Origin: Rhizobiaceae bacterium
GTDB lineage: Bacteria; Pseudomonadota; Alphaproteobacteria; Rhizobiales; Rhizobiaceae
NCBI GenBank assembly: GCA_014238155.1
Contig: JABABQ010000013.1
Location: 1-64,000 of the forward strand
Direction of reading: 5' to 3'
Length of the DNA: 64,000 nucleotides
In this document: positions 1 to 64,000 of the stretch, one piece after another
Layout of the letters: every line of letters starts with the position of its first letter
Numbering within the stretch: position 1 is the stretch's first letter
Program-made: the position numbers and the translations under genes
Notes under the pieces: model-generated
Told to the model about the DNA's origin: nothing
What the model saw: only the letters and a program-made list of their open reading frames with translations
The model's database searches: none

Positions 1-66
1 ATCATACTTTCCAGAAAAATGAACCTTAAGCTCCCAGAGCCGGTTCATTTTTCTGGAAAGTATGAT
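1..66. repeat. Perfect 25-bp inverted repeat with 16-nt loop
   Basis: Positions 1-25 and 42-66 are exact reverse complements, separated by 16 nt. No T-run follows on the + strand, so a simple intrinsic terminator is not obvious there; on the - strand the far side lies outside the window. It may be a bidirectional terminator between the MATE gene and an unseen gene, or a repeat element. Confidence 0.85.
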
Positions 67-94
67 CATTCGTATATGTTCGCGCTAAAGCGAT

Positions 95-111
95 CCCGTC
101 TCGAAGACGGG
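95..111 (-). terminator. Stem-loop downstream of the MATE gene
   Basis: CCCGTCT (95-101) pairs with AGACGGG (105-111) around a CGA loop, about 40 nt beyond the stop codon of the MATE gene. A short GC-rich hairpin here is consistent with a terminator, but there is no clear T-tract. Confidence 0.4.
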
Positions 112-151
112 GGAGCTAACCCAAATAAGTGGAACTTAGAACCGTTCAGGC

Positions 152-1510
152 TTACACCAGCCCGAAACGTTCGCGGTTGGAGAACCGGTAGGTCAATGCA
201 ACCGCGGCAACCGCCAGGCCGACCACCAGACCACCCCAGACACCGGCTCCACCATAGCCCAATGGAAATGCCAAAATGTAGGCACTGCCCATGCCGACGA
301 TCCAATAACTCAGCGTCGCAATGATCATCGGAATCTTGGTGTCCTGCAGGCCGCGCAAATTGCTGCCAGAGGCCACTTGAAGCGCATCGAATACTTGAAA
401 CGCTGCGGCCATATACAGCATTGGAACGGCATGGAAGATGACCGCTTCGATATTCTGTGCATCGGTCTCAAGAAACAGACCTACCAGCGACTCAGGCAAG
501 GTCAGGAACACCAGCGCTGACATTACCGCAAATCCCAGCGCCAACAGGACAACCGCCCGACCAGCCAAACCAATCGCCGCCAGGTCGCCCCGCCCCGCAG
601 CATTTCCAACCCGAACGGAGCCTGCCTGTGCAAGGCCCAATGGCACCATGAAAGCGGCACCAGCCCATTGCAGCGCAATGCCATGTGCAGCCAATGGAAT
701 TTCGCCAAGCCAGCCTATCATCAAGGACGCGGCTGAAAACATGCCCGCTTCGGCAATAATTGTAACGCTGATTGGCACGCCCAACCGACAAATTTCACGC
801 ACCGCACCCCAATCCGGGCGCCAGAAACGTACGAATAATTCGTATGGTTGTGCAGCTGGAGTTCGCATCACCAATAAAACAGCTGCCGCCGCTGCGACAC
901 TATTGGCAATAAGGGTCGCCACAGCAGCCCCTTCCATCTCAAGCCGCGGAGCCCCCCAATTGCCAAAAATAAATGCATAATTGAGCATGCCGTTCAGCAC
1001 TGATGTGAACACTGTAATGATGAGCACTGCGTTGGCTTTTTCGAGACTCGTGAGAAACGAACGCAGGCCAATCAAAATAAATGCCGGGATCATCGACCAT
1101 TGGGCAATGCGCATATAGTTTTGTGCCAGTTGCGCCAGATTTTCATCCTGGCCAAGCAATACTAAAATGTCTTTGGTAAACCACAGCGGCACCATGAAGC
1201 TGATCGCCAATGCAGCAAGAACCCATAATCCCATTCGCGACGCACGGCGCACCGATCGCGGATCATCTCTTCCAAGCGCGTTGGCGATCAGCGGCACCAT
1301 TGCTGAGCCGAATCCAATGCCAACGATCAAAAAGATGAAAAACATTTGAAAAGCCAGCGTCCCTGCCGCCAGTTCAGTTGTGCCCAGCCAACCAAGCATC
1401 AATGTATCGGTCATGCCAATGGCAATCTGAGCCAGTTGTGCCAATACCAGCGGCACGCCCAAAATGAGCGTCGCTCGAAGATCAGAACCGAGATTGTGGT
1501 CGCTGGACAT
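152..1510 (-). CDS. MATE family multidrug/Na+ efflux transporter (NorM-like)
   Basis: 452 residues, the usual length of MATE transporters, with about twelve hydrophobic segments arranged as two similar halves. The N-terminal region has the MATE-like LVLAQLAQIAIGMTDTLMLG helix (residues 20-39) and the second half starts near GVPISVTIIAEAGMFS. The family exports cationic drugs or metabolites across the inner membrane in exchange for H+ or Na+; the substrate cannot be told from sequence. The ATG at 1510 is preceded by a GGGGA ribosome site. It stands alone, oriented like the pyrophosphatase upstream of it. A hairpin at 95-111 and a long inverted repeat at 1-66 lie downstream. Confidence 0.9.
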   Translation of the reverse strand: MSSDHNLGSDLRATLILGVPLVLAQLAQIAIGMTDTLMLGWLGTTELAAGTLAFQMFFIFLIVGIGFGSAMVPLIANALGRDDPRSVRRASRMGLWVLAALAISFMVPLWFTKDILVLLGQDENLAQLAQNYMRIAQWSMIPAFILIGLRSFLTSLEKANAVLIITVFTSVLNGMLNYAFIFGNWGAPRLEMEGAAVATLIANSVAAAAAVLLVMRTPAAQPYELFVRFWRPDWGAVREICRLGVPISVTIIAEAGMFSAASLMIGWLGEIPLAAHGIALQWAGAAFMVPLGLAQAGSVRVGNAAGRGDLAAIGLAGRAVVLLALGFAVMSALVFLTLPESLVGLFLETDAQNIEAVIFHAVPMLYMAAAFQVFDALQVASGSNLRGLQDTKIPMIIATLSYWIVGMGSAYILAFPLGYGGAGVWGGLVVGLAVAAVALTYRFSNRERFGLV

Positions 1511-1582
1511 TGGTCCCCTAACAGCCGCTCAGGGCAGATATGCTAAATATCAGTGATGTACTTCAGCCCGGCTGGCCTGAGG

Positions 1583-2113
1583 CTATTTTTTCTTCGAGGC
1601 GGTGACACCATTAATAATTGCCTGTCGGGCTTCGTCGGCGCCGCCCCAACGGTCAATCTTGACCCATTTCTCATCTTCCAGATCTTTATAGCGCTCAAAG
1701 AAATGAGCAATCTGTTTAAGCTGAATTTCCGGCAAATCTTCAATTGTATTCACCCGGGCGTACATCTGCGAAATGTGATTGGAAGGTACCGCGATGATCT
1801 TTTCATCCGCTCCGGCCTCATCGATCATGTGCAACACGCCAACAACTTTGCAATTAATCACCGAGCCCGGGATCAAGGGGCGATGATTGGCGATCAGCAC
1901 ATCCACCGGATCTCCATCGTCGGACAGGGTGTGGGGCACAAAACCGTAATTGCCGGGGTAGCGCATCGCCGTATAGAGAATTCTGTCGACAACCATGGTG
2001 CCGGCATCTTTATCCATCTCGTATTTCACCGGCTCCCCGCCATAAGGAACCTCGACGATTACATTGACATCGTGCGGCGGATTATTGCCGATTTTAATTG
2101 CATCGATACGCAT
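1583..2113 (-). CDS. ppa: Inorganic pyrophosphatase (family I)
   Basis: Hydrolyses pyrophosphate to two phosphates in the cytoplasm, pulling biosynthetic reactions forward. The 176 residues match the bacterial family I length. Typical family signatures are visible: [18 protein letters not shown] near the N-terminus, [11 protein letters not shown], and the metal-binding DDGDPVDVL segment with the clustered aspartates. A single-gene unit; the stop codon is about 70 nt from the MATE start on the same strand, so weak read-through into that gene is possible. Confidence 0.96.
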
Positions 2114-2193
2114 GGTCGTCTTCCAGAATCAGATTTCGCGTGAACCCTTGTTGCAACACGCTCTAAACCAATGTGGCGGCGATGCAAACCGCT

Positions 2194-2619
2194 TCAGCTA
2201 GCAATGTAACGTTTCAAATCTTCCGCATCGCGCTCTGCCTGCTCGATCTTGCGTTTGACAACATCTCCAATGGAAATAATTCCCAGCAGCTCGCCGTTTT
2301 CAATTACTGGCAAATGGCGAAAACGCCCGGCGGTCATTTTTTCCATCACTGTATCAATCGTGTCAGCTCGGGTACAGGAAATGACTGCCTTGGTCATACA
2401 TTGTCCAACTGTGTGCTGCAGTGCCGCAGCACCGTCGGAGGCAACATGTCGAACAATATCGCGTTCGGAGACAATGCCGCAGACTTGAGATGCGTCTTTG
2501 GCCACCAGGGCACCAATTTTGTGTTTGGCCAGGATCTTGGCCACATCCACAAGAACCGTTTCTGGTGTTACGGTGATTACATCGTCGCCCTTACCGCTGA
2601 GAATTTCAGATACTGACAT
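2194..2619 (-). CDS. Tandem CBS-domain protein
   Basis: 141 residues made almost entirely of two CBS motifs: the first around TVLVDVAKILAKHKIGALVA with ERDIVRHVA, the second around DTVMEKMTAGRFRHLPVIE ending in SIGDVVK. Stand-alone CBS pairs bind adenine nucleotides such as AMP, ATP or NADH and act as energy-state sensors; the partner protein is not evident. The start at 2619 is chosen because AGGAGA lies just upstream; an in-frame start 65 codons earlier would add a stretch unlike CBS proteins. Confidence 0.9.
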   Translation of the reverse strand: MSVSEILSGKGDDVITVTPETVLVDVAKILAKHKIGALVAKDASQVCGIVSERDIVRHVASDGAAALQHTVGQCMTKAVISCTRADTIDTVMEKMTAGRFRHLPVIENGELLGIISIGDVVKRKIEQAERDAEDLKRYIAS

Positions 2620-2865
2620 GATAAATCTCCTAAAAAGTGCCGCATTAGCGCCAAAAGCGCTCTTATAGTTGCAAATTGTGCACCAAATCCGCTCTAGCGC
2701 AAAGGGTGTAATTACTAAACGACAAGAATTCGGAGAAACATTAATTCGGATCGGAATATGATGAGAATTGGTCACGTGAAACCCGGTTGGCAGGCACGGA
2801 CATGTCACCAACACCTGTGAGTCAAATTCACCAACTCAGAACCTTTGCGTCATTAAGGCCTAAAT

Positions 2866-3696
2866 CTAAGCCTTTGTCATAGTGACCAATGCATAGTCTG
2901 ATGGCATGCAGACGCTGCCGTCCTCGGCTATATTGAACTCGTCAACCAGTGCCAGAATGTCACCTGTCAGGGCCGGTTCTCCTTCCAGACCAACCTTGTC
3001 ATACGCCTTACGGCACAAGCCATAATAAGTACGGAAAAAGTCGACATAGTGGAACGGGGATCGATAGCGGAAATTGAACTGTTTCCACTCAACCGAGATT
3101 GAACTGGCGGCCGGGGCCAGATGTTGGTCGATAAATTCCTGACGTCCCCAGTTGGCGGGTGCCTTGAAGCCCGGCGCAGCCGACATGTGACTGCCAATAG
3201 TAGAACACATACGGCCAACAAAACTTTTTGGTGTCCAACTGGCAATGGCAATCTTGCCACCAGGGCGGCAAACTCTCAAAAGTTCACTTGCCGATGCAGG
3301 TTGGTCCGGGGCAAACATCACACCAAAGGTGGAGACGACGCCGTCAAATTCACCATCGGCAAAAGGCAGGTTCTGAGCATCGGCAATGCGGAACTCAATT
3401 TCCAGATCTTCTGCCCGAGCCCGAGCCTGTCCTTTGTCCAGCAAGGGCTGGACATAGTCGGTCGACACCACATTGCAAAAGCGCCGGGCCAGTGCCAGCG
3501 ATGCATTGCCATTGCCGGCGGCCACATCCAATACACGTGAGCCTGGAACGAAATCTACCGTTTCGGCCAATTCCTCTCCGGTAATCTGCAGGGTAACGCC
3601 AATGCGCGCATAATCAGCACACGACCACGAAGCATTGAGCCGCTGATTCCATTTTTCATAATCCGGCTCTATCTGGGGTTGGTTTTTAGCTAACAT
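2866..3696 (-). CDS. Class I SAM-dependent methyltransferase (paralogue of 35382-36308)
   Basis: 276 residues. SAM-binding motif I is clear (SRVLDVAAGNGNASLALAR), followed by the VSTDYVQPLLDKG acidic loop and FDGVVSTFGVMFAPD motif, as in UbiE/Methyltransf_11 proteins. The methyl acceptor is unknown. The start at 3696 has an AAAGGG ribosome site; 12 extra upstream codons are possible but lack one. It is divergent from the OsmC gene, and the 246-bp spacer carries two tandem TGTTTCA sites. The gene at 35382-36308 is a clear paralogue, sharing GITLQITGEELA, VLDVA.GNGN and FGVMF.P.Q motifs. The two copies sit 32 kb apart beside promoters with the same motif. Confidence 0.85.
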   Translation of the reverse strand: MLAKNQPQIEPDYEKWNQRLNASWSCADYARIGVTLQITGEELAETVDFVPGSRVLDVAAGNGNASLALARRFCNVVSTDYVQPLLDKGQARARAEDLEIEFRIADAQNLPFADGEFDGVVSTFGVMFAPDQPASASELLRVCRPGGKIAIASWTPKSFVGRMCSTIGSHMSAAPGFKAPANWGRQEFIDQHLAPAASSISVEWKQFNFRYRSPFHYVDFFRTYYGLCRKAYDKVGLEGEPALTGDILALVDEFNIAEDGSVCMPSDYALVTMTKA

Positions 3697-3778
3697 GATC
3701 TGCCCTTTCTTTACAATTATGCTGCTTACCACATTGCAATGCTGTTGTTTCAGTCCTGTCCCGGGCTGCAGCTAATTG

Positions 3779-3846
3779 TGTTTCAATTGTTTCATTGTTC
3801 GACCGCAACCGTCAACTGGAGAACAGCATCGGAAACAATTGAAACA
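3779..3846. promoter_or_regulatory. Two inverted tandem-repeat operator candidates (TGTTTCA-N2-TGTTTCA)
   Basis: TGTTTCAATTGTTTCA occurs at 3779-3794 on the + strand, and the same 16-mer with one change at 3831-3846 on the - strand. Each is a direct repeat of TGTTTCA spaced by two bases, the geometry often used by OmpR-family regulators. They lie between the divergent methyltransferase and OsmC genes. An exact copy is found at 37366-37381, just before the histidine kinase gene. Confidence 0.6.
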
Positions 3847-3942
3847 CAAAGGGCGGTTCCACGATATTCGACTGAAACGTTGCCACTGCAGTTTGTGCAG
3901 GCAATCAACAAATCATATATCACCACCCGAAGGAATAAGAAT

Positions 3943-4509
3943 ATGACCAACCAAACCCAAGCCGAAACCGTTAACAACGGCGTCAATGTAGAAGCTCTGT
4001 TGGGTGCTCGTGAAGCTCTTGAAGCCACTCCGGCAGCCGCCCAGTTCAAATGGCGCGCAGAATGCACATGGAAAGAAGGCACCCACAGCCAGACAACGAT
4101 CAGCAACTTCTTTGGTCTTGGCGAAGAACAGGAGCGCGGCAGAACATTTACCATCGACGCCGACCATCCCGAGCAGTTCGCTGCTGCGAACCTGGCCGCT
4201 ACACCCGTTGAAATCGTGATGAGTGCTTTGGCAAGCTGCCTGACAGCTGGCGTCGCTGCGGTAGCTCAGCACCGTGGCATTCAGCTGCAATCGGTCACCG
4301 CCTCCGTTGAAGGTGATATGGACATTCAGGGCATATTGGGCATCGATTCCGACGTGCGTAACGGTTTTGAAGCAATTCGCGTCAACTTTCAGATTAACGC
4401 CGATGCCAGCGAAGAAGACATCAAGGCTCTGGTCGCTCAGTCGCAGAAGCGGTCCGCCGTTTTCGACATCATCACCAACCCAACCAACGTCTTTGTCAAC
4501 GTTAACTGA
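3943..4509 (+). CDS. OsmC family protein
   Basis: 188 residues with the OsmC/Ohr fold signature: EIVMSALASCLTAGVAAVAQ supplies the helix with the peroxidatic-type cysteine, followed by a beta-rich half ending SAVFDIITNPTNVFVNV. OsmC/Ohr proteins reduce organic hydroperoxides through two cysteines. Here the second, resolving cysteine position reads QKRSAVFD, so it belongs to a one-cysteine subgroup and peroxidase activity is uncertain. The ATG at 3943 follows AGGAAT; a longer in-frame start at 3739 would run through the operator sites and is rejected. It lies 32 nt before the flavoprotein gene, probably in one transcript. Confidence 0.85.
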   Translation: MTNQTQAETVNNGVNVEALLGAREALEATPAAAQFKWRAECTWKEGTHSQTTISNFFGLGEEQERGRTFTIDADHPEQFAAANLAATPVEIVMSALASCLTAGVAAVAQHRGIQLQSVTASVEGDMDIQGILGIDSDVRNGFEAIRVNFQINADASEEDIKALVAQSQKRSAVFDIITNPTNVFVNVN

Positions 4510-4541
4510 CCCAGACCACTGCCAGCCTGACGGAGCAGATT

Positions 4542-5783
4542 ATGAAACATGTAACGACAATCATTATCGGCGCCGGCCAGGCTGGTCTGGCTATGAGCAG
4601 ACAACTTGCAGACCGTTCCATCGACCATGTGTTGTTAGAACGGGGAACGGTCGCCAACTCTTGGAAAACAGAGCGCTGGAATTCGCTGCGCCTGTTGACT
4701 CCCAATTGGCAAAGCCGGCTTCCCGGCTATCGCTATACCGGAAATGATCCCGACGGCTTCATGAACATGAAACAGGTGATTTCTTTCCTCGACGGTTATG
4801 CCAGCACCATCGCGGCCCCGGTCGAGCAACATACAAAAGTATTGTCAGTTGAACGACGCTTCGACAGCTATATTATCAAGACCACGCGTGGCGTCTGGTC
4901 CTGCGCGAGCCTTGTCCTGGCCAACGGCGCCTGCGCTGTACCCGCAATTCCCAAATGTGCCGGCGCCATGCCCAACACAGTTCATCAGCTGTCGCCGCTC
5001 GATTACAAATCACCAAATCAGCTGCATCAAGGTGGCGTATTGATAGTCGGCGCTTCGGCCACCGGCGTACAGCTGGCCCGCGAGATTCAGCAAAGCGGTC
5101 GCCCCGTGACCCTGTCAGTTGGCGAACACATTCGCCTGCCGCGCAGCTATCGCGGGCGCGATATCAAATGGTGGATGGACGCTCTTGGCCTGTTGGACAT
5201 GGGGCTCGACGAAGTCGAGGACCTGTCGCGCGCCAGAAAATTATCATCCCTGCAGCTGATCGGTTCCGACAACGGCACGATGCTGGACATCAACCACCTG
5301 CGTTCGCTGGGAGTTGACATTGCCGGGCGGCTGGCAGGTATCAACAATGGCAAGGCACAATTCTCCGGTTCGCTTTCCAATATCTGCGCCCTCGCCGATC
5401 TGAAAATGGGCCGGCTGCTGGACATTATTGATCAATGGGCTGACCAAAACATGACCGACCAGGAATTGCCGCCACCCCAGCGCTATGCACCGACCGATTT
5501 CGGGGCCCTTCCAAACCTCCAGATGGCGCTGAACGACGGTCGCATAAAAACAATTATCTGGGCCACCGGGTTTCGGCCGGATTATTCCTGGTTGAACGTA
5601 CCGGTTCTGGACCGCAAGGGATGCATTGAACACGATGGCGGTGTCGTCAACGCGCCGGGTCTTTATGTCCTGGGCCTGCCTTTCATGCGCACGCGCAAGT
5701 CGACGCTGATTGACGGGGTCGGCGATGATGCGGCGTATCTCGCCGATCATTTGAACGCTGGCCTTCAACGGCAGGCTGCATAG
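4542..5783 (+). CDS. Flavin-containing monooxygenase-like FAD/NAD(P)H oxidoreductase
   Basis: 413 residues. The N-terminus has an FAD-binding Rossmann motif (IIIGAGQAGLAMSRQL, residues 7-22), and a second dinucleotide motif (LIVGASATGVQLAREI) near residue 165 would bind NAD(P)H. The C-terminal IIWATGFRPDYSWL segment is typical of the CzcO/FMO group. Such enzymes hydroxylate or Baeyer-Villiger-oxidise small organics, or oxidise S or N centres; the substrate is unknown. It is co-directional with the OsmC gene 32 nt upstream, and both may be controlled by the TGTTTCA sites. Confidence 0.85.
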   Translation: MKHVTTIIIGAGQAGLAMSRQLADRSIDHVLLERGTVANSWKTERWNSLRLLTPNWQSRLPGYRYTGNDPDGFMNMKQVISFLDGYASTIAAPVEQHTKVLSVERRFDSYIIKTTRGVWSCASLVLANGACAVPAIPKCAGAMPNTVHQLSPLDYKSPNQLHQGGVLIVGASATGVQLAREIQQSGRPVTLSVGEHIRLPRSYRGRDIKWWMDALGLLDMGLDEVEDLSRARKLSSLQLIGSDNGTMLDINHLRSLGVDIAGRLAGINNGKAQFSGSLSNICALADLKMGRLLDIIDQWADQNMTDQELPPPQRYAPTDFGALPNLQMALNDGRIKTIIWATGFRPDYSWLNVPVLDRKGCIEHDGGVVNAPGLYVLGLPFMRTRKSTLIDGVGDDAAYLADHLNAGLQRQAA

Positions 5784-5931
5784 TCGGGCTGCATAGTCGG
5801 AAGTCGTCGAACAAGCGGTGCTATCACGTCTTCAGCTGCAACAATTGATACATTTCTGCCTCATTTCAGAAATCCTGCTGAAACAACCGGCCTCCATATT
5901 GGTGGCATCAGAATTGTTCAAGGAGGCCATC

Positions 5932-6132
5932 ATGAGCTACGTTTCTCCCGCATCGTCGGTTAATACGAGAAATTTCATTGTGCACGCAGTGTCGGATTTC
6001 TTCGGAAACAGAAAGGCCCGCCGGGCGCGGTTGCAGTCTGTCCATGCCCTCAACAACCTTGATCCGATGGCCCTGAAAGACATCGCCATCAGCCGGTCAG
6101 AAATCCAGTCTGTCGTCTATAATGTCTCTTGA
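5932..6132 (+). CDS. DUF1127 small basic protein
   Basis: 66 residues with the DUF1127 pattern: a basic helical stretch (NRKARRARLQSVHALNNLDP) followed by the L.DIAISRSEI turn that ends the domain. In alphaproteobacteria small DUF1127 proteins are linked to RNA turnover and stress or phosphate responses. The ATG at 5932 follows a strong AGGAGG. The leader contains CTGAAACAAC (5878-5887), a half-site resembling the TGTTTCA motif found upstream of the methyltransferase and kinase genes. Confidence 0.85.
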   Translation: MSYVSPASSVNTRNFIVHAVSDFFGNRKARRARLQSVHALNNLDPMALKDIAISRSEIQSVVYNVS

Positions 6133-6900
6133 TGGTGGCTGATTTGAGTGAAGTTTGTTTTGCGCGGGTTTGATTTTGCGCGGCACCATCGCCGGGGGCG
6201 GTGAGTTGGGATTGAGGTGGATTACAGTTTTGGTTTGATTTCGCGCTCACGCTGTCGGCCCTACGGCCTGCGCTCCGCGGGGGCGCGCCATTGGGCGCGG
6301 GCGGCTCTTCGCCGCCTGATACGGCCCCATCGTTTTTCGCCTCACCATGACGATGGCAAACAATTTATCCCCGCGCTCCCTGGCTCTGAACCATCCGCAG
6401 AAGACGGCGAAGAGCCGTCCGGGCCGGTCAGGCCCGCCCCCATCCCATAAGAAAGGAGAGCGGCGGCAAAGCCGCCTGCGTGAGCGCAAGCGCAAAGCGC
6501 GCAAAACAAACCGAGCCGTTCCCGCGCCCACATATCCATGCGTCCGGGTATTGATCGTGCCACAAACTCAAATCTCACCTGTGGCTCAGCTCTGAGAGGA
6601 TGCTTCCAGGCACCAATCCTAAGTAAAAGTGTGATGCCTGAAAGCACCCATTTAGGCTCTTTGGTTGGCGGACAGCCTACCGCGCACCTTAGTGCCTTGG
6701 GGTTGGGCATGGTGCCGCCTCGTTTGGTTGAAAACGAGAACGGCTTAGGATGGCCAGCTTGCCTTGTGGTCGAAATCAGTCAGGCGCTCCTTGAATACGG
6801 TTTCGATTATCCGAATTCGGTTTGCAATCTCGCGGCAAAAGTTCGGATGATTGTTTCAGATATTTGCGAACAGTATCCACATCCAGGGAAATACCGCATG
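6133..6900. other. Gene-poor stretch with a cluster of hairpins
   Basis: No convincing gene. GC-rich stem-loops crowd 6300-6476: GCGGC/GCCGC (6301-6315), GACGGC/GCCGTC (6403-6419), CGGGCC/GGCCCG (6420-6436) and GGCGGC/GCCGCC (6462-6476). Open frames across them are hairpin-derived. From about 6740 to 6900 the - strand may hold further decayed coding sequence continuing the integrase relic, but I could not assign it. Confidence 0.5.
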
Positions 6901-6906
6901 CTGCAA

Positions 6907-7109
6907 GATCGCCCGTTCCTTAGGTTGGGTCCAGATTCCTTTTTCAAGGTCGAACTCCGCCCACTCCGATTGGTGAAATTCGTCGGTCTGGGATACAATA
7001 GAGCCATCAATTTCAAGCCAGCCTGCGTTTCAATTGAACCATCATAGTTCCAAACCGCACGAATCAATCCGAACCGTTTGGGGTGAGCGAAGATGCAGCC
7101 CAGCGCCAT
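6907..7109 (-). pseudogene. Remnant of a P4-type phage/island integrase
   Basis: Two frames on the - strand together give a piece of the central region of P4-like tyrosine recombinases. The first frame reads IETQAGLKLMALLYPRPT; after a one-base slip near 6978 the next frame reads EFHQSEWAEFDLEKGIWTQP followed by KERA. This resembles the family pattern ALRLL.LLFVRP-GELR.AEWSEIDL..A.W.IPAERMK. Neither the N-terminal arm-binding domain nor the catalytic C-terminus is present. It lies about 240 bp beyond the 3' end of tRNA-Leu, where such integrases normally sit. Confidence 0.7.
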
Positions 7110-7351
7110 CACTATGTTTGGTTATCTTCGAAGTCAGTTTCAGGTTTTGACTGCAGTATCGGTTAAGGGCATAGGGCGCGCGCACTTTGTTGGTACATTG
7201 ATCGACAGAATTCACACTATACCAACAGGTTGGCTGGACACAATCGCACCCAATCAGACGCTATTGTAGCGAAATATAGGAATAAACTACTGTTTATTGA
7301 TATTAATTGGATGTGGCCGGATATTGCCGGACAGCATAAACTGTTGATTGG

Positions 7352-7433
7352 TGCCCTCCGCCGGAATCGAACCGGCACTCCCGAAGGAACTGGATTTTGA
7401 ATCCAGCGCGTCTACCAATTCCGCCAGGAGGGC
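7352..7433 (-). tRNA. tRNA-Leu (anticodon CAA)
   Basis: On the - strand the sequence starts GCCCTCCTGGCGGAATTGG and ends GGAGGGC plus discriminator A; the CCA end is encoded (7349-7351). The seven-base acceptor stem pairs fully. The anticodon loop is TTCAAAA, giving CAA, and a class II long variable arm (TCCTTCGGGA) is present. The neighbouring integrase relic suggests it once served as an attachment site. Confidence 0.95.
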
Positions 7434-7700
7434 TCTTTTGAAGTTGGGGCAGACCATGTCTTGCGACCGGGCGGACTATACTCATCGGTTGTCGATTGGC
7501 AACGATATTTTTTCAGAAAAGCGAATTGGCACCGCCGCCGCACCGCGTGACAAAGTGGATCAACAATTGGCCGGTCAAACATAGCAAATCGAGTGTTGGA
7601 AAAACACCATCTAGCTCCAGTTCACGGTTCCGTTCACGATGGCTAATGCAGCCAACTTGGTCTAAGTAACCAGCGACTCCTCTAAACCGGATATTGCAAC

Positions 7701-8285
7701 ATGATTCGAGCGCTCTATGACTGGATGTTCCGTCTTGCCAGACACCGCAATGCCGACAAGGCGCTGGCCGGGATTTCCTTTGTTGAAAGCTCGTTTTTTC
7801 CCATTCCGCCCGACGTAATGCTTATCCCCATGGTGATGGCAAATCGACAGAAGTGGTGGTATTTCGCCCTGATTTGCACAATCGCTTCGGTTCTCGGCGC
7901 CATTTTGGGCTATGCCATTGGCGCGCTGGCCTATGAGTGGTTGGGACAACCCATTCTGGCTTTCTATGGCAAGGAAGAGGCCTTCACCGGTCTTGCCAAA
8001 ACCTACAACAGTGAGTGGGGCCTGCTGGCGGTTTTTGCCGGCGCCGTTACCTTTCTGCCATACAAATTGTTCACCATATTTTCCGGCACTACCGGTCTCA
8101 ATTTCGCCCTGTTTATCAGCATATCAATTCTCGGCAGAGGCATCCGTTTTTTCCTTGTTGCGTTCCTGCTGTTTAAGTTTGGAGCACCAATTCAAAGCTT
8201 TGTGGAACGCTGGCTCGGCCCGCTATTTTTTCTTGGACTGGCGCTGCTGGTCGGTGGCTTTGTTGCCATTAAATATGTGCTGTGA
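7701..8285 (+). CDS. VTT/DedA-family inner-membrane protein (YqaA-like)
   Basis: 194 residues with four or five hydrophobic helices. The motif FVESSFFPIPPDVMLIPM is the re-entrant loop typical of VTT/DedA (SNARE-associated) proteins, and the second loop AGAVTFLPYKLFTIFSGTTG matches the YqaA subgroup. DedA proteins are proposed lipid scramblases or transporters of undecaprenyl phosphate or phosphatidylethanolamine. The gene ends a few bases before dsbB, whose GAGGA ribosome site overlaps its stop, so the two are cotranscribed. Confidence 0.85.
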   Translation: MIRALYDWMFRLARHRNADKALAGISFVESSFFPIPPDVMLIPMVMANRQKWWYFALICTIASVLGAILGYAIGALAYEWLGQPILAFYGKEEAFTGLAKTYNSEWGLLAVFAGAVTFLPYKLFTIFSGTTGLNFALFISISILGRGIRFFLVAFLLFKFGAPIQSFVERWLGPLFFLGLALLVGGFVAIKYVL

Positions 8286-8290
8286 GGACA

Positions 8291-8824
8291 ATGAACTCCC
8301 ATTCAAATACGCCCCTGTGGCAACAATCAAGCACTATCCAGATCCAAGCTTCAGCATTCGTGTTGATTGGCATGATAGCGGTAATTGGTTCGGCGCTGGG
8401 GTTTGAGCATCTCGGCGGCTATGTGCCATGTGCCCTTTGTCTGGAACAACGGGTCCCATATTATTGGGGCATTCCGTTGATGGCCATAGGGTTTCTGTCG
8501 GCGGTCACCCGTTGGTCACCACAGCTGACCCGTTGCCTGCTGGTTGCCACCCTGATTTGCCTGCTCTACACGGCCTGGCTGGGCGCCTATCATTCTGGAG
8601 TCGAATGGGGCTATTTCGACGCCCCGCAAAGTTGTGGTGCCGGGTTCAGCGCCACATCCAGCGACGCCGGCAGCCTGATTGACAGCTTGTCCACGTCAAA
8701 ACCGCCAAGTTGTGCTGACGCGGCTGGACGTTTTCTGGGCATCAGTTTTGCTGGCTGGAATGTGGTGGCAGCTGTCGTGCTGTCTTCGGTAGCGCTGCGG
8801 GGAGCGTTTGGTAAGGCCAATTGA
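8291..8824 (+). CDS. dsbB: Disulfide bond formation protein B (DsbB)
   Basis: 177 residues with four membrane helices. The first periplasmic loop keeps the CALC redox pair (YVPCALCLEQRVPYYWG), and the second loop has two further cysteines (PQSCGAGF and PPSCADAA), the electron-relay pattern of DsbB. It reoxidises DsbA and passes electrons to quinone in the inner membrane. The ATG at 8291 is preferred to the in-frame GTG at 8282 because GAGGA is correctly spaced. No dsbA is in the window. Confidence 0.9.
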   Translation: MNSHSNTPLWQQSSTIQIQASAFVLIGMIAVIGSALGFEHLGGYVPCALCLEQRVPYYWGIPLMAIGFLSAVTRWSPQLTRCLLVATLICLLYTAWLGAYHSGVEWGYFDAPQSCGAGFSATSSDAGSLIDSLSTSKPPSCADAAGRFLGISFAGWNVVAAVVLSSVALRGAFGKAN

Positions 8825-8833
8825 GCCAGCCAA

Positions 8834-9394
8834 TTACGGCTCCAGCGGTGCATCCCAGTAGAGATAGTCCATCCAGCTGTCATGCAGATAGTTAGGCGGA
8901 AATTTCCGGCCAGCATTATGCAGATCATAAACAGTCGGTATCCACGGTTTGCGGTTGAGGACCATGCCGGCTTGCTTCGGCAATTTACCTCCCTTGCGCA
9001 AATTGCAGGGCGAACAGGCCGTGACGATATTTTCCCATGTGGTCTGCCCCCCTTGTGAACGCGGAATAAGATGATCGAAGGTCAGGTCCGCCTCGTCATC
9101 TCCACAATATTGGCATTCAAACCGATCACGCAAAAACAGATTAAAGCGCGTAAAGGCGGGGTGACGTTGTGGACGGATATACTGTTTGAGAGAAACAACA
9201 CTTGGCAGTTTCATCTGAAAGGAAGGAGACGACACAGCAGCGTCATATTCCGAGACAATGTTGACCCGTTCCAGGAACACTGCCTTGATCGCGTCCTGCC
9301 AAGACCACAGCGACAGAGGGTAATAGGAAAGCGGCCGGTAATCCGCATTCAGGACAAGGGCCGGATGCATCTCCGGATTGACGGCTATCGTCAC
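8834..9394 (-). CDS. HNH endonuclease
   Basis: 186 residues with a complete HNH zinc-finger nuclease motif: CQYCGDDEADLTFDHLIPRS, then GG.TTWENIV and ACSPCNLRKGG. Four zinc cysteines (CxxC pairs) and the catalytic His of FDH are all present. Chromosomal proteins of this type are widespread in alphaproteobacteria, usually without phage genes nearby, and their role is not established; DNA repair is one possibility. It converges on dsbB with 9 nt between the stop codons. The next upstream gene on the same strand is a DNA glycosylase. Confidence 0.88.
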   Translation of the reverse strand: MTIAVNPEMHPALVLNADYRPLSYYPLSLWSWQDAIKAVFLERVNIVSEYDAAVSSPSFQMKLPSVVSLKQYIRPQRHPAFTRFNLFLRDRFECQYCGDDEADLTFDHLIPRSQGGQTTWENIVTACSPCNLRKGGKLPKQAGMVLNRKPWIPTVYDLHNAGRKFPPNYLHDSWMDYLYWDAPLEP

Positions 9395-9515
9395 CTATGG
9401 GTCCTCCTGGCTGGCGCATGAATCTGCGTCGCATACCCAGTGTAGGATCAGTGCGACAGATTTGTGAACCCTGCAAAAGCTGTTCACCTGCAATCTGCCC
9501 CCAGATAATTTCCAT

Positions 9516-10172
9516 TTAGATGGCAGAACGACCCCTGATATGGGCATAGTGGGCATAAAAAATACGCGCAGCGATACCGCGCAAAGGGGCCCATTGTTCA
9601 GCAAGAATGCGGGTTTGTTTCGCATCCGGTCTGGAATTCAGCTGGCAAATCTCTCCAACGACATGTTGCAGCGCCACATCGCCTGCAGGAAAGATGTCGG
9701 TGTGACCAGCGCAAAACAGCAAAAACACTTCGGCGGACCACGGACCAATGCCCTTCAAAGCCGTCAGCTCTGCAATCGCTTCATCAACGGGAAGTTCACA
9801 CAAACCCTCCAGATCGAGACCTTCTTCAACAATTGCCCTGGCAAGACCCAACAGGGCCACCTGTTTTGCGCGTGACTGGCCAGCCTCAATGAGTGGCGCT
9901 TCCCCCCGGATCAGAAGTTGCTGTGCAGTGAACGGTGAAAAGGCCATGCGCGTTCGCTCGAAAATCGCCGTCGCGCTGGCCTTTGAAACTTGCTGCGCAG
10001 TGATGATTTCCGCCAGTCCTTCAAAGCCGGGAAGCCGTGCTCGTAACGGGATTTCCGGTAATTGAGCAACCACTTGGCCCAGTTGCGGAAATTTCACCAC
10101 AAAAACTTCCACCCCCAGCTGGAGATTGTGCTGGGTGCGAATACGCGCAATGCTGGAAATCCCATCTGACAT
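9516..10172 (-). CDS. DNA-3-methyladenine glycosylase II (AlkA-like)
   Basis: 218 residues of the HhH-GPD DNA glycosylase fold. The helix-hairpin-helix and catalytic region read ELTALKGIGPWSAEVFLLFC followed by the catalytic-type Asp in DIFPAGDVALQ. It excises alkylated bases in base-excision repair. The length suits AlkA forms that lack the N-terminal domain. The start at 10172 has AGGAAG upstream; the longer frame to 10208 would overlap gluQ on the other strand. Divergent from gluQ with only 17 bp between starts. Confidence 0.88.
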   Translation of the reverse strand: MSDGISSIARIRTQHNLQLGVEVFVVKFPQLGQVVAQLPEIPLRARLPGFEGLAEIITAQQVSKASATAIFERTRMAFSPFTAQQLLIRGEAPLIEAGQSRAKQVALLGLARAIVEEGLDLEGLCELPVDEAIAELTALKGIGPWSAEVFLLFCAGHTDIFPAGDVALQHVVGEICQLNSRPDAKQTRILAEQWAPLRGIAARIFYAHYAHIRGRSAI

Positions 10173-10189
10173 AATGCTTCCTAACCTTA

Positions 10190-11080
10190 ATGCCGTCTTC
10201 TGCACCACCCGTATTCAGATTTGCCCCCAGCCCGAATGGAGCTTTGCATCTGGGGCACGCCTATTCGGCTTTGGTCAACCAAAACATCTGCGCAAAAATG
10301 AATGGCACCTGCCTGCTTAGACTCGAAGACATAGACCAGACCCGCTGCACTCCGGAACTTGTGCAACAAATGTTGGACGATCTGACCTGGCTTGGCATTG
10401 GCTGGCAAGGAAAACCACGCCGCCAATCTGAACATTTTGCCGACTATCGCCAGGCGCTGCAGGTTTTACGGTCTGATGGTTTGATCTATCCAGCCTTCTT
10501 GAGCCGAAGTGATATCCGGCGGGCGGTGGCGGCCAAAACTGGCCCAGATGAAGCATGGCCGTGTGACCCTGACGGATCTCCCCTCTATCCGGGCGACGAA
10601 AGGACCTGGTCGCAAGACAAACAGGACGCGGTGCTGTCAAAAAATCAAAAACATTCCTGGCGTCTTGATATGACAGCAGCACTGCAGCGGTTACCCGACA
10701 AGTTGTACTGGCAGGAGTTTGAGGAGGGCGATCCTGCACACTCCAGAAATGTGATCGCCAGGCCCGCAGTTTGGGGCGATGTCGTGCTGGCCCGATCTGA
10801 CACGCCGACCAGCTACCATCTGGCTGTGACGATCGATGACGCGTTGCAAAAAGTTACCCATGTGGTGCGCGGATCCGACCTGTATCAGGCCACCAGCGTC
10901 CACCGTCTCTTGCAAGTGCTGCTGGGTTTGCCCACGCCGCAATATCATCACCATGATCTGGTCATCGGATCGGACGGACGAAAGCTGTCAAAATCCAATG
11001 GAGATGTCAGCCTGCGTGCCTTGCGTCACAACGGTGTGGTGCCGGGCGACATTGCCAAGCATTTCACTTTTGCCGCCTAG
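10190..11080 (+). CDS. gluQ: Glutamyl-Q tRNA(Asp) synthetase
   Basis: 296 residues. Class I synthetase signatures are clear: FAPSPNGALHLGHAYSALVN (HIGH-type) and KLSKSNGD (KMSKS-type). GluQRS glutamylates queuosine at the wobble base of tRNA-Asp and lacks the anticodon-binding domain, which fits this length. The usual zinc-site cysteines near IYPAFLSRSDI are absent, so this is a zinc-free variant. The final TAG codon (11078-11080) is part of the CTAG target flank of the IS5 element, so the protein is unaltered by the insertion. Confidence 0.93.
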   Translation: MPSSAPPVFRFAPSPNGALHLGHAYSALVNQNICAKMNGTCLLRLEDIDQTRCTPELVQQMLDDLTWLGIGWQGKPRRQSEHFADYRQALQVLRSDGLIYPAFLSRSDIRRAVAAKTGPDEAWPCDPDGSPLYPGDERTWSQDKQDAVLSKNQKHSWRLDMTAALQRLPDKLYWQEFEEGDPAHSRNVIARPAVWGDVVLARSDTPTSYHLAVTIDDALQKVTHVVRGSDLYQATSVHRLLQVLLGLPTPQYHHHDLVIGSDGRKLSKSNGDVSLRALRHNGVVPGDIAKHFTFAA

Positions 11081-11147
11081 GTCGTAGTGAAGAATTAACT
11101 AATTGTTTGCCATGATTCTCTGATTGATTCGAGCATGGAGCTTTGCA

Positions 11148-11528
11148 GTGTCAGATTATCAGGAACTCTCCGACGACCAATGGCTTCGCCTCAAGCCTTA
11201 CCTGCCTTTCGGCTCGACGGGGAAACGCGGTCGCAATGCCAACAACCGGTTGTTTATCAATGCTTTGTTGTGGATGGCGTGCTCTGGAGGTCGCTGGCGT
11301 GATCTGCCTTTGCGATATGGCAAATATGACAGCATCAAGCGCCGTTACTATCTTTGGGTTGAAGCCGGTGTTCTGGATGCTTTGTTTGAAGCTTTGCGCG
11401 TGCATGGTGATCAGGAATGGCTGATGATGGACGCCACGATTGTGCGCGCCCATGCACAGGCCGCCGGGGCACGGCACAAAAAAGGGGGCCTGATGCCCAT
11501 GCATTGGGGCGTTCAAAAGGCGGCCTGA
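11148..11528 (+). CDS. IS5-family transposase, frame A
   Basis: N-terminal part of the transposase: the DUF4096 domain (LSDDQWLRLKPYLP..., RLFINALLWMACSGGRWRDL) and the first catalytic Asp in WLMMDATIVRAHAQAAG. GTG at 11148 is the likely start. The run AAAAAAGGGGG at 11478-11488 is a classic -1 slippage site: after it, frame A drifts into non-family sequence while frame B continues the family sequence. A fused frame A+B protein would be the active transposase. Confidence 0.88.
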   Translation: MSDYQELSDDQWLRLKPYLPFGSTGKRGRNANNRLFINALLWMACSGGRWRDLPLRYGKYDSIKRRYYLWVEAGVLDALFEALRVHGDQEWLMMDATIVRAHAQAAGARHKKGGLMPMHWGVQKAA

Positions 11529-11911
11529 CCACCAAAATCCATGGGCTAAGCGATGCCCTGGGATTACCTTTGCGGCTGATTGTAGCACCAGGACAACGCA
11601 ATGACATTACCCAGGCTGAAGCGCTGCTGGAAGGATTTGAGGCCGACTATGTGCTGGCAGACAAGGGGTATGATGGCAAAACGGCTGTTGATGCGGTGAA
11701 AAAAGCCGGAGCCATACCGGTCATCTCCTCCCGCAAATACTCAAAACAACCAAGGCACATCGATGCACAACTCTACAAGGAACGAAACATCATCGAGCGC
11801 TTTTTCGGATACCTCAAACAGTTCAGGCGGGTCGCAACCAGATACGACAAACATATCCAGAACTACTTGGGCTTCGTCAAAATCGCAGCAATCGCAGTTT
11901 GGATCAAATAG
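11417..11911 (+). CDS. IS5-family transposase, frame B
   Basis: C-terminal DDE part, expected to be made by -1 frameshifting from frame A at 11478-11488. It reads GRSKGGLTTKIHGLSDALG, then the second Asp in YVLADKGYDGK and the catalytic Glu in RNIIERFFGYLKQFRRVATR, ending at the right inverted repeat. The first ~25 codons of the open frame overlap frame A and are probably not used alone. The catalytic triad is complete across the two frames, so the element may be active. Confidence 0.88.
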   Translation: MADDGRHDCARPCTGRRGTAQKRGPDAHALGRSKGGLTTKIHGLSDALGLPLRLIVAPGQRNDITQAEALLEGFEADYVLADKGYDGKTAVDAVKKAGAIPVISSRKYSKQPRHIDAQLYKERNIIERFFGYLKQFRRVATRYDKHIQNYLGFVKIAAIAVWIK

Positions 11912-11942
11912 TTAATTCTTCACTACGACCTAGAGCCAGCGG

Positions 11943-12689
11943 CTACAAAATCTGGCTTAAGAACTCTTTTGTGCGCGGATCTTTGGCTTCATCAAAGAAG
12001 CTTGCAGGAGGACCATGCTCAACAATCACACCCCGGTCTGTAAAGTAGATATGATCCGCTACTTCGCGGGCAAAGCCCATTTCATGAGTAACCAGAATAC
12101 AGGTCATGCCATCTTCTGCGAGGTCTTTGATCGTCTGAAGTACTTCACCAACAGTCTCAGGATCGAGTGCTGCAGTAACCTCATCAAAGAGCATAACATC
12201 AGGGTTCATTGCAAGAGACCGCGCGATGGCCACCCGCTGCTGTTGACCGCCGGAAAGCTCGCCCGGGAAAGCGTCTTCTTTGCCCTCCAACCGAACCTTT
12301 TTGATGAGTGCTCTTGCCTTTTTTTCGACTGCAGACTTGTCCTGTTTGAGGACGCGCAGAGGTGCCATCATCACATTTTGCACTGCTGTTTTGTGAGGAA
12401 ACAGATTGTATTGCTGGAAAACCATTCCAACTTTTTTGCGCAGCTCTAGTTTGTTCAGATCTGGATCGTTGACTTCTTGACCTTCAACCCTAATTGATCC
12501 TTGCTGAATATCGTTGAGCGCGTTGACGCAGCGGATTAATGTGGATTTGCCGGAACCCGACGGTCCAATGATGCAAATCACTTCACCCTTTTTGACATCC
12601 AGCGAAACGCCTTTGAGCACTTCAAGGTCGCCGAAAGACTTATGGACATCCTTTATGGAAACCATCGGTTGGTCTTCAGTCCAGCTCAT
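11943..12689 (-). CDS. Polar amino-acid ABC transporter, ATP-binding subunit
   Basis: 248 residues, the length of GlnQ/HisP-type ATPases. Walker A is [13 protein letters not shown], the signature is [15 protein letters not shown], and Walker B is [14 protein letters not shown] with the switch His in LVTHEMGFA. It powers import of an amino acid or related solute through the two permeases encoded just upstream. The gene starts 3 nt after the preceding permease ends. The D-loop reads TAALDPE instead of the common TSALDPE, a mild variation. Confidence 0.95.
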
Positions 12690-12692
12690 AGC

Positions 12693-13541
12693 TCAGCCCT
12701 TCACAGCGAATTTTTGTTCTAGATATACAGTCCAGCGTGCAATCGGATAACAGTAGATAAAGAATATCAACAGCACGAACGAATAAAACGGAGCCAGTAA
12801 ATCAGTTCGACCCCCTTCGGCAGCTAATGCCTGTCCGGTTAATGTCATAACCTCGGATACACCAACGATTGAGGCCAACACCGTCGCCATCGTTAAAATG
12901 GCGTAAAGATTCATCCATGGTGGCAACATACGTTTGACACACTGCGGCAATATGATTTCCCACAGTGTTTGACGTCTGCTGAACGCAAGACTTTCGGCGG
13001 CCTCCCATTGCCCACTTGGCAGGGAATTGACAGCTCCACGTACGATTTCAGATACGTTCGCCATGACAGGCAAGGACAGGCCGACGGTCGCTTTCAGCCA
13101 ATCCGGCAATGGTATTTTGAGACCAAACACGCTGAATTCAAAGGGGAGCAGAAACATCGCAAAAAAGAGCAAAACCAGCCACGGTGAATTGCGAAAAAAC
13201 TGAGTTACAAACCAGCAAACTTTTCTGATCGCAACATTTGGTGATATCTGTCCCAATCCCAACGCCGCACCGCTGGCTGTGCCGATAGCCATGGCGAATA
13301 CGGAAATAACCAGATTGAAAACAAAACCTTGCAGCAGCAGCGGCATCCATCGGAACAGTGCATCGATGACAGATATTTTGGCGGGTGCAGATTGCGCAAA
13401 GCTGATGGTGGACGTTAGCAGGCAAACCGCAAGAAGAATGACGCCATGCCAAAGTTTGGGACTAAAGTCGAACCCATTGAGGGCCTTGCCTTTTCCCTGC
13501 AAAAGTACTGGAAGAATGGATTGGGCAGATGTGTGTTTCAC
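12693..13541 (-). CDS. Polar amino-acid ABC transporter, permease
   Basis: 282 residues if started at GTG 13541, which overlaps the preceding stop as GTGA. A longer TTG start at 13592 is possible but would overlap the other permease by 55 nt. A hydrophobic N-terminal stretch is followed by the HisMQ-type permease domain with the EAA loop (EAAESLAFSRRQTLWEIILP) that contacts the ATPase. It pairs with the next permease to form the membrane channel. The N-terminal extension before the core (about 60 residues with an extra helix) is longer than usual for this class. Confidence 0.88.
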   Translation of the reverse strand: MKHTSAQSILPVLLQGKGKALNGFDFSPKLWHGVILLAVCLLTSTISFAQSAPAKISVIDALFRWMPLLLQGFVFNLVISVFAMAIGTASGAALGLGQISPNVAIRKVCWFVTQFFRNSPWLVLLFFAMFLLPFEFSVFGLKIPLPDWLKATVGLSLPVMANVSEIVRGAVNSLPSGQWEAAESLAFSRRQTLWEIILPQCVKRMLPPWMNLYAILTMATVLASIVGVSEVMTLTGQALAAEGGRTDLLAPFYSFVLLIFFIYCYPIARWTVYLEQKFAVKG

Positions 13542-14284
13542 GATCCATACCCTGGAATTTTCATGGAACGTTCCCAGCTGTTCATCACCCAAACCAAAAC
13601 CCCGACCAACAAGAAGTAGGCCACCAGAAGGAACAACATCATCTCCGTTACATTGACATTGTCTGACCAGATCTGATTGGCCTCGTAGAGCATTTCCGGC
13701 ACCGCAATTGCGTATGCCAGTGTCGTCGTTTTCACCAGGTTCACCAGATTATTGTTGAGCGCAGGAAGACATACTCGAAATGCCAGCGGCAAGGTTATGT
13801 CCGTATAAACCTGAAGGCGATTAAACCCCAAGGCTTCTGCAGCCTCCACTGTGGATTCGGGCACAGCTTCGAGGCCCGAACGAAAAATCTCCACATTGAA
13901 GGCGCCTGCAAAGAAAGAGAGCGAGATTGCAGCCCACGCAAAACTACCGAGCAGAGGCTCTTGGCCACCCCAATCGTTTTGCACTTTGGGTAGCAGAGAA
14001 CCGATGGCAAAATAGAAGAAGTAAAGTTGAACGAGCGGTGGAGTATTGCGGAATATTTGAATGTAGCCGTTTATAATGCGCCGGGTCCATTTCAGCGATG
14101 ACCCCTGTAGCCAAGCACCAATGATACCAATAATAACCGAGAAAAACAGGCAGACCAAAGAAAGTTTGATGGTCATCAAAAACCCGTCAAACATCCGCCC
14201 GCGATCATAACTGTCGTACAAAAACGGGAGGTTTATTCCCGTATCATCATACAATACCCTGAACCATTCAAAGAATGTTTCCAC
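13538..14284 (-). CDS. Polar amino-acid ABC transporter, permease
   Basis: 248 residues, with several membrane helices and the HisMQ motif set: GYIQIFRNTPPLVQLYFFYF near residue 70 and the EAA loop VEAAEALGFNRLQVYTDITL. This is the second half of the heterodimeric channel. It lies 75 nt after the binding-protein gene, and its end overlaps the start of the other permease, showing translational coupling. The order binding protein, permease, permease, ATPase is standard for amino-acid importers. Confidence 0.93.
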   Translation of the reverse strand: METFFEWFRVLYDDTGINLPFLYDSYDRGRMFDGFLMTIKLSLVCLFFSVIIGIIGAWLQGSSLKWTRRIINGYIQIFRNTPPLVQLYFFYFAIGSLLPKVQNDWGGQEPLLGSFAWAAISLSFFAGAFNVEIFRSGLEAVPESTVEAAEALGFNRLQVYTDITLPLAFRVCLPALNNNLVNLVKTTTLAYAIAVPEMLYEANQIWSDNVNVTEMMLFLLVAYFLLVGVLVWVMNSWERSMKIPGYGS

Positions 14285-14359
14285 CAGCCTCAGCCTTAAT
14301 CTGTCATGTAGGAAGAATGCGGGCTATGCTGATGGCACAGCCCGCAAGGATCATCTGGT

Positions 14360-15163
14360 CTATTTGTATTTGGCATTCATGGCCTTGGCAAAAGGTGTGT
14401 TGGAGACACCCCATTTGGTTTCCAGCTCAAGAATACGGCCAGACTTGTGCCATCCGGTAATCATGTCGCTCATCAAAGCATTGAACTTGTCTTCGCCCAA
14501 TGCAACAGCAAGACCCCATGGTGCATCATCAATAGTGGGTAGGGGCATCTCATAATCTGCATATTCCGGATCATTGGTTTTCGCGACAATTGCGGAATCA
14601 TCGTAGACAAAAGCCGCACAATTCCCACCCTTTAGCGCAGCATAAGCTTCAGCAGTGCCTTTAAAAGCAACGATTTTCGCGCCGTATTTTTGCGAGGTGG
14701 CTTTGTTGTAGAAAGCTCCTTGAATGCCACAAACAGGCTTACCGTTCAGGTCATCCCAATTTTTCAAACCCAGAGATTTGAGAGCAAGAACATTGGTTCC
14801 CGAAGAATAGTAGTTTGGATCAACAATGTTCACCACTTTTCGGCGATCAGGTCTGTCGGTCATCGTCGCGATCATCAGATCGATTTTGCCCTGCTCAAGG
14901 AACTGCATGCGGTTTGAGCTGACAACCGGCACATATTCGATTTTCACACCGAGCTTATCAGCGACGTCTTTTGCAAGTTCTGGTTCGATACCTATGATCG
15001 TGCCGGACGGATCGCGGAATCCATAAGGCTTGTAGTCGGCTTTAACTCCGACCTTGAGAACGCCGGCGGCTTTGATGTCGTCAAGTGCATCTGCACTGGC
15101 AAAGGTTGTCGTTAGAGCAAATGCTGAGAACGCGACAGCAACAAATAGTTTCTCTAGTTTCAT
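14360..15163 (-). CDS. Polar amino-acid ABC transporter, periplasmic binding protein
   Basis: 267 residues with a Sec signal peptide (MKLEKLFVAVAFSAFALTTT, cleavage after ASA). The mature part is an SBP_bac_3 domain: GVLKVGVKADYKPYGFRDPS at the start and GIEPELAKDVADKLGVKIEY. It captures the solute for the adjacent permeases. Specificity is not evident. The ATG at 15163 is preferred to the TTG five codons upstream because GGGAG is well placed. First gene of the four-gene operon; its promoter should lie in 15164-15300. Confidence 0.92.
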   Translation of the reverse strand: MKLEKLFVAVAFSAFALTTTFASADALDDIKAAGVLKVGVKADYKPYGFRDPSGTIIGIEPELAKDVADKLGVKIEYVPVVSSNRMQFLEQGKIDLMIATMTDRPDRRKVVNIVDPNYYSSGTNVLALKSLGLKNWDDLNGKPVCGIQGAFYNKATSQKYGAKIVAFKGTAEAYAALKGGNCAAFVYDDSAIVAKTNDPEYADYEMPLPTIDDAPWGLAVALGEDKFNALMSDMITGWHKSGRILELETKWGVSNTPFAKAMNAKYK

Positions 15164-15694
15164 TTTATTTTCTCCCAAAACTGGCCCAATTTGAGCGGTT
15201 CAAAAAACTATGTCGATTTTGCCTGTCTGGCAAATTAAATCAGCTTGCATAATTCAGAAATGGTATTGCTCTGTAAGATAAAGTGCAAAGTAAATGGTCT
15301 CCTAGGGACACATTTTTTTGATCTCCTACGGGCTTAGAACTGCAATCACCGAATTTCGCCAATGGCCGCATCTGGCACATTGTGTCGATGGCAGGCCTGC
15401 CGCTAAGTGGATATCGCCCACTGGTATACCAAGACGTTTTGTCCGCATCTCGGTCATTTGAGGCTCACCTCCGCACGTGAATTCGAATGGCCGCTTTGGT
15501 GGTGCCGACTGGATTGATCCGACTTTGCTCAAATGACCGGAAAGGGCCGTGAGTGACGAGCGGACTCAGGATGACTTGGCCAGTACGCGACAAAAGACGA
15601 ATGGCGAGGTAGGGCCTATTCCGTTGAAAAACTCGCCTTATTGACGGCACTTTGCGCTGATTCAATTTCTCATTGATTTGGGAGATTGTTTGCG
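15164..15694. other. Intergenic stretch with probable insertion-sequence end
   Basis: No gene seen. It should hold the promoter of the amino-acid transporter operon near 15164-15260. From about 15613 the sequence GGCCTATTCCGTTGAAAAAC precedes the transposase fragment at 15695. It looks like the left terminal region of that IS1182-type element, remembered from related elements rather than aligned. Confidence 0.45.
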
Positions 15695-15905
15695 ATGATG
15701 GGACCACGTCAGGAAACGCAGGCGGCGCTGTTTTATGAGTTCTGCCTTGAAGACCATGTTCCACTTGAACACCTAATGCGGTCGATGGATCGATTTGTTG
15801 ATCTATCTGATATACGCCCACATCTCGCACCATTTTACAGTTCAACCGGGCGCCCCTCCATTGATCCCGAGCTGCTGATCCGCATGTTATTGGTTGGCTA
15901 TGAGG
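15695..15905 (+). pseudogene. IS1182-type transposase, N-terminal fragment
   Basis: About 70 codons match the N-terminus of IS1182-family transposases: FYEFCLEDHVPLEHLMRSMD, RPHLAPFYSSTGRPSIDPEL and LLIRMLLVGY. The sequence then breaks off and joins a fragment of another transposase in a different frame. A C-terminal fragment of the same family lies at 33300-33644 in the opposite orientation, beyond the TRAP operon. Confidence 0.8.
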
Positions 15906-15908
15906 ACC

Positions 15909-16078
15909 GAGGATGTAACCGATACACTGGAACTGGCGTTACAGGCTTCAGGGTGCGATCAGGTTCATGTCGCCCCTAAACCGCATCTGCTCAGCGACAA
16001 TGGTTCCAGCTACGTCTCTGGCGACTTACCATCCCCAGACCCAGGGCAAGATCGGACGCTGGCATCAAAATGAACAAG
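15909..16078 (+). pseudogene. IS3-family transposase (OrfB) fragment
   Basis: Reading from 15909 gives LALQASGCDQVHVAPKPHLL, then SDNGSSYVSGDL, the second catalytic Asp region of IS3-family OrfB. After a deletion and frame change it continues YHPQTQGKIGRWHQ, the conserved segment around the catalytic Glu, with G in place of the expected E in the KIERWHQ motif. Both ends of the gene are missing. Confidence 0.8.
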
Positions 16079-16083
16079 TTCCA

Positions 16084-16368
16084 TCACAAGGAAGTGGATC
16101 TTACGTTCAACGCCTCCAATATTACATCGATGGTGCCAACAAGCCCATCAAGCTTTGGGCGCTTAACCGGCTTCCAGCGACGATAGCCTGGTGGGATAGA
16201 AAACTTCAGTATCCTATCCACCGTTCGACAATCAATTCCAAACGCTCGGGCAGCTTCTCGTCGGCTCATGCCTTCGATCAAAACCGCATGATGAACACGA
16301 CCATACAAATCCACCCACAAAACGGACAGCCTAACAGTGGCGGAGTTTTGCTCCGGCTCCAGCGACAC
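16084..16368 (-). pseudogene. IS21-family transposase (IstA) N-terminal fragment
   Basis: A 94-codon frame on the - strand holds the N-terminal helix-turn-helix of an IstA-type protein: HHAVLIEGMSRREAARAFGI, DCRTVDRILKFSIPPGYRR and KPVKRPKLDGLVGTIDVILE. The catalytic core and the IstB helper are absent. It is the third transposase family represented within 700 bp. Confidence 0.75.
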
Positions 16369-16415
16369 AATATCACCAATTCATTGGTGGACTATTGCTC
16401 CGGCGTTTTCAAAGG

Positions 16416-16907
16416 TCACTCAGAATCATAGCTCAAGGGCGCGCGGCTGGACTCATTGGTCCCCTGCAACAGCTTTTGCATGATCATGCTCAGTGTATCA
16501 TATTCTTCGCGGCTGATCGGCGCGGTCAGGCGTTTCTGAGCCTCAATCATCTTGGGCTGAACGGCTTCGACAAACGAGCTGCCTTCCGATGTGATTTTCG
16601 CAAGCTTGGTGCGCTTATCGGTTGTGCTGGGCGGGCGCTCAAGCAGTTTTCTGCGCTCCAGCCGTCGCAGAACATCTGCCACCGTATTGCGGTCGGCACC
16701 AATTTTGCGGGCAATTGACACCTGATCGAGGATGCCGTTTTTGGACAATACCGTAAGCACTGCAAACTGCACTGGCGTCAGATTGAACTCAGCGCATTCT
16801 TCCAGGAACATCGCCACATGGATTTGATGCAGGCGCCGGATCAGATATCCGGGACGGTCAGACAGGTCTGAGAAATCCCGGGGGGTAACAGAAGTTTTGT
16901 CATTCAT
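16416..16907 (-). CDS. MarR-family transcriptional regulator
   Basis: 163 residues with the MarR winged helix-turn-helix: FNLTPVQFAVLTVLSKNG, then DQVSIARKIGADRNTVADVL and the wing around STTDKRTKLAKITSEG. MarR proteins are usually dimeric repressors released by aromatic or other small-molecule ligands. It is divergent from the hydantoinase/F420 operon across a 248-bp spacer with a promoter and operator candidate at 17069-17098, so it is the obvious candidate regulator of that operon. Its 3' end lies 47 nt from the IstA fragment. Confidence 0.9.
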   Translation of the reverse strand: MNDKTSVTPRDFSDLSDRPGYLIRRLHQIHVAMFLEECAEFNLTPVQFAVLTVLSKNGILDQVSIARKIGADRNTVADVLRRLERRKLLERPPSTTDKRTKLAKITSEGSSFVEAVQPKMIEAQKRLTAPISREEYDTLSMIMQKLLQGTNESSRAPLSYDSE

Positions 16908-17068
16908 TTGGTTAACTCTGCGTCAAGACATTAATGGCGAAAATTGCTCGCTGGAAGGAATCCCCTTCGCGATTTAACACTCGCATAATGCTTATATTGT
17001 TGTGGCGCCGTATTGCCAATTGCCGCGCACAGCAAATGTGGAAGAGCAATGCCGGTTGCACATTCGAT

Positions 17069-17098
17069 TTGACTCCCACACAATTGGTAGTACACTCC
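17069..17098 (+). promoter_or_regulatory. Candidate promoter and operator of the hydantoinase/F420 operon
   Basis: TTGACT (17069-17074) and TACACT (17091-17096) are separated by 16 nt, a plausible sigma-70 promoter 60 nt before the hyuA start. The -10 lies inside GGTAGTACACTCC (17086-17098). The reverse complement of this 13-mer matches GGAGTATACGTCC (33223-33235), upstream of the TRAP operon, at 10 of 13 positions. Confidence 0.5.
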
Positions 17099-17155
17099 CT
17101 ATTTCAAACTGGACCGCAAGTTTGTGAGTGATTTCATTACCGAAAGGGCAAATCT

Positions 17156-19222
17156 ATGGGCTGGACTGTTGGTGTAGATGTTGGTGGCACATTTACTGAC
17201 TTTTATGCGGCAAATGATGAAAGCGGCATGGTTCATGTCGGCAAGACATCATCTACGCCATCCAATCCGGCGCAAGCCATTCTTACGGGCCTGACGGCTC
17301 TGTGCAGTCAATATGAGATCTCTGTGGACGATATCGATCGGCTCTCCCATGGCACGACCGTCGGTACCAATGCACTGATTCAGCGTTCTGGCGATGTTGT
17401 GGCCCTGATCACGACAAAAGGGTTTCGCGATCTGCTGGAAATCGGACGCCAGACCCGCCCTCATATGTACGATCTCCAGCGAGATCACCCAGCCCCCCTG
17501 GTGGATCGGGAAAACCGCATCGAGCTTGAAGAGCGCATGGATGCCCAGGGCGAAGTCGTTACCGCACCAAGCCGTGAGGCAATAGAGCAAGCCATCGATC
17601 AAGTGGTCGCTACCGGAGCGACAGCTTGCGCCATTGGCTTTCTGTTTGCCTTCCGCAACCCTGCCCATGAGCAACTGGTTGCTCAGGTGATGCGCGAAAA
17701 GGCACCGCACATTGCGCTTTCCCTCTCAAGCGAGGTTCAGCCGGAATTTCGCGAATATGAGCGTCTGTCAACAACGGTTCTCAATGCCTATCTGCAACCG
17801 ATCATGAGCAACTACCTGCAGACATTGGAAGATGGTGTCCGCGGCCAGGCGAAGAATGCCACTTTGGGGATCAATCAATCGAGCGGTGGATTGATGTCAC
17901 CACAGCGGTCGCGCGAATTGCCGGTGCGCACTGCGCTTTCCGGCCCGGCAGCCGGTGCAGTGGGTGCTGCCCATGTGGCCAGACAGACCAATCGCCGAAA
18001 CATCATCACCTTGGATGTCGGCGGGACAAGTGCAGATGTAGCGCTTATCCAGAATTTCGAAGTCGACATTGCATTTGATCGAGACGTTGCAGGTTTCCCC
18101 ATTCGACTTCCCAGTGTTGATGTTGAAACCGTGGGTGCTGGAGGAGGTTCTATCGCGTGGTTTGACCGGGATGGACTGCTGAAAATGGGACCAACCAGCG
18201 CAGGTGCCGCACCGGGCCCCGCCTGTTATGGTCTGGGTGGTGATCAACCAACCGTCACCGACGCAAATTTGTTGCTGGGGCGCCTTTCGGCGCGCGGTTT
18301 GCTTGATGGTGACATGGGATTGGATGTGAATTTGTCACGAGCAGCTTACCAGCCAATCGCTGATGAACTTGGCTTCTCCATAGAAAGAACAGCACACGGG
18401 GCGCTGGGTGTGATGGTGGCCAACATGGTTCGCACAATCCGCACAATATCCGTTGAGCGGGGACATGATCCGCGGGATTTCGTGTTAATGCCTTTTGGTG
18501 GTGCGGGACCGTTGCACGCCCGAGATGTGGCCGTCAGCCTGGGCATCCGGGAAATGGTTGTGCCAGCCGCCCCCGGCATTGTCTGCGCACAGGGGCTTTT
18601 AGTATCTGATCTGAAGGAAGACTTCGTTGTAAGCCGCCGGTTTGCTCTCGATGATGCAGGCGTGGACATTCTTTGTGGCGCTCTGGAGGAACTGAACGAA
18701 AGGGCCGACAACTGGTTCAGGCAGGAAAATGCGCCTGCTGATGCACGCATGTTGCAGCTGGTCGTCGACGCCCGATATATCGGCCAGAACTTTGAACTTG
18801 CAGTTCCGATTGCCGCTGCACCAACACTGGGTTCTGGCGATGTTGGCAGCGCAGATGAATTGCACGCGATATTCTGCACCACCCACGAAACGGCCTATGG
18901 CTATGCAAGCCCGGATGATGCCGTTGAAATCGTCAATGTTCGACTTTCCGCCAGCGCCCGTCTGTTTAAGGAAAATGACAAAGTCGAAAACAAGCCATCT
19001 TCCATATCCCCGGAACCACGCGACCATCGCCCCGTGTTTTTCGACGCCGGCACAGCGGTCAAAACCGCCATTTATTCCCGCTCAGATCTGCAATCGAGCC
19101 AGGTCATCAACGGACCGGCGATAATTGAACAACTGGATACGACAACGCCGGTTTACCCGGGGGACAGAGCAACAGTTACGGCTCATCATCATCTGATCAT
19201 CAGCATCGAGCAGGGAGCGTAA
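17156..19222 (+). CDS. Hydantoinase/oxoprolinase subunit A
   Basis: 688 residues, the usual length of HyuA/ATP-dependent hydantoinase A subunits. The N-terminus has the Hydant_A_N sugar-kinase-like nucleotide motif (VGVDVGGTFTDFYAAND), then LSHGTTVGTNALIQR. The central LSGPAAGAVGAAHVARQ and ITLDVGGTSADVALI motifs are the second ATP-binding half. With subunit B it should couple ATP hydrolysis to ring opening of a cyclic amide or imide, or to a carboxylation as in acetophenone carboxylase. First gene of the ten-gene operon, preceded by AAAGGG; hyuB starts 2 nt after it. The substrate cannot be read from sequence. Confidence 0.92.
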   Translation: MGWTVGVDVGGTFTDFYAANDESGMVHVGKTSSTPSNPAQAILTGLTALCSQYEISVDDIDRLSHGTTVGTNALIQRSGDVVALITTKGFRDLLEIGRQTRPHMYDLQRDHPAPLVDRENRIELEERMDAQGEVVTAPSREAIEQAIDQVVATGATACAIGFLFAFRNPAHEQLVAQVMREKAPHIALSLSSEVQPEFREYERLSTTVLNAYLQPIMSNYLQTLEDGVRGQAKNATLGINQSSGGLMSPQRSRELPVRTALSGPAAGAVGAAHVARQTNRRNIITLDVGGTSADVALIQNFEVDIAFDRDVAGFPIRLPSVDVETVGAGGGSIAWFDRDGLLKMGPTSAGAAPGPACYGLGGDQPTVTDANLLLGRLSARGLLDGDMGLDVNLSRAAYQPIADELGFSIERTAHGALGVMVANMVRTIRTISVERGHDPRDFVLMPFGGAGPLHARDVAVSLGIREMVVPAAPGIVCAQGLLVSDLKEDFVVSRRFALDDAGVDILCGALEELNERADNWFRQENAPADARMLQLVVDARYIGQNFELAVPIAAAPTLGSGDVGSADELHAIFCTTHETAYGYASPDDAVEIVNVRLSASARLFKENDKVENKPSSISPEPRDHRPVFFDAGTAVKTAIYSRSDLQSSQVINGPAIIEQLDTTTPVYPGDRATVTAHHHLIISIEQGA

Positions 19223-19224
19223 TC

Positions 19225-20913
19225 ATGGGCACCAAACTCGACCCGATCAGCCTTGAAATCATTGCCAACAGCCTTCGCTCGATAGCGGACGAGTGTTTTG
19301 TGGCGCTGATGCGTTCGTCCTATTCCACCAATATCAAGGAACGCAAAGACCATTCAATTGCGATTGTAGATTGCGAAGGCAAGCTGGTTGTTCAGGCGGC
19401 GCTCACATTGCCGATCCACATCGCCTCAATGGGCGGTCTGATGCGCTGTGTGCTCGACAAGTTTGAGGGAGATATCCACGAAGGTGACATCTTCATTGCC
19501 AACGATCCACACACTGCCGGTGGCACCCACCTGCCCGACATCAACTATGCCATGCCGATCTTCAATGACGGCGCGCTCGTCGCATTTATCTGCAACATCG
19601 CCCATCACGCCGATATCGGAGGCATGGTTCCCGGATCCATGGCCGGTGGCATGTCGGAAATCTACCAGGAAGGCCTGCGCATTCCGGTGGTAAAACTATT
19701 CCGACAGGGCGAATTGCAAGCTGACATCATGGACATTCTGTTGCTGAATGTGCGCGTTCCTGAAGAGCGAAAAGGTGATCACAATGCACAAATAGCCTCC
19801 TGTAAACTCGGCGCGCGACGGTTCCGCGAAGTCATTGAGGTACACGGGCTTGATGATGTGTTGGAAGCATTTGACGAGATCATGTCGCGCACAGCTGTTC
19901 GCATGAAATCAGCCATAGCCGATATTCCAGACGGCACATATGAATTCAGTGACTTTATGGATGGTGATGGCATGGGAACAACGGATATTCCCATTTGCCT
20001 GAGCCTTACGGTACAGGGTGACAATATCCGGCTCGATTTCACGGGCACAAGCAAACAGGTGCTGGGCAATATCAACACAACACTGAACGCGGTACAGGCC
20101 AGCGCCTGCTACGCATTGATCGGCGCGTTGGATTCCAACATGCCGAGCAACCAAGGTGTATTGGACGTGGTGGAAATTATCTGCGAGCCGGGAACCCTGT
20201 TGAGTTCAGTATTCCCGGCGCCGGTGGCGGCCCGCGCCCATTCCTGTCAGCGGGTTATCGACGTTGTGTTTGGCGCCCTGTCAAAGGCCATTCCCGATCG
20301 GGTTATTGCGGCGGCAAACGGGGCAAATACGACCGCTGTTTTTTCGGGCGTCGACCCGCGCACCGGCAAGCCCTACCTCTATTTTGAAACGCTGGCGGGC
20401 GGCATGGGAGCCCGTGCAACCAAAGACGGCAAAGACGGGGTTCAGGTGGGCATCACCAACACTTCCAACCTGCCGGTGGAATCGATTGAACAGGAATACC
20501 CGATTAGGGTCGTGGAATATGGGTTCATTCAGGATTCCGGCGGTGCTGGCACCTATCGGGGTGGCATGGGCCTGCGGCGTGTTCTCACACCGGTGGATCA
20601 TGAATGTGTGTTCAACGGTGCAGGCGAACGCTTTCGATATCGGCCATGGGGGTTATTTGGTGGGCAGGACGGCGGCTCCGGGCGCTTCCTCATTCAAGAC
20701 CAGAATGGTGAACGCCGCCTGGATGACAAACCCGGCGAAGTGCGTGTGAATCGTGATGACGTCATCATTGTCGAGACTCCCGGAGCCGGTGGGTACGGTC
20801 CCCCCGATCAACGGGCTGCAGAATTGATCGAACATGACCGTCGCAGCAAGAAATTTTCGGACTCATTTATTGAACAACACTACGGTACGGGCAACCGTGC
20901 AACGGAAGGATAA
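19225..20913 (+). CDS. Hydantoinase/oxoprolinase subunit B
   Basis: 562 residues, typical for HyuB. It opens with LDPISLEIIANSLRSIADEC, then NDPHTAGGTHLPDINYAMPI and AHHADIGGMVPGSMAG, conserved Hydantoinase_B segments containing probable metal ligands. The C-terminal region holds GGAGTYRGGMGLRR and the closing ETPGAGGYGPP. It forms the catalytic complex with the preceding subunit. Partner genes (CoA ligase, oxidoreductases) suggest a catabolic role for a heterocycle or lactam rather than glutathione-cycle 5-oxoprolinase, which is normally a single fused protein or unlinked. Confidence 0.92.
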   Translation: MGTKLDPISLEIIANSLRSIADECFVALMRSSYSTNIKERKDHSIAIVDCEGKLVVQAALTLPIHIASMGGLMRCVLDKFEGDIHEGDIFIANDPHTAGGTHLPDINYAMPIFNDGALVAFICNIAHHADIGGMVPGSMAGGMSEIYQEGLRIPVVKLFRQGELQADIMDILLLNVRVPEERKGDHNAQIASCKLGARRFREVIEVHGLDDVLEAFDEIMSRTAVRMKSAIADIPDGTYEFSDFMDGDGMGTTDIPICLSLTVQGDNIRLDFTGTSKQVLGNINTTLNAVQASACYALIGALDSNMPSNQGVLDVVEIICEPGTLLSSVFPAPVAARAHSCQRVIDVVFGALSKAIPDRVIAAANGANTTAVFSGVDPRTGKPYLYFETLAGGMGARATKDGKDGVQVGITNTSNLPVESIEQEYPIRVVEYGFIQDSGGAGTYRGGMGLRRVLTPVDHECVFNGAGERFRYRPWGLFGGQDGGSGRFLIQDQNGERRLDDKPGEVRVNRDDVIIVETPGAGGYGPPDQRAAELIEHDRRSKKFSDSFIEQHYGTGNRATEG

Positions 20914-20918
20914 CCGAC

Positions 20919-21938
20919 ATGCGTGTTTATTCCATGGTCCGGCCTCACAGGTTGGAAGAGATGCCAGACGCGATCGCCCGCGCAGAGCGGCTGGGTTATG
21001 ATGGCACCACATTGTTGGAGTTGACGGTTCCGCCGACATTGTCTTGCGTTGCCGGAGCTATGGTCAGTGAAAAAGTGAAGCTGTTGACAGGAGTTTTCGT
21101 GGCATTCCCGCGCTCGCCGATGGCGACTGCCTATGATGCCTGGTCAATTCATTCGTTGTCCAAAGGCCGGTTTCAGCTTGGCATCGGCAGCCAGATCAAA
21201 GCGCATTCAACCCGGCGTTTCGGAATGGAGCATCTGCCACCGGTCAAGCGGATGCGTGAATATATGGAAGCGCTGCACGCGATTTGGGATTGCTGGCAAA
21301 ATGGTACCCGGCTGAATTATCAGGGTGAGTATTACAAACACGATTTGATGATCCCCTATTACAATCCCGGGCCGCTGGAATATGGTCGCCCACCGATCTA
21401 CCTTGCTGCCATCAACAAGCTGATGTGCCAATTGTGCGGGAAAATGGCTGATGGGCATTTGCCGGGAGATCCCATTACCAACAAATGGCATGAAGAGGTT
21501 ATGCTTCCCAACCTGGAGATTGGGGCTAAAAAGACCGGACGTTCATTGAACGATATCGACCTTGGCAGCTATGGGTTCATCGGTTGTGCGACCACCGATG
21601 AAGGTCTCGAACGCATGCGTGCCGGACTGAAGGAACGCGTGGCACTTTATGCATCCACACCTGAATACAAGCAGATGCTCGACATGCATGGCTGGGACGT
21701 TAATCTGACCGACTTCATCGAGATGGCCCGGGCCCAAAAATGGAAGCAGATGGCAGAGCTCGTATCAGATGAAATGCTCGAGGCCTATGCTGTTGTTGAG
21801 AAACCGGCGGATCTTCCAGCCGCTCTGAAAAAACGGTTCGGCAGCACCGTAAACCGCATTCAGATTGATGAAACATGGTTTGATGGCCTAACCGACGACG
21901 ATACGGAAAAACTTGTCGCTGAGATAAAGAAAATTTGA
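20919..21938 (+). CDS. LLM-class flavin/F420-dependent oxidoreductase (first)
   Basis: 339 residues with the bacterial luciferase-like (beta/alpha)8 fold: IARAERLGYDGTTLLELTVP, TGVFVAFPRSPMATAYDAWS and LSKGRFQLGIGSQIKAHSTR. This last pattern is common in F420-dependent LLM enzymes, which transfer hydride from F420H2 to or from small organics; FMN-dependent members look similar. The gene sits 5 nt after hyuB and upstream of F420 recycling and synthesis genes, so F420 is the likely cofactor. The central insertion around PITNKWHEEVMLPNLEIGAK and the C-terminal tail resemble the MSMEG_2256-type subgroup. The substrate is unknown. Confidence 0.87.
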   Translation: MRVYSMVRPHRLEEMPDAIARAERLGYDGTTLLELTVPPTLSCVAGAMVSEKVKLLTGVFVAFPRSPMATAYDAWSIHSLSKGRFQLGIGSQIKAHSTRRFGMEHLPPVKRMREYMEALHAIWDCWQNGTRLNYQGEYYKHDLMIPYYNPGPLEYGRPPIYLAAINKLMCQLCGKMADGHLPGDPITNKWHEEVMLPNLEIGAKKTGRSLNDIDLGSYGFIGCATTDEGLERMRAGLKERVALYASTPEYKQMLDMHGWDVNLTDFIEMARAQKWKQMAELVSDEMLEAYAVVEKPADLPAALKKRFGSTVNRIQIDETWFDGLTDDDTEKLVAEIKKI

Positions 21939-21940
21939 GC

Positions 21941-23443
21941 ATGGAGATGGGTTCAGTCACCAATGTTGACACTGCCTCCCGCGATTACGCCGCTGAGGAA
22001 TGGGCGCGCCTGTGCGCCAGAGATCCTCACTCACTTGCGGTTGCTGAATCCGATCGCGAAGTCACTGTTGGCGAATTGATATCGCTTGCCCGCAAACGCG
22101 CAGGCCAGTTCCTTGCACAAGGTGTGACGCCCGGCAGCAGAGTCATCGTCGCCAGACCCAATGTGATTGAATTTGTAGTCGATTATTTGGCGATCCGCCT
22201 CTGTGGTGCTGTACTGGTCAACCTGCCCTGGTCTGCCGGCACCAGTATTACCGAACTGGCCGAAATTTTGGATGCAGATTGTGTGGTTCTGACCGAACAT
22301 CTGGTTGGTGATAACCCGCTGTTCGATCAACTGGGAGACAGACGTTTTCGCCCCCACGAAGAGGCACCGATGGGGCCATCCGCTCCACCGCCGCGCCGGT
22401 CGGACGAGCTGGCCTGGTTGGCCTGTACGTCAGGGACAACCGGCACCCCGAAAGCAGCGATGCATACCTTTGCCGCGCTTGAGCGACAGACTGAAGTGTT
22501 CGCCGAGCATTTTGGATTGACTGCCAAAGACCCGATTCTGGTGACATCACCAGTTGGTCATGCGGTTGCTCTGCTGTTTGGTGTGCGCATGTCATTAATG
22601 TTGGATTCCGCGATGGTGTTGGTGTCACGCTGGAAAATTGACACGGCGGTGGATCTTATTGAACGCTATGGATGTGTATTCACAGTCGCCCCAACGCCAT
22701 TCCTGGTGGACTTTGTCACCTATGCGGAAACTAACGGCAGCGACCGGGTAAAGTCTTTACGGTTTTTTCCCTCAGCCGGTGCACCGGTGCCACGCTCGCT
22801 TGTACAACGCGGCCTGGACGTCATGCCCGACTGCCAGATCTGGTCCTATTTTGGAACATCAGAAGCTGGCGCGGTTACCGCTGTACCCCTCAACGCCACT
22901 CTCGACCAGCGTATGAACACAGACGGGGTAGCGATGCCTGGCACGACAACGCGCGTGGTTGATGGTGAGCTGGAATTGCATTGTCCATCACAGATGATGA
23001 CAGGCTACTGGAGCGGTGACCCCGATGGCCGTCTCAGCGAAGATGGATGGTATCAAACCGGAGATGCTGCAGAGCAACGCCCGGACGGCTATATCAAAAT
23101 GATCGGCCGTGCCCGTGACATCATCCTGCGTGGTGGCGAAAATATTTCACCTCTGGAAATTGAAAATGTGTTGCTTGGACAGGCAGAAGTTATTGATGTC
23201 GCGATCGTCGGCTATCCCGATGATCGACTGGGGTCCAGGCTGGCCGCCGTCGTGGTTTGCCGAACATCCGTCACGCTTGCCGCGTTGAGGCAGCATTGCG
23301 AAAGTGTCGGGCTGGACAAGGCAAAATGGCCGGAATTCATGATTGAGATTGAAAAAATACCGCTTTCAGCAATCGGCAAGGTCAAGCGCGGCGACCTGGA
23401 AGAACGCGTCCTCGCTGAAATAAGCGCACGGGAGAAGACGTGA
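21941..23443 (+). CDS. AMP-forming acyl-CoA ligase
   Basis: 500 residues of the ANL superfamily. The phosphate loop is ACTSGTTGTPKAAMHTF (about residue 160), followed by SYFGTSEAGAV, the YQTGDAAEQRPDGYIKMIGR hinge and the catalytic-lysine end AIGKVKRGDL. It would activate a carboxylic acid to its CoA thioester. Related proteins include cyclohexanecarboxylate- and fatty-acid-CoA ligases. The ATG at 21941 follows the preceding stop by 2 nt; ATG 21947 is an alternative. In this operon it probably activates the substrate or the acid released by ring opening. Confidence 0.92.
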   Translation: MEMGSVTNVDTASRDYAAEEWARLCARDPHSLAVAESDREVTVGELISLARKRAGQFLAQGVTPGSRVIVARPNVIEFVVDYLAIRLCGAVLVNLPWSAGTSITELAEILDADCVVLTEHLVGDNPLFDQLGDRRFRPHEEAPMGPSAPPPRRSDELAWLACTSGTTGTPKAAMHTFAALERQTEVFAEHFGLTAKDPILVTSPVGHAVALLFGVRMSLMLDSAMVLVSRWKIDTAVDLIERYGCVFTVAPTPFLVDFVTYAETNGSDRVKSLRFFPSAGAPVPRSLVQRGLDVMPDCQIWSYFGTSEAGAVTAVPLNATLDQRMNTDGVAMPGTTTRVVDGELELHCPSQMMTGYWSGDPDGRLSEDGWYQTGDAAEQRPDGYIKMIGRARDIILRGGENISPLEIENVLLGQAEVIDVAIVGYPDDRLGSRLAAVVVCRTSVTLAALRQHCESVGLDKAKWPEFMIEIEKIPLSAIGKVKRGDLEERVLAEISAREKT

Positions 23444-24375
23444 TGAGCAACGTCCAGATAGGATTTCACATCGATGGTGATGTCTGGGAACCAAAACAAA
23501 TCAAACAGGTCGAGGACCACGGGTTTGATATTCTGACCACCGGCGAACACATTATCTTTTTTCGCCCCATTCTCGATACAATAACGGTACTGGCCTATGC
23601 GGCGGCAGCGACGGAGCGGATTAAATTGCTGCCGTCGACGATCATCATGCCGCTGCGCCACCCAACAATGCTGGCTAAGGAATTGACGTCAATCGACATT
23701 CTTTCCAAAGGCAGGTTGATCGCCTCAGTAGGCATCGGCGGAGACTATCCAAGAGAGTTTGACGCCCTGGGTGTTTCCATGAAAGAGCGCGGCATACGGG
23801 CCAATGAAGGCATCCAGATCATGCGCAAGTTCTGGTCTGGAGAGCGCTTTAGTTTTGATGGCAAAATTTTCAAATTCGAAGATATGGACATGCTGCCTCC
23901 ACCTTATCAAAAAGGTGGTCCACCGCTTTGGGTTTGCGGACGCAGCGATCCGGCGATGAGACGCGCCGCCCGGATGGGCGATGGCTGGCAGCCCTATATG
24001 TATACGGCCGAACAGCTAGGAGAATCCATTACCAAGGTCCATGATTTTGCCGACGAGGCAGGACGCATCCTGCCCGACGATTTTGCCTTCACCAGTTTCG
24101 TCTATATTTCCCAACATGATGATGTTCAGGAAGCCCGCAACCGGGCGATCGAACAACTCTCCTATCGCTTCAACATGCCGTTTGAAAAGATTGTCGACAA
24201 ATATTGCGCCTATGGCCCTGCCGACCGGATCATTGAGAACCTTGCCGAATATGTGCAGCACGGGGCCAACCATTTGATTGTCGCCCTGGTAATGCCCGAA
24301 GAAGAGCGCATGGAATATGTGGCACGATTTGCCGAAGAGATTTTGCCTGCCCTGCAGAAAATGCAGACGGTTTGA
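23443..24375 (+). CDS. LLM-class flavin/F420-dependent oxidoreductase (second)
   Basis: 310 residues, a second luciferase-like enzyme distinct from the first: GFDILTTGEHIIFFRPILDT, LLPSTIIMPLRHPTMLAKEL and LSKGRLIASVGIGGDYPREF. The motif PPLWVCGRSDPAMRRAARMG is usual in this superfamily. F420 use is inferred from the operon. Its start codon overlaps the ligase stop (TGATG). Two different LLM enzymes in one operon suggest two hydride-transfer steps or a reductase/dehydrogenase pair acting on free and CoA-bound intermediates. Confidence 0.88.
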   Translation: MSNVQIGFHIDGDVWEPKQIKQVEDHGFDILTTGEHIIFFRPILDTITVLAYAAAATERIKLLPSTIIMPLRHPTMLAKELTSIDILSKGRLIASVGIGGDYPREFDALGVSMKERGIRANEGIQIMRKFWSGERFSFDGKIFKFEDMDMLPPPYQKGGPPLWVCGRSDPAMRRAARMGDGWQPYMYTAEQLGESITKVHDFADEAGRILPDDFAFTSFVYISQHDDVQEARNRAIEQLSYRFNMPFEKIVDKYCAYGPADRIIENLAEYVQHGANHLIVALVMPEEERMEYVARFAEEILPALQKMQTV

Positions 24376-24387
24376 AGGTGTCTCGTT

Positions 24388-24813
24388 GTGGCTGATCAAC
24401 CAAGCAAAGCTGTTATGCAGGAGATGATTGGCCGCTCTCTCTTTCACCAGCTGTTTCAACCCGAAGTTCTCGATATCGATCATGATAATTTGAGATTAAC
24501 GGTGAAAATGAAGATGTCGGACGCGCTGGAACGCCAACCGGGCACCCGACAATGGCACGGTGGCGCGATTTCCGCAGTGGTGGACACTGTTGGCTGTTAT
24601 GGTTTTGTGCTGCTCAGCAACGAACCGATGCCGACGATCAACTTTCGAACCGATTATTTGCGGCCAGCCGTGGATACGGATTTGACGGTCATTGCACATG
24701 TTCGAAAGGCCGGTCGCAGGATTGCAGTTGTCGACGTTGACGTGATGGATGAGTTGAATCGGTTGGTAGCTGTTGGACGCGCCTGCTATGCGGCGGAAGG
24801 ATCAGGAAAATGA
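24388..24813 (+). CDS. Hotdog-fold thioesterase (PaaI-like)
   Basis: 141 residues with the PaaI/4HBT-type hotdog signature QWHGGAISAVVDTVGCYGFV and the strand INFRTDYLRPAVDTDLTVIA. Such enzymes hydrolyse aryl- or acyl-CoA esters, often rescuing CoA trapped in dead-end intermediates of aromatic catabolism. GTG at 24388 is the only start near the preceding stop. It overlaps the next gene by 4 nt (ATGA). Its presence beside a CoA ligase fits a CoA-bound degradation route. Confidence 0.87.
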   Translation: MADQPSKAVMQEMIGRSLFHQLFQPEVLDIDHDNLRLTVKMKMSDALERQPGTRQWHGGAISAVVDTVGCYGFVLLSNEPMPTINFRTDYLRPAVDTDLTVIAHVRKAGRRIAVVDVDVMDELNRLVAVGRACYAAEGSGK

Positions 24814-25490
24814 GTATTGAAAACAAAACGATTGCCATCATTGGCGGCACAGGAGCACTCGGATCCGGGCTCGCTGCTCGCTGGGCAAAGGCCGGGCATA
24901 CTGTGATAATCGGATCCCGGGACGGCGATCGCGCATCGCAATCTGCCAAACAACTGAGCAATAGCCTGGGTGCAGAAATATTGGGAATGGAGAACTCGCA
25001 GGCCGCGGCGGCCGGGGACCTGATCGTATTGACCGTGCCCTATTCCAATCATCAGGCCACACTGAAAATGATCCAGCCCCACGTTGATGGTAAAATTGTC
25101 ATTGACGTTACCGTGCCATTGATGCCGCCAAAGGTCCGCACCGTTCAGTTGCCGGACCCGGGTTCTGTCGTGAAAGGGGCGCAAATCTTCCTTGGCAAAG
25201 ATGTCCGCGTCGTATCGGCATTTCAAAATGTTGCGGCAACTCACCTGGCTGACCTTGACCATGACATAGATTGTGACGTGTTTGTTTGTGGCAATGATCC
25301 CAAAGCCCGTCAGACGGTCGTCGAACTGGCTGAAGATGCTTCAATGCGCGCCTGGCATGCAGGACGTATTGACAATTCTGCGGTCGCCGAGGCACTGACT
25401 TCGGTGCTCATATTCATGAATGGGCATTACAAGATCGATGGTGCAGGCATAAAAATTATGGGCAAGCCCGGTTCCGCGGAAAAGGAATAA
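24810..25490 (+). CDS. npdG: NADPH-dependent F420 reductase (F420:NADP+ oxidoreductase)
   Basis: 226 residues of the Fno/NpdG family. The N-terminus has the NADP-binding motif IAIIGGTGALGSGLAARWAK with VIIGSRDGDRA, the arginine that selects NADPH. Further on come LTVPYSNHQATL, VSAFQNVAATHLADLD and a C-terminal helix with VAEALTSVLIFMNGHYK. It moves hydride between NADPH and F420, keeping F420H2 available for the LLM enzymes or reoxidising it. It ends one base before cofE starts. Its position between catabolic and cofactor-synthesis genes is the strongest sign that the pathway uses F420. Confidence 0.92.
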   Translation: MSIENKTIAIIGGTGALGSGLAARWAKAGHTVIIGSRDGDRASQSAKQLSNSLGAEILGMENSQAAAAGDLIVLTVPYSNHQATLKMIQPHVDGKIVIDVTVPLMPPKVRTVQLPDPGSVVKGAQIFLGKDVRVVSAFQNVAATHLADLDHDIDCDVFVCGNDPKARQTVVELAEDASMRAWHAGRIDNSAVAEALTSVLIFMNGHYKIDGAGIKIMGKPGSAEKE

Positions 25491-26267
25491 ATGTCGAAGT
25501 CACTAACTCTGCAAGCGCTGGAAGGCATCCCGATAATTGCCCCGGGGGATGATCTGGCGACCATTATTGTAACCGCAATAGCAGCGAATGGACTGCAGCT
25601 GCGTGACAGGGACATTCTGGTGTTAGCGCAAAAGATCGTCTCCAAGGCGCACGGCCTTTTCGTTGATTTAAAAGACATTACCCCGGGAACGGAAGCCCTG
25701 AAACTGGCCGGTCAGATCGAAAAGGACCCGCGTTTCGTCGAACTCGTATTGTCACAAAGCAAGTCGGTCATTCGCCAGGTTCCGGGACTGCTGATCACCG
25801 AACACAAATCCGGCTGGATCATGGCCAATGCCGGCATAGACGCATCAAATGTGGACGCTGATGATGATGAAATCGTATTGCTCCTCCCGCACAATCCGGA
25901 TGAAATCTGCCACACCCTTCGTGATGAATTGCAAAAACGTCTGGGTGTGCAGGCTGGCCTGCTGATAAGCGATAGTTTCGGGCGACCGTGGCGCCATGGG
26001 ACCTCCGGAATAGCCATCGGCGCCGCCGGATTGCCGAGCCTGTGGGACCTGCGTGGAGAGCCGGACCTGTTTGGGCAGGAATTGCGGGTGAGCTTGCAGG
26101 GCGTCGGCGACGAACTTGCAGCGGCGGCTTCCCTGCTGCAGGGACAGGCTGCGGAAGGTCTTCCCATTGTCCTCATTCGGGGTTTGAAAATTGGCGGTGA
26201 TACCCCGCCCCCCAATCGTCCTGCGGCCGATCTCATTCGTGAAAAAGAACGGGATTTGTTTCGATGA
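25491..26267 (+). CDS. cofE: Coenzyme F420-0:L-glutamate ligase (CofE)
   Basis: 258 residues, the length of stand-alone CofE. Family features: IPIIAPGDDLATII, RDILVLAQKIVSKAHG, LSQSKSVIRQVPGLLITEHK, NAGIDASNV, and SDSFGRPWRHGTSGIAIGAA. It adds gamma-linked glutamates to F420-0 using GTP. Unlike mycobacterial FbiB it has no C-terminal FMN reductase domain, so reduction of dehydro-F420-0, if needed, is not encoded here. The start directly abuts the npdG stop (TAAATG), and cofD overlaps its end by 4 nt. Confidence 0.94.
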   Translation: MSKSLTLQALEGIPIIAPGDDLATIIVTAIAANGLQLRDRDILVLAQKIVSKAHGLFVDLKDITPGTEALKLAGQIEKDPRFVELVLSQSKSVIRQVPGLLITEHKSGWIMANAGIDASNVDADDDEIVLLLPHNPDEICHTLRDELQKRLGVQAGLLISDSFGRPWRHGTSGIAIGAAGLPSLWDLRGEPDLFGQELRVSLQGVGDELAAAASLLQGQAAEGLPIVLIRGLKIGGDTPPPNRPAADLIREKERDLFR

Positions 26268-27226
26268 GTTCGGGAAAAATCATTGCCCTTTCTGGTGGCG
26301 TCGGTGGTGCCAAACTGGTCCTTGGTCTGTCGCATGTGCTGCCCGATGACCGCTTGATGGTTGTGACCAATACGGGGGACGATTTTGATCATTTTGGCCT
26401 GCGCATCTGCCCTGACACGGACACCGTAATTTACACGCTTGCCGACCTGGCAGACAAAGCAAAGGGCTGGGGCAGAGCCAATGAAAGCTGGACATTCATG
26501 GAGACCACCGCCTCACTGGGAGGAGAGGACTGGTTCAATCTTGGCGACGGTGACCTGGCTCTCCATGTGATGCGAACCCAGGCATTGGCAGGGGGACAAT
26601 CACTGAGCGAAGTAACGGCCAGCGTATCGAAGGCCTGGAAAATTAGCGTTCAGATCGTTCCCATGTGCGATCAGGCAGTTGCCACGATTGTTAACACCGA
26701 AACTGGCCCACTTGCGTTCCAACACTATTTTGTCCGTGACCAATGTCGCCCTGTGGCGACCGGATTTAGTTTCGACGGTATTGATCATGCTATAGCCAAT
26801 CCGATCGCGGTAGACGCTTTTGGGCGGGCACCAGACGCGATCATTCTGACCCCGTCAAATCCCTATGTCAGCATCGACCCAATTCTGAAAACCCCGGGAA
26901 TGCGAACGGCAATCGAAGCCAGTGGTGCTCCTGTAATCGCTGTATCACCGATCGTCGGGGGCGCTGCGATAAAGGGGCCAGCAGCAAAAATGATGTCTGA
27001 ACTGGGCGTGCCGGCCACTGCTCTGGAGGTTGCACGGCACTATCGCGGCTTGGTCGATGCGATGGTCATTGACAAGGTCGATGGCCATTTGGCTCCGGCG
27101 ATTCAGCAGCTGGGCATGGATGTCCGTGTGGTGCCCACCGTGATGAGAAATCTGGATGACAAAATTGCGCTGGCGAAAGATGTATTGGCGCTGGTCAAAC
27201 ACCTAAAATCTGCGAGACGATCATGA
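26264..27226 (+). CDS. cofD: 2-phospholactate-type transferase (CofD)
   Basis: 320 residues. The N-terminus is ALSGGVGGAKLVLGLSHVLP followed by VVTNTGDDFDHFGL, then WFNLGDGDLALHVMRTQAL, TPSNPYVSIDPIL and AVSPIVGGAAIKGPAAKM, all CofD hallmarks. It transfers the phospholactyl-type moiety from the guanylyl intermediate made by CofC to Fo, forming F420-0 or its dehydro or 3-phosphoglyceryl form. The start overlaps cofE and the end overlaps cofC (both ATGA), so the cofactor genes are translationally coupled. Confidence 0.95.
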   Translation: MSSGKIIALSGGVGGAKLVLGLSHVLPDDRLMVVTNTGDDFDHFGLRICPDTDTVIYTLADLADKAKGWGRANESWTFMETTASLGGEDWFNLGDGDLALHVMRTQALAGGQSLSEVTASVSKAWKISVQIVPMCDQAVATIVNTETGPLAFQHYFVRDQCRPVATGFSFDGIDHAIANPIAVDAFGRAPDAIILTPSNPYVSIDPILKTPGMRTAIEASGAPVIAVSPIVGGAAIKGPAAKMMSELGVPATALEVARHYRGLVDAMVIDKVDGHLAPAIQQLGMDVRVVPTVMRNLDDKIALAKDVLALVKHLKSARRS

Positions 27227-27885
27227 CAGACATCGTGATCCCTATAAAAAATCTGGTTGACGCCAAGAGCCGGCTTTCCGACATCCTTAATCAGCCACAG
27301 CGCTCGGGGCTTGTGATGGCCATGCTGGAAGATGTTCTCGGTCGTGTCACTGAACTGGATCACGGGCGGGTTTGGGTCGTGTCCAGCGATGAGCACGCCC
27401 TGGATATGGCCCGTCTGTTTGGCGCCATACCCCTCCAGGAAATTCGGTCGATTGGCTATAATGAAGCCATCATCACCTGGCTGCGTGCATTGCCGGACGA
27501 CGGAAATATTGCCGTCATTCCTGGCGACATTCCATTGGCTCGCGAAGCCGAACTGGCAAGTCTTGTGTCACCTCAGTTGGCTTGTGCTCCACACATCAGA
27601 ATTGCACCGGCCCATGATTTTGAGGGCACGAATGGCTTGTTCCTCTCCTCAAAAAGGCTCATCCGCCCTGCTTTTGGACCCGGCAGCTTTGCTCGGCATT
27701 TCAAATTGGCGCGTGCCGTCAACATTGAACCAGAAGTATTGCACGCACTCCGAATGGCCCAAGACGTAGACACTGACGACGATCTGCGTTCACTGGTTGA
27801 AAACAACCCGGCGGGAGCAACGGGTGAGTTTCTGCGCAGTTTGAAACTTTCACCCGATCAAACCGATAGTGAGGATGTGGCATGA
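27223..27885 (+). CDS. cofC: 2-phospholactate-type guanylyltransferase (CofC)
   Basis: 220 residues of the CofC/FbiD nucleotidyltransferase family. It starts with IVIPIKNLVDAKSRLSDILN, the nucleotide-binding loop, then VIPGDIPLAREAELASLV with the metal-binding aspartate and FEGTNGLFLS and FGPGSFARHFKLA further on. It activates a three-carbon phospho-acid with GTP. Whether the acid is phospholactate, phosphoenolpyruvate or 3-phosphoglycerate (known in one betaproteobacterial lineage) cannot be decided by eye. Overlaps both neighbours by 4 nt. Confidence 0.93.
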   Translation: MTDIVIPIKNLVDAKSRLSDILNQPQRSGLVMAMLEDVLGRVTELDHGRVWVVSSDEHALDMARLFGAIPLQEIRSIGYNEAIITWLRALPDDGNIAVIPGDIPLAREAELASLVSPQLACAPHIRIAPAHDFEGTNGLFLSSKRLIRPAFGPGSFARHFKLARAVNIEPEVLHALRMAQDVDTDDDLRSLVENNPAGATGEFLRSLKLSPDQTDSEDVA

Positions 27886-30221
27886 CTTTACCGGACGAAC
27901 GGCAGGCATTGGCTCTGCTGGAGCGCCCCTTCGATGAATTGTTAGCCGAAGCGGCCGCGCTTCGGGACGCTGGCCATGGTCGGTTGGTCTCCTATTCAAA
28001 AAAAGTATTTATCCCGCTCACTCAATTGTGCCGTGACGTCTGTCATTATTGCACGTTCGCCAAAGCACCCAAGAGTCTGGAAGCCGCATTCCTGATCCCT
28101 GAACAGGTATTGTCGATCGCCGTTGAGGGGCAAAAAGCCGGATGCAAGGAAGCCCTGTTCACGCTGGGTGATAAACCTGAACTGCGCTATGCGGCTGCGC
28201 GCGATGCGCTTGCTGATTTGGGCTATGCCACGACACTTGAATATCTGGGTGCCATGGCAAATATGGTTTTTGAGAGAACTGGCCTGATGCCACATCTCAA
28301 CCCCGGCATCATGTCATCAGCAGAAATTTCCAACCTGCGCAAAACCTCTGTCTCAATGGGGATCATGCTTGAAAGCACATCGCAACGGCTGATGCAGCGC
28401 GGCGGATGTCACTTTGGCTCTCCCGACAAAGAACCGTCAATCAGGCTCGAAACGATTGCTGAGGCCGGGCGTCAGAACGTCCCCTTTACCAGCGGTATAT
28501 TGATTGGCATCGCAGAGACACGCCAGGAGCGTATTGAAAGCCTGCTGGCACTGCGCGATCTACATCAGCAATACGGGCATATTCAGGAAATCATTGTCCA
28601 GAATTTCCGCGCAAAGCCCGGCACAAAAATGGAAAATGCCGTTGAACCTGACCTCAGTGATCTGCAGTGGACCATCGCCGTCGCGCGTTTGATTTTTGGC
28701 CCTCATATGACGGTTCAGGCCCCGCCAAACCTGTCCGCTGGCAACGCGGCAGAGTTGATTTCTTCGGGGTTGAACGATTGGGGTGGTGTTTCGCCAGTGA
28801 CCCCCGATCATGTAAACCCCGAAGCTCCATGGCCACATTTGGCCGATCTTGCCACAGACACGGCGGCTTCCGGAAAAATACTGGTCGAGCGCCTGGCCAT
28901 CCATCCAACTTATGTTCAGCGCTGCGATGACTGGCTTGATCCGACCTTCAAACACTCTGTACTGAAGGCCGCGAATGCATCTGGACTGGCCAGATCCAAT
29001 GACTGGTCGCCGGGTGGTGCATCTCTAAAAATCCCCCGGTTGCTGGCTACGCCGGGACTCATTGGTGACAGTGAATTGGATCGCGTGATCAGCAGAGCTG
29101 CTGCCGGTGCTGATCTCAGCGAATCTGAGATTGAGCGCCTGCTGAAAGCGCACGATGGTGAAGTCCTGCAAATTGCGAAAGCCGCAGATGAGCTTCGCCA
29201 CAAGGTGAACGGAGACACGGTCAGTTACGTCGTCACCCGCAACATCAATTACACCAATATTTGCTACTTCAAATGCAAGTTCTGCGCCTTTTCAAAAGGC
29301 AAGATGAGTGAGAACCTGCGCGGGCGCCCCTATAATCTTGATTTGGAAGAGATCGTGGCGCGCGCTCAAAATGCCTGGGACAGGGGGGCGGTAGAAGTCT
29401 GTCTTCAGGGCGGCATTCATCCCGATTATACCGGGCAGACCTATCTCGATATTTTGACAGCGATCAAGGCTCAACTTCCCGATATGCACGTCCATGCATT
29501 CTCACCACTGGAAATTCATCAAGGTGCTGAAACACTGGGGCTTTCGATCGAGGATTTTCTTCAAAGCTTGATTGATGCCGGGCTTGGCAGTCTGCCGGGC
29601 ACTGCAGCGGAAATTCTGGACGATGAAGTCCGTGATATTCTGTGCCCTGATAAAATCAACACCCAACAATGGTTTGATGTGGTGAATACGGCCCATCAAT
29701 TGGGGTTGAAAACAACGGCAACGATCATGTTCGGTCACATCGACCAGCCGTTGAACTGGGCCAGGCATCTTTGGCGACTGCGCCAACAGCAGCAAAAGAC
29801 TGGTGGTTTCACCGAACTGGTACCGCTGCCCTTTGTCCACATGGAAGCACCGATTTACCTGAAGGGACTGTCAAGAAAGGGCCCTACGTGGCGTGAAACC
29901 ATCCTCATTCACGCTGTCTCCCGGTTGGCTCTGCATCCCCATATTCCCAATATTCAGGCATCCTGGGTCAAGCTTGGCATGGCTGGAATTGAGGCTTGTC
30001 TGAAGGCTGGTGTGAATGACATTGGTGGCACTTTGATGGATGAAAGCATTACCAAAGCAGCCGGTTCAGAGCATGGTCAGCAGATGACCCCGGAAGCCAT
30101 GGAAACCTTGCTTGCGAAGATGGGACGTCCATCACGCCAGCGTACCACGCTTTATGCCGACGCAAAACTGGACCGTACCACCGCGTCATTTGGGGTATCG
30201 CCGGAATTGCTTACAGCTTAA
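27882..30221 (+). CDS. fbiC: Fused Fo synthase (CofG-CofH; FbiC)
   Basis: 779 residues with two radical-SAM halves, as in actinobacterial FbiC. The N-terminal CofG half has its iron-sulphur ligands at C50, C54 and C57 (LTQLCRDVCHYCTFAKAP). The CofH half has C461, C465 and C468 (NICYFKCKFCAFSKGKM). Together they make the deazaflavin Fo from tyrosine and 5-amino-6-ribitylaminouracil. Downstream of CofH: QGGIHPDYTGQTYLDIL, VHAFSPLEI and LPGTAAEILDDEVRD. It ends the operon and converges on the TRAP transporter with only 12 nt between the stop codons. Confidence 0.96.
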   Translation: MTLPDERQALALLERPFDELLAEAAALRDAGHGRLVSYSKKVFIPLTQLCRDVCHYCTFAKAPKSLEAAFLIPEQVLSIAVEGQKAGCKEALFTLGDKPELRYAAARDALADLGYATTLEYLGAMANMVFERTGLMPHLNPGIMSSAEISNLRKTSVSMGIMLESTSQRLMQRGGCHFGSPDKEPSIRLETIAEAGRQNVPFTSGILIGIAETRQERIESLLALRDLHQQYGHIQEIIVQNFRAKPGTKMENAVEPDLSDLQWTIAVARLIFGPHMTVQAPPNLSAGNAAELISSGLNDWGGVSPVTPDHVNPEAPWPHLADLATDTAASGKILVERLAIHPTYVQRCDDWLDPTFKHSVLKAANASGLARSNDWSPGGASLKIPRLLATPGLIGDSELDRVISRAAAGADLSESEIERLLKAHDGEVLQIAKAADELRHKVNGDTVSYVVTRNINYTNICYFKCKFCAFSKGKMSENLRGRPYNLDLEEIVARAQNAWDRGAVEVCLQGGIHPDYTGQTYLDILTAIKAQLPDMHVHAFSPLEIHQGAETLGLSIEDFLQSLIDAGLGSLPGTAAEILDDEVRDILCPDKINTQQWFDVVNTAHQLGLKTTATIMFGHIDQPLNWARHLWRLRQQQQKTGGFTELVPLPFVHMEAPIYLKGLSRKGPTWRETILIHAVSRLALHPHIPNIQASWVKLGMAGIEACLKAGVNDIGGTLMDESITKAAGSEHGQQMTPEAMETLLAKMGRPSRQRTTLYADAKLDRTTASFGVSPELLTA

Positions 30222-30233
30222 ACCTGAACGACT

Positions 30234-31547
30234 CTAGCCGACCAGATTGGGTAACCAGGTCGCGATCTGCGGGAAGATGATAATCATCGCGATGCCCGCC
30301 AGAAACAGCAAAACGAACGGCCATGTGGCTTTGTAGACATCGCTGATCGTCATGTTCGGTACAACGGCCTTGAACGCAAACAGCGTATATCCAAATGGCG
30401 GCGTGATCGCTCCAAGTGTGATGTTGATCAAAAACAGCAGCCAGAACCATACGGGATCAAATCCGAGACTGTTCACTACCGGTTGGTAGATCGGAATGGT
30501 CAACAGGATGACGGCGATCGTATCGATGAACATGCATAAAATGAACGGTACAGCGAGCATGATCAGCAACATCACAATCGGGCCGTAGCCAAGATTGGCG
30601 ACCAGTTCAACCAACTCACTTGTTGCCCCGGTAAACGCCAGGAGCTGCGTAAACATCTTCGACATCGCCATGATGGCGAGAATCATCGCCGAAACGGTGA
30701 TCGATGCCATAATGGAATCCCAAATCATCTGCCAGCTGAGATTTCGGTAAATCGCAGCGGTTATCAGCGCGCCAACGACCCCGGTTGCAGCCGATTCAGA
30801 CGGCGTGGCAATGCCCAGCATGATAAAACCCATCACCGAAAAAATGACAATGACGAACGGCAAAGTCCGTATCAGTGCCATGACCAGATCACCTATCGTG
30901 ACGTCGTCTCTCTCTCCGGTCACATTGGCCGGTGCAAGGGAAGAATCCATGGCGATGCGAATGAACACGTAGACAAGGAATATACCGCCCAGAAGCAGAC
31001 CCGGAATAACACCGGCAATCAGCAGCTTGGCGATGGAGACATCAGCAATAGAACCGACAATGATGGCCAGAAGACTGGGCGGAATGATCGGGGCGAGGCT
31101 TGCTCCACCAACGATCAGGCCTGCGGCGATATCACGGTTATAACCGCGTTCCTGCATGCCCGGCATAATGGCCCTTCCGAGCATTGCTGCAACTGCCATC
31201 GCGACCCCGCTCAACGCCCCAAATACCGCGGAGAGCACCACGACCAGCACGTATTGACGTCCCCTGATGCGTCCCACCAGCTTGTCAATTGAATCAAACA
31301 ACACGTCCATTGTGCCGGATCGAAACAGCAGCTCTCCCATCAATATGAAAAGCGGGATCGACGCCAGCGAGGTTGTTGATGCTGTATCGAGAACTGAATT
31401 TGCGAACATCGGGAAGCCGGCCGGGCCAATAATGACGTAAACACCCACAAGTATGGCGAACAGAAATGCCAGGAAAATCGGTGCGCCCGACAGAAACAAC
31501 GCGAACAGGATTGCGATGCCCAGCAGCAGCGTGGTGTACCACTCCAT
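30234..31547 (-). CDS. TRAP transporter large permease (DctM)
   Basis: 437 residues, the standard DctM length, with about twelve membrane helices. Typical stretches are LFLSGAPIFLAFLFAILVGV, SIPLFILMGELLFRSGTMD, GGASLAPIIPPSLLAIIVGS and LGAITPPFGYTLFAFKAVVP. It is the main channel of a sodium-driven importer of organic acids. The ATG at 31547 overlaps the small-permease stop (TGATG); a longer in-frame extension reads through the small permease and is not real. The operon faces the F420 operon, so the imported acid is likely its substrate. Confidence 0.94.
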   Translation of the reverse strand: MEWYTTLLLGIAILFALFLSGAPIFLAFLFAILVGVYVIIGPAGFPMFANSVLDTASTTSLASIPLFILMGELLFRSGTMDVLFDSIDKLVGRIRGRQYVLVVVLSAVFGALSGVAMAVAAMLGRAIMPGMQERGYNRDIAAGLIVGGASLAPIIPPSLLAIIVGSIADVSIAKLLIAGVIPGLLLGGIFLVYVFIRIAMDSSLAPANVTGERDDVTIGDLVMALIRTLPFVIVIFSVMGFIMLGIATPSESAATGVVGALITAAIYRNLSWQMIWDSIMASITVSAMILAIMAMSKMFTQLLAFTGATSELVELVANLGYGPIVMLLIMLAVPFILCMFIDTIAVILLTIPIYQPVVNSLGFDPVWFWLLFLINITLGAITPPFGYTLFAFKAVVPNMTISDVYKATWPFVLLFLAGIAMIIIFPQIATWLPNLVG

Positions 31548-32068
31548 CAGTTGCCACCGTCCGAAAAGCCGGTCGAACTGACACGGTTGGAAGGGGCCGC
31601 ATAGCGCAGCATGTAGAGCGAACTGAGTGCTAGTCCAAGAGTAATGAAACTGGAAATCCACCACTGCGGCACCGGGATGATGGCCAGCGTTTCGATGTTC
31701 TTGGTGTATTGCCGAATGTTTTCCTGAAGGCTGATATAAGCAGCAAATGCCAGGCTTAAAAAACCTATCAGACTGACCATGACATGCATCCAGCCGGCAA
31801 TTTTCTTCGGCATAACATCGACCAGAATGGTAACGGCAACATGCCCCCTGTCCTTTGTTACTTTGGGAAAGGCGAGGAAAACTGAGGCACACAGGGCATA
31901 GGTGACAAAATCACTGACCCAGGCGGTGGGCGAGTTGAAAAAATACCGGGTTACAACTTCATAGACATAGCTGACGACGATCATCGCAAGTCCAACCCCT
32001 GCAAAGACTGCAGCCAAGTGGGTCAGCCAGTCCAATACCGAATTGAGCTTGGCCAGTGTGGATTTCAT
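31547..32068 (-). CDS. TRAP transporter small permease (DctQ)
   Basis: 173 residues from the ATG at 32068 (GGTGAG upstream); ATGs at 32083, 32089 and 32104 are alternatives. Four membrane helices with the DctQ pattern: VVSYVYEVVTRYFFNSPTAW near residue 35, then a loop VTKDRGHVAVTILVDVMPKK. It forms the membrane unit with DctM. It lies about 90 nt after the binding-protein gene and is translationally coupled to the large permease. Confidence 0.9.
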   Translation of the reverse strand: MKSTLAKLNSVLDWLTHLAAVFAGVGLAMIVVSYVYEVVTRYFFNSPTAWVSDFVTYALCASVFLAFPKVTKDRGHVAVTILVDVMPKKIAGWMHVMVSLIGFLSLAFAAYISLQENIRQYTKNIETLAIIPVPQWWISSFITLGLALSSLYMLRYAAPSNRVSSTGFSDGGN

Positions 32069-32157
32069 CGTATCACTCACCATCCCCATCACCACGTATC
32101 TCAATTAGCAAAACCTGCCGCCAATCAAGGCGGCAAGTTTCATATCGTAGGCCAGTT

Positions 32158-33132
32158 TTACATTCCTTTGGAAGCGACAAAGTCGCGGAATGCTTCTCCA
32201 ACCTTGCCAGATTTTTCAACCGCAACTTCCATGGCGCGATCGGCGAACAGTTTGTTGGCTTCTTCCAGCGAATAGCCAATGCTTGTTGTCTTCGCTCCAG
32301 CAGCCATCATCGCTGCATTTTCGGAATCCAGCAGATTGTTGAAAATGCCAACCGTGTCCTGCTCGAGTTTGTGTCCGGCTTCAAGCATGGCCTTTTGAGT
32401 GTCGGCATCAAGCCCGTTCCACTTGTCCAGGTTCATCATGATCAGGTAAGACACTGTGCCAAAAGCGGGTTCGGCAAGATAGGGTGTGACTTCGTGGAAT
32501 TTGAAGCCAACGGCGCCAACGCTTGGCCAGACCAGGCCATCAATAACCCCCTTTTCAGCCGCTGAATAAAGTTCACCAAATGGGATTACCACTGCGGTGC
32601 CACCCAATGAGCCAACTATTTTATTGTAGGAAGGCAAAGCGCGAATTTTCATTCCGTTGAGTTTAGTGCCCGCATCCATTGGCTTTTTCAGGAAGAACCG
32701 AAATCCGGTTGTCGCGGTTGGAATGGAAAGAACCTTGAGGTTTTGTGTCTCTTGATAGTGTTTATCGACCCAGGCCCAGACACCGCTCGAGCGGCGCTTT
32801 TCGATATCGCCATCGACAGCATCAATCGCTGCACCAACACCTGTGGTTCCCGTGTGATAGAGGCCGTGCGTATAGATCAGATCAAATACGCCGGAGGCAA
32901 CCGGTTGGAGTTGTTTGCCACCGGGCACCACTTCCGGGCCGCTGGGTTTGATGGTGACTTTACCACCAGTCATCTCGTTGACGAGCTTGTTGTAGCCATA
33001 GGCCATATTGGCCGTGCCCGAATGGTTGCCACCCCAGGCGGTCAACATTTTCAGATCGGCTGCGAAAGACGTGGCTGTAGAGAGTACGACACCGACGGCA
33101 GTCGCGGACAGAATTCTTAGAAATTTGTTCAT
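32158..33132 (-). CDS. TRAP transporter periplasmic binding protein (DctP/TAXI-unrelated)
   Basis: 324 residues with a Sec signal peptide (MNKFLRILSATAVGVVLSTA, cleavage after SFA). The mature DctP fold shows GTANMAYGYNKLVNEMTGGK, KMRALPSYNKIVGSLGGTAV-type ligand region (here GMKIRALPSYNKIVGSLGG) with the conserved arginine that binds a carboxylate, and EKGVIDGLVWPSVGAVGFKF. The ligand is therefore probably an organic acid. The start at 33132 follows a strong GGAGGAAA. First gene of the operon, with a candidate operator at 33223-33235. Confidence 0.92.
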   Translation of the reverse strand: MNKFLRILSATAVGVVLSTATSFAADLKMLTAWGGNHSGTANMAYGYNKLVNEMTGGKVTIKPSGPEVVPGGKQLQPVASGVFDLIYTHGLYHTGTTGVGAAIDAVDGDIEKRRSSGVWAWVDKHYQETQNLKVLSIPTATTGFRFFLKKPMDAGTKLNGMKIRALPSYNKIVGSLGGTAVVIPFGELYSAAEKGVIDGLVWPSVGAVGFKFHEVTPYLAEPAFGTVSYLIMMNLDKWNGLDADTQKAMLEAGHKLEQDTVGIFNNLLDSENAAMMAAGAKTTSIGYSLEEANKLFADRAMEVAVEKSGKVGEAFRDFVASKGM

Positions 33133-33222
33133 GGTTTCCTCCGGTTGAACATCCAATCGAGCCTGTTGGGCCAGGTTCTGTGTTCTTGCATGCGTCTTGG
33201 AGCGCACTTTGTATAAAAATAT

Positions 33223-33235
33223 GGAGTATACGTCC
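33223..33235 (-). promoter_or_regulatory. Candidate operator/promoter of the TRAP operon
   Basis: GGAGTATACGTCC, with TATACT on the - strand as a plausible -10 hexamer, about 90 nt before the binding-protein start. It matches the reverse complement of the hyuA promoter element (17086-17098) at 10 of 13 positions, and the adjoining CCTATTT is also shared. Part of the likeness could come from the -10 box itself. Confidence 0.4.
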
Positions 33236-33299
33236 TATTTTGTCGAGTCTTGTTTTTGAGCTGATTTAGTCGAACGACTTCTCGTTAGCTTCACACCGT

Positions 33300-33644
33300 C
33301 TGCGGGATGAGTTTTGCGGGTTGGTTGTTTGGGTGTGCATTGGGGCTTGAGAGCACAGACTGAGAAATCGCTCGTACGTGCGTAATGTCTCATGATCCCA
33401 TCTTTGCGGGTGCTCGATCGTGGTTTGGCCATTTTGCGTCAGTATTTTCCTTCAAAGACTTGCCACCCGGACAGGTGTATTCGTTGGCTTGGTGATCGTA
33501 GGTGAATGCTGAATTGGGAAATGCTCCATCCAAACGCCTTGACCCATCGAACACAGGAATATGCGCCTGTATCTTGTCGTCGAGTGTTTTGATCTGGTTG
33601 GATAGAACATCAAGAAGCTCTTCATCCAGTTCCATCAACTTCAC
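33300..33644 (-). pseudogene. IS1182-type transposase, C-terminal fragment with frameshift
   Basis: The - strand reads AHIPVFDGSRRLDGAFPNSA, FTYDHQANEYTCPGGKSL, and after a frame change near 33425 CALKPQCTPKQPTRKTHP. This is the cysteine-rich C-terminal region of IS1182-type transposases (HIPV..., YTCP.GK.L, C..C.LK..C.P). The N-terminal half and the catalytic core are missing. The frame at 33644 begins in unrelated sequence (MKLMELDEELL), so the left junction is also scrambled. Confidence 0.75.
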
Positions 33645-33811
33645 TTTATGTTGTTACTTGTTCCGACACTTTAAGGGGCCATTTATTCCGCTGTCATGTC
33701 GGTTCTGCAATCAGATCTTTGCCCTATTACGAAGACCAGCAGGTAAAGTGCGCATTGTAACCTCAGATGAAGAGTGGCGGCCATGCAAAAACGGCAACCG
33801 AATCAATTCCT

Positions 33812-34870
33812 CTAGCGGCGGCCCACCGGCGCCATGTCGCGTTTACTGTCAGAAAGTCGCCAGACATTTTGCGAAGCAAATCCCCGGATTTCTTTCTCAC
33901 CCAGCGTTTCGAGCTCAAACTCCTCGCGAAGATTTGCTGCGACTTCGTTCTGGACACTGATCTGCATCGGTTCGGAAAATTCCTGCAATCTGGTCGCCAG
34001 ATTAACCGCTGGGCCGAAAATATCGTAAACATATTTTTGAATCCCAACAACAGAGCCAACAACCGCACCCGAGGCCAGCCCAATGCGGCAACGCCATTGA
34101 TGCGGGTGACTGGTATTACGCCTTTCCAGGTATCGAATGAAGCGAATCGCCGTGCTGGCAACTGCTTTTGCGTGGTCGGGCATCGGGTCAGGAAGACCAG
34201 CTACTGTAATGTAGGCGTCGCCGATTGTCTTGATCCGCTCACAACCAAACTGTTCGCCAATCCGGTCAAATGCGCTGTAGATGTCATTCAATTCAGTGAC
34301 AGTGACGCTGGGGTCGGCTGAGGCGACCATGTCTGTGAAACCGACAAAATCAAGCATCAGGACAGAAACCGGATCATAAAGCTGCGGCGTCACAACACCA
34401 AAGGCTTTGAATTCCTCATAGACTGAACGGGGCATGATATTGAGAAGCAGTTTTTCGACCTGCTCCTTTTCCCGCTTAATCTCCCGCGTATTGCGCTCAA
34501 CCATCATCGAATATGAATCAATCATCGATTCAAGTTCACGAATTCGGGTAATATTCTGACATACCAGAACGATCAGGTCCTGTCCGCCTTCTCGCGCGGC
34601 GGTGAAATCGACGGCGATGACCATTGTCCGACGTTTCTTTCGGTGTTTCATTTCAGCAGTATACCGGCCGCTTTCACCAAGCGCACTCTTGAGTTCCTCC
34701 ACATCAAGACCCTCAAACAGCTGCGCAAGGGAATTCGTTCCAATCTGTGCGCCAAACCATTCTTCGAATGTATCGTTGTGAAAATGAAAATTCAGGCTTC
34801 CGCGGTCGAGCAGGGCGACACCAACGCCAATTGCTCGCAACAGCTGTTCATTGATGGCTTCAATCGACAT
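33812..34870 (-). CDS. PAS-domain class III nucleotide cyclase
   Basis: 352 residues. Residues 5-115 form a PAS-like sensor (IGVGVALLDRGSLNFHFHND...), then a coiled linker MMVERNTREIKREKEQVEKL, and a class III cyclase domain. The latter has both metal-binding aspartates (LMLDFVGFTDMVA and KTIGDAYITVAG) and the transition-state pair in NLATRLQ. The lysine in RIKTIGDAY favours ATP, but the usual specificity Asp/Thr reads P/A in FGPAVNLA, so cAMP or cGMP cannot be decided. The start overlaps the truncated-haemoglobin gene by 11 nt, which suggests a haem-gas sensor acting with the cyclase. Confidence 0.9.
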   Translation of the reverse strand: MSIEAINEQLLRAIGVGVALLDRGSLNFHFHNDTFEEWFGAQIGTNSLAQLFEGLDVEELKSALGESGRYTAEMKHRKKRRTMVIAVDFTAAREGGQDLIVLVCQNITRIRELESMIDSYSMMVERNTREIKREKEQVEKLLLNIMPRSVYEEFKAFGVVTPQLYDPVSVLMLDFVGFTDMVASADPSVTVTELNDIYSAFDRIGEQFGCERIKTIGDAYITVAGLPDPMPDHAKAVASTAIRFIRYLERRNTSHPHQWRCRIGLASGAVVGSVVGIQKYVYDIFGPAVNLATRLQEFSEPMQISVQNEVAANLREEFELETLGEKEIRGFASQNVWRLSDSKRDMAPVGRR

Positions 34871-35234
34871 GTGGCTGCCCTACAACTTGGATGCGGCGGT
34901 TTTCAAATTCCTGCAGGATCAATTCCACGTCTCCACCTTCAACCTGGTGATTCGTCAAAGTTTCGCGAAGAATTACCTTCAGCTCATCAAAATGGTCATC
35001 GCGAATATCAAGATGGCGGTGCAACTGATTTAGTTGTTTGTCTGTATACGAGGCAGGGCCGCCCAACAGCGAGGCAATAAATTTCGTTTGGTGATCAACC
35101 ATCTTTGTCATGTCGATATCATCGAAAAACGGTCCGATTTCGTCGCTGTCGAGCAGGGTGTCGTAGAAAGCAAGGACGATTTTGCTGACTTTCGAAAATC
35201 CCCCATATTTTTCAAATAATGTTTGTTCACTCAC
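34860..35234 (-). CDS. Group I truncated haemoglobin
   Basis: 124 residues with the trHbN pattern: SLYERLGG-like start FEKYGGFSKVSKIV, Tyr24 at B10 in LAFYDTLL, a GGPASYTDKQL turn, and proximal His72 in QLHRHLDIRDDHFDEL. Such proteins bind O2, NO or CO. Its 3' end overlaps the start of a PAS-cyclase by 11 nt, so the two are made together. A sensory or NO-protective role coupled to cyclic-nucleotide signalling is plausible. No other haem-related gene is close by. Confidence 0.9.
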   Translation of the reverse strand: MSEQTLFEKYGGFSKVSKIVLAFYDTLLDSDEIGPFFDDIDMTKMVDHQTKFIASLLGGPASYTDKQLNQLHRHLDIRDDHFDELKVILRETLTNHQVEGGDVELILQEFENRRIQVVGQPHVD

Positions 35235-35381
35235 AACGATGATTCCTCTACCTGGCTCGGCCGTTTAGCAACGAATATTTACGCATAGTTACTGATTTTG
35301 AAAACTTGTCAAAATCTTCAACCTCCGCGGTCAACACATATCTAACGCCAGTGACGGAGCCTCGCAATCCTCTTCCCATTG

Positions 35382-36308
35382 CTAAGCTTTGATAATGATG
35401 ATTTCGGCATATTCTGATGGAACGATCATTGAACCATCTGACGCGACGTTGAAAAAATCAATTGCAGTGACGATATCTGCTTCGAGACTGTCTTGCCCTG
35501 TTTTGTCCAGAGCCAAAAAGGCTTTGTGAACCGGCCCAGACCATGTCCGGAAGAAATCCAGAAAATGTTCAGCGGAGTGATAGCGGAAATTGAAGTTCTT
35601 CAGATTTGTGACAATTTCCTTCGCTCCCGGAGAGAAAGCTTTCTCAATCCAAATTTCATCACCCCACTGAGTCGGCGACTGAACGCCTGCGGGAGTTGGA
35701 ACATGGGTGCTCAAAATTTTGAATAATTCGCCGATAAAGCTGCGGGGCGTCCAATTCGCAAGAGCTATCTTACCACCTGATCGGCAAACCCGCATCAATT
35801 CCGTGGCCGCCTGTCGCTGATTGGGAGTAAACATCACTCCGAATGTCGAGGCGACTATGTCAAATGAGCCCTCTGCGAAGGGTAGATCTTCGGTGTTGGC
35901 TTGTTGGAACTGGACATCCAGCCCCTCGGCTTCGGCGGGCATCCGGCCCCCATCCAGCAAACTCTGCACATAGTCGGACGATGTCACTTCACACCAGCGC
36001 TTTGCGAATGCCAGAGCTGTATTACCATTGCCCCCGGCCACATCAAGGACAGTGGTACCCGGTGCGGGGTTGGTGGCCTTTGCCAACTCCTCTCCGGTAA
36101 TCTGCAGGGTTATGCCAATTCTGGGATAGTCTCCTGAAGACCCGGCAGCATTTTGTTTGGCCTTGAATGCATCGAAACCGGGTGCTGTGTCGTTCTGCAT
36201 TGAATTTCCCACCACGGGCTCTATTGAAGCGGCCTGCAGTGATGTTGAATGTTGATTTTGTTGCATCGCCAACAGGCGGCCAAAATGTGTAAAAACCGTA
36301 TCGCTCAT
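35382..36308 (-). CDS. Class I SAM-dependent methyltransferase (paralogue of 2866-3696)
   Basis: 308 residues. Motif I is TTVLDVAGGNGNTALAFAKR, followed by VTSSDYVQSLLDGGRMPAEA and FDIVASTFGVMFTPNQRQAA. Large parts align by eye with the methyltransferase at 2866-3696 (GITLQITGEELA, GKIA.A.WTP.SF.G), so they are paralogues probably acting on related acceptors. The N-terminus is about 30 residues longer. It lies 39 nt downstream of an alpha/beta hydrolase gene on the same strand and is probably cotranscribed with it from the 37.2-kb promoter region. Confidence 0.87.
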   Translation of the reverse strand: MSDTVFTHFGRLLAMQQNQHSTSLQAASIEPVVGNSMQNDTAPGFDAFKAKQNAAGSSGDYPRIGITLQITGEELAKATNPAPGTTVLDVAGGNGNTALAFAKRWCEVTSSDYVQSLLDGGRMPAEAEGLDVQFQQANTEDLPFAEGSFDIVASTFGVMFTPNQRQAATELMRVCRSGGKIALANWTPRSFIGELFKILSTHVPTPAGVQSPTQWGDEIWIEKAFSPGAKEIVTNLKNFNFRYHSAEHFLDFFRTWSGPVHKAFLALDKTGQDSLEADIVTAIDFFNVASDGSMIVPSEYAEIIIIKA

Positions 36309-36347
36309 TGTAATTACCCCTGTTCATTCAATTGTATGTTGGCCAAA

Positions 36348-37184
36348 TCAGGCTGCAGCTCTTTGCGGCCAGCTGAATTGGTCGGCAGAACGCTCGACCC
36401 TAGCGATGTGCTGACAAATGCGCGGGTTCACCCATTCGCAGTCGGTGACTGGAGCCATATGTCCCAGGCCAGGCAGCATAACGAGTTCTGCAGACGTGAT
36501 ATTCTGAAACACCAGCGTTGAAGTGCGTTGCGCGACAGTTGGTGATTCCATCCCCATCAATACCTGTACCGGGATACCCAAGGTGGACAAATCTTCTATT
36601 GTCCAGCTGTCATCAAAGCAGTTCTGGAAATCCGCAACTACGGTCGACGCCAAACCGGCAATCTTCGCCTGGTGCGTCTGCGGTAATTTGTTCCAGGTAC
36701 CGTCGCAGTTCCAGAAATCGACAAACTTCGCCATGCCCAATTCGGCTGTTCCAGCTTCCACCATTTGGCGCAAATTGTTTTCGACCAATTTCAGAGGCTC
36801 CAAATGAACCTGATCAAAAACGTTGCCAATGTTCAGAAGGTGAAAAACAGCAGGCTCATAAAGGTTCAGGCTCTTGACCAGATCCGGTCTCATCAGTGCA
36901 ACCTTGAGCGCGACCGCTCCACCATAGGAGTGGCCAATCAGGTGAACCGGCTCTTCAGTTTTCTCGATTCTGTCGATGATATCTTGAGCAACTTTGGCCA
37001 TTCCTGACATGCAGGTATCCTGCCCGTTGGTTTTGCCGTAACCGGGAAGATTGTAGGCAAACAATTCATGGCGGTCGCCGAGCATATCCAGCAATTTGTT
37101 CCATTGATTGCTGCTGGACGCTGAGGAATGCAGGGCCACGATTGGAGACCCATCTGCGTGCGTATAATGAGTATGCGGCGTCAT
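36348..37184 (-). CDS. Alpha/beta hydrolase
   Basis: 278 residues. The oxyanion stretch IVALHSSASSSNQW comes first, the nucleophile elbow is LIGHSYGGAVALK (GxSxG, Ser about residue 107), and the catalytic His is near the end in LPGLGHMAPV. The substrate is not recognisable; similar enzymes are esterases, C-C hydrolases and haloperoxidase-like proteins. First gene of a two-gene unit with a methyltransferase. It is divergent from the histidine kinase gene across a spacer with several TGTTTCA motifs. Confidence 0.87.
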   Translation of the reverse strand: MTPHTHYTHADGSPIVALHSSASSSNQWNKLLDMLGDRHELFAYNLPGYGKTNGQDTCMSGMAKVAQDIIDRIEKTEEPVHLIGHSYGGAVALKVALMRPDLVKSLNLYEPAVFHLLNIGNVFDQVHLEPLKLVENNLRQMVEAGTAELGMAKFVDFWNCDGTWNKLPQTHQAKIAGLASTVVADFQNCFDDSWTIEDLSTLGIPVQVLMGMESPTVAQRTSTLVFQNITSAELVMLPGLGHMAPVTDCEWVNPRICQHIARVERSADQFSWPQRAAA

Positions 37185-37232
37185 CGGACCTCTCCGGTTG
37201 CGTTGTTCGATGAGGGCAATTTGGGTGACAGG

Positions 37233-37413
37233 TGTTTCAGCTTGTTGTCGAGACCGGTGGTTTCATGTTTCAGTTGTTACTCTAGCGCTGGAATCACTCG
37301 ATCATTAACTAGCCATATAAAACATATACTTACGAGGGAGATTGGAGTTCGGCGCTGACATGTGCTGAAACAATTGAAACATTCGTCATGTGTATTGAAA
37401 ACCAATTGAAACA
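37233..37413. promoter_or_regulatory. Cluster of TGTTTCA repeats in a divergent promoter
   Basis: Copies of TGTTTCA occur at 37233-37239 and 37266-37272 (+ strand). An exact tandem TGTTTCA-AT-TGTTTCA lies at 37366-37381 (- strand), and a looser tandem (TTGAAAACCAATTGAAACA) at 37395-37413. The perfect copy is identical to the site at 3779-3794. They sit between the hydrolase/methyltransferase operon and the kinase/regulator operon, 54 nt before the kinase start. Confidence 0.6.
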
Positions 37414-37434
37414 AGCATGAGATAGAGAACTGGA

Positions 37435-39675
37435 ATGGCAAGCGAGCAAGACCCAATCCCGGATACAGAACATAATCTGCCCAATGCGCGAGATCTTCTC
37501 CAGGATGCCATTGAATCGCTGAGCGAAGGCTTCGCTCTTTACGACGACGACCGCCGTTTGGTCATGTGCAACAATCGTTACCGGGAAATGAACAGATCGG
37601 TTGCAGATATATTGGTGCCGGGCCTCGACTGGGAAATTCTGATGCGTGAGGGGGCCCGGCGAGGGGTCTATGCCGACGCGATTGGCAGAGAAGATGAATG
37701 GATCCGTGACAGGCTGGAAACCACTCATGACTATGTCGATGAATATGAGCTGCAACATACCGACGGATCGCTTTTTCTGGTCTCGACCCACCCGACAAAA
37801 CTCGGTGGTTTTGTCGTTACCCGGACGGACATTACCGAGCGCAAGAAAGCAGAACTGGCCGAGCGTGATGGTGATTTACTGGTTCGCACCGTACTGGAAG
37901 CAAGTTCGGCCATAGTGATTATGGCAAGAACCGGAGACGGACAAATTCTGTATCGTTCGTCAGCCGCCTTGGAGATGTTTGGCAATACAAAATCTGCCCG
38001 GGAACACTATCTGGGTGCCGATGATCGAGCCGATTTTGTCACTCAGATGCTTTCTGATGGTCAGGTCGATAACTATCGATTGAACGTCATAGCAAAGGGC
38101 AACGTGATCCCGGCATCAATGTCTGCCCGTTTTGCCGAATATCGCGGCGAAGAAGTCATCGTCACCAGCGTTATTGACCTGACCCAACAGATGAAGGCGC
38201 AGGCACTCATCCAGCAGGTTCTGGAGGCCTGTCCGGTGCCGTTGCAGATGACCAGGGCAGAAACCGGAGAAACTCTGTTCAGGAGCCCCGAGACGCTGGC
38301 TCTGTTTGGAAATAATGGAGAAGCGAAGTCGTATTACGTCGATGTTAAGGAGAGAAACTCTTATCTTGGTGAGCTGCGCAAGAATGGTTTTGTCAGAAAC
38401 CGCAAGGCGGAATATATCAATGCCAAGGGACAGCAATTCTGGGGGGCGGCTTCGGCCCAGCTGATAGAATTCGATGGTGAAGAGGTTATCGTATCCAGCA
38501 CCCGTGACCTGAGTGAAGAACTGTCATTGCAGGACGAACTGGCCAGCCAGCGAGAGCTGTTGTTTCAGAATGAAAAGATGTCGGCTCTGGGCGAATTGTT
38601 GGCAGGTGTCGCCCATGAGTTGAATAATCCCCTGTCAATCGTCGTCGGACATTCTTTGATGTTGCGTGAAGAGATAGAAGATGAAGACACGCTGCGGCGG
38701 ATCGAAAAAATCAGTAATGCAGCAGAACGCTGCGCCAAGATCGTCAAGACGTTTCTGGCCATGGCAAGGCAACAGCCAACCAGGATGGAGCCGGTCGACC
38801 TGCGCTCGGTAATCACAACTTCTGTAGATGTTGCCGGTTATGGAACTTCCCAGGAAGGATTGTCGATAACTTACAAGATCCCTGAGCAGTTGCCGGAAAT
38901 TCTGGCTGACGCCGACCAGATTACTCAGGTCATCATCAATTTGGTCATTAACGCACATCATGCGATCAGCAATTCCGGAACGGGTGATCAAATTGAGGTC
39001 ATCGCCAAAAGGGGAAAACGCCGCGGCAGCGTCAAAATTATTGTCAAGGACAACGGTCCCGGTGTCCCGGAAAATATTGGTGGGCGAATATTTGAACCTT
39101 TCTTCACCACCAAGGAAGTGGGTGACGGCACAGGGATCGGCCTGGCATTCTGTCACAGGATTATTCATTCTCACGGTGGGAAAATCTGGCTGGATTCAAG
39201 CCACAAAAAAGGCAGCAAATTTTGTATCACACTACCGGTGGCGGCGCAGAATACGGAAGAAAGCGCGTCGGATGCGACCAATCCGGCAACTGAAAACTCC
39301 AGCCGAATTCTTGTTGTTGACGATGAAGCGGATGTCGGAGAATTTGTTGCGGAAGTTTTGACCAAGGAAGGTTTTGATGTGGATCTCGCCCAGTCCGGCA
39401 AGTTCGCTCTGGATTGTTTGCAGCAGCAAACTTACGACGTAGTTTTGAGTGATCTTAATATGCCGGATGTAGATGGGCGGGGCCTTTTTGAAGTCCTGTC
39501 CAAAAACTATCCAAAGCTCGCCAGCCGTACGGCATTTATTACTGGCGACACAATGGGAGAATCTTCGCAAAAACTATTGCAGGAGTCACAGCGACCGTAT
39601 CTTGAAAAACCAGTGTCTCCCGACGATTTGCGAAAGCTCGTCTATGGGCTTTTGAACGATGGGAAAGAAGAATAG
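37435..39675 (+). CDS. Hybrid sensor histidine kinase with three PAS domains and receiver
   Basis: 746 residues, no obvious membrane segment, so probably cytoplasmic. Three PAS-like units come first: IESLSEGFALYDDDRRLVMC, then LEASSAIVIMARTGDGQI and LEACPVPLQMTRAETGET, the last two being repeats of each other. HisKA has the phospho-acceptor His near residue 394 (AGVAHELNNPLS). HATPase has QVIINLVINAHHAI, DNGPGVP, FEPFFTTK and GTGIGLAF. A C-terminal receiver from about residue 622 has ILVVDDEADVGEF and SDLNMPDVDG with the phosphorylatable Asp. It abuts the response-regulator gene (stop TAG then ATG). The signal is unknown. Confidence 0.93.
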   Translation: MASEQDPIPDTEHNLPNARDLLQDAIESLSEGFALYDDDRRLVMCNNRYREMNRSVADILVPGLDWEILMREGARRGVYADAIGREDEWIRDRLETTHDYVDEYELQHTDGSLFLVSTHPTKLGGFVVTRTDITERKKAELAERDGDLLVRTVLEASSAIVIMARTGDGQILYRSSAALEMFGNTKSAREHYLGADDRADFVTQMLSDGQVDNYRLNVIAKGNVIPASMSARFAEYRGEEVIVTSVIDLTQQMKAQALIQQVLEACPVPLQMTRAETGETLFRSPETLALFGNNGEAKSYYVDVKERNSYLGELRKNGFVRNRKAEYINAKGQQFWGAASAQLIEFDGEEVIVSSTRDLSEELSLQDELASQRELLFQNEKMSALGELLAGVAHELNNPLSIVVGHSLMLREEIEDEDTLRRIEKISNAAERCAKIVKTFLAMARQQPTRMEPVDLRSVITTSVDVAGYGTSQEGLSITYKIPEQLPEILADADQITQVIINLVINAHHAISNSGTGDQIEVIAKRGKRRGSVKIIVKDNGPGVPENIGGRIFEPFFTTKEVGDGTGIGLAFCHRIIHSHGGKIWLDSSHKKGSKFCITLPVAAQNTEESASDATNPATENSSRILVVDDEADVGEFVAEVLTKEGFDVDLAQSGKFALDCLQQQTYDVVLSDLNMPDVDGRGLFEVLSKNYPKLASRTAFITGDTMGESSQKLLQESQRPYLEKPVSPDDLRKLVYGLLNDGKEE

Positions 39676-40392
39676 ATGGAAAACGAAAATACTCACATTG
39701 TGGTCTGCGATGACGAACTGGATGTTCGTGAGATGGTTCAGGAATATCTCGGCAAGCGGGGTTTTAGGGTTTCTACTGCTGCTAATGGCGGTGAATTGCG
39801 CGAAACGCTGGCTTCTGAAGCCACTGATCTCGTGGTCTTGGACATCAACATGCCGGGTGAAGATGGCTTGGCAGTGTTACGCTCATTGCGGCCTGACAAT
39901 CCAGTGGCGATAGTCATGCTGACTGCAGCCGGTGAAGTTGTTGACCGCATCATCGGACTGGAGATGGGGGCAGACGATTATCTCGGCAAGCCCGTCGATC
40001 TGCGGGAGCTTGAAGCGCGTATCAAAGCTGTGTTGAGGAGGCGAGGCGAAGCCAAGACACCTGCCGCCTCGTCAGCTCCCGCCGATGCGGCACAATTTGG
40101 CGATTACACATTGAATATCGAGGCTGCAAAAATGGTATCGGCGGATGGAACTGAATTGCAGCTGACCGCCATGGAATTCAGTCTGTTGAAGGTATTTGCC
40201 GAAAATAAGGGGCGCGTGCTGAACCGGGATCAGATTCTGGAACAGGCTCACGATCGCTCCTGGGATCCATTTGACAGAAGCATTGATATTCGTATCTCCC
40301 GCCTGCGTCGAAAGATCGAAAAAAACCCAGAGAAACCGTCCATCATTCGAACCGTTCGCGGGTTGGGTTACGTATACGATCCGAGTAGTTGA
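39676..40392 (+). CDS. OmpR-family response regulator
   Basis: 238 residues. The receiver domain has IVVCDDELDVREMV and the phospho-Asp in LVVLDINMPGEDG, and the switch lysine in DDYLGKPVDLREL. The C-terminal winged helix (about 135-236) has LTAMEFSLLKVFAENKGRVL, RDQILEQAHDRSWDPFDRSI and IRTVRGLGYVY. It is made directly after the hybrid kinase and should be its output. OmpR-type proteins bind tandem direct repeats, so the TGTTTCA-N2-TGTTTCA sites upstream of its own operon and at 3.8 kb are candidate targets. Confidence 0.94.
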   Translation: MENENTHIVVCDDELDVREMVQEYLGKRGFRVSTAANGGELRETLASEATDLVVLDINMPGEDGLAVLRSLRPDNPVAIVMLTAAGEVVDRIIGLEMGADDYLGKPVDLRELEARIKAVLRRRGEAKTPAASSAPADAAQFGDYTLNIEAAKMVSADGTELQLTAMEFSLLKVFAENKGRVLNRDQILEQAHDRSWDPFDRSIDIRISRLRRKIEKNPEKPSIIRTVRGLGYVYDPSS

Positions 40393-40420
40393 TATTCCAA
40401 ATAATTTGAAGACAAAACCA

Positions 40421-40453
40421 ATGATGCGCGAGACCGGGAAGCCCGCGCATCAT
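40421..40453. terminator. Stem-loop between convergent genes
   Basis: ATGATGCGCG (40421-40430) pairs perfectly with CGCGCATCAT (40444-40453) across a 13-nt loop. It lies between the response-regulator stop (40392) and the stop of the convergent small gene (40472), so it may end both transcripts. No strong T-run is seen. Confidence 0.55.
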
Positions 40454-40471
40454 AGTTGGCCAGCACAACGT

Positions 40472-40819
40472 TTAGAAGTAGTTGCGATCCATGCAACGGT
40501 GATACTTGTTCCACCAGTAACGTGATCCGGTGTGATAGGCCTTGCGTTTAAGGCGACGGCATGTGCGATAGGAATGCCCGTCAAAATAGTGGCCTCCAAA
40601 GAAATAGTTGCCACCGGCGTGACGGTGATTTCTGTGGCGATTGTGACGATTGTGACGGAAATTTCGTTTCTTATGGCGACGGCTCTGTTTGACTTGCTGA
40701 ACCTGGTTGAGAGTGGTCAACGACTGTTGGCTGCCTATCAGGCCACCGGCCTGAGCACCGTTCGGGGCAATCAGAATACTGGTTGCTATGGCAATTGCTG
40801 CGACGATCGATTTGGACAT
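40472..40819 (-). CDS. Small exported His/Arg-rich protein of unknown function
   Basis: 115 residues. A signal peptide (SIVAAIAIATSILIAPNGAQ, cleavage near AQA) is followed by a strongly basic, histidine-rich stretch (RRHKKRNFRHNRHNRHRNHR) and a tyrosine/glycine-rich segment with two cysteines (YRTCRRLKRKAY and YHRCMDRNYF). I do not recognise a family. The composition would allow metal or polyanion binding in the periplasm. The ATG at 40819 has AAGGAG; the frame extends 20 codons further without a ribosome site. Upstream, GTTTCAATGTTGTAA (40923-40937) resembles the TGTTTCA operator. Confidence 0.7.
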   Translation of the reverse strand: MSKSIVAAIAIATSILIAPNGAQAGGLIGSQQSLTTLNQVQQVKQSRRHKKRNFRHNRHNRHRNHRHAGGNYFFGGHYFDGHSYRTCRRLKRKAYHTGSRYWWNKYHRCMDRNYF

Positions 40820-41056
40820 TGGAGTTCTCCTTTCAAGAGAGTTGGTTGCAGTTCCAATATCGCAAACATGCAGCTTCAACGTTGCTGTGGTTTTTCAGCC
40901 ACGCAGCAATCGGGTTTCGTTTGTTTCAATGTTGTAATGATGGGAGAGACTAAAACGTCTGAAATTTAAGACGCTCAATTCGGTACGGACATTGCCCAGG
41001 ATCCAGGTGATCGCCGCGCAATTATCTTGCAATGGGTTTGAATTTAATCAGAGATT

Positions 41057-41887
41057 TTAGCGCACAATGACCTTGGTGCCGTTGTGAACCTTACTATAGA
41101 GGTGTTGAATGTCTTCATTGCGCATTCGGATGCAGCCGGAGGATGCCGCTGTGCCAATGCTCGACGGCGCGTTGGTACCGTGAATACGGTAAAGCGTGTC
41201 CTTGCTACCCTGGAAAAGATACAGCGCGGCAGCGCCCAAAGGATTGTTTGGTCCACCAGGCTGACCGCCTGCCCACTTTTTCAACGATGGTTTCCTCTTG
41301 ATCATCGATTTTGGCGGGTACCATGTCGGCCATTCCACCTTACGTTTGATGGTTGATTTGCCGCTCCAGGAAAATCCCTGTTTACCAACCGCCACGCCAT
41401 AGCGAACAGCCCGTTTGTTGTTAAGGACATAATAGAGATGTTTGGTGCTGGTTTCGACGATGACCGTTCCGGGCTTTTCAGTGGATGCGTAACTGACTTC
41501 CCGACGACTAAATAATCCCGATCGCTTCTTTACAGCACTTCGTCTGTTTGTATTGGTGCGAGCCAATCGGCGACGATTTTGGCGTTTCCTGGCCGATCTG
41601 GTCGTTCTTCGCTTGCTGCGCAGGGCCTTGCGACGCTCGCCGCGCACGCGCCGCTGACGCTTCAATCTGTTCCTCTTGGCACGTCGCTGTCGCAGGAACT
41701 CTTGCCACTCCTCTTCTGTGTGGTGAGCTAATTGTATGTCAGATTCCGTGGAACGCTGGGGGGTGAGGATGCTATTCGTTGATGAAGCGCTCACGTCGAA
41801 TTGGTTGCCCACCATAGCCAAACCATCGGATGAATGTGTAAACAACAGCAGCAGGCCGAATATTACTATTTGTATAACCTGTTTCAT
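41057..41887 (-). CDS. L,D-transpeptidase (YkuD) with Arg-rich linker
   Basis: 276 residues. An N-terminal hydrophobic signal (VIQIVIFGLLLLFTHSSDGL), then a very basic stretch (QRRAKRNRLKRQRRVRGERR, continuing to about residue 115), then a YkuD domain. The catalytic motif is HGTNAPSSIGTAASSGCIRM with the nucleophilic cysteine, and earlier GVAVGKQGFSWSGK. It would make 3-3 peptidoglycan cross-links or attach proteins to peptidoglycan in the periplasm. ATG 41887 is preferred to a start six codons earlier because it begins directly at the signal sequence. The long basic linker is unusual. Confidence 0.9.
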   Translation of the reverse strand: MKQVIQIVIFGLLLLFTHSSDGLAMVGNQFDVSASSTNSILTPQRSTESDIQLAHHTEEEWQEFLRQRRAKRNRLKRQRRVRGERRKALRSKRRTTRSARKRQNRRRLARTNTNRRSAVKKRSGLFSRREVSYASTEKPGTVIVETSTKHLYYVLNNKRAVRYGVAVGKQGFSWSGKSTIKRKVEWPTWYPPKSMIKRKPSLKKWAGGQPGGPNNPLGAAALYLFQGSKDTLYRIHGTNAPSSIGTAASSGCIRMRNEDIQHLYSKVHNGTKVIVR

Positions 41888-42161
41888 GTCCCAAAACCCA
41901 CTCACGCAATACTGTTCAATAATCTGAACTTTTAAGGATCAAGAATCAATTATCAAATCAATTCATATTTAACGGCCAACCAATGCTGTAAAGATTGATG
42001 TTATTATCGTTTCTTGGACATTCACATTTGTTCAATACTCCGTGGTCGTCAACACCCGTTGGGAGTCTGGTCAAAGGACAAATGAATATGGGATTGTCGA
42101 ACTGTGGCCGGTATGGGAATGGTGACTGTGTTCAAGAAATCAGGTGGAGTTTGGATTTGGA

Positions 42162-43247
42162 ATGGAAGAATCAGACACACTGAAAACTGAGATCATCGAA
42201 AACTTCGGTACGCCCTGTGCGGTGATCGATCTCGACATTGTTGAGCGCAATATTGAGCGCGTTCAGAATATTTGTGAGGACGCAGCGGTCGCAAACCGAC
42301 CACACATCAAGACCCACAAATCTCCCATTCTGGCAAATATGCAGATCAATGCCGGAGCACGCGGGATCACCTGCCAAAAACTTGGCGAAGCACAGGTCAT
42401 GGCTGACGCCGGCATAACGGACATAATTGTCGCGACCAATTTGCTGGGTGCTGCGCGGTCGGGGCGTCTGTCAGCATTGCAACGCCGCCTTCCATTGAAG
42501 GTTTGCGCCGATAATCCGGTTTCGCTGACACTGTATGCAGAAGCCGCGCATCAGGCAGACCGCGTACTTGATGTGCTGATTGAATGCGACACCGGACAAA
42601 AGCGGGCTGGCGTTGAAACGCCGGGCGAAGCTCTCGCGCTGGCGCGAACCATACAGCAGGATCCGTGGCTTGATTTTGCTGGCCTTCTTTTTTATCCGCC
42701 ACTGGATGGTTGGCCAGAAACCCAGATTTTCCTTGATGAGATGTCTACTGGTCTGGCTGAGCTTGGCCTGACGGCTGGTATCATATCAACTGGAGGAACA
42801 CCAAATTTTATCAACATTGGCCGGCTCAAGGGAGCCACAGAACATCGTGCCGGAACCTGCATATTCAATGACCGCATGATGATGCAAGCTGGGGTGGCCG
42901 CAATTGAAGACTGTGCGTTCAATGTCTACAGCAGCGTCGTCAGCCGTGGCGGAACTGACCGGGGTATTCTTGATGCCGGCTCCAAGACATTGACCACTGA
43001 TCGCGGCGGACTTGATGGGTTCGGTCAAATTCTGGAACACCCCAACGCGCGCATCGACAGATTTTCTGAAGAACACGGATTTCTCGATCTTGCAAAGTGT
43101 AATCGCAAGCCGGCTGTCGGAGATATCGTACGGGTGATCCCTAACCATGTCTGTGTTTCGGTAAATATGTTCGACCAGATGATTGCGGTGCGCAGTGGTC
43201 AAATCGAGAGTGTCATCCCTGTCGCTGCTCGCGGCAAACTGGTATAG
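42162..43247 (+). CDS. D-threonine aldolase/D-serine dehydratase-like PLP enzyme
   Basis: 361 residues of the fold-type III (alanine racemase N-terminal) group. The PLP-lysine region is NRPHIKTHKSPILANMQINA, with GITCQKLGEAQVMADAG after it. The C-terminal DSD1-like domain has NHVCVSVNMFDQM with probable metal ligands. Members cleave D-threonine or other D-3-hydroxy amino acids, or dehydrate D-serine. A GTG at 42144 is an alternative start, in a region with AGGTGGAG. It stands alone; the 274 bp upstream show no other gene. Confidence 0.88.
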   Translation: MEESDTLKTEIIENFGTPCAVIDLDIVERNIERVQNICEDAAVANRPHIKTHKSPILANMQINAGARGITCQKLGEAQVMADAGITDIIVATNLLGAARSGRLSALQRRLPLKVCADNPVSLTLYAEAAHQADRVLDVLIECDTGQKRAGVETPGEALALARTIQQDPWLDFAGLLFYPPLDGWPETQIFLDEMSTGLAELGLTAGIISTGGTPNFINIGRLKGATEHRAGTCIFNDRMMMQAGVAAIEDCAFNVYSSVVSRGGTDRGILDAGSKTLTTDRGGLDGFGQILEHPNARIDRFSEEHGFLDLAKCNRKPAVGDIVRVIPNHVCVSVNMFDQMIAVRSGQIESVIPVAARGKLV

Positions 43248-43563
43248 GCTTGGCATCTGTTCCATCAATGCTGCAGATATATTTATTGAGACTTCTAAAA
43301 CAGACTACGAAGTTGAAGTGCCGACGAATTACGTTCTCAAGTTATCGAACCGTTCGCCCGTTCAGACTGTCGGGCAGTTGCAACATGGTTTGTGAGATTT
43401 TTCCTAGCCTCGCAACCGTCCTTGATCTAGGATTAACACTTGATGTTGCAGCCGCAAACATCAGGGGCGATTCGAAATATGCAGCGACTGAGTTAGGAAA
43501 CTATATGTCCAATCAGCATAAATTCGACGTTTACGTCAAGGTCGTGGGAGATAGGTGGCTTCC
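43248..43563. other. Intergenic stretch
   Basis: About 316 nt without a convincing gene. A 110-codon frame runs through it but has no ribosome site or recognisable sequence and overlaps the next gene. I see no clear hairpin. Confidence 0.4.
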
Positions 43564-44307
43564 ATGTCTTTGGCCGAATTAATCACGTCTCATGATGAGA
43601 GCCTGGCAAAGTTGCTGTCTGCCATTCACAGCGACGGTGACCATGCTCTTATCACCACGCTCGATGATCAAATCAATCTTTTCTCCAGTTCAATCCGCGA
43701 TATTCACCTCTCATCACCCGGTGAAATCAATCAACAAATAAAATTTTTTCTAAATCGTTCTGCGACTGTCGGCGACGACACAATTACCTCCTCGGACCGT
43801 CAGACCGTGGAAATGCTGATAGACCGATATACAGATGAAACAGGCCAATCAAAAGGCTTCGCACGTCGAACCCCAACCATTGATACTCAAGCAAGCGTGC
43901 ATCTGCGTGACCACCAATTCACAACTGACGAACTTATTGTGCAATCTAATTCGCGAGTTTCCTTGTACAATCTCGACTATACCTACGAGTATACAAGCCT
44001 TGGAAACGCTAAGTTCCACAACTCGGCTCCATCAGAAATTGTTGGTCTGCATGTCGTGGATATTGTCGGTGACCTAAGATTCCACAAGCGCGCCAAGCAA
44101 TACTATGACCGCTGTTTTGGAGGTGAACACTTAAACTACAGTTATTTTTTGGATGTTCCTGATTTTGGTGAACGGCTGATGGATTGCCAGTTGACCCCCT
44201 ACCGAGACACAGATGGTTGTGTCCGAGGAGCGTTTTTCTCAATTGAGGATATCACCGACAAGATTGAACAGGTCACTCAATCAGCCGTAAGCAATGTCGT
44301 AGGTTAA
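43564..44307 (+). CDS. Orphan PAS-domain protein
   Basis: 247 residues. The N-terminal 120 residues are polar and unrecognised. The C-terminal half looks like a PAS fold: LYNLDYTYEYTSLGNAKFHN, then EIVGLHVVDIVGDLRFHKRA and a final FFSIEDITDKIEQV, the usual PAS ending. No output domain (kinase, GGDEF or cyclase) follows, so it would act as a separate sensory subunit. The ATG at 43564 follows AGGTGG. It lies just before tRNA-Arg on the opposite strand. Confidence 0.7.
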   Translation: MSLAELITSHDESLAKLLSAIHSDGDHALITTLDDQINLFSSSIRDIHLSSPGEINQQIKFFLNRSATVGDDTITSSDRQTVEMLIDRYTDETGQSKGFARRTPTIDTQASVHLRDHQFTTDELIVQSNSRVSLYNLDYTYEYTSLGNAKFHNSAPSEIVGLHVVDIVGDLRFHKRAKQYYDRCFGGEHLNYSYFLDVPDFGERLMDCQLTPYRDTDGCVRGAFFSIEDITDKIEQVTQSAVSNVVG

Positions 44308-44364
44308 AACGGTCGGCAAACCGCCGTGGGCGCAGGTGTTCGATTGTTACTTGCACAAGCATGG

Positions 44365-44438
44365 TGACCCCAGTGTGATTCGAACACACGGCCTCAGGAT
44401 TAGGAATCCTGCGCTCTATCCGGCTGAGCTATGGGGCC
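44365..44438 (-). tRNA. tRNA-Arg (anticodon CCT)
   Basis: The - strand begins GGCCCCATAGCTCAGCCGGA and ends TGGGGTC plus discriminator A; CCA is encoded at 44362-44364. The acceptor stem pairs with one G-T. The anticodon loop is TTCCTAA, giving CCT. No integrase gene or remnant is seen beside it. Confidence 0.95.
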
Positions 44439-44592
44439 AAGCTACAAACAAAAATCGGCGGAAAAAACCCCTCATAAATCGATGTTGAGTGGGCTGCTGC
44501 CAATTATTTACTAGCACACGAGGATGTATGATCCATCCTCGAATACACTTGTCACTAATTTGTTTGCCGTGCCACCAACAATTTTGCTCTCA

Positions 44593-45558
44593 TCATTCCG
44601 CCAGATGACACGCGGTCCAGGAGCGTCCGATTTGCCGGGCCTCGGGTGCATCCTCTTTGCACCGGGCAATTGCCAACGGGCAACGTGGGTGAAATACGCA
44701 GCCGGACGGCGGATTGATGGGATCGGGGATTTCCCCTTCCGGTAGATTGGGCGTGCGGTCAAATCCGTCCAGTTTCGGCGCGGCTTCCAACAACATTTTG
44801 GTATAGGGATGTTTGGGATCGTCAAACAGGTCATCTCGGGGTGCTTCTTCCACGAGGCGACCCAAATAGAGAACCCCAACGCGATCGGCCATGTGGCGCA
44901 CGACGGTCAGGTCGTGGCTGATGAACAAGTAGGTCAGTCCCAGCTGATCTTTCAGGTCGCTCATCAAGTTGAGAACCTGGGCCTGAACGGAAACATCGAG
45001 AGCCGAAGTGGGTTCGTCGCAAACGATCAATCTGGGTTCTGACGCGAGTGCCCGGGCGATACAAATGCGTTGACGCTGACCGCCGGAAAATTCATGGGGA
45101 TACTTGTCGGCATCCATTGATGACAGGCCAACCTTCTCCAACAGCAGTTCCGCCAGGCCGTCGGTGACACCAGATCGCGCTGCGACAGGTTCGGCAATGA
45201 TATCACGAACCCGCCAACGTGGATTCAAGCTGGCGAACGGATCCTGAAAGATCATCTGAATGTCCGAGCGAACCCGGTCAACCGCTTCATCGTCGGTCGA
45301 CTTGAACAGATCAACTCCTTCGATTTCAACCAATCCAGCCGAAGGTGGCAACAGGCCGACAACCATTTTTCCGATTGTTGATTTTCCCGATCCGCTCTCG
45401 CCAACCAGGGCATAAACGGTTTTCTCCTCGATGTTCAAACTGACATTCGACACGGCGGTCAGCAACGCCCTGGGTAGTTTTTCGATGATCCTGTTCAACC
45501 AGGGTTTTGAAACATCAAAGATGCGGGTCAGGTTTTTGACAACGACAATTGAGTTCAT
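44593..45558 (-). CDS. Peptide-class ABC transporter, ATP-binding subunit (DppF/OppF-like)
   Basis: 321 residues. Walker A is VGESGSGKSTIGKMVVGLLP, the signature is FSGGQRQRICIARALASEPR and Walker B is LIVCDEPTSALDVSVQAQ. The C-terminal oligopeptide domain has the cysteine-rich GCVFHPRCPLAIARC motif. The start at 45558 follows GGGAGGG and overlaps the stop of the other ATPase as ATGA; a longer in-frame start would read 39 codons through that gene. It is the last gene of the transporter operon. Confidence 0.95.
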   Translation of the reverse strand: MNSIVVVKNLTRIFDVSKPWLNRIIEKLPRALLTAVSNVSLNIEEKTVYALVGESGSGKSTIGKMVVGLLPPSAGLVEIEGVDLFKSTDDEAVDRVRSDIQMIFQDPFASLNPRWRVRDIIAEPVAARSGVTDGLAELLLEKVGLSSMDADKYPHEFSGGQRQRICIARALASEPRLIVCDEPTSALDVSVQAQVLNLMSDLKDQLGLTYLFISHDLTVVRHMADRVGVLYLGRLVEEAPRDDLFDDPKHPYTKMLLEAAPKLDGFDRTPNLPEGEIPDPINPPSGCVFHPRCPLAIARCKEDAPEARQIGRSWTACHLAE

Positions 45559-46529
45559 CGTGTTCCCTCCCCGCCGAACCAACAGGCCGCCCGGTCTTGA
45601 TGAGCTGCAAGCGAAGGAGATGGATCTTGGGAACACTTTGATTGAACCCGCGAACAGCGAGGATTGAACGCGCATCCGGCAGGCAGGGCATCAAGGCGTG
45701 GCATCGATCCGTCGATCTGATAAAGTCGTGCCTGCCCGGCAGAAGCCAGTGGAGTCGATCCCATCAGCCCGATCGTATAGGGATGGTTTGGATGAGTAAG
45801 CACGTCTCGTGCCAAACCAAGCTCGGCCATTCGGCCAGCATAGAGTACTGCGACCCGATCAGCGGTTTCGGCTATCACACCCATGTCATGGGTGATCAGC
45901 ATGACCGCGGTACCTCGCTCTCGACACAATCGTTTCAGCAGCGCAATGATCTGGGCCTGGACAGATACATCCAGGGCTGTCGTCGGCTCATCTGCTATGA
46001 TCAGTGATGGTTCCGCACATAGGGCCAACGCAATAACGACTCGCTGTCTCATGCCACCGGAAAACTGATGCGGATAGGCGTCCATGCGCTGGTCAGCCGC
46101 GGGTATGCCAACTTCCCGCAAGCCATCCACGGCTCGCTGACGAGCTTCAGATGCGGAAACATTTAGATGTTCGGTGATGGTTTCGGTTAGCTGTTCACCG
46201 ATCGTCAGCAGCGGATTGAGTGATGTCAGCGGATCCTGAAAAACCATGCCGATATGTTTGCCGCGCAATCGACGCAGTTCCTCTCCCTGAAGTTGATCAA
46301 TGCGCTCACCATTCAACAGAATTTCGCCACCAGCAATGCGCGCCGGTCGGTCCAGCAGGCCAATCACGGCATTACCGGTCATCGATTTTCCAGCGCCGGA
46401 CTCGCCGACCATGCCCAAAATTTCACCTCGGTGAAGATCGAAAGTCACGCCATTGACCGGCCGCAGCACAGCGTGCCGTGTCGGGATTTCGACGACAAGG
46501 TCTCGAACCGAAAGGACCGGCATTTCCAT
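45555..46529 (-). CDS. Peptide-class ABC transporter, ATP-binding subunit (DppD/OppD-like)
   Basis: 324 residues. Walker A is VGESGAGKSMTGNAVIGLLD, the signature is FSGGMRQRVVIALALCAEPS and Walker B is LIIADEPTTALDVSVQAQ. The C-terminal region has GCAFNPRCSRVQSKC, typical of oligopeptide-class ATPases. Its ATG overlaps the permease stop (TGATG). A longer upstream frame lies inside the permease gene. It works as a heterodimer with the next ATPase. Confidence 0.95.
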   Translation of the reverse strand: MEMPVLSVRDLVVEIPTRHAVLRPVNGVTFDLHRGEILGMVGESGAGKSMTGNAVIGLLDRPARIAGGEILLNGERIDQLQGEELRRLRGKHIGMVFQDPLTSLNPLLTIGEQLTETITEHLNVSASEARQRAVDGLREVGIPAADQRMDAYPHQFSGGMRQRVVIALALCAEPSLIIADEPTTALDVSVQAQIIALLKRLCRERGTAVMLITHDMGVIAETADRVAVLYAGRMAELGLARDVLTHPNHPYTIGLMGSTPLASAGQARLYQIDGSMPRLDALPAGCAFNPRCSRVQSKCSQDPSPSLAAHQDRAACWFGGEGTR

Positions 46530-47449
46530 CAGCGCAACTTTGGATTGAGAGCGTCGCGCAACCAGTCGCCCAAGAGATTGACCGACAACGCCAGCGCAAG
46601 AAGGGTGATTGAGGGGTACAGAATAATCCACCACTCGCCGGAAAACAGATAACCCTGACCGATACGGATCAGAGTGCCCAACGACGGCTGAGTAGGCGGA
46701 GCTCCAACACCCAGGAATGACAACGTGGCTTCCGCGATGATCGCCAGAGCCAGAGAAATTGTCGCAATCACCAATACCGGAGAAAGCACATTTGGAAGAA
46801 TATGGCGCAGCATGATGGCACCGGGTTTACGGCCAATGAGCTTTGCCGCCTGTACATATTCCTTGTTCTTTTCAACAAGTGTTGCACCGCGCACCACGCG
46901 CGCAAACTGAACCCAGTCCGACAGCCCAATGGCGATAATCAACACCCAGATAGCCATCTCATCACGCAAGTGAACGGGGGTGATTCCCTTGGCAATTCCA
47001 AAGATCAACATGGCAACCAAAATCGCCGGAAAAGTCAGCTGAACGTCTGCAACGCGCATGATGGCCGTTTCAGTCCAGCCGCCAACATACCCGGCAATCA
47101 GCCCCAGACTGACGCCAAGTAGGAGCGCAAAAAGGACGGCTGTGAAACCAACGAATAGCGATATTCGCATGCCGTAGAGAATGGTTGAAAATACGTCACG
47201 CCCCTGATCATCTGTTCCCAACCAGAATACGTCGCCGGTGAACGTATTTGGCTCCATCGGTTTGGAAAAGCCGTTCATCAGGTTCAGCGAAGCGGGATCG
47301 AACGGATTATAGGGTGAAATCAAAGGTGCAAAAACCGCCGACAATACCAACACTACAACCAGGGCCAGCGAAACCACAGCTACCGGAGAGTGACGAAACG
47401 ACCAGACAAAGTCGGAATTCCAGGCGCGATTGATTCTGTCCATGCTCAA
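46529..47449 (-). CDS. Peptide-class ABC transporter, permease (DppC-like)
   Basis: 306 residues with an N-terminal OppC_N segment (SPVAVVSLALVVVLVLSAVF), a periplasmic loop WLGTDDQGRDVFSTILYGMR and five further helices. The EAA loop is VQAAKLIGRKPGAIMLRHIL. It pairs with the DppB-like permease to form the channel. The start overlaps that gene by 4 nt. Confidence 0.94.
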   Translation of the reverse strand: MSMDRINRAWNSDFVWSFRHSPVAVVSLALVVVLVLSAVFAPLISPYNPFDPASLNLMNGFSKPMEPNTFTGDVFWLGTDDQGRDVFSTILYGMRISLFVGFTAVLFALLLGVSLGLIAGYVGGWTETAIMRVADVQLTFPAILVAMLIFGIAKGITPVHLRDEMAIWVLIIAIGLSDWVQFARVVRGATLVEKNKEYVQAAKLIGRKPGAIMLRHILPNVLSPVLVIATISLALAIIAEATLSFLGVGAPPTQPSLGTLIRIGQGYLFSGEWWIILYPSITLLALALSVNLLGDWLRDALNPKLR

Positions 47450-48429
47450 CCCTCCGCCACGGTGCGATCAACGCGCAGCCGCGGATCAATGGCAAAGTAA
47501 AGCAGATCGACAATCAGGTTGATGCCGACGAACATCACTGAAATCAGCATCAGATAAGCAGCCATCACTGGGATATCGACGAACTGGATGGCATTAATAA
47601 AAAGCAAACCGACGCCAGGCCACTGAAAAACCGTCTCGGTGATGATGGCAAAGGCGATGATCGAACCCAGTTGCAGACCTGTAACGGTAATCACTGGAAC
47701 CAGCGTATTCTTCAAGGCATGGTGAAAATTGATTGCCCTTTCTCGAAGGCCCCGCGCCCGGGCGAAGCGGATATACTCGGCGCGAAGAACTTCCAGCATT
47801 TCCGATCGGACCAGCCGCATGATCAGTGTCATCTGATAAAGCCCCAAGGTAATGGAAGGCAATATCAATGCCTTGAGACCTGAGGCCGTGAGAAACCCGG
47901 TACTCCAACTGCCCAATCTGACGGTGTCGCCACGACCAAAACTTGGCAACCAGCCAAGTTCCACTGCAAACAGGTAAATCAGCAGAATGCCAATCAGAAA
48001 GGTTGGCAGCGATACACCAACCAGCGAGACCGTCATGATAAAGTTCGCCGCAAATCCATTGCGGCGGATGGCCGTGAAAACGCCAAGGCCTACCCCCAGA
48101 ACCATAGCAAAAAGTCCTGACACCGCCGCCAATTCAAGTGTTGCCGGTGCACGTTCCACCAAAATAGTTGCAACCGGACGCCCTTGGCGAAAACTAACTC
48201 CAAAATTGCCGCTCGCAGCGTTGGTCAAGAACCGCCCATATTGCACGATGAAGGGTCGGTCGAGCCCAAGTTCTCCCCGCAGGCGCTCGATGTCGGCGTC
48301 GGTGCGTTCCTGTCCCAGCATGTTGTCGATCGGGTCGCCGACGAACCGGAACATGGAAAATGCCACCAGGCCGACGACCAGCAGAACCACGATTGACTGG
48401 ACAACACGTCGAATGGAATAGGCTAACAT
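47446..48429 (-). CDS. Peptide-class ABC transporter, permease (DppB-like)
   Basis: 327 residues and six membrane helices. The N-terminus (IRRVVQSIVVLLVVGLVAFS) and the loop LGLDRPFIVQYGRFLTNAAS are standard for DppB. The EAA loop is FARARGLRERAINFHHALKN. It lies 59 nt after the nearer binding-protein gene, and its end overlaps the DppC-like gene. Confidence 0.94.
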   Translation of the reverse strand: MLAYSIRRVVQSIVVLLVVGLVAFSMFRFVGDPIDNMLGQERTDADIERLRGELGLDRPFIVQYGRFLTNAASGNFGVSFRQGRPVATILVERAPATLELAAVSGLFAMVLGVGLGVFTAIRRNGFAANFIMTVSLVGVSLPTFLIGILLIYLFAVELGWLPSFGRGDTVRLGSWSTGFLTASGLKALILPSITLGLYQMTLIMRLVRSEMLEVLRAEYIRFARARGLRERAINFHHALKNTLVPVITVTGLQLGSIIAFAIITETVFQWPGVGLLFINAIQFVDIPVMAAYLMLISVMFVGINLIVDLLYFAIDPRLRVDRTVAEG

Positions 48430-48488
48430 CTATGCTCCAGTGCTGAAATCGCCAGCGGCTGGTTCACCGCTGACGATATTTTATCGGG

Positions 48489-50057
48489 CTATTTAACAGT
48501 AACCCAGCGCAGAATGAAGAAGTTATCAGGACGCTGCGTCAATTCGACATGGTCCCGAGTCCCCCAAACCAGCGGCTGTACATAAAGCGGCACATATGCC
48601 ACCTCGTCCTGCAGGATTTTGGCAGCTTCATCGAGCATCGCCTGACGCTTGGCCGGGTCAATTTCCGACTGGATTGGCGCCAGCATTTCATCGATACGGC
48701 TGTTGGAGAAGTCACCAAAGTTCCAGCTGCCGAGTTTCTTCTCCGCATTGGGAGTGTGGGCCAGAAAGCGAATTGGATGTTCGGCGTCAAACGTGCCCGG
48801 AGACCAACCCAACAGATACATGTCATAAGCATCGTTGCGTAGTTCCGGCCAATAAGTGCGCACCGGCATGGCGTCCAGTTCGGCCTTCACGCCAATCTGG
48901 GCCAGCATGGAAACGACGGCCTGACATACCGCTTCATCGTTGAGGTAACGGTCATTAGGACATTTCAGGCCAAAGGAGAATCCGTCAGCATATCCGGCTT
49001 CCGACAGCAATGTCTTCGCACCATCAACGTCAAATGCGGGACGATCTGCATTGGCTGAAGAATAGCCGCTCATTGCCGGGCTTACCAATTGTGATGCCGG
49101 TTGGGCATTGCCGCGCATAATGGTTTTCAGGATTGCATCAACATTAACCGCATGGGCAACGGCCTTGCGAACCCGAACATCCTTAAACGGATTGGGCTTG
49201 CCAGCGTCGGTTCCAAATTTCAGCGAATCTGCCTGATGCGGAAAACCCAGCATGATGACGCGAGCTTCAATGCCCTCGATCACCTTCACACCATCGGATT
49301 GTTTCAAACGTGCAGCATCCTGGATAGGTACCGGGTTGACCATATCGACATTGCCGGACAACAGAGCTGCAACCGCTGTGGCGGAATTCTGAATTGGCGT
49401 AAACTCAGCACGTGTAATATTGTGCCCGGCTTTGCCCCACCAATCGCCATATGGCGTCAGAACCGTTTTCAGGCCCGGTTGGCGTTCGGCCAGCTGAAAT
49501 GCGGCTGTGCCGTTGGCGTTCAAAGTGGCGTGATTTTCCTCATCCTTTGAGGGCAGCGCCGCGCCATTGCCTTCAGTCCAGCCCTTATCCATGATCATGA
49601 AGTTGGCAATCGAACTTGGGAATAGCGGGTTTGCGACCTTGGTCATGAAATCTATCGTATAGTCGTCGACGACTTTCACTTCCGATACGGGTGCAAACCA
49701 CGATGCGGTGTCTGCAGCTTCGCTTGAGGCGCGCTGGTAGGAAAACAATACATCTTCTGAATTGAAGGCAGAGCCGTCATGGAATTTGACGCCTTTGCGC
49801 AAGTTGAAGCGCCAGCCTTTGTCACCAAGCGGCTCCCAGCTTTCGGCCAGTGCTCCTTCCACTACCATTGTTTTGTTGCGGCGAACCAGTCCTTCATAAA
49901 CATTGTTCAGAAAGCCCAGAACTGGTGCTGAATTCACCGCGTGGGGGTCCATTGTCTGAGGGTCTGTGTTGGACGCCCATTTGAAGGTATTGGCTTGTGC
50001 AACACTGCAGCTCAGCACAAGGCCAAGTGCCAGAAGCATCGGTTTTGTTAAAGTCAT
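48489..50057 (-). CDS. Peptide-class ABC transporter, periplasmic binding protein (first)
   Basis: 522 residues of SBP_bac_5 type with a signal peptide (LLALGLVLSCSVAQA). The mature protein starts FKWASNTDPQTMDPHAV and contains GWRFNLRKGVKFHDGSAFNS, the usual family segment. It is a paralogue of the adjacent protein (50153-51733): both share FSLKLDCPNDRYLNDEA-like and YDMYLLGWSPGTFDAEH-like regions. Two binding proteins feeding one transporter suggest two ligands or an affinity pair. The ligand is not evident. Confidence 0.93.
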   Translation of the reverse strand: MTLTKPMLLALGLVLSCSVAQANTFKWASNTDPQTMDPHAVNSAPVLGFLNNVYEGLVRRNKTMVVEGALAESWEPLGDKGWRFNLRKGVKFHDGSAFNSEDVLFSYQRASSEAADTASWFAPVSEVKVVDDYTIDFMTKVANPLFPSSIANFMIMDKGWTEGNGAALPSKDEENHATLNANGTAAFQLAERQPGLKTVLTPYGDWWGKAGHNITRAEFTPIQNSATAVAALLSGNVDMVNPVPIQDAARLKQSDGVKVIEGIEARVIMLGFPHQADSLKFGTDAGKPNPFKDVRVRKAVAHAVNVDAILKTIMRGNAQPASQLVSPAMSGYSSANADRPAFDVDGAKTLLSEAGYADGFSFGLKCPNDRYLNDEAVCQAVVSMLAQIGVKAELDAMPVRTYWPELRNDAYDMYLLGWSPGTFDAEHPIRFLAHTPNAEKKLGSWNFGDFSNSRIDEMLAPIQSEIDPAKRQAMLDEAAKILQDEVAYVPLYVQPLVWGTRDHVELTQRPDNFFILRWVTVK

Positions 50058-50080
50058 TTGATTCTCCCTTCTCTGGGCAA

Positions 50081-50142
50081 CGCCGATATCGGCGGCCCTA
50101 AAATTCTCAACTAGTTTCGGCGGGAAAAAGCTTCCCGCCGAA
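50081..50142. repeat. Two inverted repeats between binding-protein genes
   Basis: TTCGGCGGGA (50116-50125) pairs with TCCCGCCGAA (50133-50142) over a 7-nt loop, and CGCCGATATCGGCG (50081-50094) is a perfect palindrome. Both lie between the two binding-protein genes on the transcript. Without a following T-run the larger hairpin is more likely a transcript-stabilising or partial-attenuation structure that adjusts expression within the operon. Confidence 0.6.
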
Positions 50143-50152
50143 GATGAACGGT

Positions 50153-51733
50153 TTACTTCATTTTGAAGTATTTGAATTTGGCCGCGTCATCAGGAGCCAC
50201 CACCGTATCGACTTTGTCGGACATACCCCAATTCAAAACCTGGTGATGTATGGGAATATAAAGCTGGTCGGCCTGCACCGTTTTCCAGATTTCTGCGATC
50301 ATGCCATCGCGCTTGGCCAGATTGGTTTCCGAAGCCAGTGATTCGATGGTTTTATCGAGCGCCGGATTGGAGTAACGAGTGCCGTTCCACGAGCCGTATT
50401 TTTCACCCTTGGTATGAGCCAGGAAGTTGAAAATATACTCTGAATCGTAAGTAGGAACACCCCAGCCCAGCATGTAGAAGTCGGTTTCCAAGTTGTTGAT
50501 AAGCGGAAAGTGCTGGGCCTTTGGCTTGGCATCCAGCTGAACTTTAACACCGATCTGGGCAAGCATTCCTACAGCTGCCTGACAGATTGCTTCGTCGTTG
50601 ATGTAGCGATCGTTAGGACAATCAAGTCGCAGAGAAAAACCATCACCATAACCGGCATCGGCCATCATCGACTTTGCCTTGGCAATATCGGTCATTGGGA
50701 CCGCGTCCAGTTCCTTGGTCCAGCCATTGACGAAAGGTGGCGAGATTACACCTGCCGGAATCGACTGGTCACGCATCACGATCTTTTTGATAGCTTCGCG
50801 ATTGATTGCCATGTTCATGGCCTGACGGACACGAATATCAGCCAGCGGGTTCTTGCCGTCAACATCATCTGCCTTCAGGTCCCCATCGCCCTGGTTCATG
50901 CCGAAGAAGATAACACGATTTTGCGGTGCTGTTTTCACCTGCAGTCCGTCAGCAGAATCAACTCGTGCAAGATCCTGCACCGGGACGTCCTGAATGAAGT
51001 CCACTTCACCCGAGAGCAGAGCTGCGACACGGGTCGCCTGATTCTGAATCGGTGTGTAGATGATTTCAGTAACTTCCATCGGGAACTGATCTTTGCCCCA
51101 ATAGTCGTTATTGATCGTCATCACGGTCTTGGCATCGGGCTCACGGCTGACAAGCTTGTAGGGTCCGGTGCCGTTGGCGTTGCGCGCCGCAAAGGTTTCT
51201 TCACCGCCCTCGTAGTCCTGAACCTTGGTAACTCCGTTTTTCTCACTCCATTGCTTGTCCATCATGAACAGGTTGGTGAGATTGTTTGCCATGGTTGGAT
51301 TGGGGCCACTGGTTTCGATTATGACGCCATATTTGCCATCAGCCCGCACGTCGGTTACCGACGCCAGCAACTCCTTGTAGTCGGAATCCTTGGTCATTGC
51401 CCGCTTCAAAGAAAACACGGCATCTTCGCTGTCAAAATCCGCGCCGTCGTGAAACTTAACGCCTTCGCGCAACTTGAACTTCCATTCGTTGGGATTGTCG
51501 GCTGAAGGACCCCATTCAGTTGCCAGAGCAGGAACGACCTGACCGGTCATGTCGCGCATGATCAGCGGTTCCATCATTTGGTGGGCAAGCGCAGAAGTTG
51601 GCCCTTCATTTTGGGCATGTGGATCAAGCGTCAGGGAATCACCCGCACGCGCCCACCGCATCGTTTCGGCCTGAGCAATTCCCGTCATTCCAACCAGAAA
51701 GCTTGTGGCCAGCAAAGAATGTAACAATTTCAT
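50153..51733 (-). CDS. Peptide-class ABC transporter, periplasmic binding protein (second)
   Basis: 526 residues of SBP_bac_5 type with a signal peptide (LLHSLLATSFLVGMTGIAQA). The mature start MRWARAGDSLTLDPHAQNEG and EWKFKLREGVKFHDGADFDS are standard. It precedes its paralogue by about 95 nt and follows the doeB-like gene by about 100 nt, so deacetylase, binding proteins and transporter look like one transcription unit. The start at 51733 is chosen at the beginning of the signal peptide. Confidence 0.93.
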   Translation of the reverse strand: MKLLHSLLATSFLVGMTGIAQAETMRWARAGDSLTLDPHAQNEGPTSALAHQMMEPLIMRDMTGQVVPALATEWGPSADNPNEWKFKLREGVKFHDGADFDSEDAVFSLKRAMTKDSDYKELLASVTDVRADGKYGVIIETSGPNPTMANNLTNLFMMDKQWSEKNGVTKVQDYEGGEETFAARNANGTGPYKLVSREPDAKTVMTINNDYWGKDQFPMEVTEIIYTPIQNQATRVAALLSGEVDFIQDVPVQDLARVDSADGLQVKTAPQNRVIFFGMNQGDGDLKADDVDGKNPLADIRVRQAMNMAINREAIKKIVMRDQSIPAGVISPPFVNGWTKELDAVPMTDIAKAKSMMADAGYGDGFSLRLDCPNDRYINDEAICQAAVGMLAQIGVKVQLDAKPKAQHFPLINNLETDFYMLGWGVPTYDSEYIFNFLAHTKGEKYGSWNGTRYSNPALDKTIESLASETNLAKRDGMIAEIWKTVQADQLYIPIHHQVLNWGMSDKVDTVVAPDDAAKFKYFKMK

Positions 51734-51837
51734 GGATATTCTCCCAAATCCCAACACAAAGAAAGCATGCTGACAGCATTATCAGCGCTCGTCCAGACGT
51801 CGACGAATGAACTGCAATTTGTTGAGGCAGTTTGTCG

Positions 51838-52833
51838 CTAAGCGTCGACAGCCAGCACAGCAAGGCAATCGCCTTCCTGCACCAGCCCTGGAAAATGCCG
51901 GGCAATCAAAATGCCGTCACGATTGGCATGGACGTTGAGAGCAGGGCTTCCGGTGCTGTTGATAGGCCAAATTCTTGCGACTAATTCACCGGCTTTCACG
52001 GCAGCTTCCAGATTGACGGTCAATTCCACCATGCCGGCCTGCTCTGCAAAGTGAAAGCAAGAGCCGTCGGGTTGAACCAGCCTGCGGGACGACGCGTTTT
52101 CAAGTTCGCCTTCAACCACGCCGCAATGAATGAGAAAATTGCGCAGCCCGCGCCGGGCGATTGCGATGCTTTGCGGTGAATTCGATCCGCCGCCGCGCAA
52201 TTCGGTGGTGACGAATGTCTTGCCAAGTGATTCTGCAGCATCATCATACATGCCTACACTGTCAATTTCCCGCATCAACAGACTGTAGGGTGCACCGAAA
52301 GCATCCCGTGCTGCAGCACATCTTGCCTGCTGCTCTTTGTCGTCCAGTACATGGCTGGCCGCCAGACAGACAAAATCCAGAGTTTTGCCACCAGAATGAT
52401 AGTCGAGCACACAATCTGCTTCGGGCAGCAGCGTATTTTGAAAGTAATCGGCGATTTTTTCGCTAACCGAGCCATCGGGACGTCCGGGAAACAGCCGGTT
52501 CATGTTGCCTCCATCGACGGGGGAAGTGCGCTTTGCGGCCAGAAATGCCGGATAATTCATAAAAGGCACAGCAATGACTCGCCCGGCCACATAATTGATG
52601 TCGATCGAATTTGCCCAGTCGGCAATCGCCAATGGCCCCTCATATTCATCACCATGGTTGCCACCGGTGATAAGGGCTGTTGGACCGGAGCCATTCTTCA
52701 CCACGCATATGGGAATGCGCATGGTGCCCCAAGCGCTTTGATCGCGGCTCCAGGGTAAAACCAGATAGCCGTGATGAACCCCGTCCTCATCAAGCGGGAT
52801 AGTGGCGGTTATAGGATTACGTCGGGCACTCAT
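51838..52833 (-). CDS. doeB: N-acetyl-diaminobutyrate deacetylase-like M14 protein (DoeB/EutE)
   Basis: 331 residues of the succinylglutamate desuccinylase/aspartoacylase family. The N-terminus (NPITATIPLDEDGVHHGYLV) and ALITGGNHGDEYEGPLAIAD carry the zinc-binding H..E pair, and DCVLDYHSGGKTLDFVCLA the third ligand. The N-terminal pattern is that of DoeB, which removes the acetyl group from N-alpha-acetyl-diaminobutyrate in ectoine degradation. The start overlaps the doeA-like stop (ATGA). The gene assignment rests on motif memory and on the doeA-doeB pairing. Confidence 0.82.
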   Translation of the reverse strand: MSARRNPITATIPLDEDGVHHGYLVLPWSRDQSAWGTMRIPICVVKNGSGPTALITGGNHGDEYEGPLAIADWANSIDINYVAGRVIAVPFMNYPAFLAAKRTSPVDGGNMNRLFPGRPDGSVSEKIADYFQNTLLPEADCVLDYHSGGKTLDFVCLAASHVLDDKEQQARCAAARDAFGAPYSLLMREIDSVGMYDDAAESLGKTFVTTELRGGGSNSPQSIAIARRGLRNFLIHCGVVEGELENASSRRLVQPDGSCFHFAEQAGMVELTVNLEAAVKAGELVARIWPINSTGSPALNVHANRDGILIARHFPGLVQEGDCLAVLAVDA

Positions 52834-53999
52834 TTGACAAATAGCTCGCGCGGCGTGGTGCAGAAGCATTCAGCCCCCTGCTCGGAGATTAAGATTGGTT
52901 CGGTAATTTCAATGCCACCATCATCCAGCCACAGGGCCGGCATGAAATGAAACGTCATACCAACTTGCAACATTGTCTGGTCGTTCCCGCGCAATGACAT
53001 GGTGCGTTCTCCCCAATCTGGCGGGTAGGAAACGCCAATCGCATAGCCACAACGACTGTCTTTCTCAAACCCCAATTTATTCAGAGTCGAATTGAATGCA
53101 TTGGCAACATCGGCGCAGCTATTGCCGGGCTTTGCCTGTTCGAGACCTTGCTGAGTGGCCTCCAACACGGCTTTTTCGGCGTCTTTGTATTTTTGAGGAG
53201 GTTTTCCCAAAAACAGGGTGCGTGATTGCGGGCATTGGTAGCGGTGATGTGCCCCCGCGATTTCAAAAAATGTTGCCTCACCTTCAATCATCGGCTTGTC
53301 GTCCCAGGTTAAATGCGGCGCGGTTGCATCCATGCCGGATGGGGCCATGGGAACTATCGCTGGATAATCTCCCCAATATCCATCGGCCCCCTGGATCCCG
53401 GCCCTGTAAATCTCAGCAACCAACTGGTTTTTTGCAAGGCCAGGTTCTGCGGTTTCAACGATCACCTGATGCATCCGCTCGACGATCCGTGCAGCCCGTC
53501 GCATAAATTGTATCTCGGTGGCGCTCTTTACCGCGCGACACCAGTTTACCAGACCCGTAGCATCCCTGATGTCATCAAAATGGTGTTGCAGCACTTCATG
53601 TGCTTTGGCAGAATAATAATAATTGTCCAGCTCAACTCCAAGCCGGGCGTTTTCCAGACCACGTTCCCGCAACAGTTCCGCTAACATGTCCATGGGATGG
53701 GCATCAGGATTTTGAACATAGTGGTCAGCATAGCCAACAACATAGTCGGAAGGCATCCAAACGGTGCGAAGAGCACCAGCAGCGTCCATGCCGCGTCCCC
53801 ACCAGACCGGATCTCCTTCCAACGGAAGCACGACCGCCTGATGCACATAAAATGACCATCCATCATATCCGGTCAGCCAGTTCATGTTTGATGGATCAGA
53901 TATGATCAGCGCGTCGAGGCCGGCATCAGCCATTTTTTTGCGGGCACGGCTCAGGCGATTTTGATATTCAGCCGCTGAAAACAACAATTTTGTCGACAT
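52830..53999 (-). CDS. doeA: Ectoine hydrolase-like M24 peptidase (DoeA/EutD)
   Basis: 389 residues: a creatinase-type N-terminal domain and an M24 pita-bread domain. MNWLTGYDGWSFYVHQAVVL is characteristic of ectoine hydrolases among M24 proteins; YQCPQSRTLFLGKPPQKYKD and GYAIGVSYPPDWGERTMSLR are in the catalytic domain. The usual metal ligands are partly replaced, as in creatinase-like members. It would open the ectoine ring to N-acetyl-diaminobutyrate. First gene of the unit; no AsnC-type regulator or doeC/doeD genes are beside it. A related hydrolase for another cyclic or peptide substrate cannot be excluded. Confidence 0.8.
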   Translation of the reverse strand: MSTKLLFSAAEYQNRLSRARKKMADAGLDALIISDPSNMNWLTGYDGWSFYVHQAVVLPLEGDPVWWGRGMDAAGALRTVWMPSDYVVGYADHYVQNPDAHPMDMLAELLRERGLENARLGVELDNYYYSAKAHEVLQHHFDDIRDATGLVNWCRAVKSATEIQFMRRAARIVERMHQVIVETAEPGLAKNQLVAEIYRAGIQGADGYWGDYPAIVPMAPSGMDATAPHLTWDDKPMIEGEATFFEIAGAHHRYQCPQSRTLFLGKPPQKYKDAEKAVLEATQQGLEQAKPGNSCADVANAFNSTLNKLGFEKDSRCGYAIGVSYPPDWGERTMSLRGNDQTMLQVGMTFHFMPALWLDDGGIEITEPILISEQGAECFCTTPRELFVK

Positions 54000-54102
54000 T
54001 TCTATTCCTCGGCTGCCGGGGGTATCAGACTACCCGACCAGACTAGATTCGTTCAGGTTCAAATGAAATAGGCCGGGCCAGCGAGGTGGAATATGCGTGC
54101 AG

Positions 54103-55371
54103 CTACTTTCTCAAAGCAGACTTGGCGAGATTTCTCATCTTTGACAATCGCTCTTTGGCTTTGACAACATTCTGCAAGGCTCTCCCGGCATTCCGGTCCA
54201 GTGCAATTGACAGATCTGCAATCGGCACACTGTCCGGCCATACCCGGTTCATCATCGCGTGGTTGGCGACAGCCAGACTATCAGCTTCAACAAAATTACT
54301 ACGCTCTTTCAATATGTTAGTTGCATTGATCATCACCTGCATGCCCGGAGAATAGGCCGACAGGTTTTCATCGAACGCCATTTTCCATGGAACAAGATGG
54401 CCATCACGTCCCAGCATGATGAGCGAAGCGATGGGTTTATCGTTTTGGAGAAGTGAAAAAATTTCACAATGGTTCTTGGCAGCCAATTCGTAGACGATCT
54501 GTCGCGAAAATGCGGCTATCTTCTTGTGATTATAAAGTGCGGTACCCTTGCGTCCCTTCCAGCCGCTCAGCTCCAGCGTCAAGAAGGCTTCAATCGCGTC
54601 GACAATCTTGTCTTTGGAACGGGTGCAGTGAAACTTGGTCGGCCCCGACTGTTCAAGCTTGCGTAATTGACGTGCCAGTTCGCGTAACCGCTTCTTGCTC
54701 AAAGTAGGTTTTGGATCTGTTGATCCATCGGGATCGGGAAACAGGGCGGCGCGTTTGTGGACCTTATTGCGACAGGTATCCAGTCCCAGATTCTTGGCCG
54801 CCTGTTGCAGCACAGAATAGGTCGCTCTGTCTTCGCGTTGGTGTGTGAAATCGGCGATCGAGGGCAATTTCAGCACTGGATCGGCAAGCAGGCGCAACAG
54901 AGTTTCTGCGGCTTCTTCGGCACATTCGCGATCAATCAGTGGCGTGCCCAAAGGCATGTACTCGTTCGACAGGGGTTGCAACACCTTGTGAGCGGGGAAC
55001 CCAACCGTGTGGATTCTGATTGGCATGAACAGCCGCAAATGGCGGCCATTGCCGGTGGATTCCCAAAGACACAGCATCCAGGCCCCGCGGGGTGCCAGCA
55101 AGGAGGTTAAGCGCGGCCATGCAGATCGCAAAACAGAGGAATCAAAGAAAACATTCTGGTCAAGTGCCCGCTGGGCAAGTTGGTCAATGTCATCACAAAG
55201 CCGGATCAGACCAAATGCCGGAACCAGTTCCAGTTCCCAAAGGTGAGATGTCAGCCCGGTTGTGCTGGTCCTCAGCATAGGCTCGCGGCTTTCAAAACGG
55301 CGCTCAACTGTGTTGGGAAAGCTGCTTGATTTGCGTCCAGATTGGGACATGATGGTTTCGAAAATGCCCAT
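54103..55371 (-). CDS. CelD/BcsL-like GNAT acetyltransferase
   Basis: 422 residues with the C-terminal Acetyltransf_6 (CelD/BcsL) region: FLTLELSGWKGRKGTALYNH, then a strand LAAKNHCEIFSLLQNDKPIA and DENLSAYSPGMQVMINATNI. Members are linked to cellulose or other exopolysaccharide synthesis and probably acylate sugar units. It starts 2 nt after the flippase gene, so both belong to one polysaccharide transcript. No polymerase is seen in the window. Confidence 0.82.
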   Translation of the reverse strand: MGIFETIMSQSGRKSSSFPNTVERRFESREPMLRTSTTGLTSHLWELELVPAFGLIRLCDDIDQLAQRALDQNVFFDSSVLRSAWPRLTSLLAPRGAWMLCLWESTGNGRHLRLFMPIRIHTVGFPAHKVLQPLSNEYMPLGTPLIDRECAEEAAETLLRLLADPVLKLPSIADFTHQREDRATYSVLQQAAKNLGLDTCRNKVHKRAALFPDPDGSTDPKPTLSKKRLRELARQLRKLEQSGPTKFHCTRSKDKIVDAIEAFLTLELSGWKGRKGTALYNHKKIAAFSRQIVYELAAKNHCEIFSLLQNDKPIASLIMLGRDGHLVPWKMAFDENLSAYSPGMQVMINATNILKERSNFVEADSLAVANHAMMNRVWPDSVPIADLSIALDRNAGRALQNVVKAKERLSKMRNLAKSALRK

Positions 55372-55373
55372 GC

Positions 55374-56819
55374 CTATAGCTCAACCTTTTGAGACGAAAG
55401 CGGCAGGCCATCTGATCTGCCGAAAACGAACATGTGAATGCCAAGGCACCGCAAGGTGACAGCGTATAATGCCGTAGCTTCAAAAACCATCGTCACCGTT
55501 GTCGCCCAGGCGGCTCCATAGAGACCGTAAATCGGGATAAATGTAAAATTGAGCAAGACGTTCACCGCCAACGATATGCCATAAACCGTAGCGCAGATAT
55601 TCTGGTGCCCCGACATGGTCAACACGCTTTCTGCTGGGCCGACCGTCGCCCGGGCTACGATCCCCAATGCCAAAATAAACATCAAAGGATATCCGGCGGT
55701 AAATTCAGCTCCAAAAAGCGACAGCAACAAGTTCCCGGCGAGCAAGATGACTGCTGCCATAAACAAGGAAGGCCAGAACGTCCATTTAACGGTGTCACGG
55801 ACAAAGGAATCAAAACGCACCGTATCGCCAGAAGAATAGTAGCGCGAAAAGTGATGAGCTGCGCCGGCCTTCACTGCGAAATAGACGAAATGCACGAGCG
55901 CCAGGGTTTTGACGGCTGCAAAGTAGACCGCTACATCCTTTGGCGACAGAAAAATTCCCGCAATCATAATATCCACATTGGTCAACAGGGCGAAGAACCC
56001 CTCGACCAGAAAAATCGGAAGGGCCACCACGATCCAGATTTTCATTGAATGTGACCGTGGCCCCGGAGAAATGGTTCGTTTCAAGCGGCGGTTCATGACC
56101 CAGGTTTGCATGATTGTGGTGAACCACGTGGCAAAAATGGCCGCGGTCAACGCGGTGGCAGCAGTTGCCTCCATGCCACCGCCCAGGGCAATGATCATGA
56201 ACACCAATATCAGCACAGGACGAACAAGATAAGTTGGGGAGAAGGCAAGGTCAGCCCAGCTGAAGGCGCGCGCCACACCATTTTGCACGTCCGACAAAGC
56301 GAGTAACGGCAGGCAAATTGCCGCCATGATCAGCGGTATTGCATAAATCTCCGACAGCCTTCCTTCCAGACCATAGGCGGCGGCAATGCCAAGCCCAGCG
56401 ACGATGCCGGCGACAAGGGTTGATACAACTCGAGACCCAAGGATGATGCCTCGCAAGGAGTTGGAATCTTCCTGCACCAGATATTGCGGAATGAATTTGA
56501 CGACGGCCGATGGAAATCCAATGCAGGACAGGCCACCACAAATAACCGCGGCCACCCAAACCCAGACAAAAATCCCATATTCATGGCTACCCAGCCAGCG
56601 CGCCATCAAAACCTGAGATATGAATGCAATGAAGGCGCTGATAATTCGAATTGAAAAGGCGATTAATGCAGTTCTGAGGGATTGCGCACGCTCGTCCTTG
56701 CCAGAGAATACGGCGTCTGCAACGGAAAAACCGGTTTCCACATGTGCGCCCCACCGTGCATACACAAATTTCGGCACAAATGGCCGCATTATGCGCGATG
56801 GTTTGAGCTTTTCACCCAT
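55374..56819 (-). CDS. Polysaccharide flippase (Wzx/MviN-like)
   Basis: 481 residues with 12-14 hydrophobic helices. The start LRTALIAFSIRIISAFIAFI followed by VLMARWLGSHEYGIFVWVWV is typical of lipopolysaccharide/oligosaccharide flippases of the MOP superfamily. It moves lipid-linked sugar units across the inner membrane. It is transcribed towards the CelD-like gene. The start at 56819 gives about 45 cytoplasmic residues before the first helix; a later start is possible. Confidence 0.87.
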   Translation of the reverse strand: MGEKLKPSRIMRPFVPKFVYARWGAHVETGFSVADAVFSGKDERAQSLRTALIAFSIRIISAFIAFISQVLMARWLGSHEYGIFVWVWVAAVICGGLSCIGFPSAVVKFIPQYLVQEDSNSLRGIILGSRVVSTLVAGIVAGLGIAAAYGLEGRLSEIYAIPLIMAAICLPLLALSDVQNGVARAFSWADLAFSPTYLVRPVLILVFMIIALGGGMEATAATALTAAIFATWFTTIMQTWVMNRRLKRTISPGPRSHSMKIWIVVALPIFLVEGFFALLTNVDIMIAGIFLSPKDVAVYFAAVKTLALVHFVYFAVKAGAAHHFSRYYSSGDTVRFDSFVRDTVKWTFWPSLFMAAVILLAGNLLLSLFGAEFTAGYPLMFILALGIVARATVGPAESVLTMSGHQNICATVYGISLAVNVLLNFTFIPIYGLYGAAWATTVTMVFEATALYAVTLRCLGIHMFVFGRSDGLPLSSQKVEL

Positions 56820-56933
56820 GGTAGCAATCGGTCCCGGCGTTGCATGCGGTTAATACCCGGGATTTTGCCCATAATTCGTTTAAGATTTTATTGGATTTGC
56901 AGGCTGCTGATTGGCAACGCGGTTAAGCATTGA

Positions 56934-57479
56934 TTAACCGGCAAATCCACCTTCATCGAGAAATTTTTGTTCTGCCTCTGTCGTATCCCGTCCAAGCACT
57001 TCGTTGCGATGGGGAAATCGGCCAAATTCTGCGATAATATCACGATGTTCGATTGCTGAACGCAAGGCGGCTTCCCAACCGAGGCTCTGCATAAGTTCCA
57101 CCGCTTGCTGTTGGTCTGCCAGATCTTCGGAATGCACCAGCGGCAAATAGCAAAATGCCTGAACTTCCGACGGCATTTTTCTGTCATTCCCGGCCTCGAC
57201 CTGGGCTTTAACGAGGGCCGCACTTTTGTTGTCTTGAGCAAAGGCAAGACGACTGTTTCGGTGCAGGTTTCTTGAAAACTGATCGAGTACCAAAATCAGC
57301 GCCAATGCCCCTTCTGGCGTGGAGGCCCAGTGATCGCATTCACCTTTGCAGGCCTGCTGGTGAATCCGGCCAAATCGGCGGTTGATTTCTGCATCAAATT
57401 CCGGGTCTTTCTTCCACCATTTTTTGGCGCCGGCATCGATCCAGAATTTTACGACTTCCTGGGCAACTGCATCTGTCAT
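56934..57479 (-). CDS. DUF924 family protein
   Basis: 181 residues with the conserved DUF924 segments: VVKFWIDAGAKKWWKKDPEF at the N-terminus, ALILVLDQFSRNLHRNSRLA in the middle, and FGRFPHRNEVLGRDTTEAEQ at the end. The family is common in proteobacteria and mainly helical (TPR-like); no function is established. Single gene, apparently unrelated to its polysaccharide neighbours. Confidence 0.9.
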   Translation of the reverse strand: MTDAVAQEVVKFWIDAGAKKWWKKDPEFDAEINRRFGRIHQQACKGECDHWASTPEGALALILVLDQFSRNLHRNSRLAFAQDNKSAALVKAQVEAGNDRKMPSEVQAFCYLPLVHSEDLADQQQAVELMQSLGWEAALRSAIEHRDIIAEFGRFPHRNEVLGRDTTEAEQKFLDEGGFAG

Positions 57480-57640
57480 CTGTGGCTCTGTACTGATTTG
57501 ATTATTTCGCTTCTTCAGTAGTACATGAAACGAGCTTCAAGTTAATCACGATGATGAGTTTTGATGGTTTTATCATCCACATGAGGTGATATGGCGAAGC
57601 GACAGGCGATTACCACCGGCAAAAGGGTGCAAATTTGACA

Positions 57641-57877
57641 ATGAATACAGAGCTTGACCTTCGGGGATATCAATGCCCACTGCCGGTATTGAAAACCCGC
57701 AATGCCATGCGCAAGCTCAAGCCCGGTGAGCGGATACTGATTTTGACTGACGATCCACTGGCCGTGATTGATATTCCCAACTTTTGCAATGAATCTGGTC
57801 AAGTGCTGATCGATCAATCAGCCGCTGAGGGGGACAGTCACAGGTTTTTGCTTGAAAGACAGGGCGAGAAATCGTGA
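57641..57877 (+). CDS. TusA-like sulfur carrier protein
   Basis: 78 residues with the SirA/TusA fold: ELDLRGYQCPLPVLKTRNAM includes the CPxP motif whose cysteine carries the persulfide, and RILILTDDPLAVIDIPNFCN follows. TusA-like proteins pass sulfur to tRNA-thiolation, molybdenum-cofactor or other enzymes. ATG 57641 is preferred to the in-frame TTG two codons earlier. It converges on the CobW-type gene with 6 nt between stop codons. Confidence 0.9.
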   Translation: MNTELDLRGYQCPLPVLKTRNAMRKLKPGERILILTDDPLAVIDIPNFCNESGQVLIDQSAAEGDSHRFLLERQGEKS

Positions 57878-57883
57878 ACGGCT

Positions 57884-58951
57884 CTAGCTGCCCTTGTGGC
57901 CGGGAATGGCTAGTGGGTTGTTCTCCAGGGCTTGCTGATCTGCCGTATCTATTGCGGTGTTGCCGACAAATGCGTCGAAAAGTTTTCGCACAAAATCTTC
58001 TGACAGGTCCTTTGTAATCATCACCAAACGGGTGCGTCGGTCATTGTCCGGCCATGCTGGCAACGTAGCTGGTGGATGGAATATCTTTTGAACCCCGTGA
58101 ATGACTACCGGTCGGTTGGGATCTTCTTCAATCCTGATGATGCCCTTGACCCTCAACAGATTGGGGCCATGAGCCGAGCGCAGCAAATCGATAAAACTGG
58201 CCAAAGCAGCAGCAGAGACCGGCTTGTTGGTCAGCAATGTGAATGCCCGAATGCGTGAATCATGGCGATTGACATCGTGATGATGGTGTCTGTGGTGGCT
58301 CTCCAGCGCGGCATCATTGAGCCAGCGCGCCACGTCGGCCGTTTTTGTTTCGGGATTATAGAGCCCGGAATTGAACAGGTCTGAAAAGCCTGGCTGATCT
58401 TGTCGGCGGTCAAAAACTGGTGCTGTTGGGTTCAGCGCAGCAACCCGCTGTTTCAGGGCTTCGACATCAGTGCTGTCCCCGCGCTTGGTCAAAACTATTC
58501 GGTCGGCCACAGCAACCTGTTTCACCGCTTCTTCGTGGGCGTCCAACGTACTCATACCATTGACGCAATCAACCAATGTAACAACGCCGTCCAAACGCAA
58601 CATGTCACTCAATACCGGATGCCCCATTATTGCCTGCAGGATCGGGGCCGGGTCGGCCAGACCCGTTGATTCAATGATGATGCGGGCCGGTCTTGTCTGG
58701 CGGTGTATCAATCGGGACAGTGTATCAACGAGGTCCCCGCGTATCGTGCAGCACAGACATCCGTCAGACAATTCGACGATGCCTTCATCAGCCGTTTCAA
58801 CCAGCAAATGATCAATACCGACATCGCCAAATTCATTAATGATCAGGGCAGTGTCGGACAGCTCACCCTGCTGCAGGAGGCGGTTGAGCAAAGTAGTCTT
58901 GCCTGCACCGAGAAATCCAGTGATCAGGCTGACGGGGATTGGATCAATCAT
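57884..58951 (-). CDS. CobW/COG0523 family GTP-binding metallochaperone
   Basis: 355 residues. The P-loop is SLITGFLGAGKTTLLNRLLQ and the metal site CLCC lies in IVELSDGCLCCTIRGDLVDT. The G3/G4-like ESTGLADPAPI and VLTKRGD follow. A histidine-rich loop (ESHHRHHHHDVNRHDSR) near residue 220 and the CobW_C domain complete it. Such proteins deliver zinc, cobalt or other metals under GTP hydrolysis; the CxCC and His loop favour zinc. Its ATG overlaps the dacA stop (TGATG), so the two are cotranslated. Confidence 0.92.
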   Translation of the reverse strand: MIDPIPVSLITGFLGAGKTTLLNRLLQQGELSDTALIINEFGDVGIDHLLVETADEGIVELSDGCLCCTIRGDLVDTLSRLIHRQTRPARIIIESTGLADPAPILQAIMGHPVLSDMLRLDGVVTLVDCVNGMSTLDAHEEAVKQVAVADRIVLTKRGDSTDVEALKQRVAALNPTAPVFDRRQDQPGFSDLFNSGLYNPETKTADVARWLNDAALESHHRHHHHDVNRHDSRIRAFTLLTNKPVSAAALASFIDLLRSAHGPNLLRVKGIIRIEEDPNRPVVIHGVQKIFHPPATLPAWPDNDRRTRLVMITKDLSEDFVRKLFDAFVGNTAIDTADQQALENNPLAIPGHKGS

Positions 58952-60144
58952 CAGATTTGCGGTCGAAAAGTTGGCAAAGGAACTTGCCGCTCAGTAGATT
59001 TTGCAATGCTTTCTCCGTTGGCCTTTTTCACAATGGGTTGAGCAACGTTCAACGGTCTGAAATTGGGGAGAGGGACGCGACGCAATGCTACAGGCCGGCT
59101 TGAACGGGGAAGCAGGGAAACTGTCAGGGGCGACCGTTCAATGGAGCGTGGCAGAAGCCAAGGTGACTTGATGACAGCCTGACCGGCTCCCGGCTCATAA
59201 CGCGCTGCACGCGCTTCCTTGGTGCACAAAACACTCCGCATATTGCGCGGGCCAGTGGGGACGCCGCCGCCCGGTTTGAGCTCCCCGATCAATTGCCCGG
59301 TTTGAAGCGGTTGTTGAAATCCATCCGTGATCAATTTTGCCGCATCAACTGCACGGCTGGTCTGCGAATCTCTCCCCAGAACAACAGCAGCAATCCGTCG
59401 CCCCGAACGTGTTGCAGCACCGATGAAATTATACCCAGAAGCACAGACAAATCCTGTTTTGAACCCGTCAGCTCCGCGAAAACGCTCCAGCAACAGATTG
59501 TAGGAATAATAGATACGTTGGATAGTTTTGCCATTCTTGGTACGGCTGGGCGCAAGTATGGCGGGCGTTTCAAACAGCGCCTTATATTGTTTGAAGTTCC
59601 GGTGAATTGCCCGCACCAGCAGTCCCATATCGCGGGCGGTCGTGACCTGACGCCGGTCGTGCAATCCGTGGGGATTAACAAATTTGGACCCGGTCATGCC
59701 GAGTTGTCTGGCATCAATCATCATGCGTCGCGAGAAACCTTCGACCGATCCTGATATGCTTTCAGCAATTGCGACAGCGACGTCATTTGCTGATTTGATA
59801 ACCAGCAATTTCAGAGCGTTTTCAAGCGTCATGGAGGTGCCAATTCGGTACCCCATGCGGCTGGGTGGCTGGCTCGCTGCATTGCGGCTGATGCGGACCG
59901 GCTGATCGGCGCGGGCAGCTCCACTGGCAATCGCATTAAATGCTGAGTAGGCGGTCATCAGTTTGGTCAGGGATGCCGGATGCCAAGGGTCAAAAGCCTG
60001 TTGACGCGCCAAGACATGACCGGAGTTCAGGTCGACCACAATATGAGGTGCAGCCGTCACTGACGACACCACCATCATGCTGCATATCAGCAGAAGAATT
60101 CTCACCACGACTTTTTTCGATTCAGGTATTTTCCAACATCGCAT
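58951..60144 (-). CDS. D-alanyl-D-alanine carboxypeptidase (S11, DacA-like)
   Basis: 397 residues with an N-terminal signal (VVVRILLLICSMMVVSSVTA). The three penicillin-binding motifs are present: SxxK in HPASLTKLMTAYS, SxN in KSANDVAVAIAES and KTG in DGFKTGFVCASGYN. It trims the terminal D-alanine of peptidoglycan stems in the periplasm. The C-terminal 120 residues are proline/arginine-rich with two similar P.P.FRP motifs and no clear PBP5 anchor helix. ATG 60144 is chosen close to the signal; 60171 is possible. S11 enzymes are often metal-independent, so the coupling to CobW is unexplained. Confidence 0.9.
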   Translation of the reverse strand: MRCWKIPESKKVVVRILLLICSMMVVSSVTAAPHIVVDLNSGHVLARQQAFDPWHPASLTKLMTAYSAFNAIASGAARADQPVRISRNAASQPPSRMGYRIGTSMTLENALKLLVIKSANDVAVAIAESISGSVEGFSRRMMIDARQLGMTGSKFVNPHGLHDRRQVTTARDMGLLVRAIHRNFKQYKALFETPAILAPSRTKNGKTIQRIYYSYNLLLERFRGADGFKTGFVCASGYNFIGAATRSGRRIAAVVLGRDSQTSRAVDAAKLITDGFQQPLQTGQLIGELKPGGGVPTGPRNMRSVLCTKEARAARYEPGAGQAVIKSPWLLPRSIERSPLTVSLLPRSSRPVALRRVPLPNFRPLNVAQPIVKKANGESIAKSTERQVPLPTFRPQI

Positions 60145-60191
60145 TTCTAGAGGCTGTTTGGCAAAAATCAAACACCAAGATTGTGGCGTGA

Positions 60192-61313
60192 TTAACGAAC
60201 TGCAAGTTGGTCCAGAGCTTTCTTCAATGTTTTGGCAGCGGCCTGCATTGAGTGATGATCCTTGATGCTGTCTTGTGCAGCATAGCCGAAATCACGTCGC
60301 AACAATGGATGCGAAATGAGTGTGGAGAGGTTGTCGACAAATCCCGAATGGTCGTCCTCAGCGGCCAAAAGCCCGGTCATGCCGTGGTTTACCGATAAAG
60401 AGACCCCCATGGAATCCAGAGCCGCGACCGGCAGCCCCATCATTTGTGCCTCCAAATAAACCATGCCAATGGGTTCCTTCCAGCCCGGCCAAACAAAAAG
60501 GTCCGCTGCGGACATCATTGCAAGAACCTGTTCATGAGGGAGAATACCTGCAAAATGCAGACGATCCTCATCGATTTCGGAAAAAAACTCTTGAATCGCA
60601 TCTTCTTCAGGGCCCCCGCCAACTACTACCAGGTTCCAGTGCAGCGCCTGAAGCTGTGCCAGGGCAGAAGCGAGCAATCTGAAATTCTCCACTTTTTTGC
60701 CTGGACGCATCATTCCAACAGATAAAATGACCGGTGCGCCCGGGCGCCAATGGGAAGGGAGGTTTATTTCTGGCAGGTTCGGTGGAATCGTTGCATCAAT
60801 AAACGGTGCGATCATGGATATGCTGTCAGCCGATCCCAGCAACTCAATCAAATAGTTGCGATCTGTCGGTTTGAAGGCCAGATTTAAATCTGCCTGACGA
60901 ATCCCATTTTGTGCTTCCAGCCGCCATTTCGCCCATCTGTCCCCACCATTTTCAAATCCCTGTCCGGTACGTGCAGCTTCAACGGTGACATAGGGGATGC
61001 CAAGGGCCTCGCTGACCCGTGGTCCGATCCAGTCAGGTGCTTTGCAATAAGGATGATATGTCATCCAAATGTCAGGCGGATCAGATCCAAGGGAGTCGAT
61101 CAGTTTGTCGGCTTGTACAAACGCATCTGATTGGCGTTGCAGCAGAATTTCCCGGGCTTCGCGTTTGGAATAAGCAATAAACCTGCTGGCCAATTCAACC
61201 TCATAACCAGCCAATGACAATGCGGCCATCAGATTTCTGGCAACCAGACGGTCGCCGGAGGCGATGTGGTGATCCGGCGGTTTGATCGTGGCGTAAAATG
61301 CTATTCGGGTCAT
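60192..61313 (-). CDS. Glycosyltransferase family 4
   Basis: 373 residues of GT-B fold. The C-terminal donor-binding half shows VILSVGMMRPGKKVENFRLL, LVVVGGGPEEDAIQEFFSEI, LHFAGILPHEQVLAMMSAAD and the family EPIGMVYLEAQMMGLPVAA with the conserved glutamates. It would transfer a sugar from a nucleotide donor to a growing surface glycan. The start overlaps the preceding glycosyltransferase stop by 4 nt. It is the last of four glycosyltransferase genes in a row. Confidence 0.92.
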   Translation of the reverse strand: MTRIAFYATIKPPDHHIASGDRLVARNLMAALSLAGYEVELASRFIAYSKREAREILLQRQSDAFVQADKLIDSLGSDPPDIWMTYHPYCKAPDWIGPRVSEALGIPYVTVEAARTGQGFENGGDRWAKWRLEAQNGIRQADLNLAFKPTDRNYLIELLGSADSISMIAPFIDATIPPNLPEINLPSHWRPGAPVILSVGMMRPGKKVENFRLLASALAQLQALHWNLVVVGGGPEEDAIQEFFSEIDEDRLHFAGILPHEQVLAMMSAADLFVWPGWKEPIGMVYLEAQMMGLPVAALDSMGVSLSVNHGMTGLLAAEDDHSGFVDNLSTLISHPLLRRDFGYAAQDSIKDHHSMQAAAKTLKKALDQLAVR

Positions 61314-62461
61314 CGCTCATTCAACCACGATAGGAGAAGTTTGGCGGAATTATCTACGCCATCAAAATTGATTTGGTGATCAACTCGATCCAATTTGCTC
61401 GCCTGTTCGCAGCTCCGCAACAGTCGTTGTTCAGTCAATGATGATTGTGGAAGGCAAATCCCATAACCGCCTTTTTGGAGTAATTCAGCGCGACGCAACT
61501 GTTCGCTCTGCCCCTCAACGTCATAGGGCACAAATACGGCACGACAGGCACTGTCGTGATGGGCGACAAGAGCGTCCATTGCGGTATTGTAGCCACATTG
61601 AGAAATCGACACACGTGCCTGTTTCAACTGTCCTGCAAGATTTGGCAGGTAGCGAGTCAATGTAACGTGGGGCGGGCATCTGTCGGCAAGTGAGCGGAAT
61701 TGATCAGCGGCAAGGTTTGGTCCGCTGGACAGACACCAGGACCAATCAGTGCGTTGTTCTGCTGCCTTCCGAGCGGTCGCCAGCAACTCGCCACCAAAAG
61801 CCCCACCACCTGCCGATACGATAACGTCGAACTGGTGCATCACAGGCTCGATTGATGGAGGCGGTACGACAAAGCCCGAATAGCTGAATTTGTCAGCAAT
61901 CCTGTCGGCCAGCGGAAAGCTGGAATCCAGACGAATAACTGAAGGGTCGGAATGAACCAGAACCCGGTCAAAAAACTGATCGATCCAGTCGCAGGTCTCT
62001 TCAACTCGCCCGGGTTTTTTTCGTTCCTGAAGGATGTCGCGTACCGACGAAACCATTATCGGTTTGGGGCGTCGTTTCTGGGCTGCTTTGAGCAGAGTTC
62101 CCATTTCCAGACGAACCATGCGTCGGCCAAATGGAAATGCCTCCGTGATCACGATATCCGGGTTCAACTTGTCGAAGATAACTTCGATCTCTCGGGCTCT
62201 TCGCATTTGAAATGGTTTGCCGAGTGGTTGATTATCTGCATCGAGATAGGCTGAATAGCTGTTGTCGGCAGCGCGGATGGGAGAAAGGAAATGAATGGAT
62301 TCGGCGGCGAATTCCACCTCCTTCAGGACCTGTCCACCATAAATAATATCGACGGCAAATCCGTGGCGCGAAAAGCCCTCGATCAATCGCTGGGCCCGGA
62401 ACACATGGCCGACACCGAGAAGATGCAGAAAATAGAACAAAATTCGTGGTTTATGATCCAT
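61310..62461 (-). CDS. Predicted glycosyltransferase (COG4671/MurG-like)
   Basis: 383 residues. The N-terminus LFYFLHLLGVGHVFRAQRLI has the MurG-like glycine-histidine loop, and the C-terminal half shows VIVSAGGGAFGGELLATARK and RVSISQCGYNTAMDALVAHH, the donor-site region. The family is predicted to use UDP-sugars; the acceptor is unknown. It lies 21 nt after a GT4 gene and is coupled to the next by 4 nt. The partial gene at the window edge looks like a second member of this family. Confidence 0.87.
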   Translation of the reverse strand: MDHKPRILFYFLHLLGVGHVFRAQRLIEGFSRHGFAVDIIYGGQVLKEVEFAAESIHFLSPIRAADNSYSAYLDADNQPLGKPFQMRRAREIEVIFDKLNPDIVITEAFPFGRRMVRLEMGTLLKAAQKRRPKPIMVSSVRDILQERKKPGRVEETCDWIDQFFDRVLVHSDPSVIRLDSSFPLADRIADKFSYSGFVVPPPSIEPVMHQFDVIVSAGGGAFGGELLATARKAAEQRTDWSWCLSSGPNLAADQFRSLADRCPPHVTLTRYLPNLAGQLKQARVSISQCGYNTAMDALVAHHDSACRAVFVPYDVEGQSEQLRRAELLQKGGYGICLPQSSLTEQRLLRSCEQASKLDRVDHQINFDGVDNSAKLLLSWLNER

Positions 62462-62482
62462 CCAAAGGCATCCGGAAATTGC

Positions 62483-63721
62483 TCACACCTGCCTCACGAG
62501 GTCAATCAACTGATTGATTTCGGTGGCTGCGTTGAACTTCTGATGAACGATGTCTATGCCATGCTGCCCCATCACCCTTCGGCGTTTGGGATTGCGGGAA
62601 AGTTGGTCGATGGCCGAGGCGAGTTTCTCTGGCTGGTCGGGTTCTATCAGCAACCCGTTTGCGCCGTCTTCAATCAGTTCGGGTATGCCGGAAATTGGCG
62701 TGGAGATCACCGGTACTCCCTGGCTTTGAGCTTCGACAATAACATTGGGCAAACCGTCACGATCGCCATCAGAGGCGATACGGCAAGGCAATACGAATAT
62801 GTCGCATTCGCGATAGGCCTGCAACACGCGTGATTGGGCCTGGCTGCCCAGAAATTCAAGTTTTGCCGAAATACCAAGATCATCGCCTTGCCGTTTCAGT
62901 TCGGCCAGCAAAGGTCCACCTGCGATGTGGACCCATCGCCAGTGCAGATCGGTCGGCAGCAACGACAAAGCTTGCAGCAGTGTGTCAAACCCCTTCTTTT
63001 CAACGGCTCTGCCGACGCTCAGAAATCTAACAGTCCCGTCAGGAGTGGAACCATCATTTAAACTGCCGATTTCCTCTTCGCCCGGAGCCGGAAACCGGGT
63101 CAGGTCGAGACCATGATACAATAATTTGACAGCTCCCTTGTTTGCCGCCAGTGATCCAAGATGATCAGCGCCGCCTTTCGTGCAGGTGACAGTCCACTGT
63201 GCATCGTCCAGCTTCTCAGACAGTTCCCAGTCGGGAGACGTCCAGATGTCCTTGGCGTGGGCGCTGATTGAAAATGGCAGCTCCCGCATTATTGCCGCAT
63301 AACGGGTGACGGAGCCTGGAGTGTGGATGAAATGTCCATACAGCCAGCCGACATCTTCACCCAGTTCGATGGCTGCTACCATCGCTTGAACAAATCGCCG
63401 CCCGCGATTCCGTGTCCGGTCTCGCCACAAATCGTTAAGCCAAATCTGCCGCGCCTTTCGATAACCGGGCAGACGCCGCGCCTTTAGCCAGGCGTCAAAG
63501 CAGCGTCGCGGTTCGTGGTGCACATATTCTGGCAAATAGCGAACCGGAGCGGTTATTTCTTCGTGCACCGGATGACGTTTTGTATCTGTGGGATGCCGCA
63601 GCGAAATCAACTCAAGATCAAGGCCAGCCGTTTGTAGCCCCAATATTTCCTGAGCGATGAAAGTTTCGGAAAGTCTGGGATATCCTTTGAGAATGACGGC
63701 TACCTTGGAACGCGATGACAT
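62483..63721 (-). CDS. Glycosyltransferase family 4 (WcaL/colanic-acid-like)
   Basis: 412 residues. N-terminal LKGYPRLSETFIAQEILGLQ is the acceptor-side motif of colanic-acid-type glycosyltransferases. The donor half has RFLSVGRAVEKKGFDTLLQA, LEFLGSQAQSRVLQAYREC and GLPNVIVEAQSQGVPVIST with the ExxxxxxxE pattern. The start codon overlaps the stop of the preceding partial gene (TGATG). Probably part of an exopolysaccharide or lipopolysaccharide assembly operon that extends beyond the right edge. Confidence 0.92.
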   Translation of the reverse strand: MSSRSKVAVILKGYPRLSETFIAQEILGLQTAGLDLELISLRHPTDTKRHPVHEEITAPVRYLPEYVHHEPRRCFDAWLKARRLPGYRKARQIWLNDLWRDRTRNRGRRFVQAMVAAIELGEDVGWLYGHFIHTPGSVTRYAAIMRELPFSISAHAKDIWTSPDWELSEKLDDAQWTVTCTKGGADHLGSLAANKGAVKLLYHGLDLTRFPAPGEEEIGSLNDGSTPDGTVRFLSVGRAVEKKGFDTLLQALSLLPTDLHWRWVHIAGGPLLAELKRQGDDLGISAKLEFLGSQAQSRVLQAYRECDIFVLPCRIASDGDRDGLPNVIVEAQSQGVPVISTPISGIPELIEDGANGLLIEPDQPEKLASAIDQLSRNPKRRRVMGQHGIDIVHQKFNAATEINQLIDLVRQV

Positions 63722-64000
63722 CAGGAAACTATTTGCTCTTCTGCTGAGTGCGCAATCGCTTTTGATATATCTCCCTGTGCGGCTGCACTGCTCAATGCCT
63801 GCATTTCTTCAACACGCCTGCAAATCGACTGGAGGCCATCAAGGTGCAAATCGTAGTTGGATTGCGACGGCGCCGGCATATTTGGCAGAGCGTGCAGCGC
63901 ATCTGCCATTTTGGCTGGATCGATTGCATTATCCGTATCCAGAACCCGGGCCAGACCCAGTTCACTGGCTCGAGTTGCCCGAATCAATTGTTCCTTGCGT
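63721..64000 (-). CDS. Predicted glycosyltransferase, C-terminal part (cut by window edge)
   Basis: About 93 codons, open to the right edge, ending at the TGA that overlaps the next start. RKEQLIRATRASELGLARVL followed by DAIDP-like DTDNAIDPAKMADALHAL resembles the C-terminal end of COG4671 glycosyltransferases. The conserved donor motifs would lie outside the window. No internal ATG with a ribosome site is present, so this is a truncated view of a longer gene and not a small protein. Confidence 0.65.
   Translation of the reverse strand, partial: RKEQLIRATRASELGLARVLDTDNAIDPAKMADALHALPNMPAPSQSNYDLHLDGLQSICRRVEEMQALSSAAAQGDISKAIAHSAEEQIVS

Follow-up and report, generated by a model that had tools for sequence, protein, structure and literature searches.

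The window, a 64,000-nucleotide stretch of the draft genome of a Rhizobiaceae bacterium (4.8 Mb in 77 contigs, 97.75% complete), carries an operon that unites catabolic genes (hyuAB, two LLM oxidoreductases, a CoA ligase and a thioesterase) with npdG and a complete set of genes for F420 synthesis. We think it likely that the operon is part of a mobile block in which a dedicated F420 supply is joined to a single regulon. At the level of the sequence, the support comes from gene content and order, conservation, boundaries, the single-copy F420 genes and a common promoter motif. An earlier, sequence-only reading of this DNA had placed catabolic, F420-recycling and F420-synthesis genes in one operon, with a divergent MarR regulator and a convergent TRAP importer. 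Family profiles confirmed this description except for the gene count: the spacing stands (intergenic gaps of -4 to +12 nt), but ORF and family calls give eleven genes (17156-30221, plus strand) instead of ten. The TRAP importer comprises three components (dctM, dctQ and dctP).

16416..16907, minus strand: MarR-family regulator (PF01047, 48 bits)
17156..19222, plus strand: hyuA, ATP-binding subunit of an ATP-dependent cyclic-amide hydrolase (family profiles, structure-chain matches, motifs)
19225..20913, plus strand: hyuB, metal-site subunit (family profiles, structure-chain matches, aligned metal ligands)
20919..21938, plus strand: LLM1, predicted Mer-like F420-dependent hydride transferase (TIGR03617, fold comparison)
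21935..23443, plus strand: acyl/aryl-CoA ligase, adenylate-forming (family profiles)
23440..24375, plus strand: LLM2, luciferase-like, F420 or FMN (TIGR03619)
24388..24813, plus strand: hotdog thioesterase (family profiles)
24810..25490, plus strand: npdG, NADPH:F420 oxidoreductase (TIGR01915, 203.2 bits, cut-off 149.8)
25491..26267, plus strand: cofE, F420-0 glutamate ligase, 258 aa (265 bits, cut-off 181)
26264..27226, plus strand: cofD (291 bits, cut-off 257)
27223..27885, plus strand: cofC (145.5 bits, cut-off 105)
27882..30221, plus strand: cofGH fusion, FO synthase (fbiC) (1145 bits, cut-off 1018)
30234..31547, minus strand: dctM, TRAP large permease (family profile)
31547..32104, minus strand: dctQ, TRAP small permease (place, size and conservation only; no NCBIfam match)
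32158 to about 33135, minus strand: dctP, TRAP solute-binding protein (family profile; an upstream GTG at 33207 is likewise open)

The same gene order is present in 17 further genomes, alphaproteobacterial and gammaproteobacterial, and is therefore far from chance; the conservation in relatives on which the sequence-only reading depended is borne out. These genomes are among the best 80 of 82 LLM1 relatives, and their LLM1 is 72-97% identical to that of the window, versus at most 43% in the other 63 loci returned. The scan was seeded by short conserved LLM1 peptides and therefore misses blocks whose LLM1 has neither peptide; the contents of five blocks (L117, L118, L120, L124 and L130) were each pooled from two sequence pieces. 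Among the matches listed, three loci (L126, L128 and L131) have flanking genes in common, and two ORFs, one in L122 and one in L059, resemble ORFs of the window (about 35%), so that no general neighbour points to the substrate.

The F420 biosynthesis genes (cofGH, cofC, cofD and cofE) all exceed curated cut-offs. A second complete set, which would speak against a self-contained island, was not found in the window's draft genome by searches with cofD and CofH, each of which has a single match there (above cut-off for CofH). One cofD match per genome is the rule in all 18 genomes. Two blocks are without cofE and cofD, and in both genomes cofD is present elsewhere; that the pair is absent only there resembles a natural complementation test. 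The organism carrying block L129 possesses a second F420 set. The CofE protein (258 aa) consists of the ligase domain only, and the missing C-terminal nitroreductase-like domain rules out the mycobacterial FbiB type. Producers of 3PG-F420 are described, in the part of the literature covered, as carrying Ser or Thr at the CofC residue that corresponds to S162 of the Mycetohabitans enzyme. Phmmer alignments of the window's CofC sequence to 7p97 and 6bwg place Gly at this position, which gives no support for 3PG-F420 production. A profile search for other F420 users (PF04075) matched none of the 18 genomes, but its controls were likewise silent, which makes the result uninformative.

The promoters of hyuA and dctP contain related sites.

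17069..17098, plus strand: hyuA promoter and operator (TTGACT, 16 nt, TACACT; alignment and motif scans)
17087-17098: hyuA operator palindrome GTAGTACACTCC, overlapping the -10 element
33218..33246, minus strand: dctP promoter (TCGACA, 17 nt, CATATT)
33235-33223: palindrome-like dctP operator GGACGTATACTCC, in the promoter spacer

We derived the operator from an alignment of hyuA upstream regions, in which an inverted-repeat search gave results that were inconsistent among loci. What is new here is the palindrome GTAGTAYACTAC before hyuA, together with the related site before dctP. It occurs in the hyuA promoter of all 17 usable blocks when the core alone is sought in 450 bp upstream (L120, whose contig begins 73 nt before hyuA, is excluded), and a pattern of TTGAC plus core within 260 bp finds 14 of the 17 (missing L119, L123 and L124). 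Scanning the 18 genomes with a strict motif, outside which the window's own dctP site falls, gave 29 matches and none with the reversed control; 28 of the 29 lie at hyuA or dctP, one such importer being on a separate contig. The dctP count is without three loci whose sequence stops inside the gene (L126, L128 and L131) and without L127, where the only 50 nt or so of upstream sequence hold no site. In one genome (G588), a third operator copy lies ahead of genes for an ABC importer of the betaine family and for a molybdenum hydroxylase, adjoining marR. A general promoter scan lists the hyuA and dctP promoters, with no overall enrichment (13 sites vs 12.1 in shuffles). The block is probably under one genetic switch, and we infer that the MarR regulator would bind the palindrome.

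We propose that a single MarR repressor would act on both promoters by way of one shared palindrome, and that a ligand would relieve repression. The TRAP importer would take up a carboxylic acid and the CoA ligase would prime it; NpdG would pass hydride from NADPH to F420, and LLM1 from F420H2 to the substrate; HyuAB would open a ring amide at the expense of ATP, and the thioesterase would free the intermediate. The F420 itself would be made from the same transcript, since most hosts have no other source of it. We favour as substrate an N-heterocyclic carboxylate, which may be of the lactam, ring-amide or pyridone type. Ring reduction followed by ring opening is a tentative proposal, in which the direction of the LLM1 reaction and the order of the steps are those that we infer. 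The LLM enzymes could also be F420-reducing dehydrogenases (compare Adf and Fgd), with NpdG returning the hydride to NADP; the pathway would then be oxidative and F420 its acceptor, which is possible but rather doubtful.

The genetic organisation of the block also bears on its mobility.

16420..33260: block shared with the two closest copies (blastn, abrupt ends on both sides)
15614..15904, plus strand: decayed transposase start (DUF772-type) at the left edge (repeat copies; translation by eye)
33314..33565, minus strand: probable transposase fragment at the right edge (identity by eye; translated piece without Pfam match)

Compared by blastn with two copies of the same genus (L117/L202 and L118/L201), the match stops at 16420 and at 33257-33261, and the flanks are unlike (lengths compared: 5.5 and 3.8 kb for L118/L201; 0.3 and 2.3 kb for L117/L202). 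The left-edge fragment matches DUF772 under the cut-off (E 0.007) and belongs to a repeat that is multi-copy in the window's genome and in the genus; in G602, relatives of the left and right fragments lie less than 1 kb apart. By family profiles, the block genes include no integrase or transposase, the only such pieces being the decayed ones at the edges. One copy of the block is on a contig (JAAZYQ010000040.1) that closes as a 17.8-kb circle, a tandem repeat being the alternative. We found no clean empty site in G609, where the window's two flanks are on two separate, non-adjacent contigs. An ancestral, non-mobile block that was lost many times would agree with the carriers found, all of them Proteobacteria, and with the unrooted tree of the catabolic genes, which groups the gammaproteobacterial copies (61%). 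We consider this unlikely, because within one genus the same block ends meet differing flanks, only 3 of 15 genomes carry the block (by cofD, which is present in 4 of 15), transposase debris lies at the left edge and the cof-gene tree has a 92% branch separating the two pairs of gammaproteobacterial copies. The suggestion that the trait may move as a block is backed by boundaries that are sharp and shared while the flanks differ, by patchy occurrence, by the cof-gene tree and by the contig that closes as a circle. A plasmid location was considered for the copy in G610, but its 391-kb contig is not called a plasmid: repC (PF03428) was found neither in the G610 genome nor in that of the window, and in one of the ten genomes searched. 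Searching PLSDB with LLM1 gave 22 plasmid records at E 1e-30, none with at least 60% identity (best listed 40%), so that PLSDB yielded no copy of this LLM1.

HyuA contains the ASKHA ATP motifs (DVGGTFTD at 8, DVGGT at 287, GAAPGP at 350) and HyuB an Asp-His-Asp-His site (D42, H102, D105 and H127) aligned to the metal ligands of caprolactamase, as in ATP-dependent lactamases and hydantoinases. Both subunits also match carboxylase models and structure chains, and a carboxylated ketone would fit the presence of a CoA ligase and a thioesterase. That HyuAB is of the acetone/acetophenone carboxylase type, and that the block degrades a ketone instead of a cyclic amide, is nevertheless distinctly improbable: hydantoinase and lactamase chains score far higher than carboxylase chains for HyuA (508 and 398 vs 280 and 220 bits) and HyuB (277 and 226 vs 119 and 73 bits), and ORF and family calls reveal no further carboxylase subunit among the eleven operon genes. 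We therefore dropped the carboxylase for a lactam or hydantoin hydrolase. The acetophenone carboxylase equivalogs remain below cut-off (289.9 of 1500, 190.9 of 1250 and 129.4 of 1500 bits), as does the caprolactamase CapAB equivalog (NCBIfam; 544.2 and 290.7 bits, cut-off 1000). The ATP motifs and metal ligands described for CapAB, N-methylhydantoinase and 5-oxoprolinase (PMC8453981) are retained here; this HyuAB differs in falling under the caprolactamase cut-off and in being partnered with F420 genes.

By profile and fold, LLM1 looks F420-dependent. It scores 338.4 bits against TIGR03617, a profile of F420-dependent LLM enzymes (curated cut-off 278.15), the top 13 rows of its structure search are all F420 enzymes (the 13th tied with the first FMN enzyme), and its fold is nearer the F420 than the FMN members of the LLHT enzymes. 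LLM2, which is missing from 4 of 18 blocks, passes TIGR03619 (186 bits, cut-off 166.9) and has a luciferase ranked first in structure comparison, which leaves its cofactor ambiguous between F420 and FMN. The objection foreseen earlier, that the LLM enzymes use FMN only, is thus contradicted by prediction for LLM1 and stays ambiguous for LLM2. It is very improbable that both are FMN monooxygenases with F420 genes as functionally unlinked neighbours, even if LLM2 best matches a luciferase and LLM folds are common to both cofactor classes, because LLM1 exceeds the cut-off of an F420 subfamily, llm1 is accompanied by npdG and cofC in 18 of 18 blocks, by cofGH in 17 and by cofD in 16, and cofED is lost only where cofD sits elsewhere. 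The window's genome has five LLM genes, two of them in the block.

In other Proteobacteria, too, LLM genes often lie next to F420 loci, and the block is a variant of this known arrangement. Cofactor synthesis beside its users, as the sequence-only reading had it, is present here but not unique: among 58 other cof loci (60 of a longer list, two being the block itself), 37 have an LLM gene nearby and 6 have hyuA, as raw counts with no background rate. Plasmid F420 islands (e.g., in Leisingera, Agrobacterium rubi, Sinorhizobium meliloti pSymA and Variovorax) have an annotated LLM gene near cof in 8 of 10 regions, which represent 10 of 39 records and include two nearly identical ones from Leisingera. 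Like the block, several have adjoining catabolic or ring-amide enzymes; unlike it, they differ in gene order, have separate cofG and cofH in some cases and carry other hydrolases (dihydropyrimidinase, 5-oxoprolinase parts), and their CofD identity is at most 50.5% across the 39 records. Picrate degradation in Rhodococcus and Nocardioides, in the accounts covered, likewise employs a catabolic F420H2-dependent LLM hydride transferase and an NADPH:F420 reductase, but is actinobacterial and acts on a nitroaromatic substrate. To our knowledge, the picrate cluster includes neither F420 synthesis genes nor HyuAB or a CoA ligase. The proteobacterial F420 clusters of Paracoccus, Oligotropha and Paraburkholderia have the same cof/fbi genes and npdG (Fno) and are patchy and horizontally moved; the parts of PMC8498797 covered do not describe for them the catabolic operon, operator and importer of the block. 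The same parts of that source call the role of F420 in alphaproteobacteria minor or niche-specific, and state that, as of 2021, F420 enzymes of non-actinobacterial bacteria had yet to be tested (PMC8498797). A search of the full-text literature, with preprints and most subscription journals beyond its scope, found no paper on this cluster.

The third operator of G588, with the betaine-family importer and the hydroxylase that it precedes, suggests a more specific reading, which we regard as a long shot: the block may serve to degrade pyridine betaines reductively, for example homarine (N-methylpicolinate), a metabolite abundant in ocean particles. The molybdenum hydroxylase would convert the betaine to an N-methylpyridone carboxylate, the ring of which, as CoA thioester, would be reduced by F420H2 via LLM1, and the N-methylhydantoinase-like HyuAB would open the N-methyl lactam; the pyridone acid itself could be imported by the TRAP importer. 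If this were true, proteobacterial F420 would generally serve N-heterocyclic ring reduction ahead of ring-amide hydrolysis.

F420 is chiefly familiar from archaea and actinobacteria, as a lineage-wide cofactor. The block is probably bounded and movable, and in it the entire cofactor supply is apparently bound to one substrate, by the same operon, by the promoter motif of the importer and by a single copy per genome. One of its hosts, Hoeflea poritis E7-10 (L125), is a named strain, and this, together with the defined promoter motif, makes the substrate directly findable. A cofactor supply could therefore be gained or lost together with one food source.

The operon at the centre of the F420 catabolic block of the window had been read from the sequence alone as ten genes; it has eleven, and the remaining coordinates and content of that reading were right. 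In a profile search of the window, the F420 synthesis proteins, the NADPH:F420 oxidoreductase (npdG) and both luciferase-like oxidoreductases (LLM1 and LLM2) passed curated NCBIfam cut-offs.

16416-16907, divergent from the operon: MarR gene
17069-17098: hyuA promoter element with palindrome
17156-30221, eleven co-directional genes with gaps of -4 to +12 nt: operon, in the order hyuA, hyuB, LLM1, CoA ligase, LLM2, thioesterase, npdG, cofE, cofD, cofC, cofGH
Convergent to the operon: TRAP importer, comprising dctM, probable dctQ and dctP

The block recurs as a unit. We used LLM1 as query against 84,980 species genomes; among the best 80 of its 82 relatives, 17 loci share 72-97% LLM1 identity and the next lower reach at most 43%. 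Wherever their contigs reach, the 17 loci show the genes of the block in unchanged order (L120 and L130 pieced together with a second contig from the same genome), and no such block occurs in the 63 other loci. The gene order picked out in the sequence-only reading is therefore kept in 17 further genomes. The periphery varies: the importer adjoins marR in L124 and L133, none was found inside the 21-kb locus L121, and no marR was seen at locus L127. Alphaproteobacterial carriers belong to Hyphomicrobiales, Rhizobiaceae, Rhodobacteraceae, Paracoccaceae, Octadecabacter, Hoeflea and Tepidamorphus, with one unplaced; another carrier is a MAG labelled Rhodospirillaceae, and four are gammaproteobacterial (a Bugula symbiont, Acidiferrobacteraceae, Granulosicoccaceae and one unplaced). 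Some are marine by name, i.e., the Bugula symbiont, Hoeflea poritis and Octadecabacter. From the class and family, 58 further cof loci were fetched; none of them has a match to the ligase or the thioesterase at E 1e-8.

Operon and importer share a promoter element. Aligning the DNA 5' of hyuA from eight blocks revealed a single conserved element, a -35 box TTGACT followed by a palindrome, GTAGTAYACTAC, that contains the -10 box; in the window, 16 nt separate the two boxes. This element is the sole match at up to one mismatch in the 64-kb window (0.03 expected). The core AGTAYACT precedes hyuA in 17/17 usable loci (0.30 expected from shuffles). A related site precedes dctP: a GTATAC core lies at -23 to -41 in all seven usable loci, and the stricter core in three of the seven (0.18 expected), which do not include the window; the L129 site is perfect and occupies the spacer between TTGACA and CATAAT. 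Searched against the 18 whole genomes (the window's and the 17 further carriers), GNAGTAYACTMCNTAWW gave 29 matches and the reversed control none. With the surrounding DNA checked, 19 are placed at hyuA, 38-237 nt from its start, in 17 genomes; nine are placed at dctP, 24-55 nt from its start, in 7 genomes; and one, in genome G588, lies at neither; because four palindromic sites were counted on both strands, the sites number 25. The Bugula symbiont has no importer beside its block and carries an extra match on another contig, just 5' of dctP, dctQ and dctM orthologues (85, 65 and 86% identical). Place and conservation suggest that MarR is the protein binding this candidate operator.

The third operator copy of G588 (L270, G588:C84:1-9500, at 1187-1203) lies about 155 bp 5' of a betaine/proline/choline-family ABC importer (TIGR01186, 373 bits, cut-off 327). 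There follows a three-subunit molybdenum hydroxylase of the xanthine dehydrogenase/4-hydroxybenzoyl-CoA reductase type, whose subunits reached no equivalog cut-off, and the stretch ends beside marR. The site is a possible extension of the regulon and a possible hint at the substrate. It suggests that the precursor is a betaine and that an N-heteroaromatic ring becomes hydroxylated. The boldest reading built on this, a reductive route for pyridine betaines such as homarine, has family-level annotation in one genome as its basis and seems to us quite improbable; later work on bacterial homarine genes, which reportedly exists, would lower its probability.

The proposal that the block is self-contained agrees with the rest of the window's genome (4.8 Mb in 77 contigs, 97.75% complete), which has a single cofD match, a single CofH match above cut-off and five LLM genes, two of them inside the block. 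cofD is present in 4/15 genomes of the genus, three of which carry the block (the window's, G601 and G610, the latter two matched by identical cofD coordinates to the genomes of L117 and L118, the closest block copies); the fourth is G602. It exceeds the cut-off in 22/199 genomes of a family sample and in 58/385 of a class sample.

Each of the 18 carrier genomes has one cofD match, in the block in 16 and elsewhere in two, exactly those of L127 and L129, the two blocks without cofE and cofD. In the genome of L129 it sits in a second complete operon (L197, G595:C50), cofG-cofH-cofD-cofC-cofE-npdG, which is divergent (parts 29-49% identical to the window's) and has cofG and cofH split; the L127 genome has it as a fragment at the edge of a contig, scoring under the family cut-off. 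This pattern, in two genomes only, would be expected if two things hold together: the users depend on F420 itself, FO not being enough, and a second F420 source in the host makes the block genes redundant.

Within the genus, homology between the window, L117 and L118 spans window positions 16420 to 33257-33261 and ends abruptly on both sides, as judged from flanks of 5.5 and 3.8 kb in L118 and only 0.3 and 2.3 kb in L117. At the left edge lies a decayed transposase piece (15614-15904; Pfam support under cut-off), 290 bp with many copies in the window's genome and the genus (21 in G610); at the right edge, a short piece has a relative in G602, close to a copy of the left piece. No integrase was found within the block. 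Beyond the common stretch we noted a PAS-linked adenylate/guanylate cyclase (33812-34870) and a hybrid histidine kinase (37435-39675). The gammaproteobacterial MAG contig JAAZYQ010000040.1 (L124 with L199; 17,872 nt) has identical ends of exactly 55 nt, so that joining them closes it at about 17.8 kb with block and importer inside; the part with ORFs listed holds no other sizeable, replication or integration gene. It may represent a free circle or a tandem repeat, or else result from assembly.

In unrooted trees, the four gammaproteobacterial copies group together for the catabolic genes (61% support), an outcome also compatible with vertical descent, and split into two pairs for the cof genes (branch support 92%). 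Catabolic and cof proteins show correlated pairwise distances (for example hyuA-cofGH 0.82, lig-cofD 0.81; LLM1-cofC only 0.49), so these genes largely travel together; the correlation is weaker for dctM.

We favour a route in which a ring-bearing carboxylate would be imported and then activated with CoA. Hydride from NADPH would pass through NpdG to F420 and, via LLM1, to the ring; HyuAB would open the resulting ring amide at the expense of ATP, and the thioesterase would serve release at the end. LLM2 is dispensable, because llm2 is missing from four blocks (L126, L128, L130 and L131). A low-potential hydride transfer with amide hydrolysis as the next step has parallels in reductive pyrimidine breakdown, in 6-hydroxynicotinate reduction and in the pairing of a ligase with a hydantoinase-like enzyme in anaerobic indoleacetate breakdown.

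By annotation, some other proteobacterial F420 islands fit such logic. Leisingera plasmids (L203, L240) carry an F420 operon and a TIGR03842 LLM beside genes for a dihydropyrimidinase, a Zn-hydrolase, an aminotransferase and an NAD(P) transhydrogenase, which may encode a reductive pathway of the pyrimidine type that depends on F420; in Agrobacterium rubi the partners of the cof genes and the F420 LLM are 5-oxoprolinase parts and a GABA transaminase. Other annotated islands, for example those of Croceicoccus, Aromatoleum and Novosphingobium, do not fit it. Another F420-LLM island type is found in two MAGs (L149, Pseudomonadales; L179, Gammaproteobacteria), with complete npdG-cofEDC-cofGH and then three consecutive LLM1-like genes (24-40% identity). 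The Sinorhizobium meliloti symbiosis plasmid pSymA (L206), typed as conjugative, has F420 genes with a branched-chain ABC importer, CoA transferase, LLM and transhydrogenase; PMC8407117 links the fbi operon of this species to nodule competitiveness. F420 genes of Proteobacteria and their horizontal transfer were already known (PMC8498797). In the literature searched, neither this operon nor its operator or importer was described. Since an LLM gene lies near the cof genes in 37 of the 58 other proteobacterial cof loci fetched, the pairing is known as a kind; what is new here is an unusually complete, regulated form of it.
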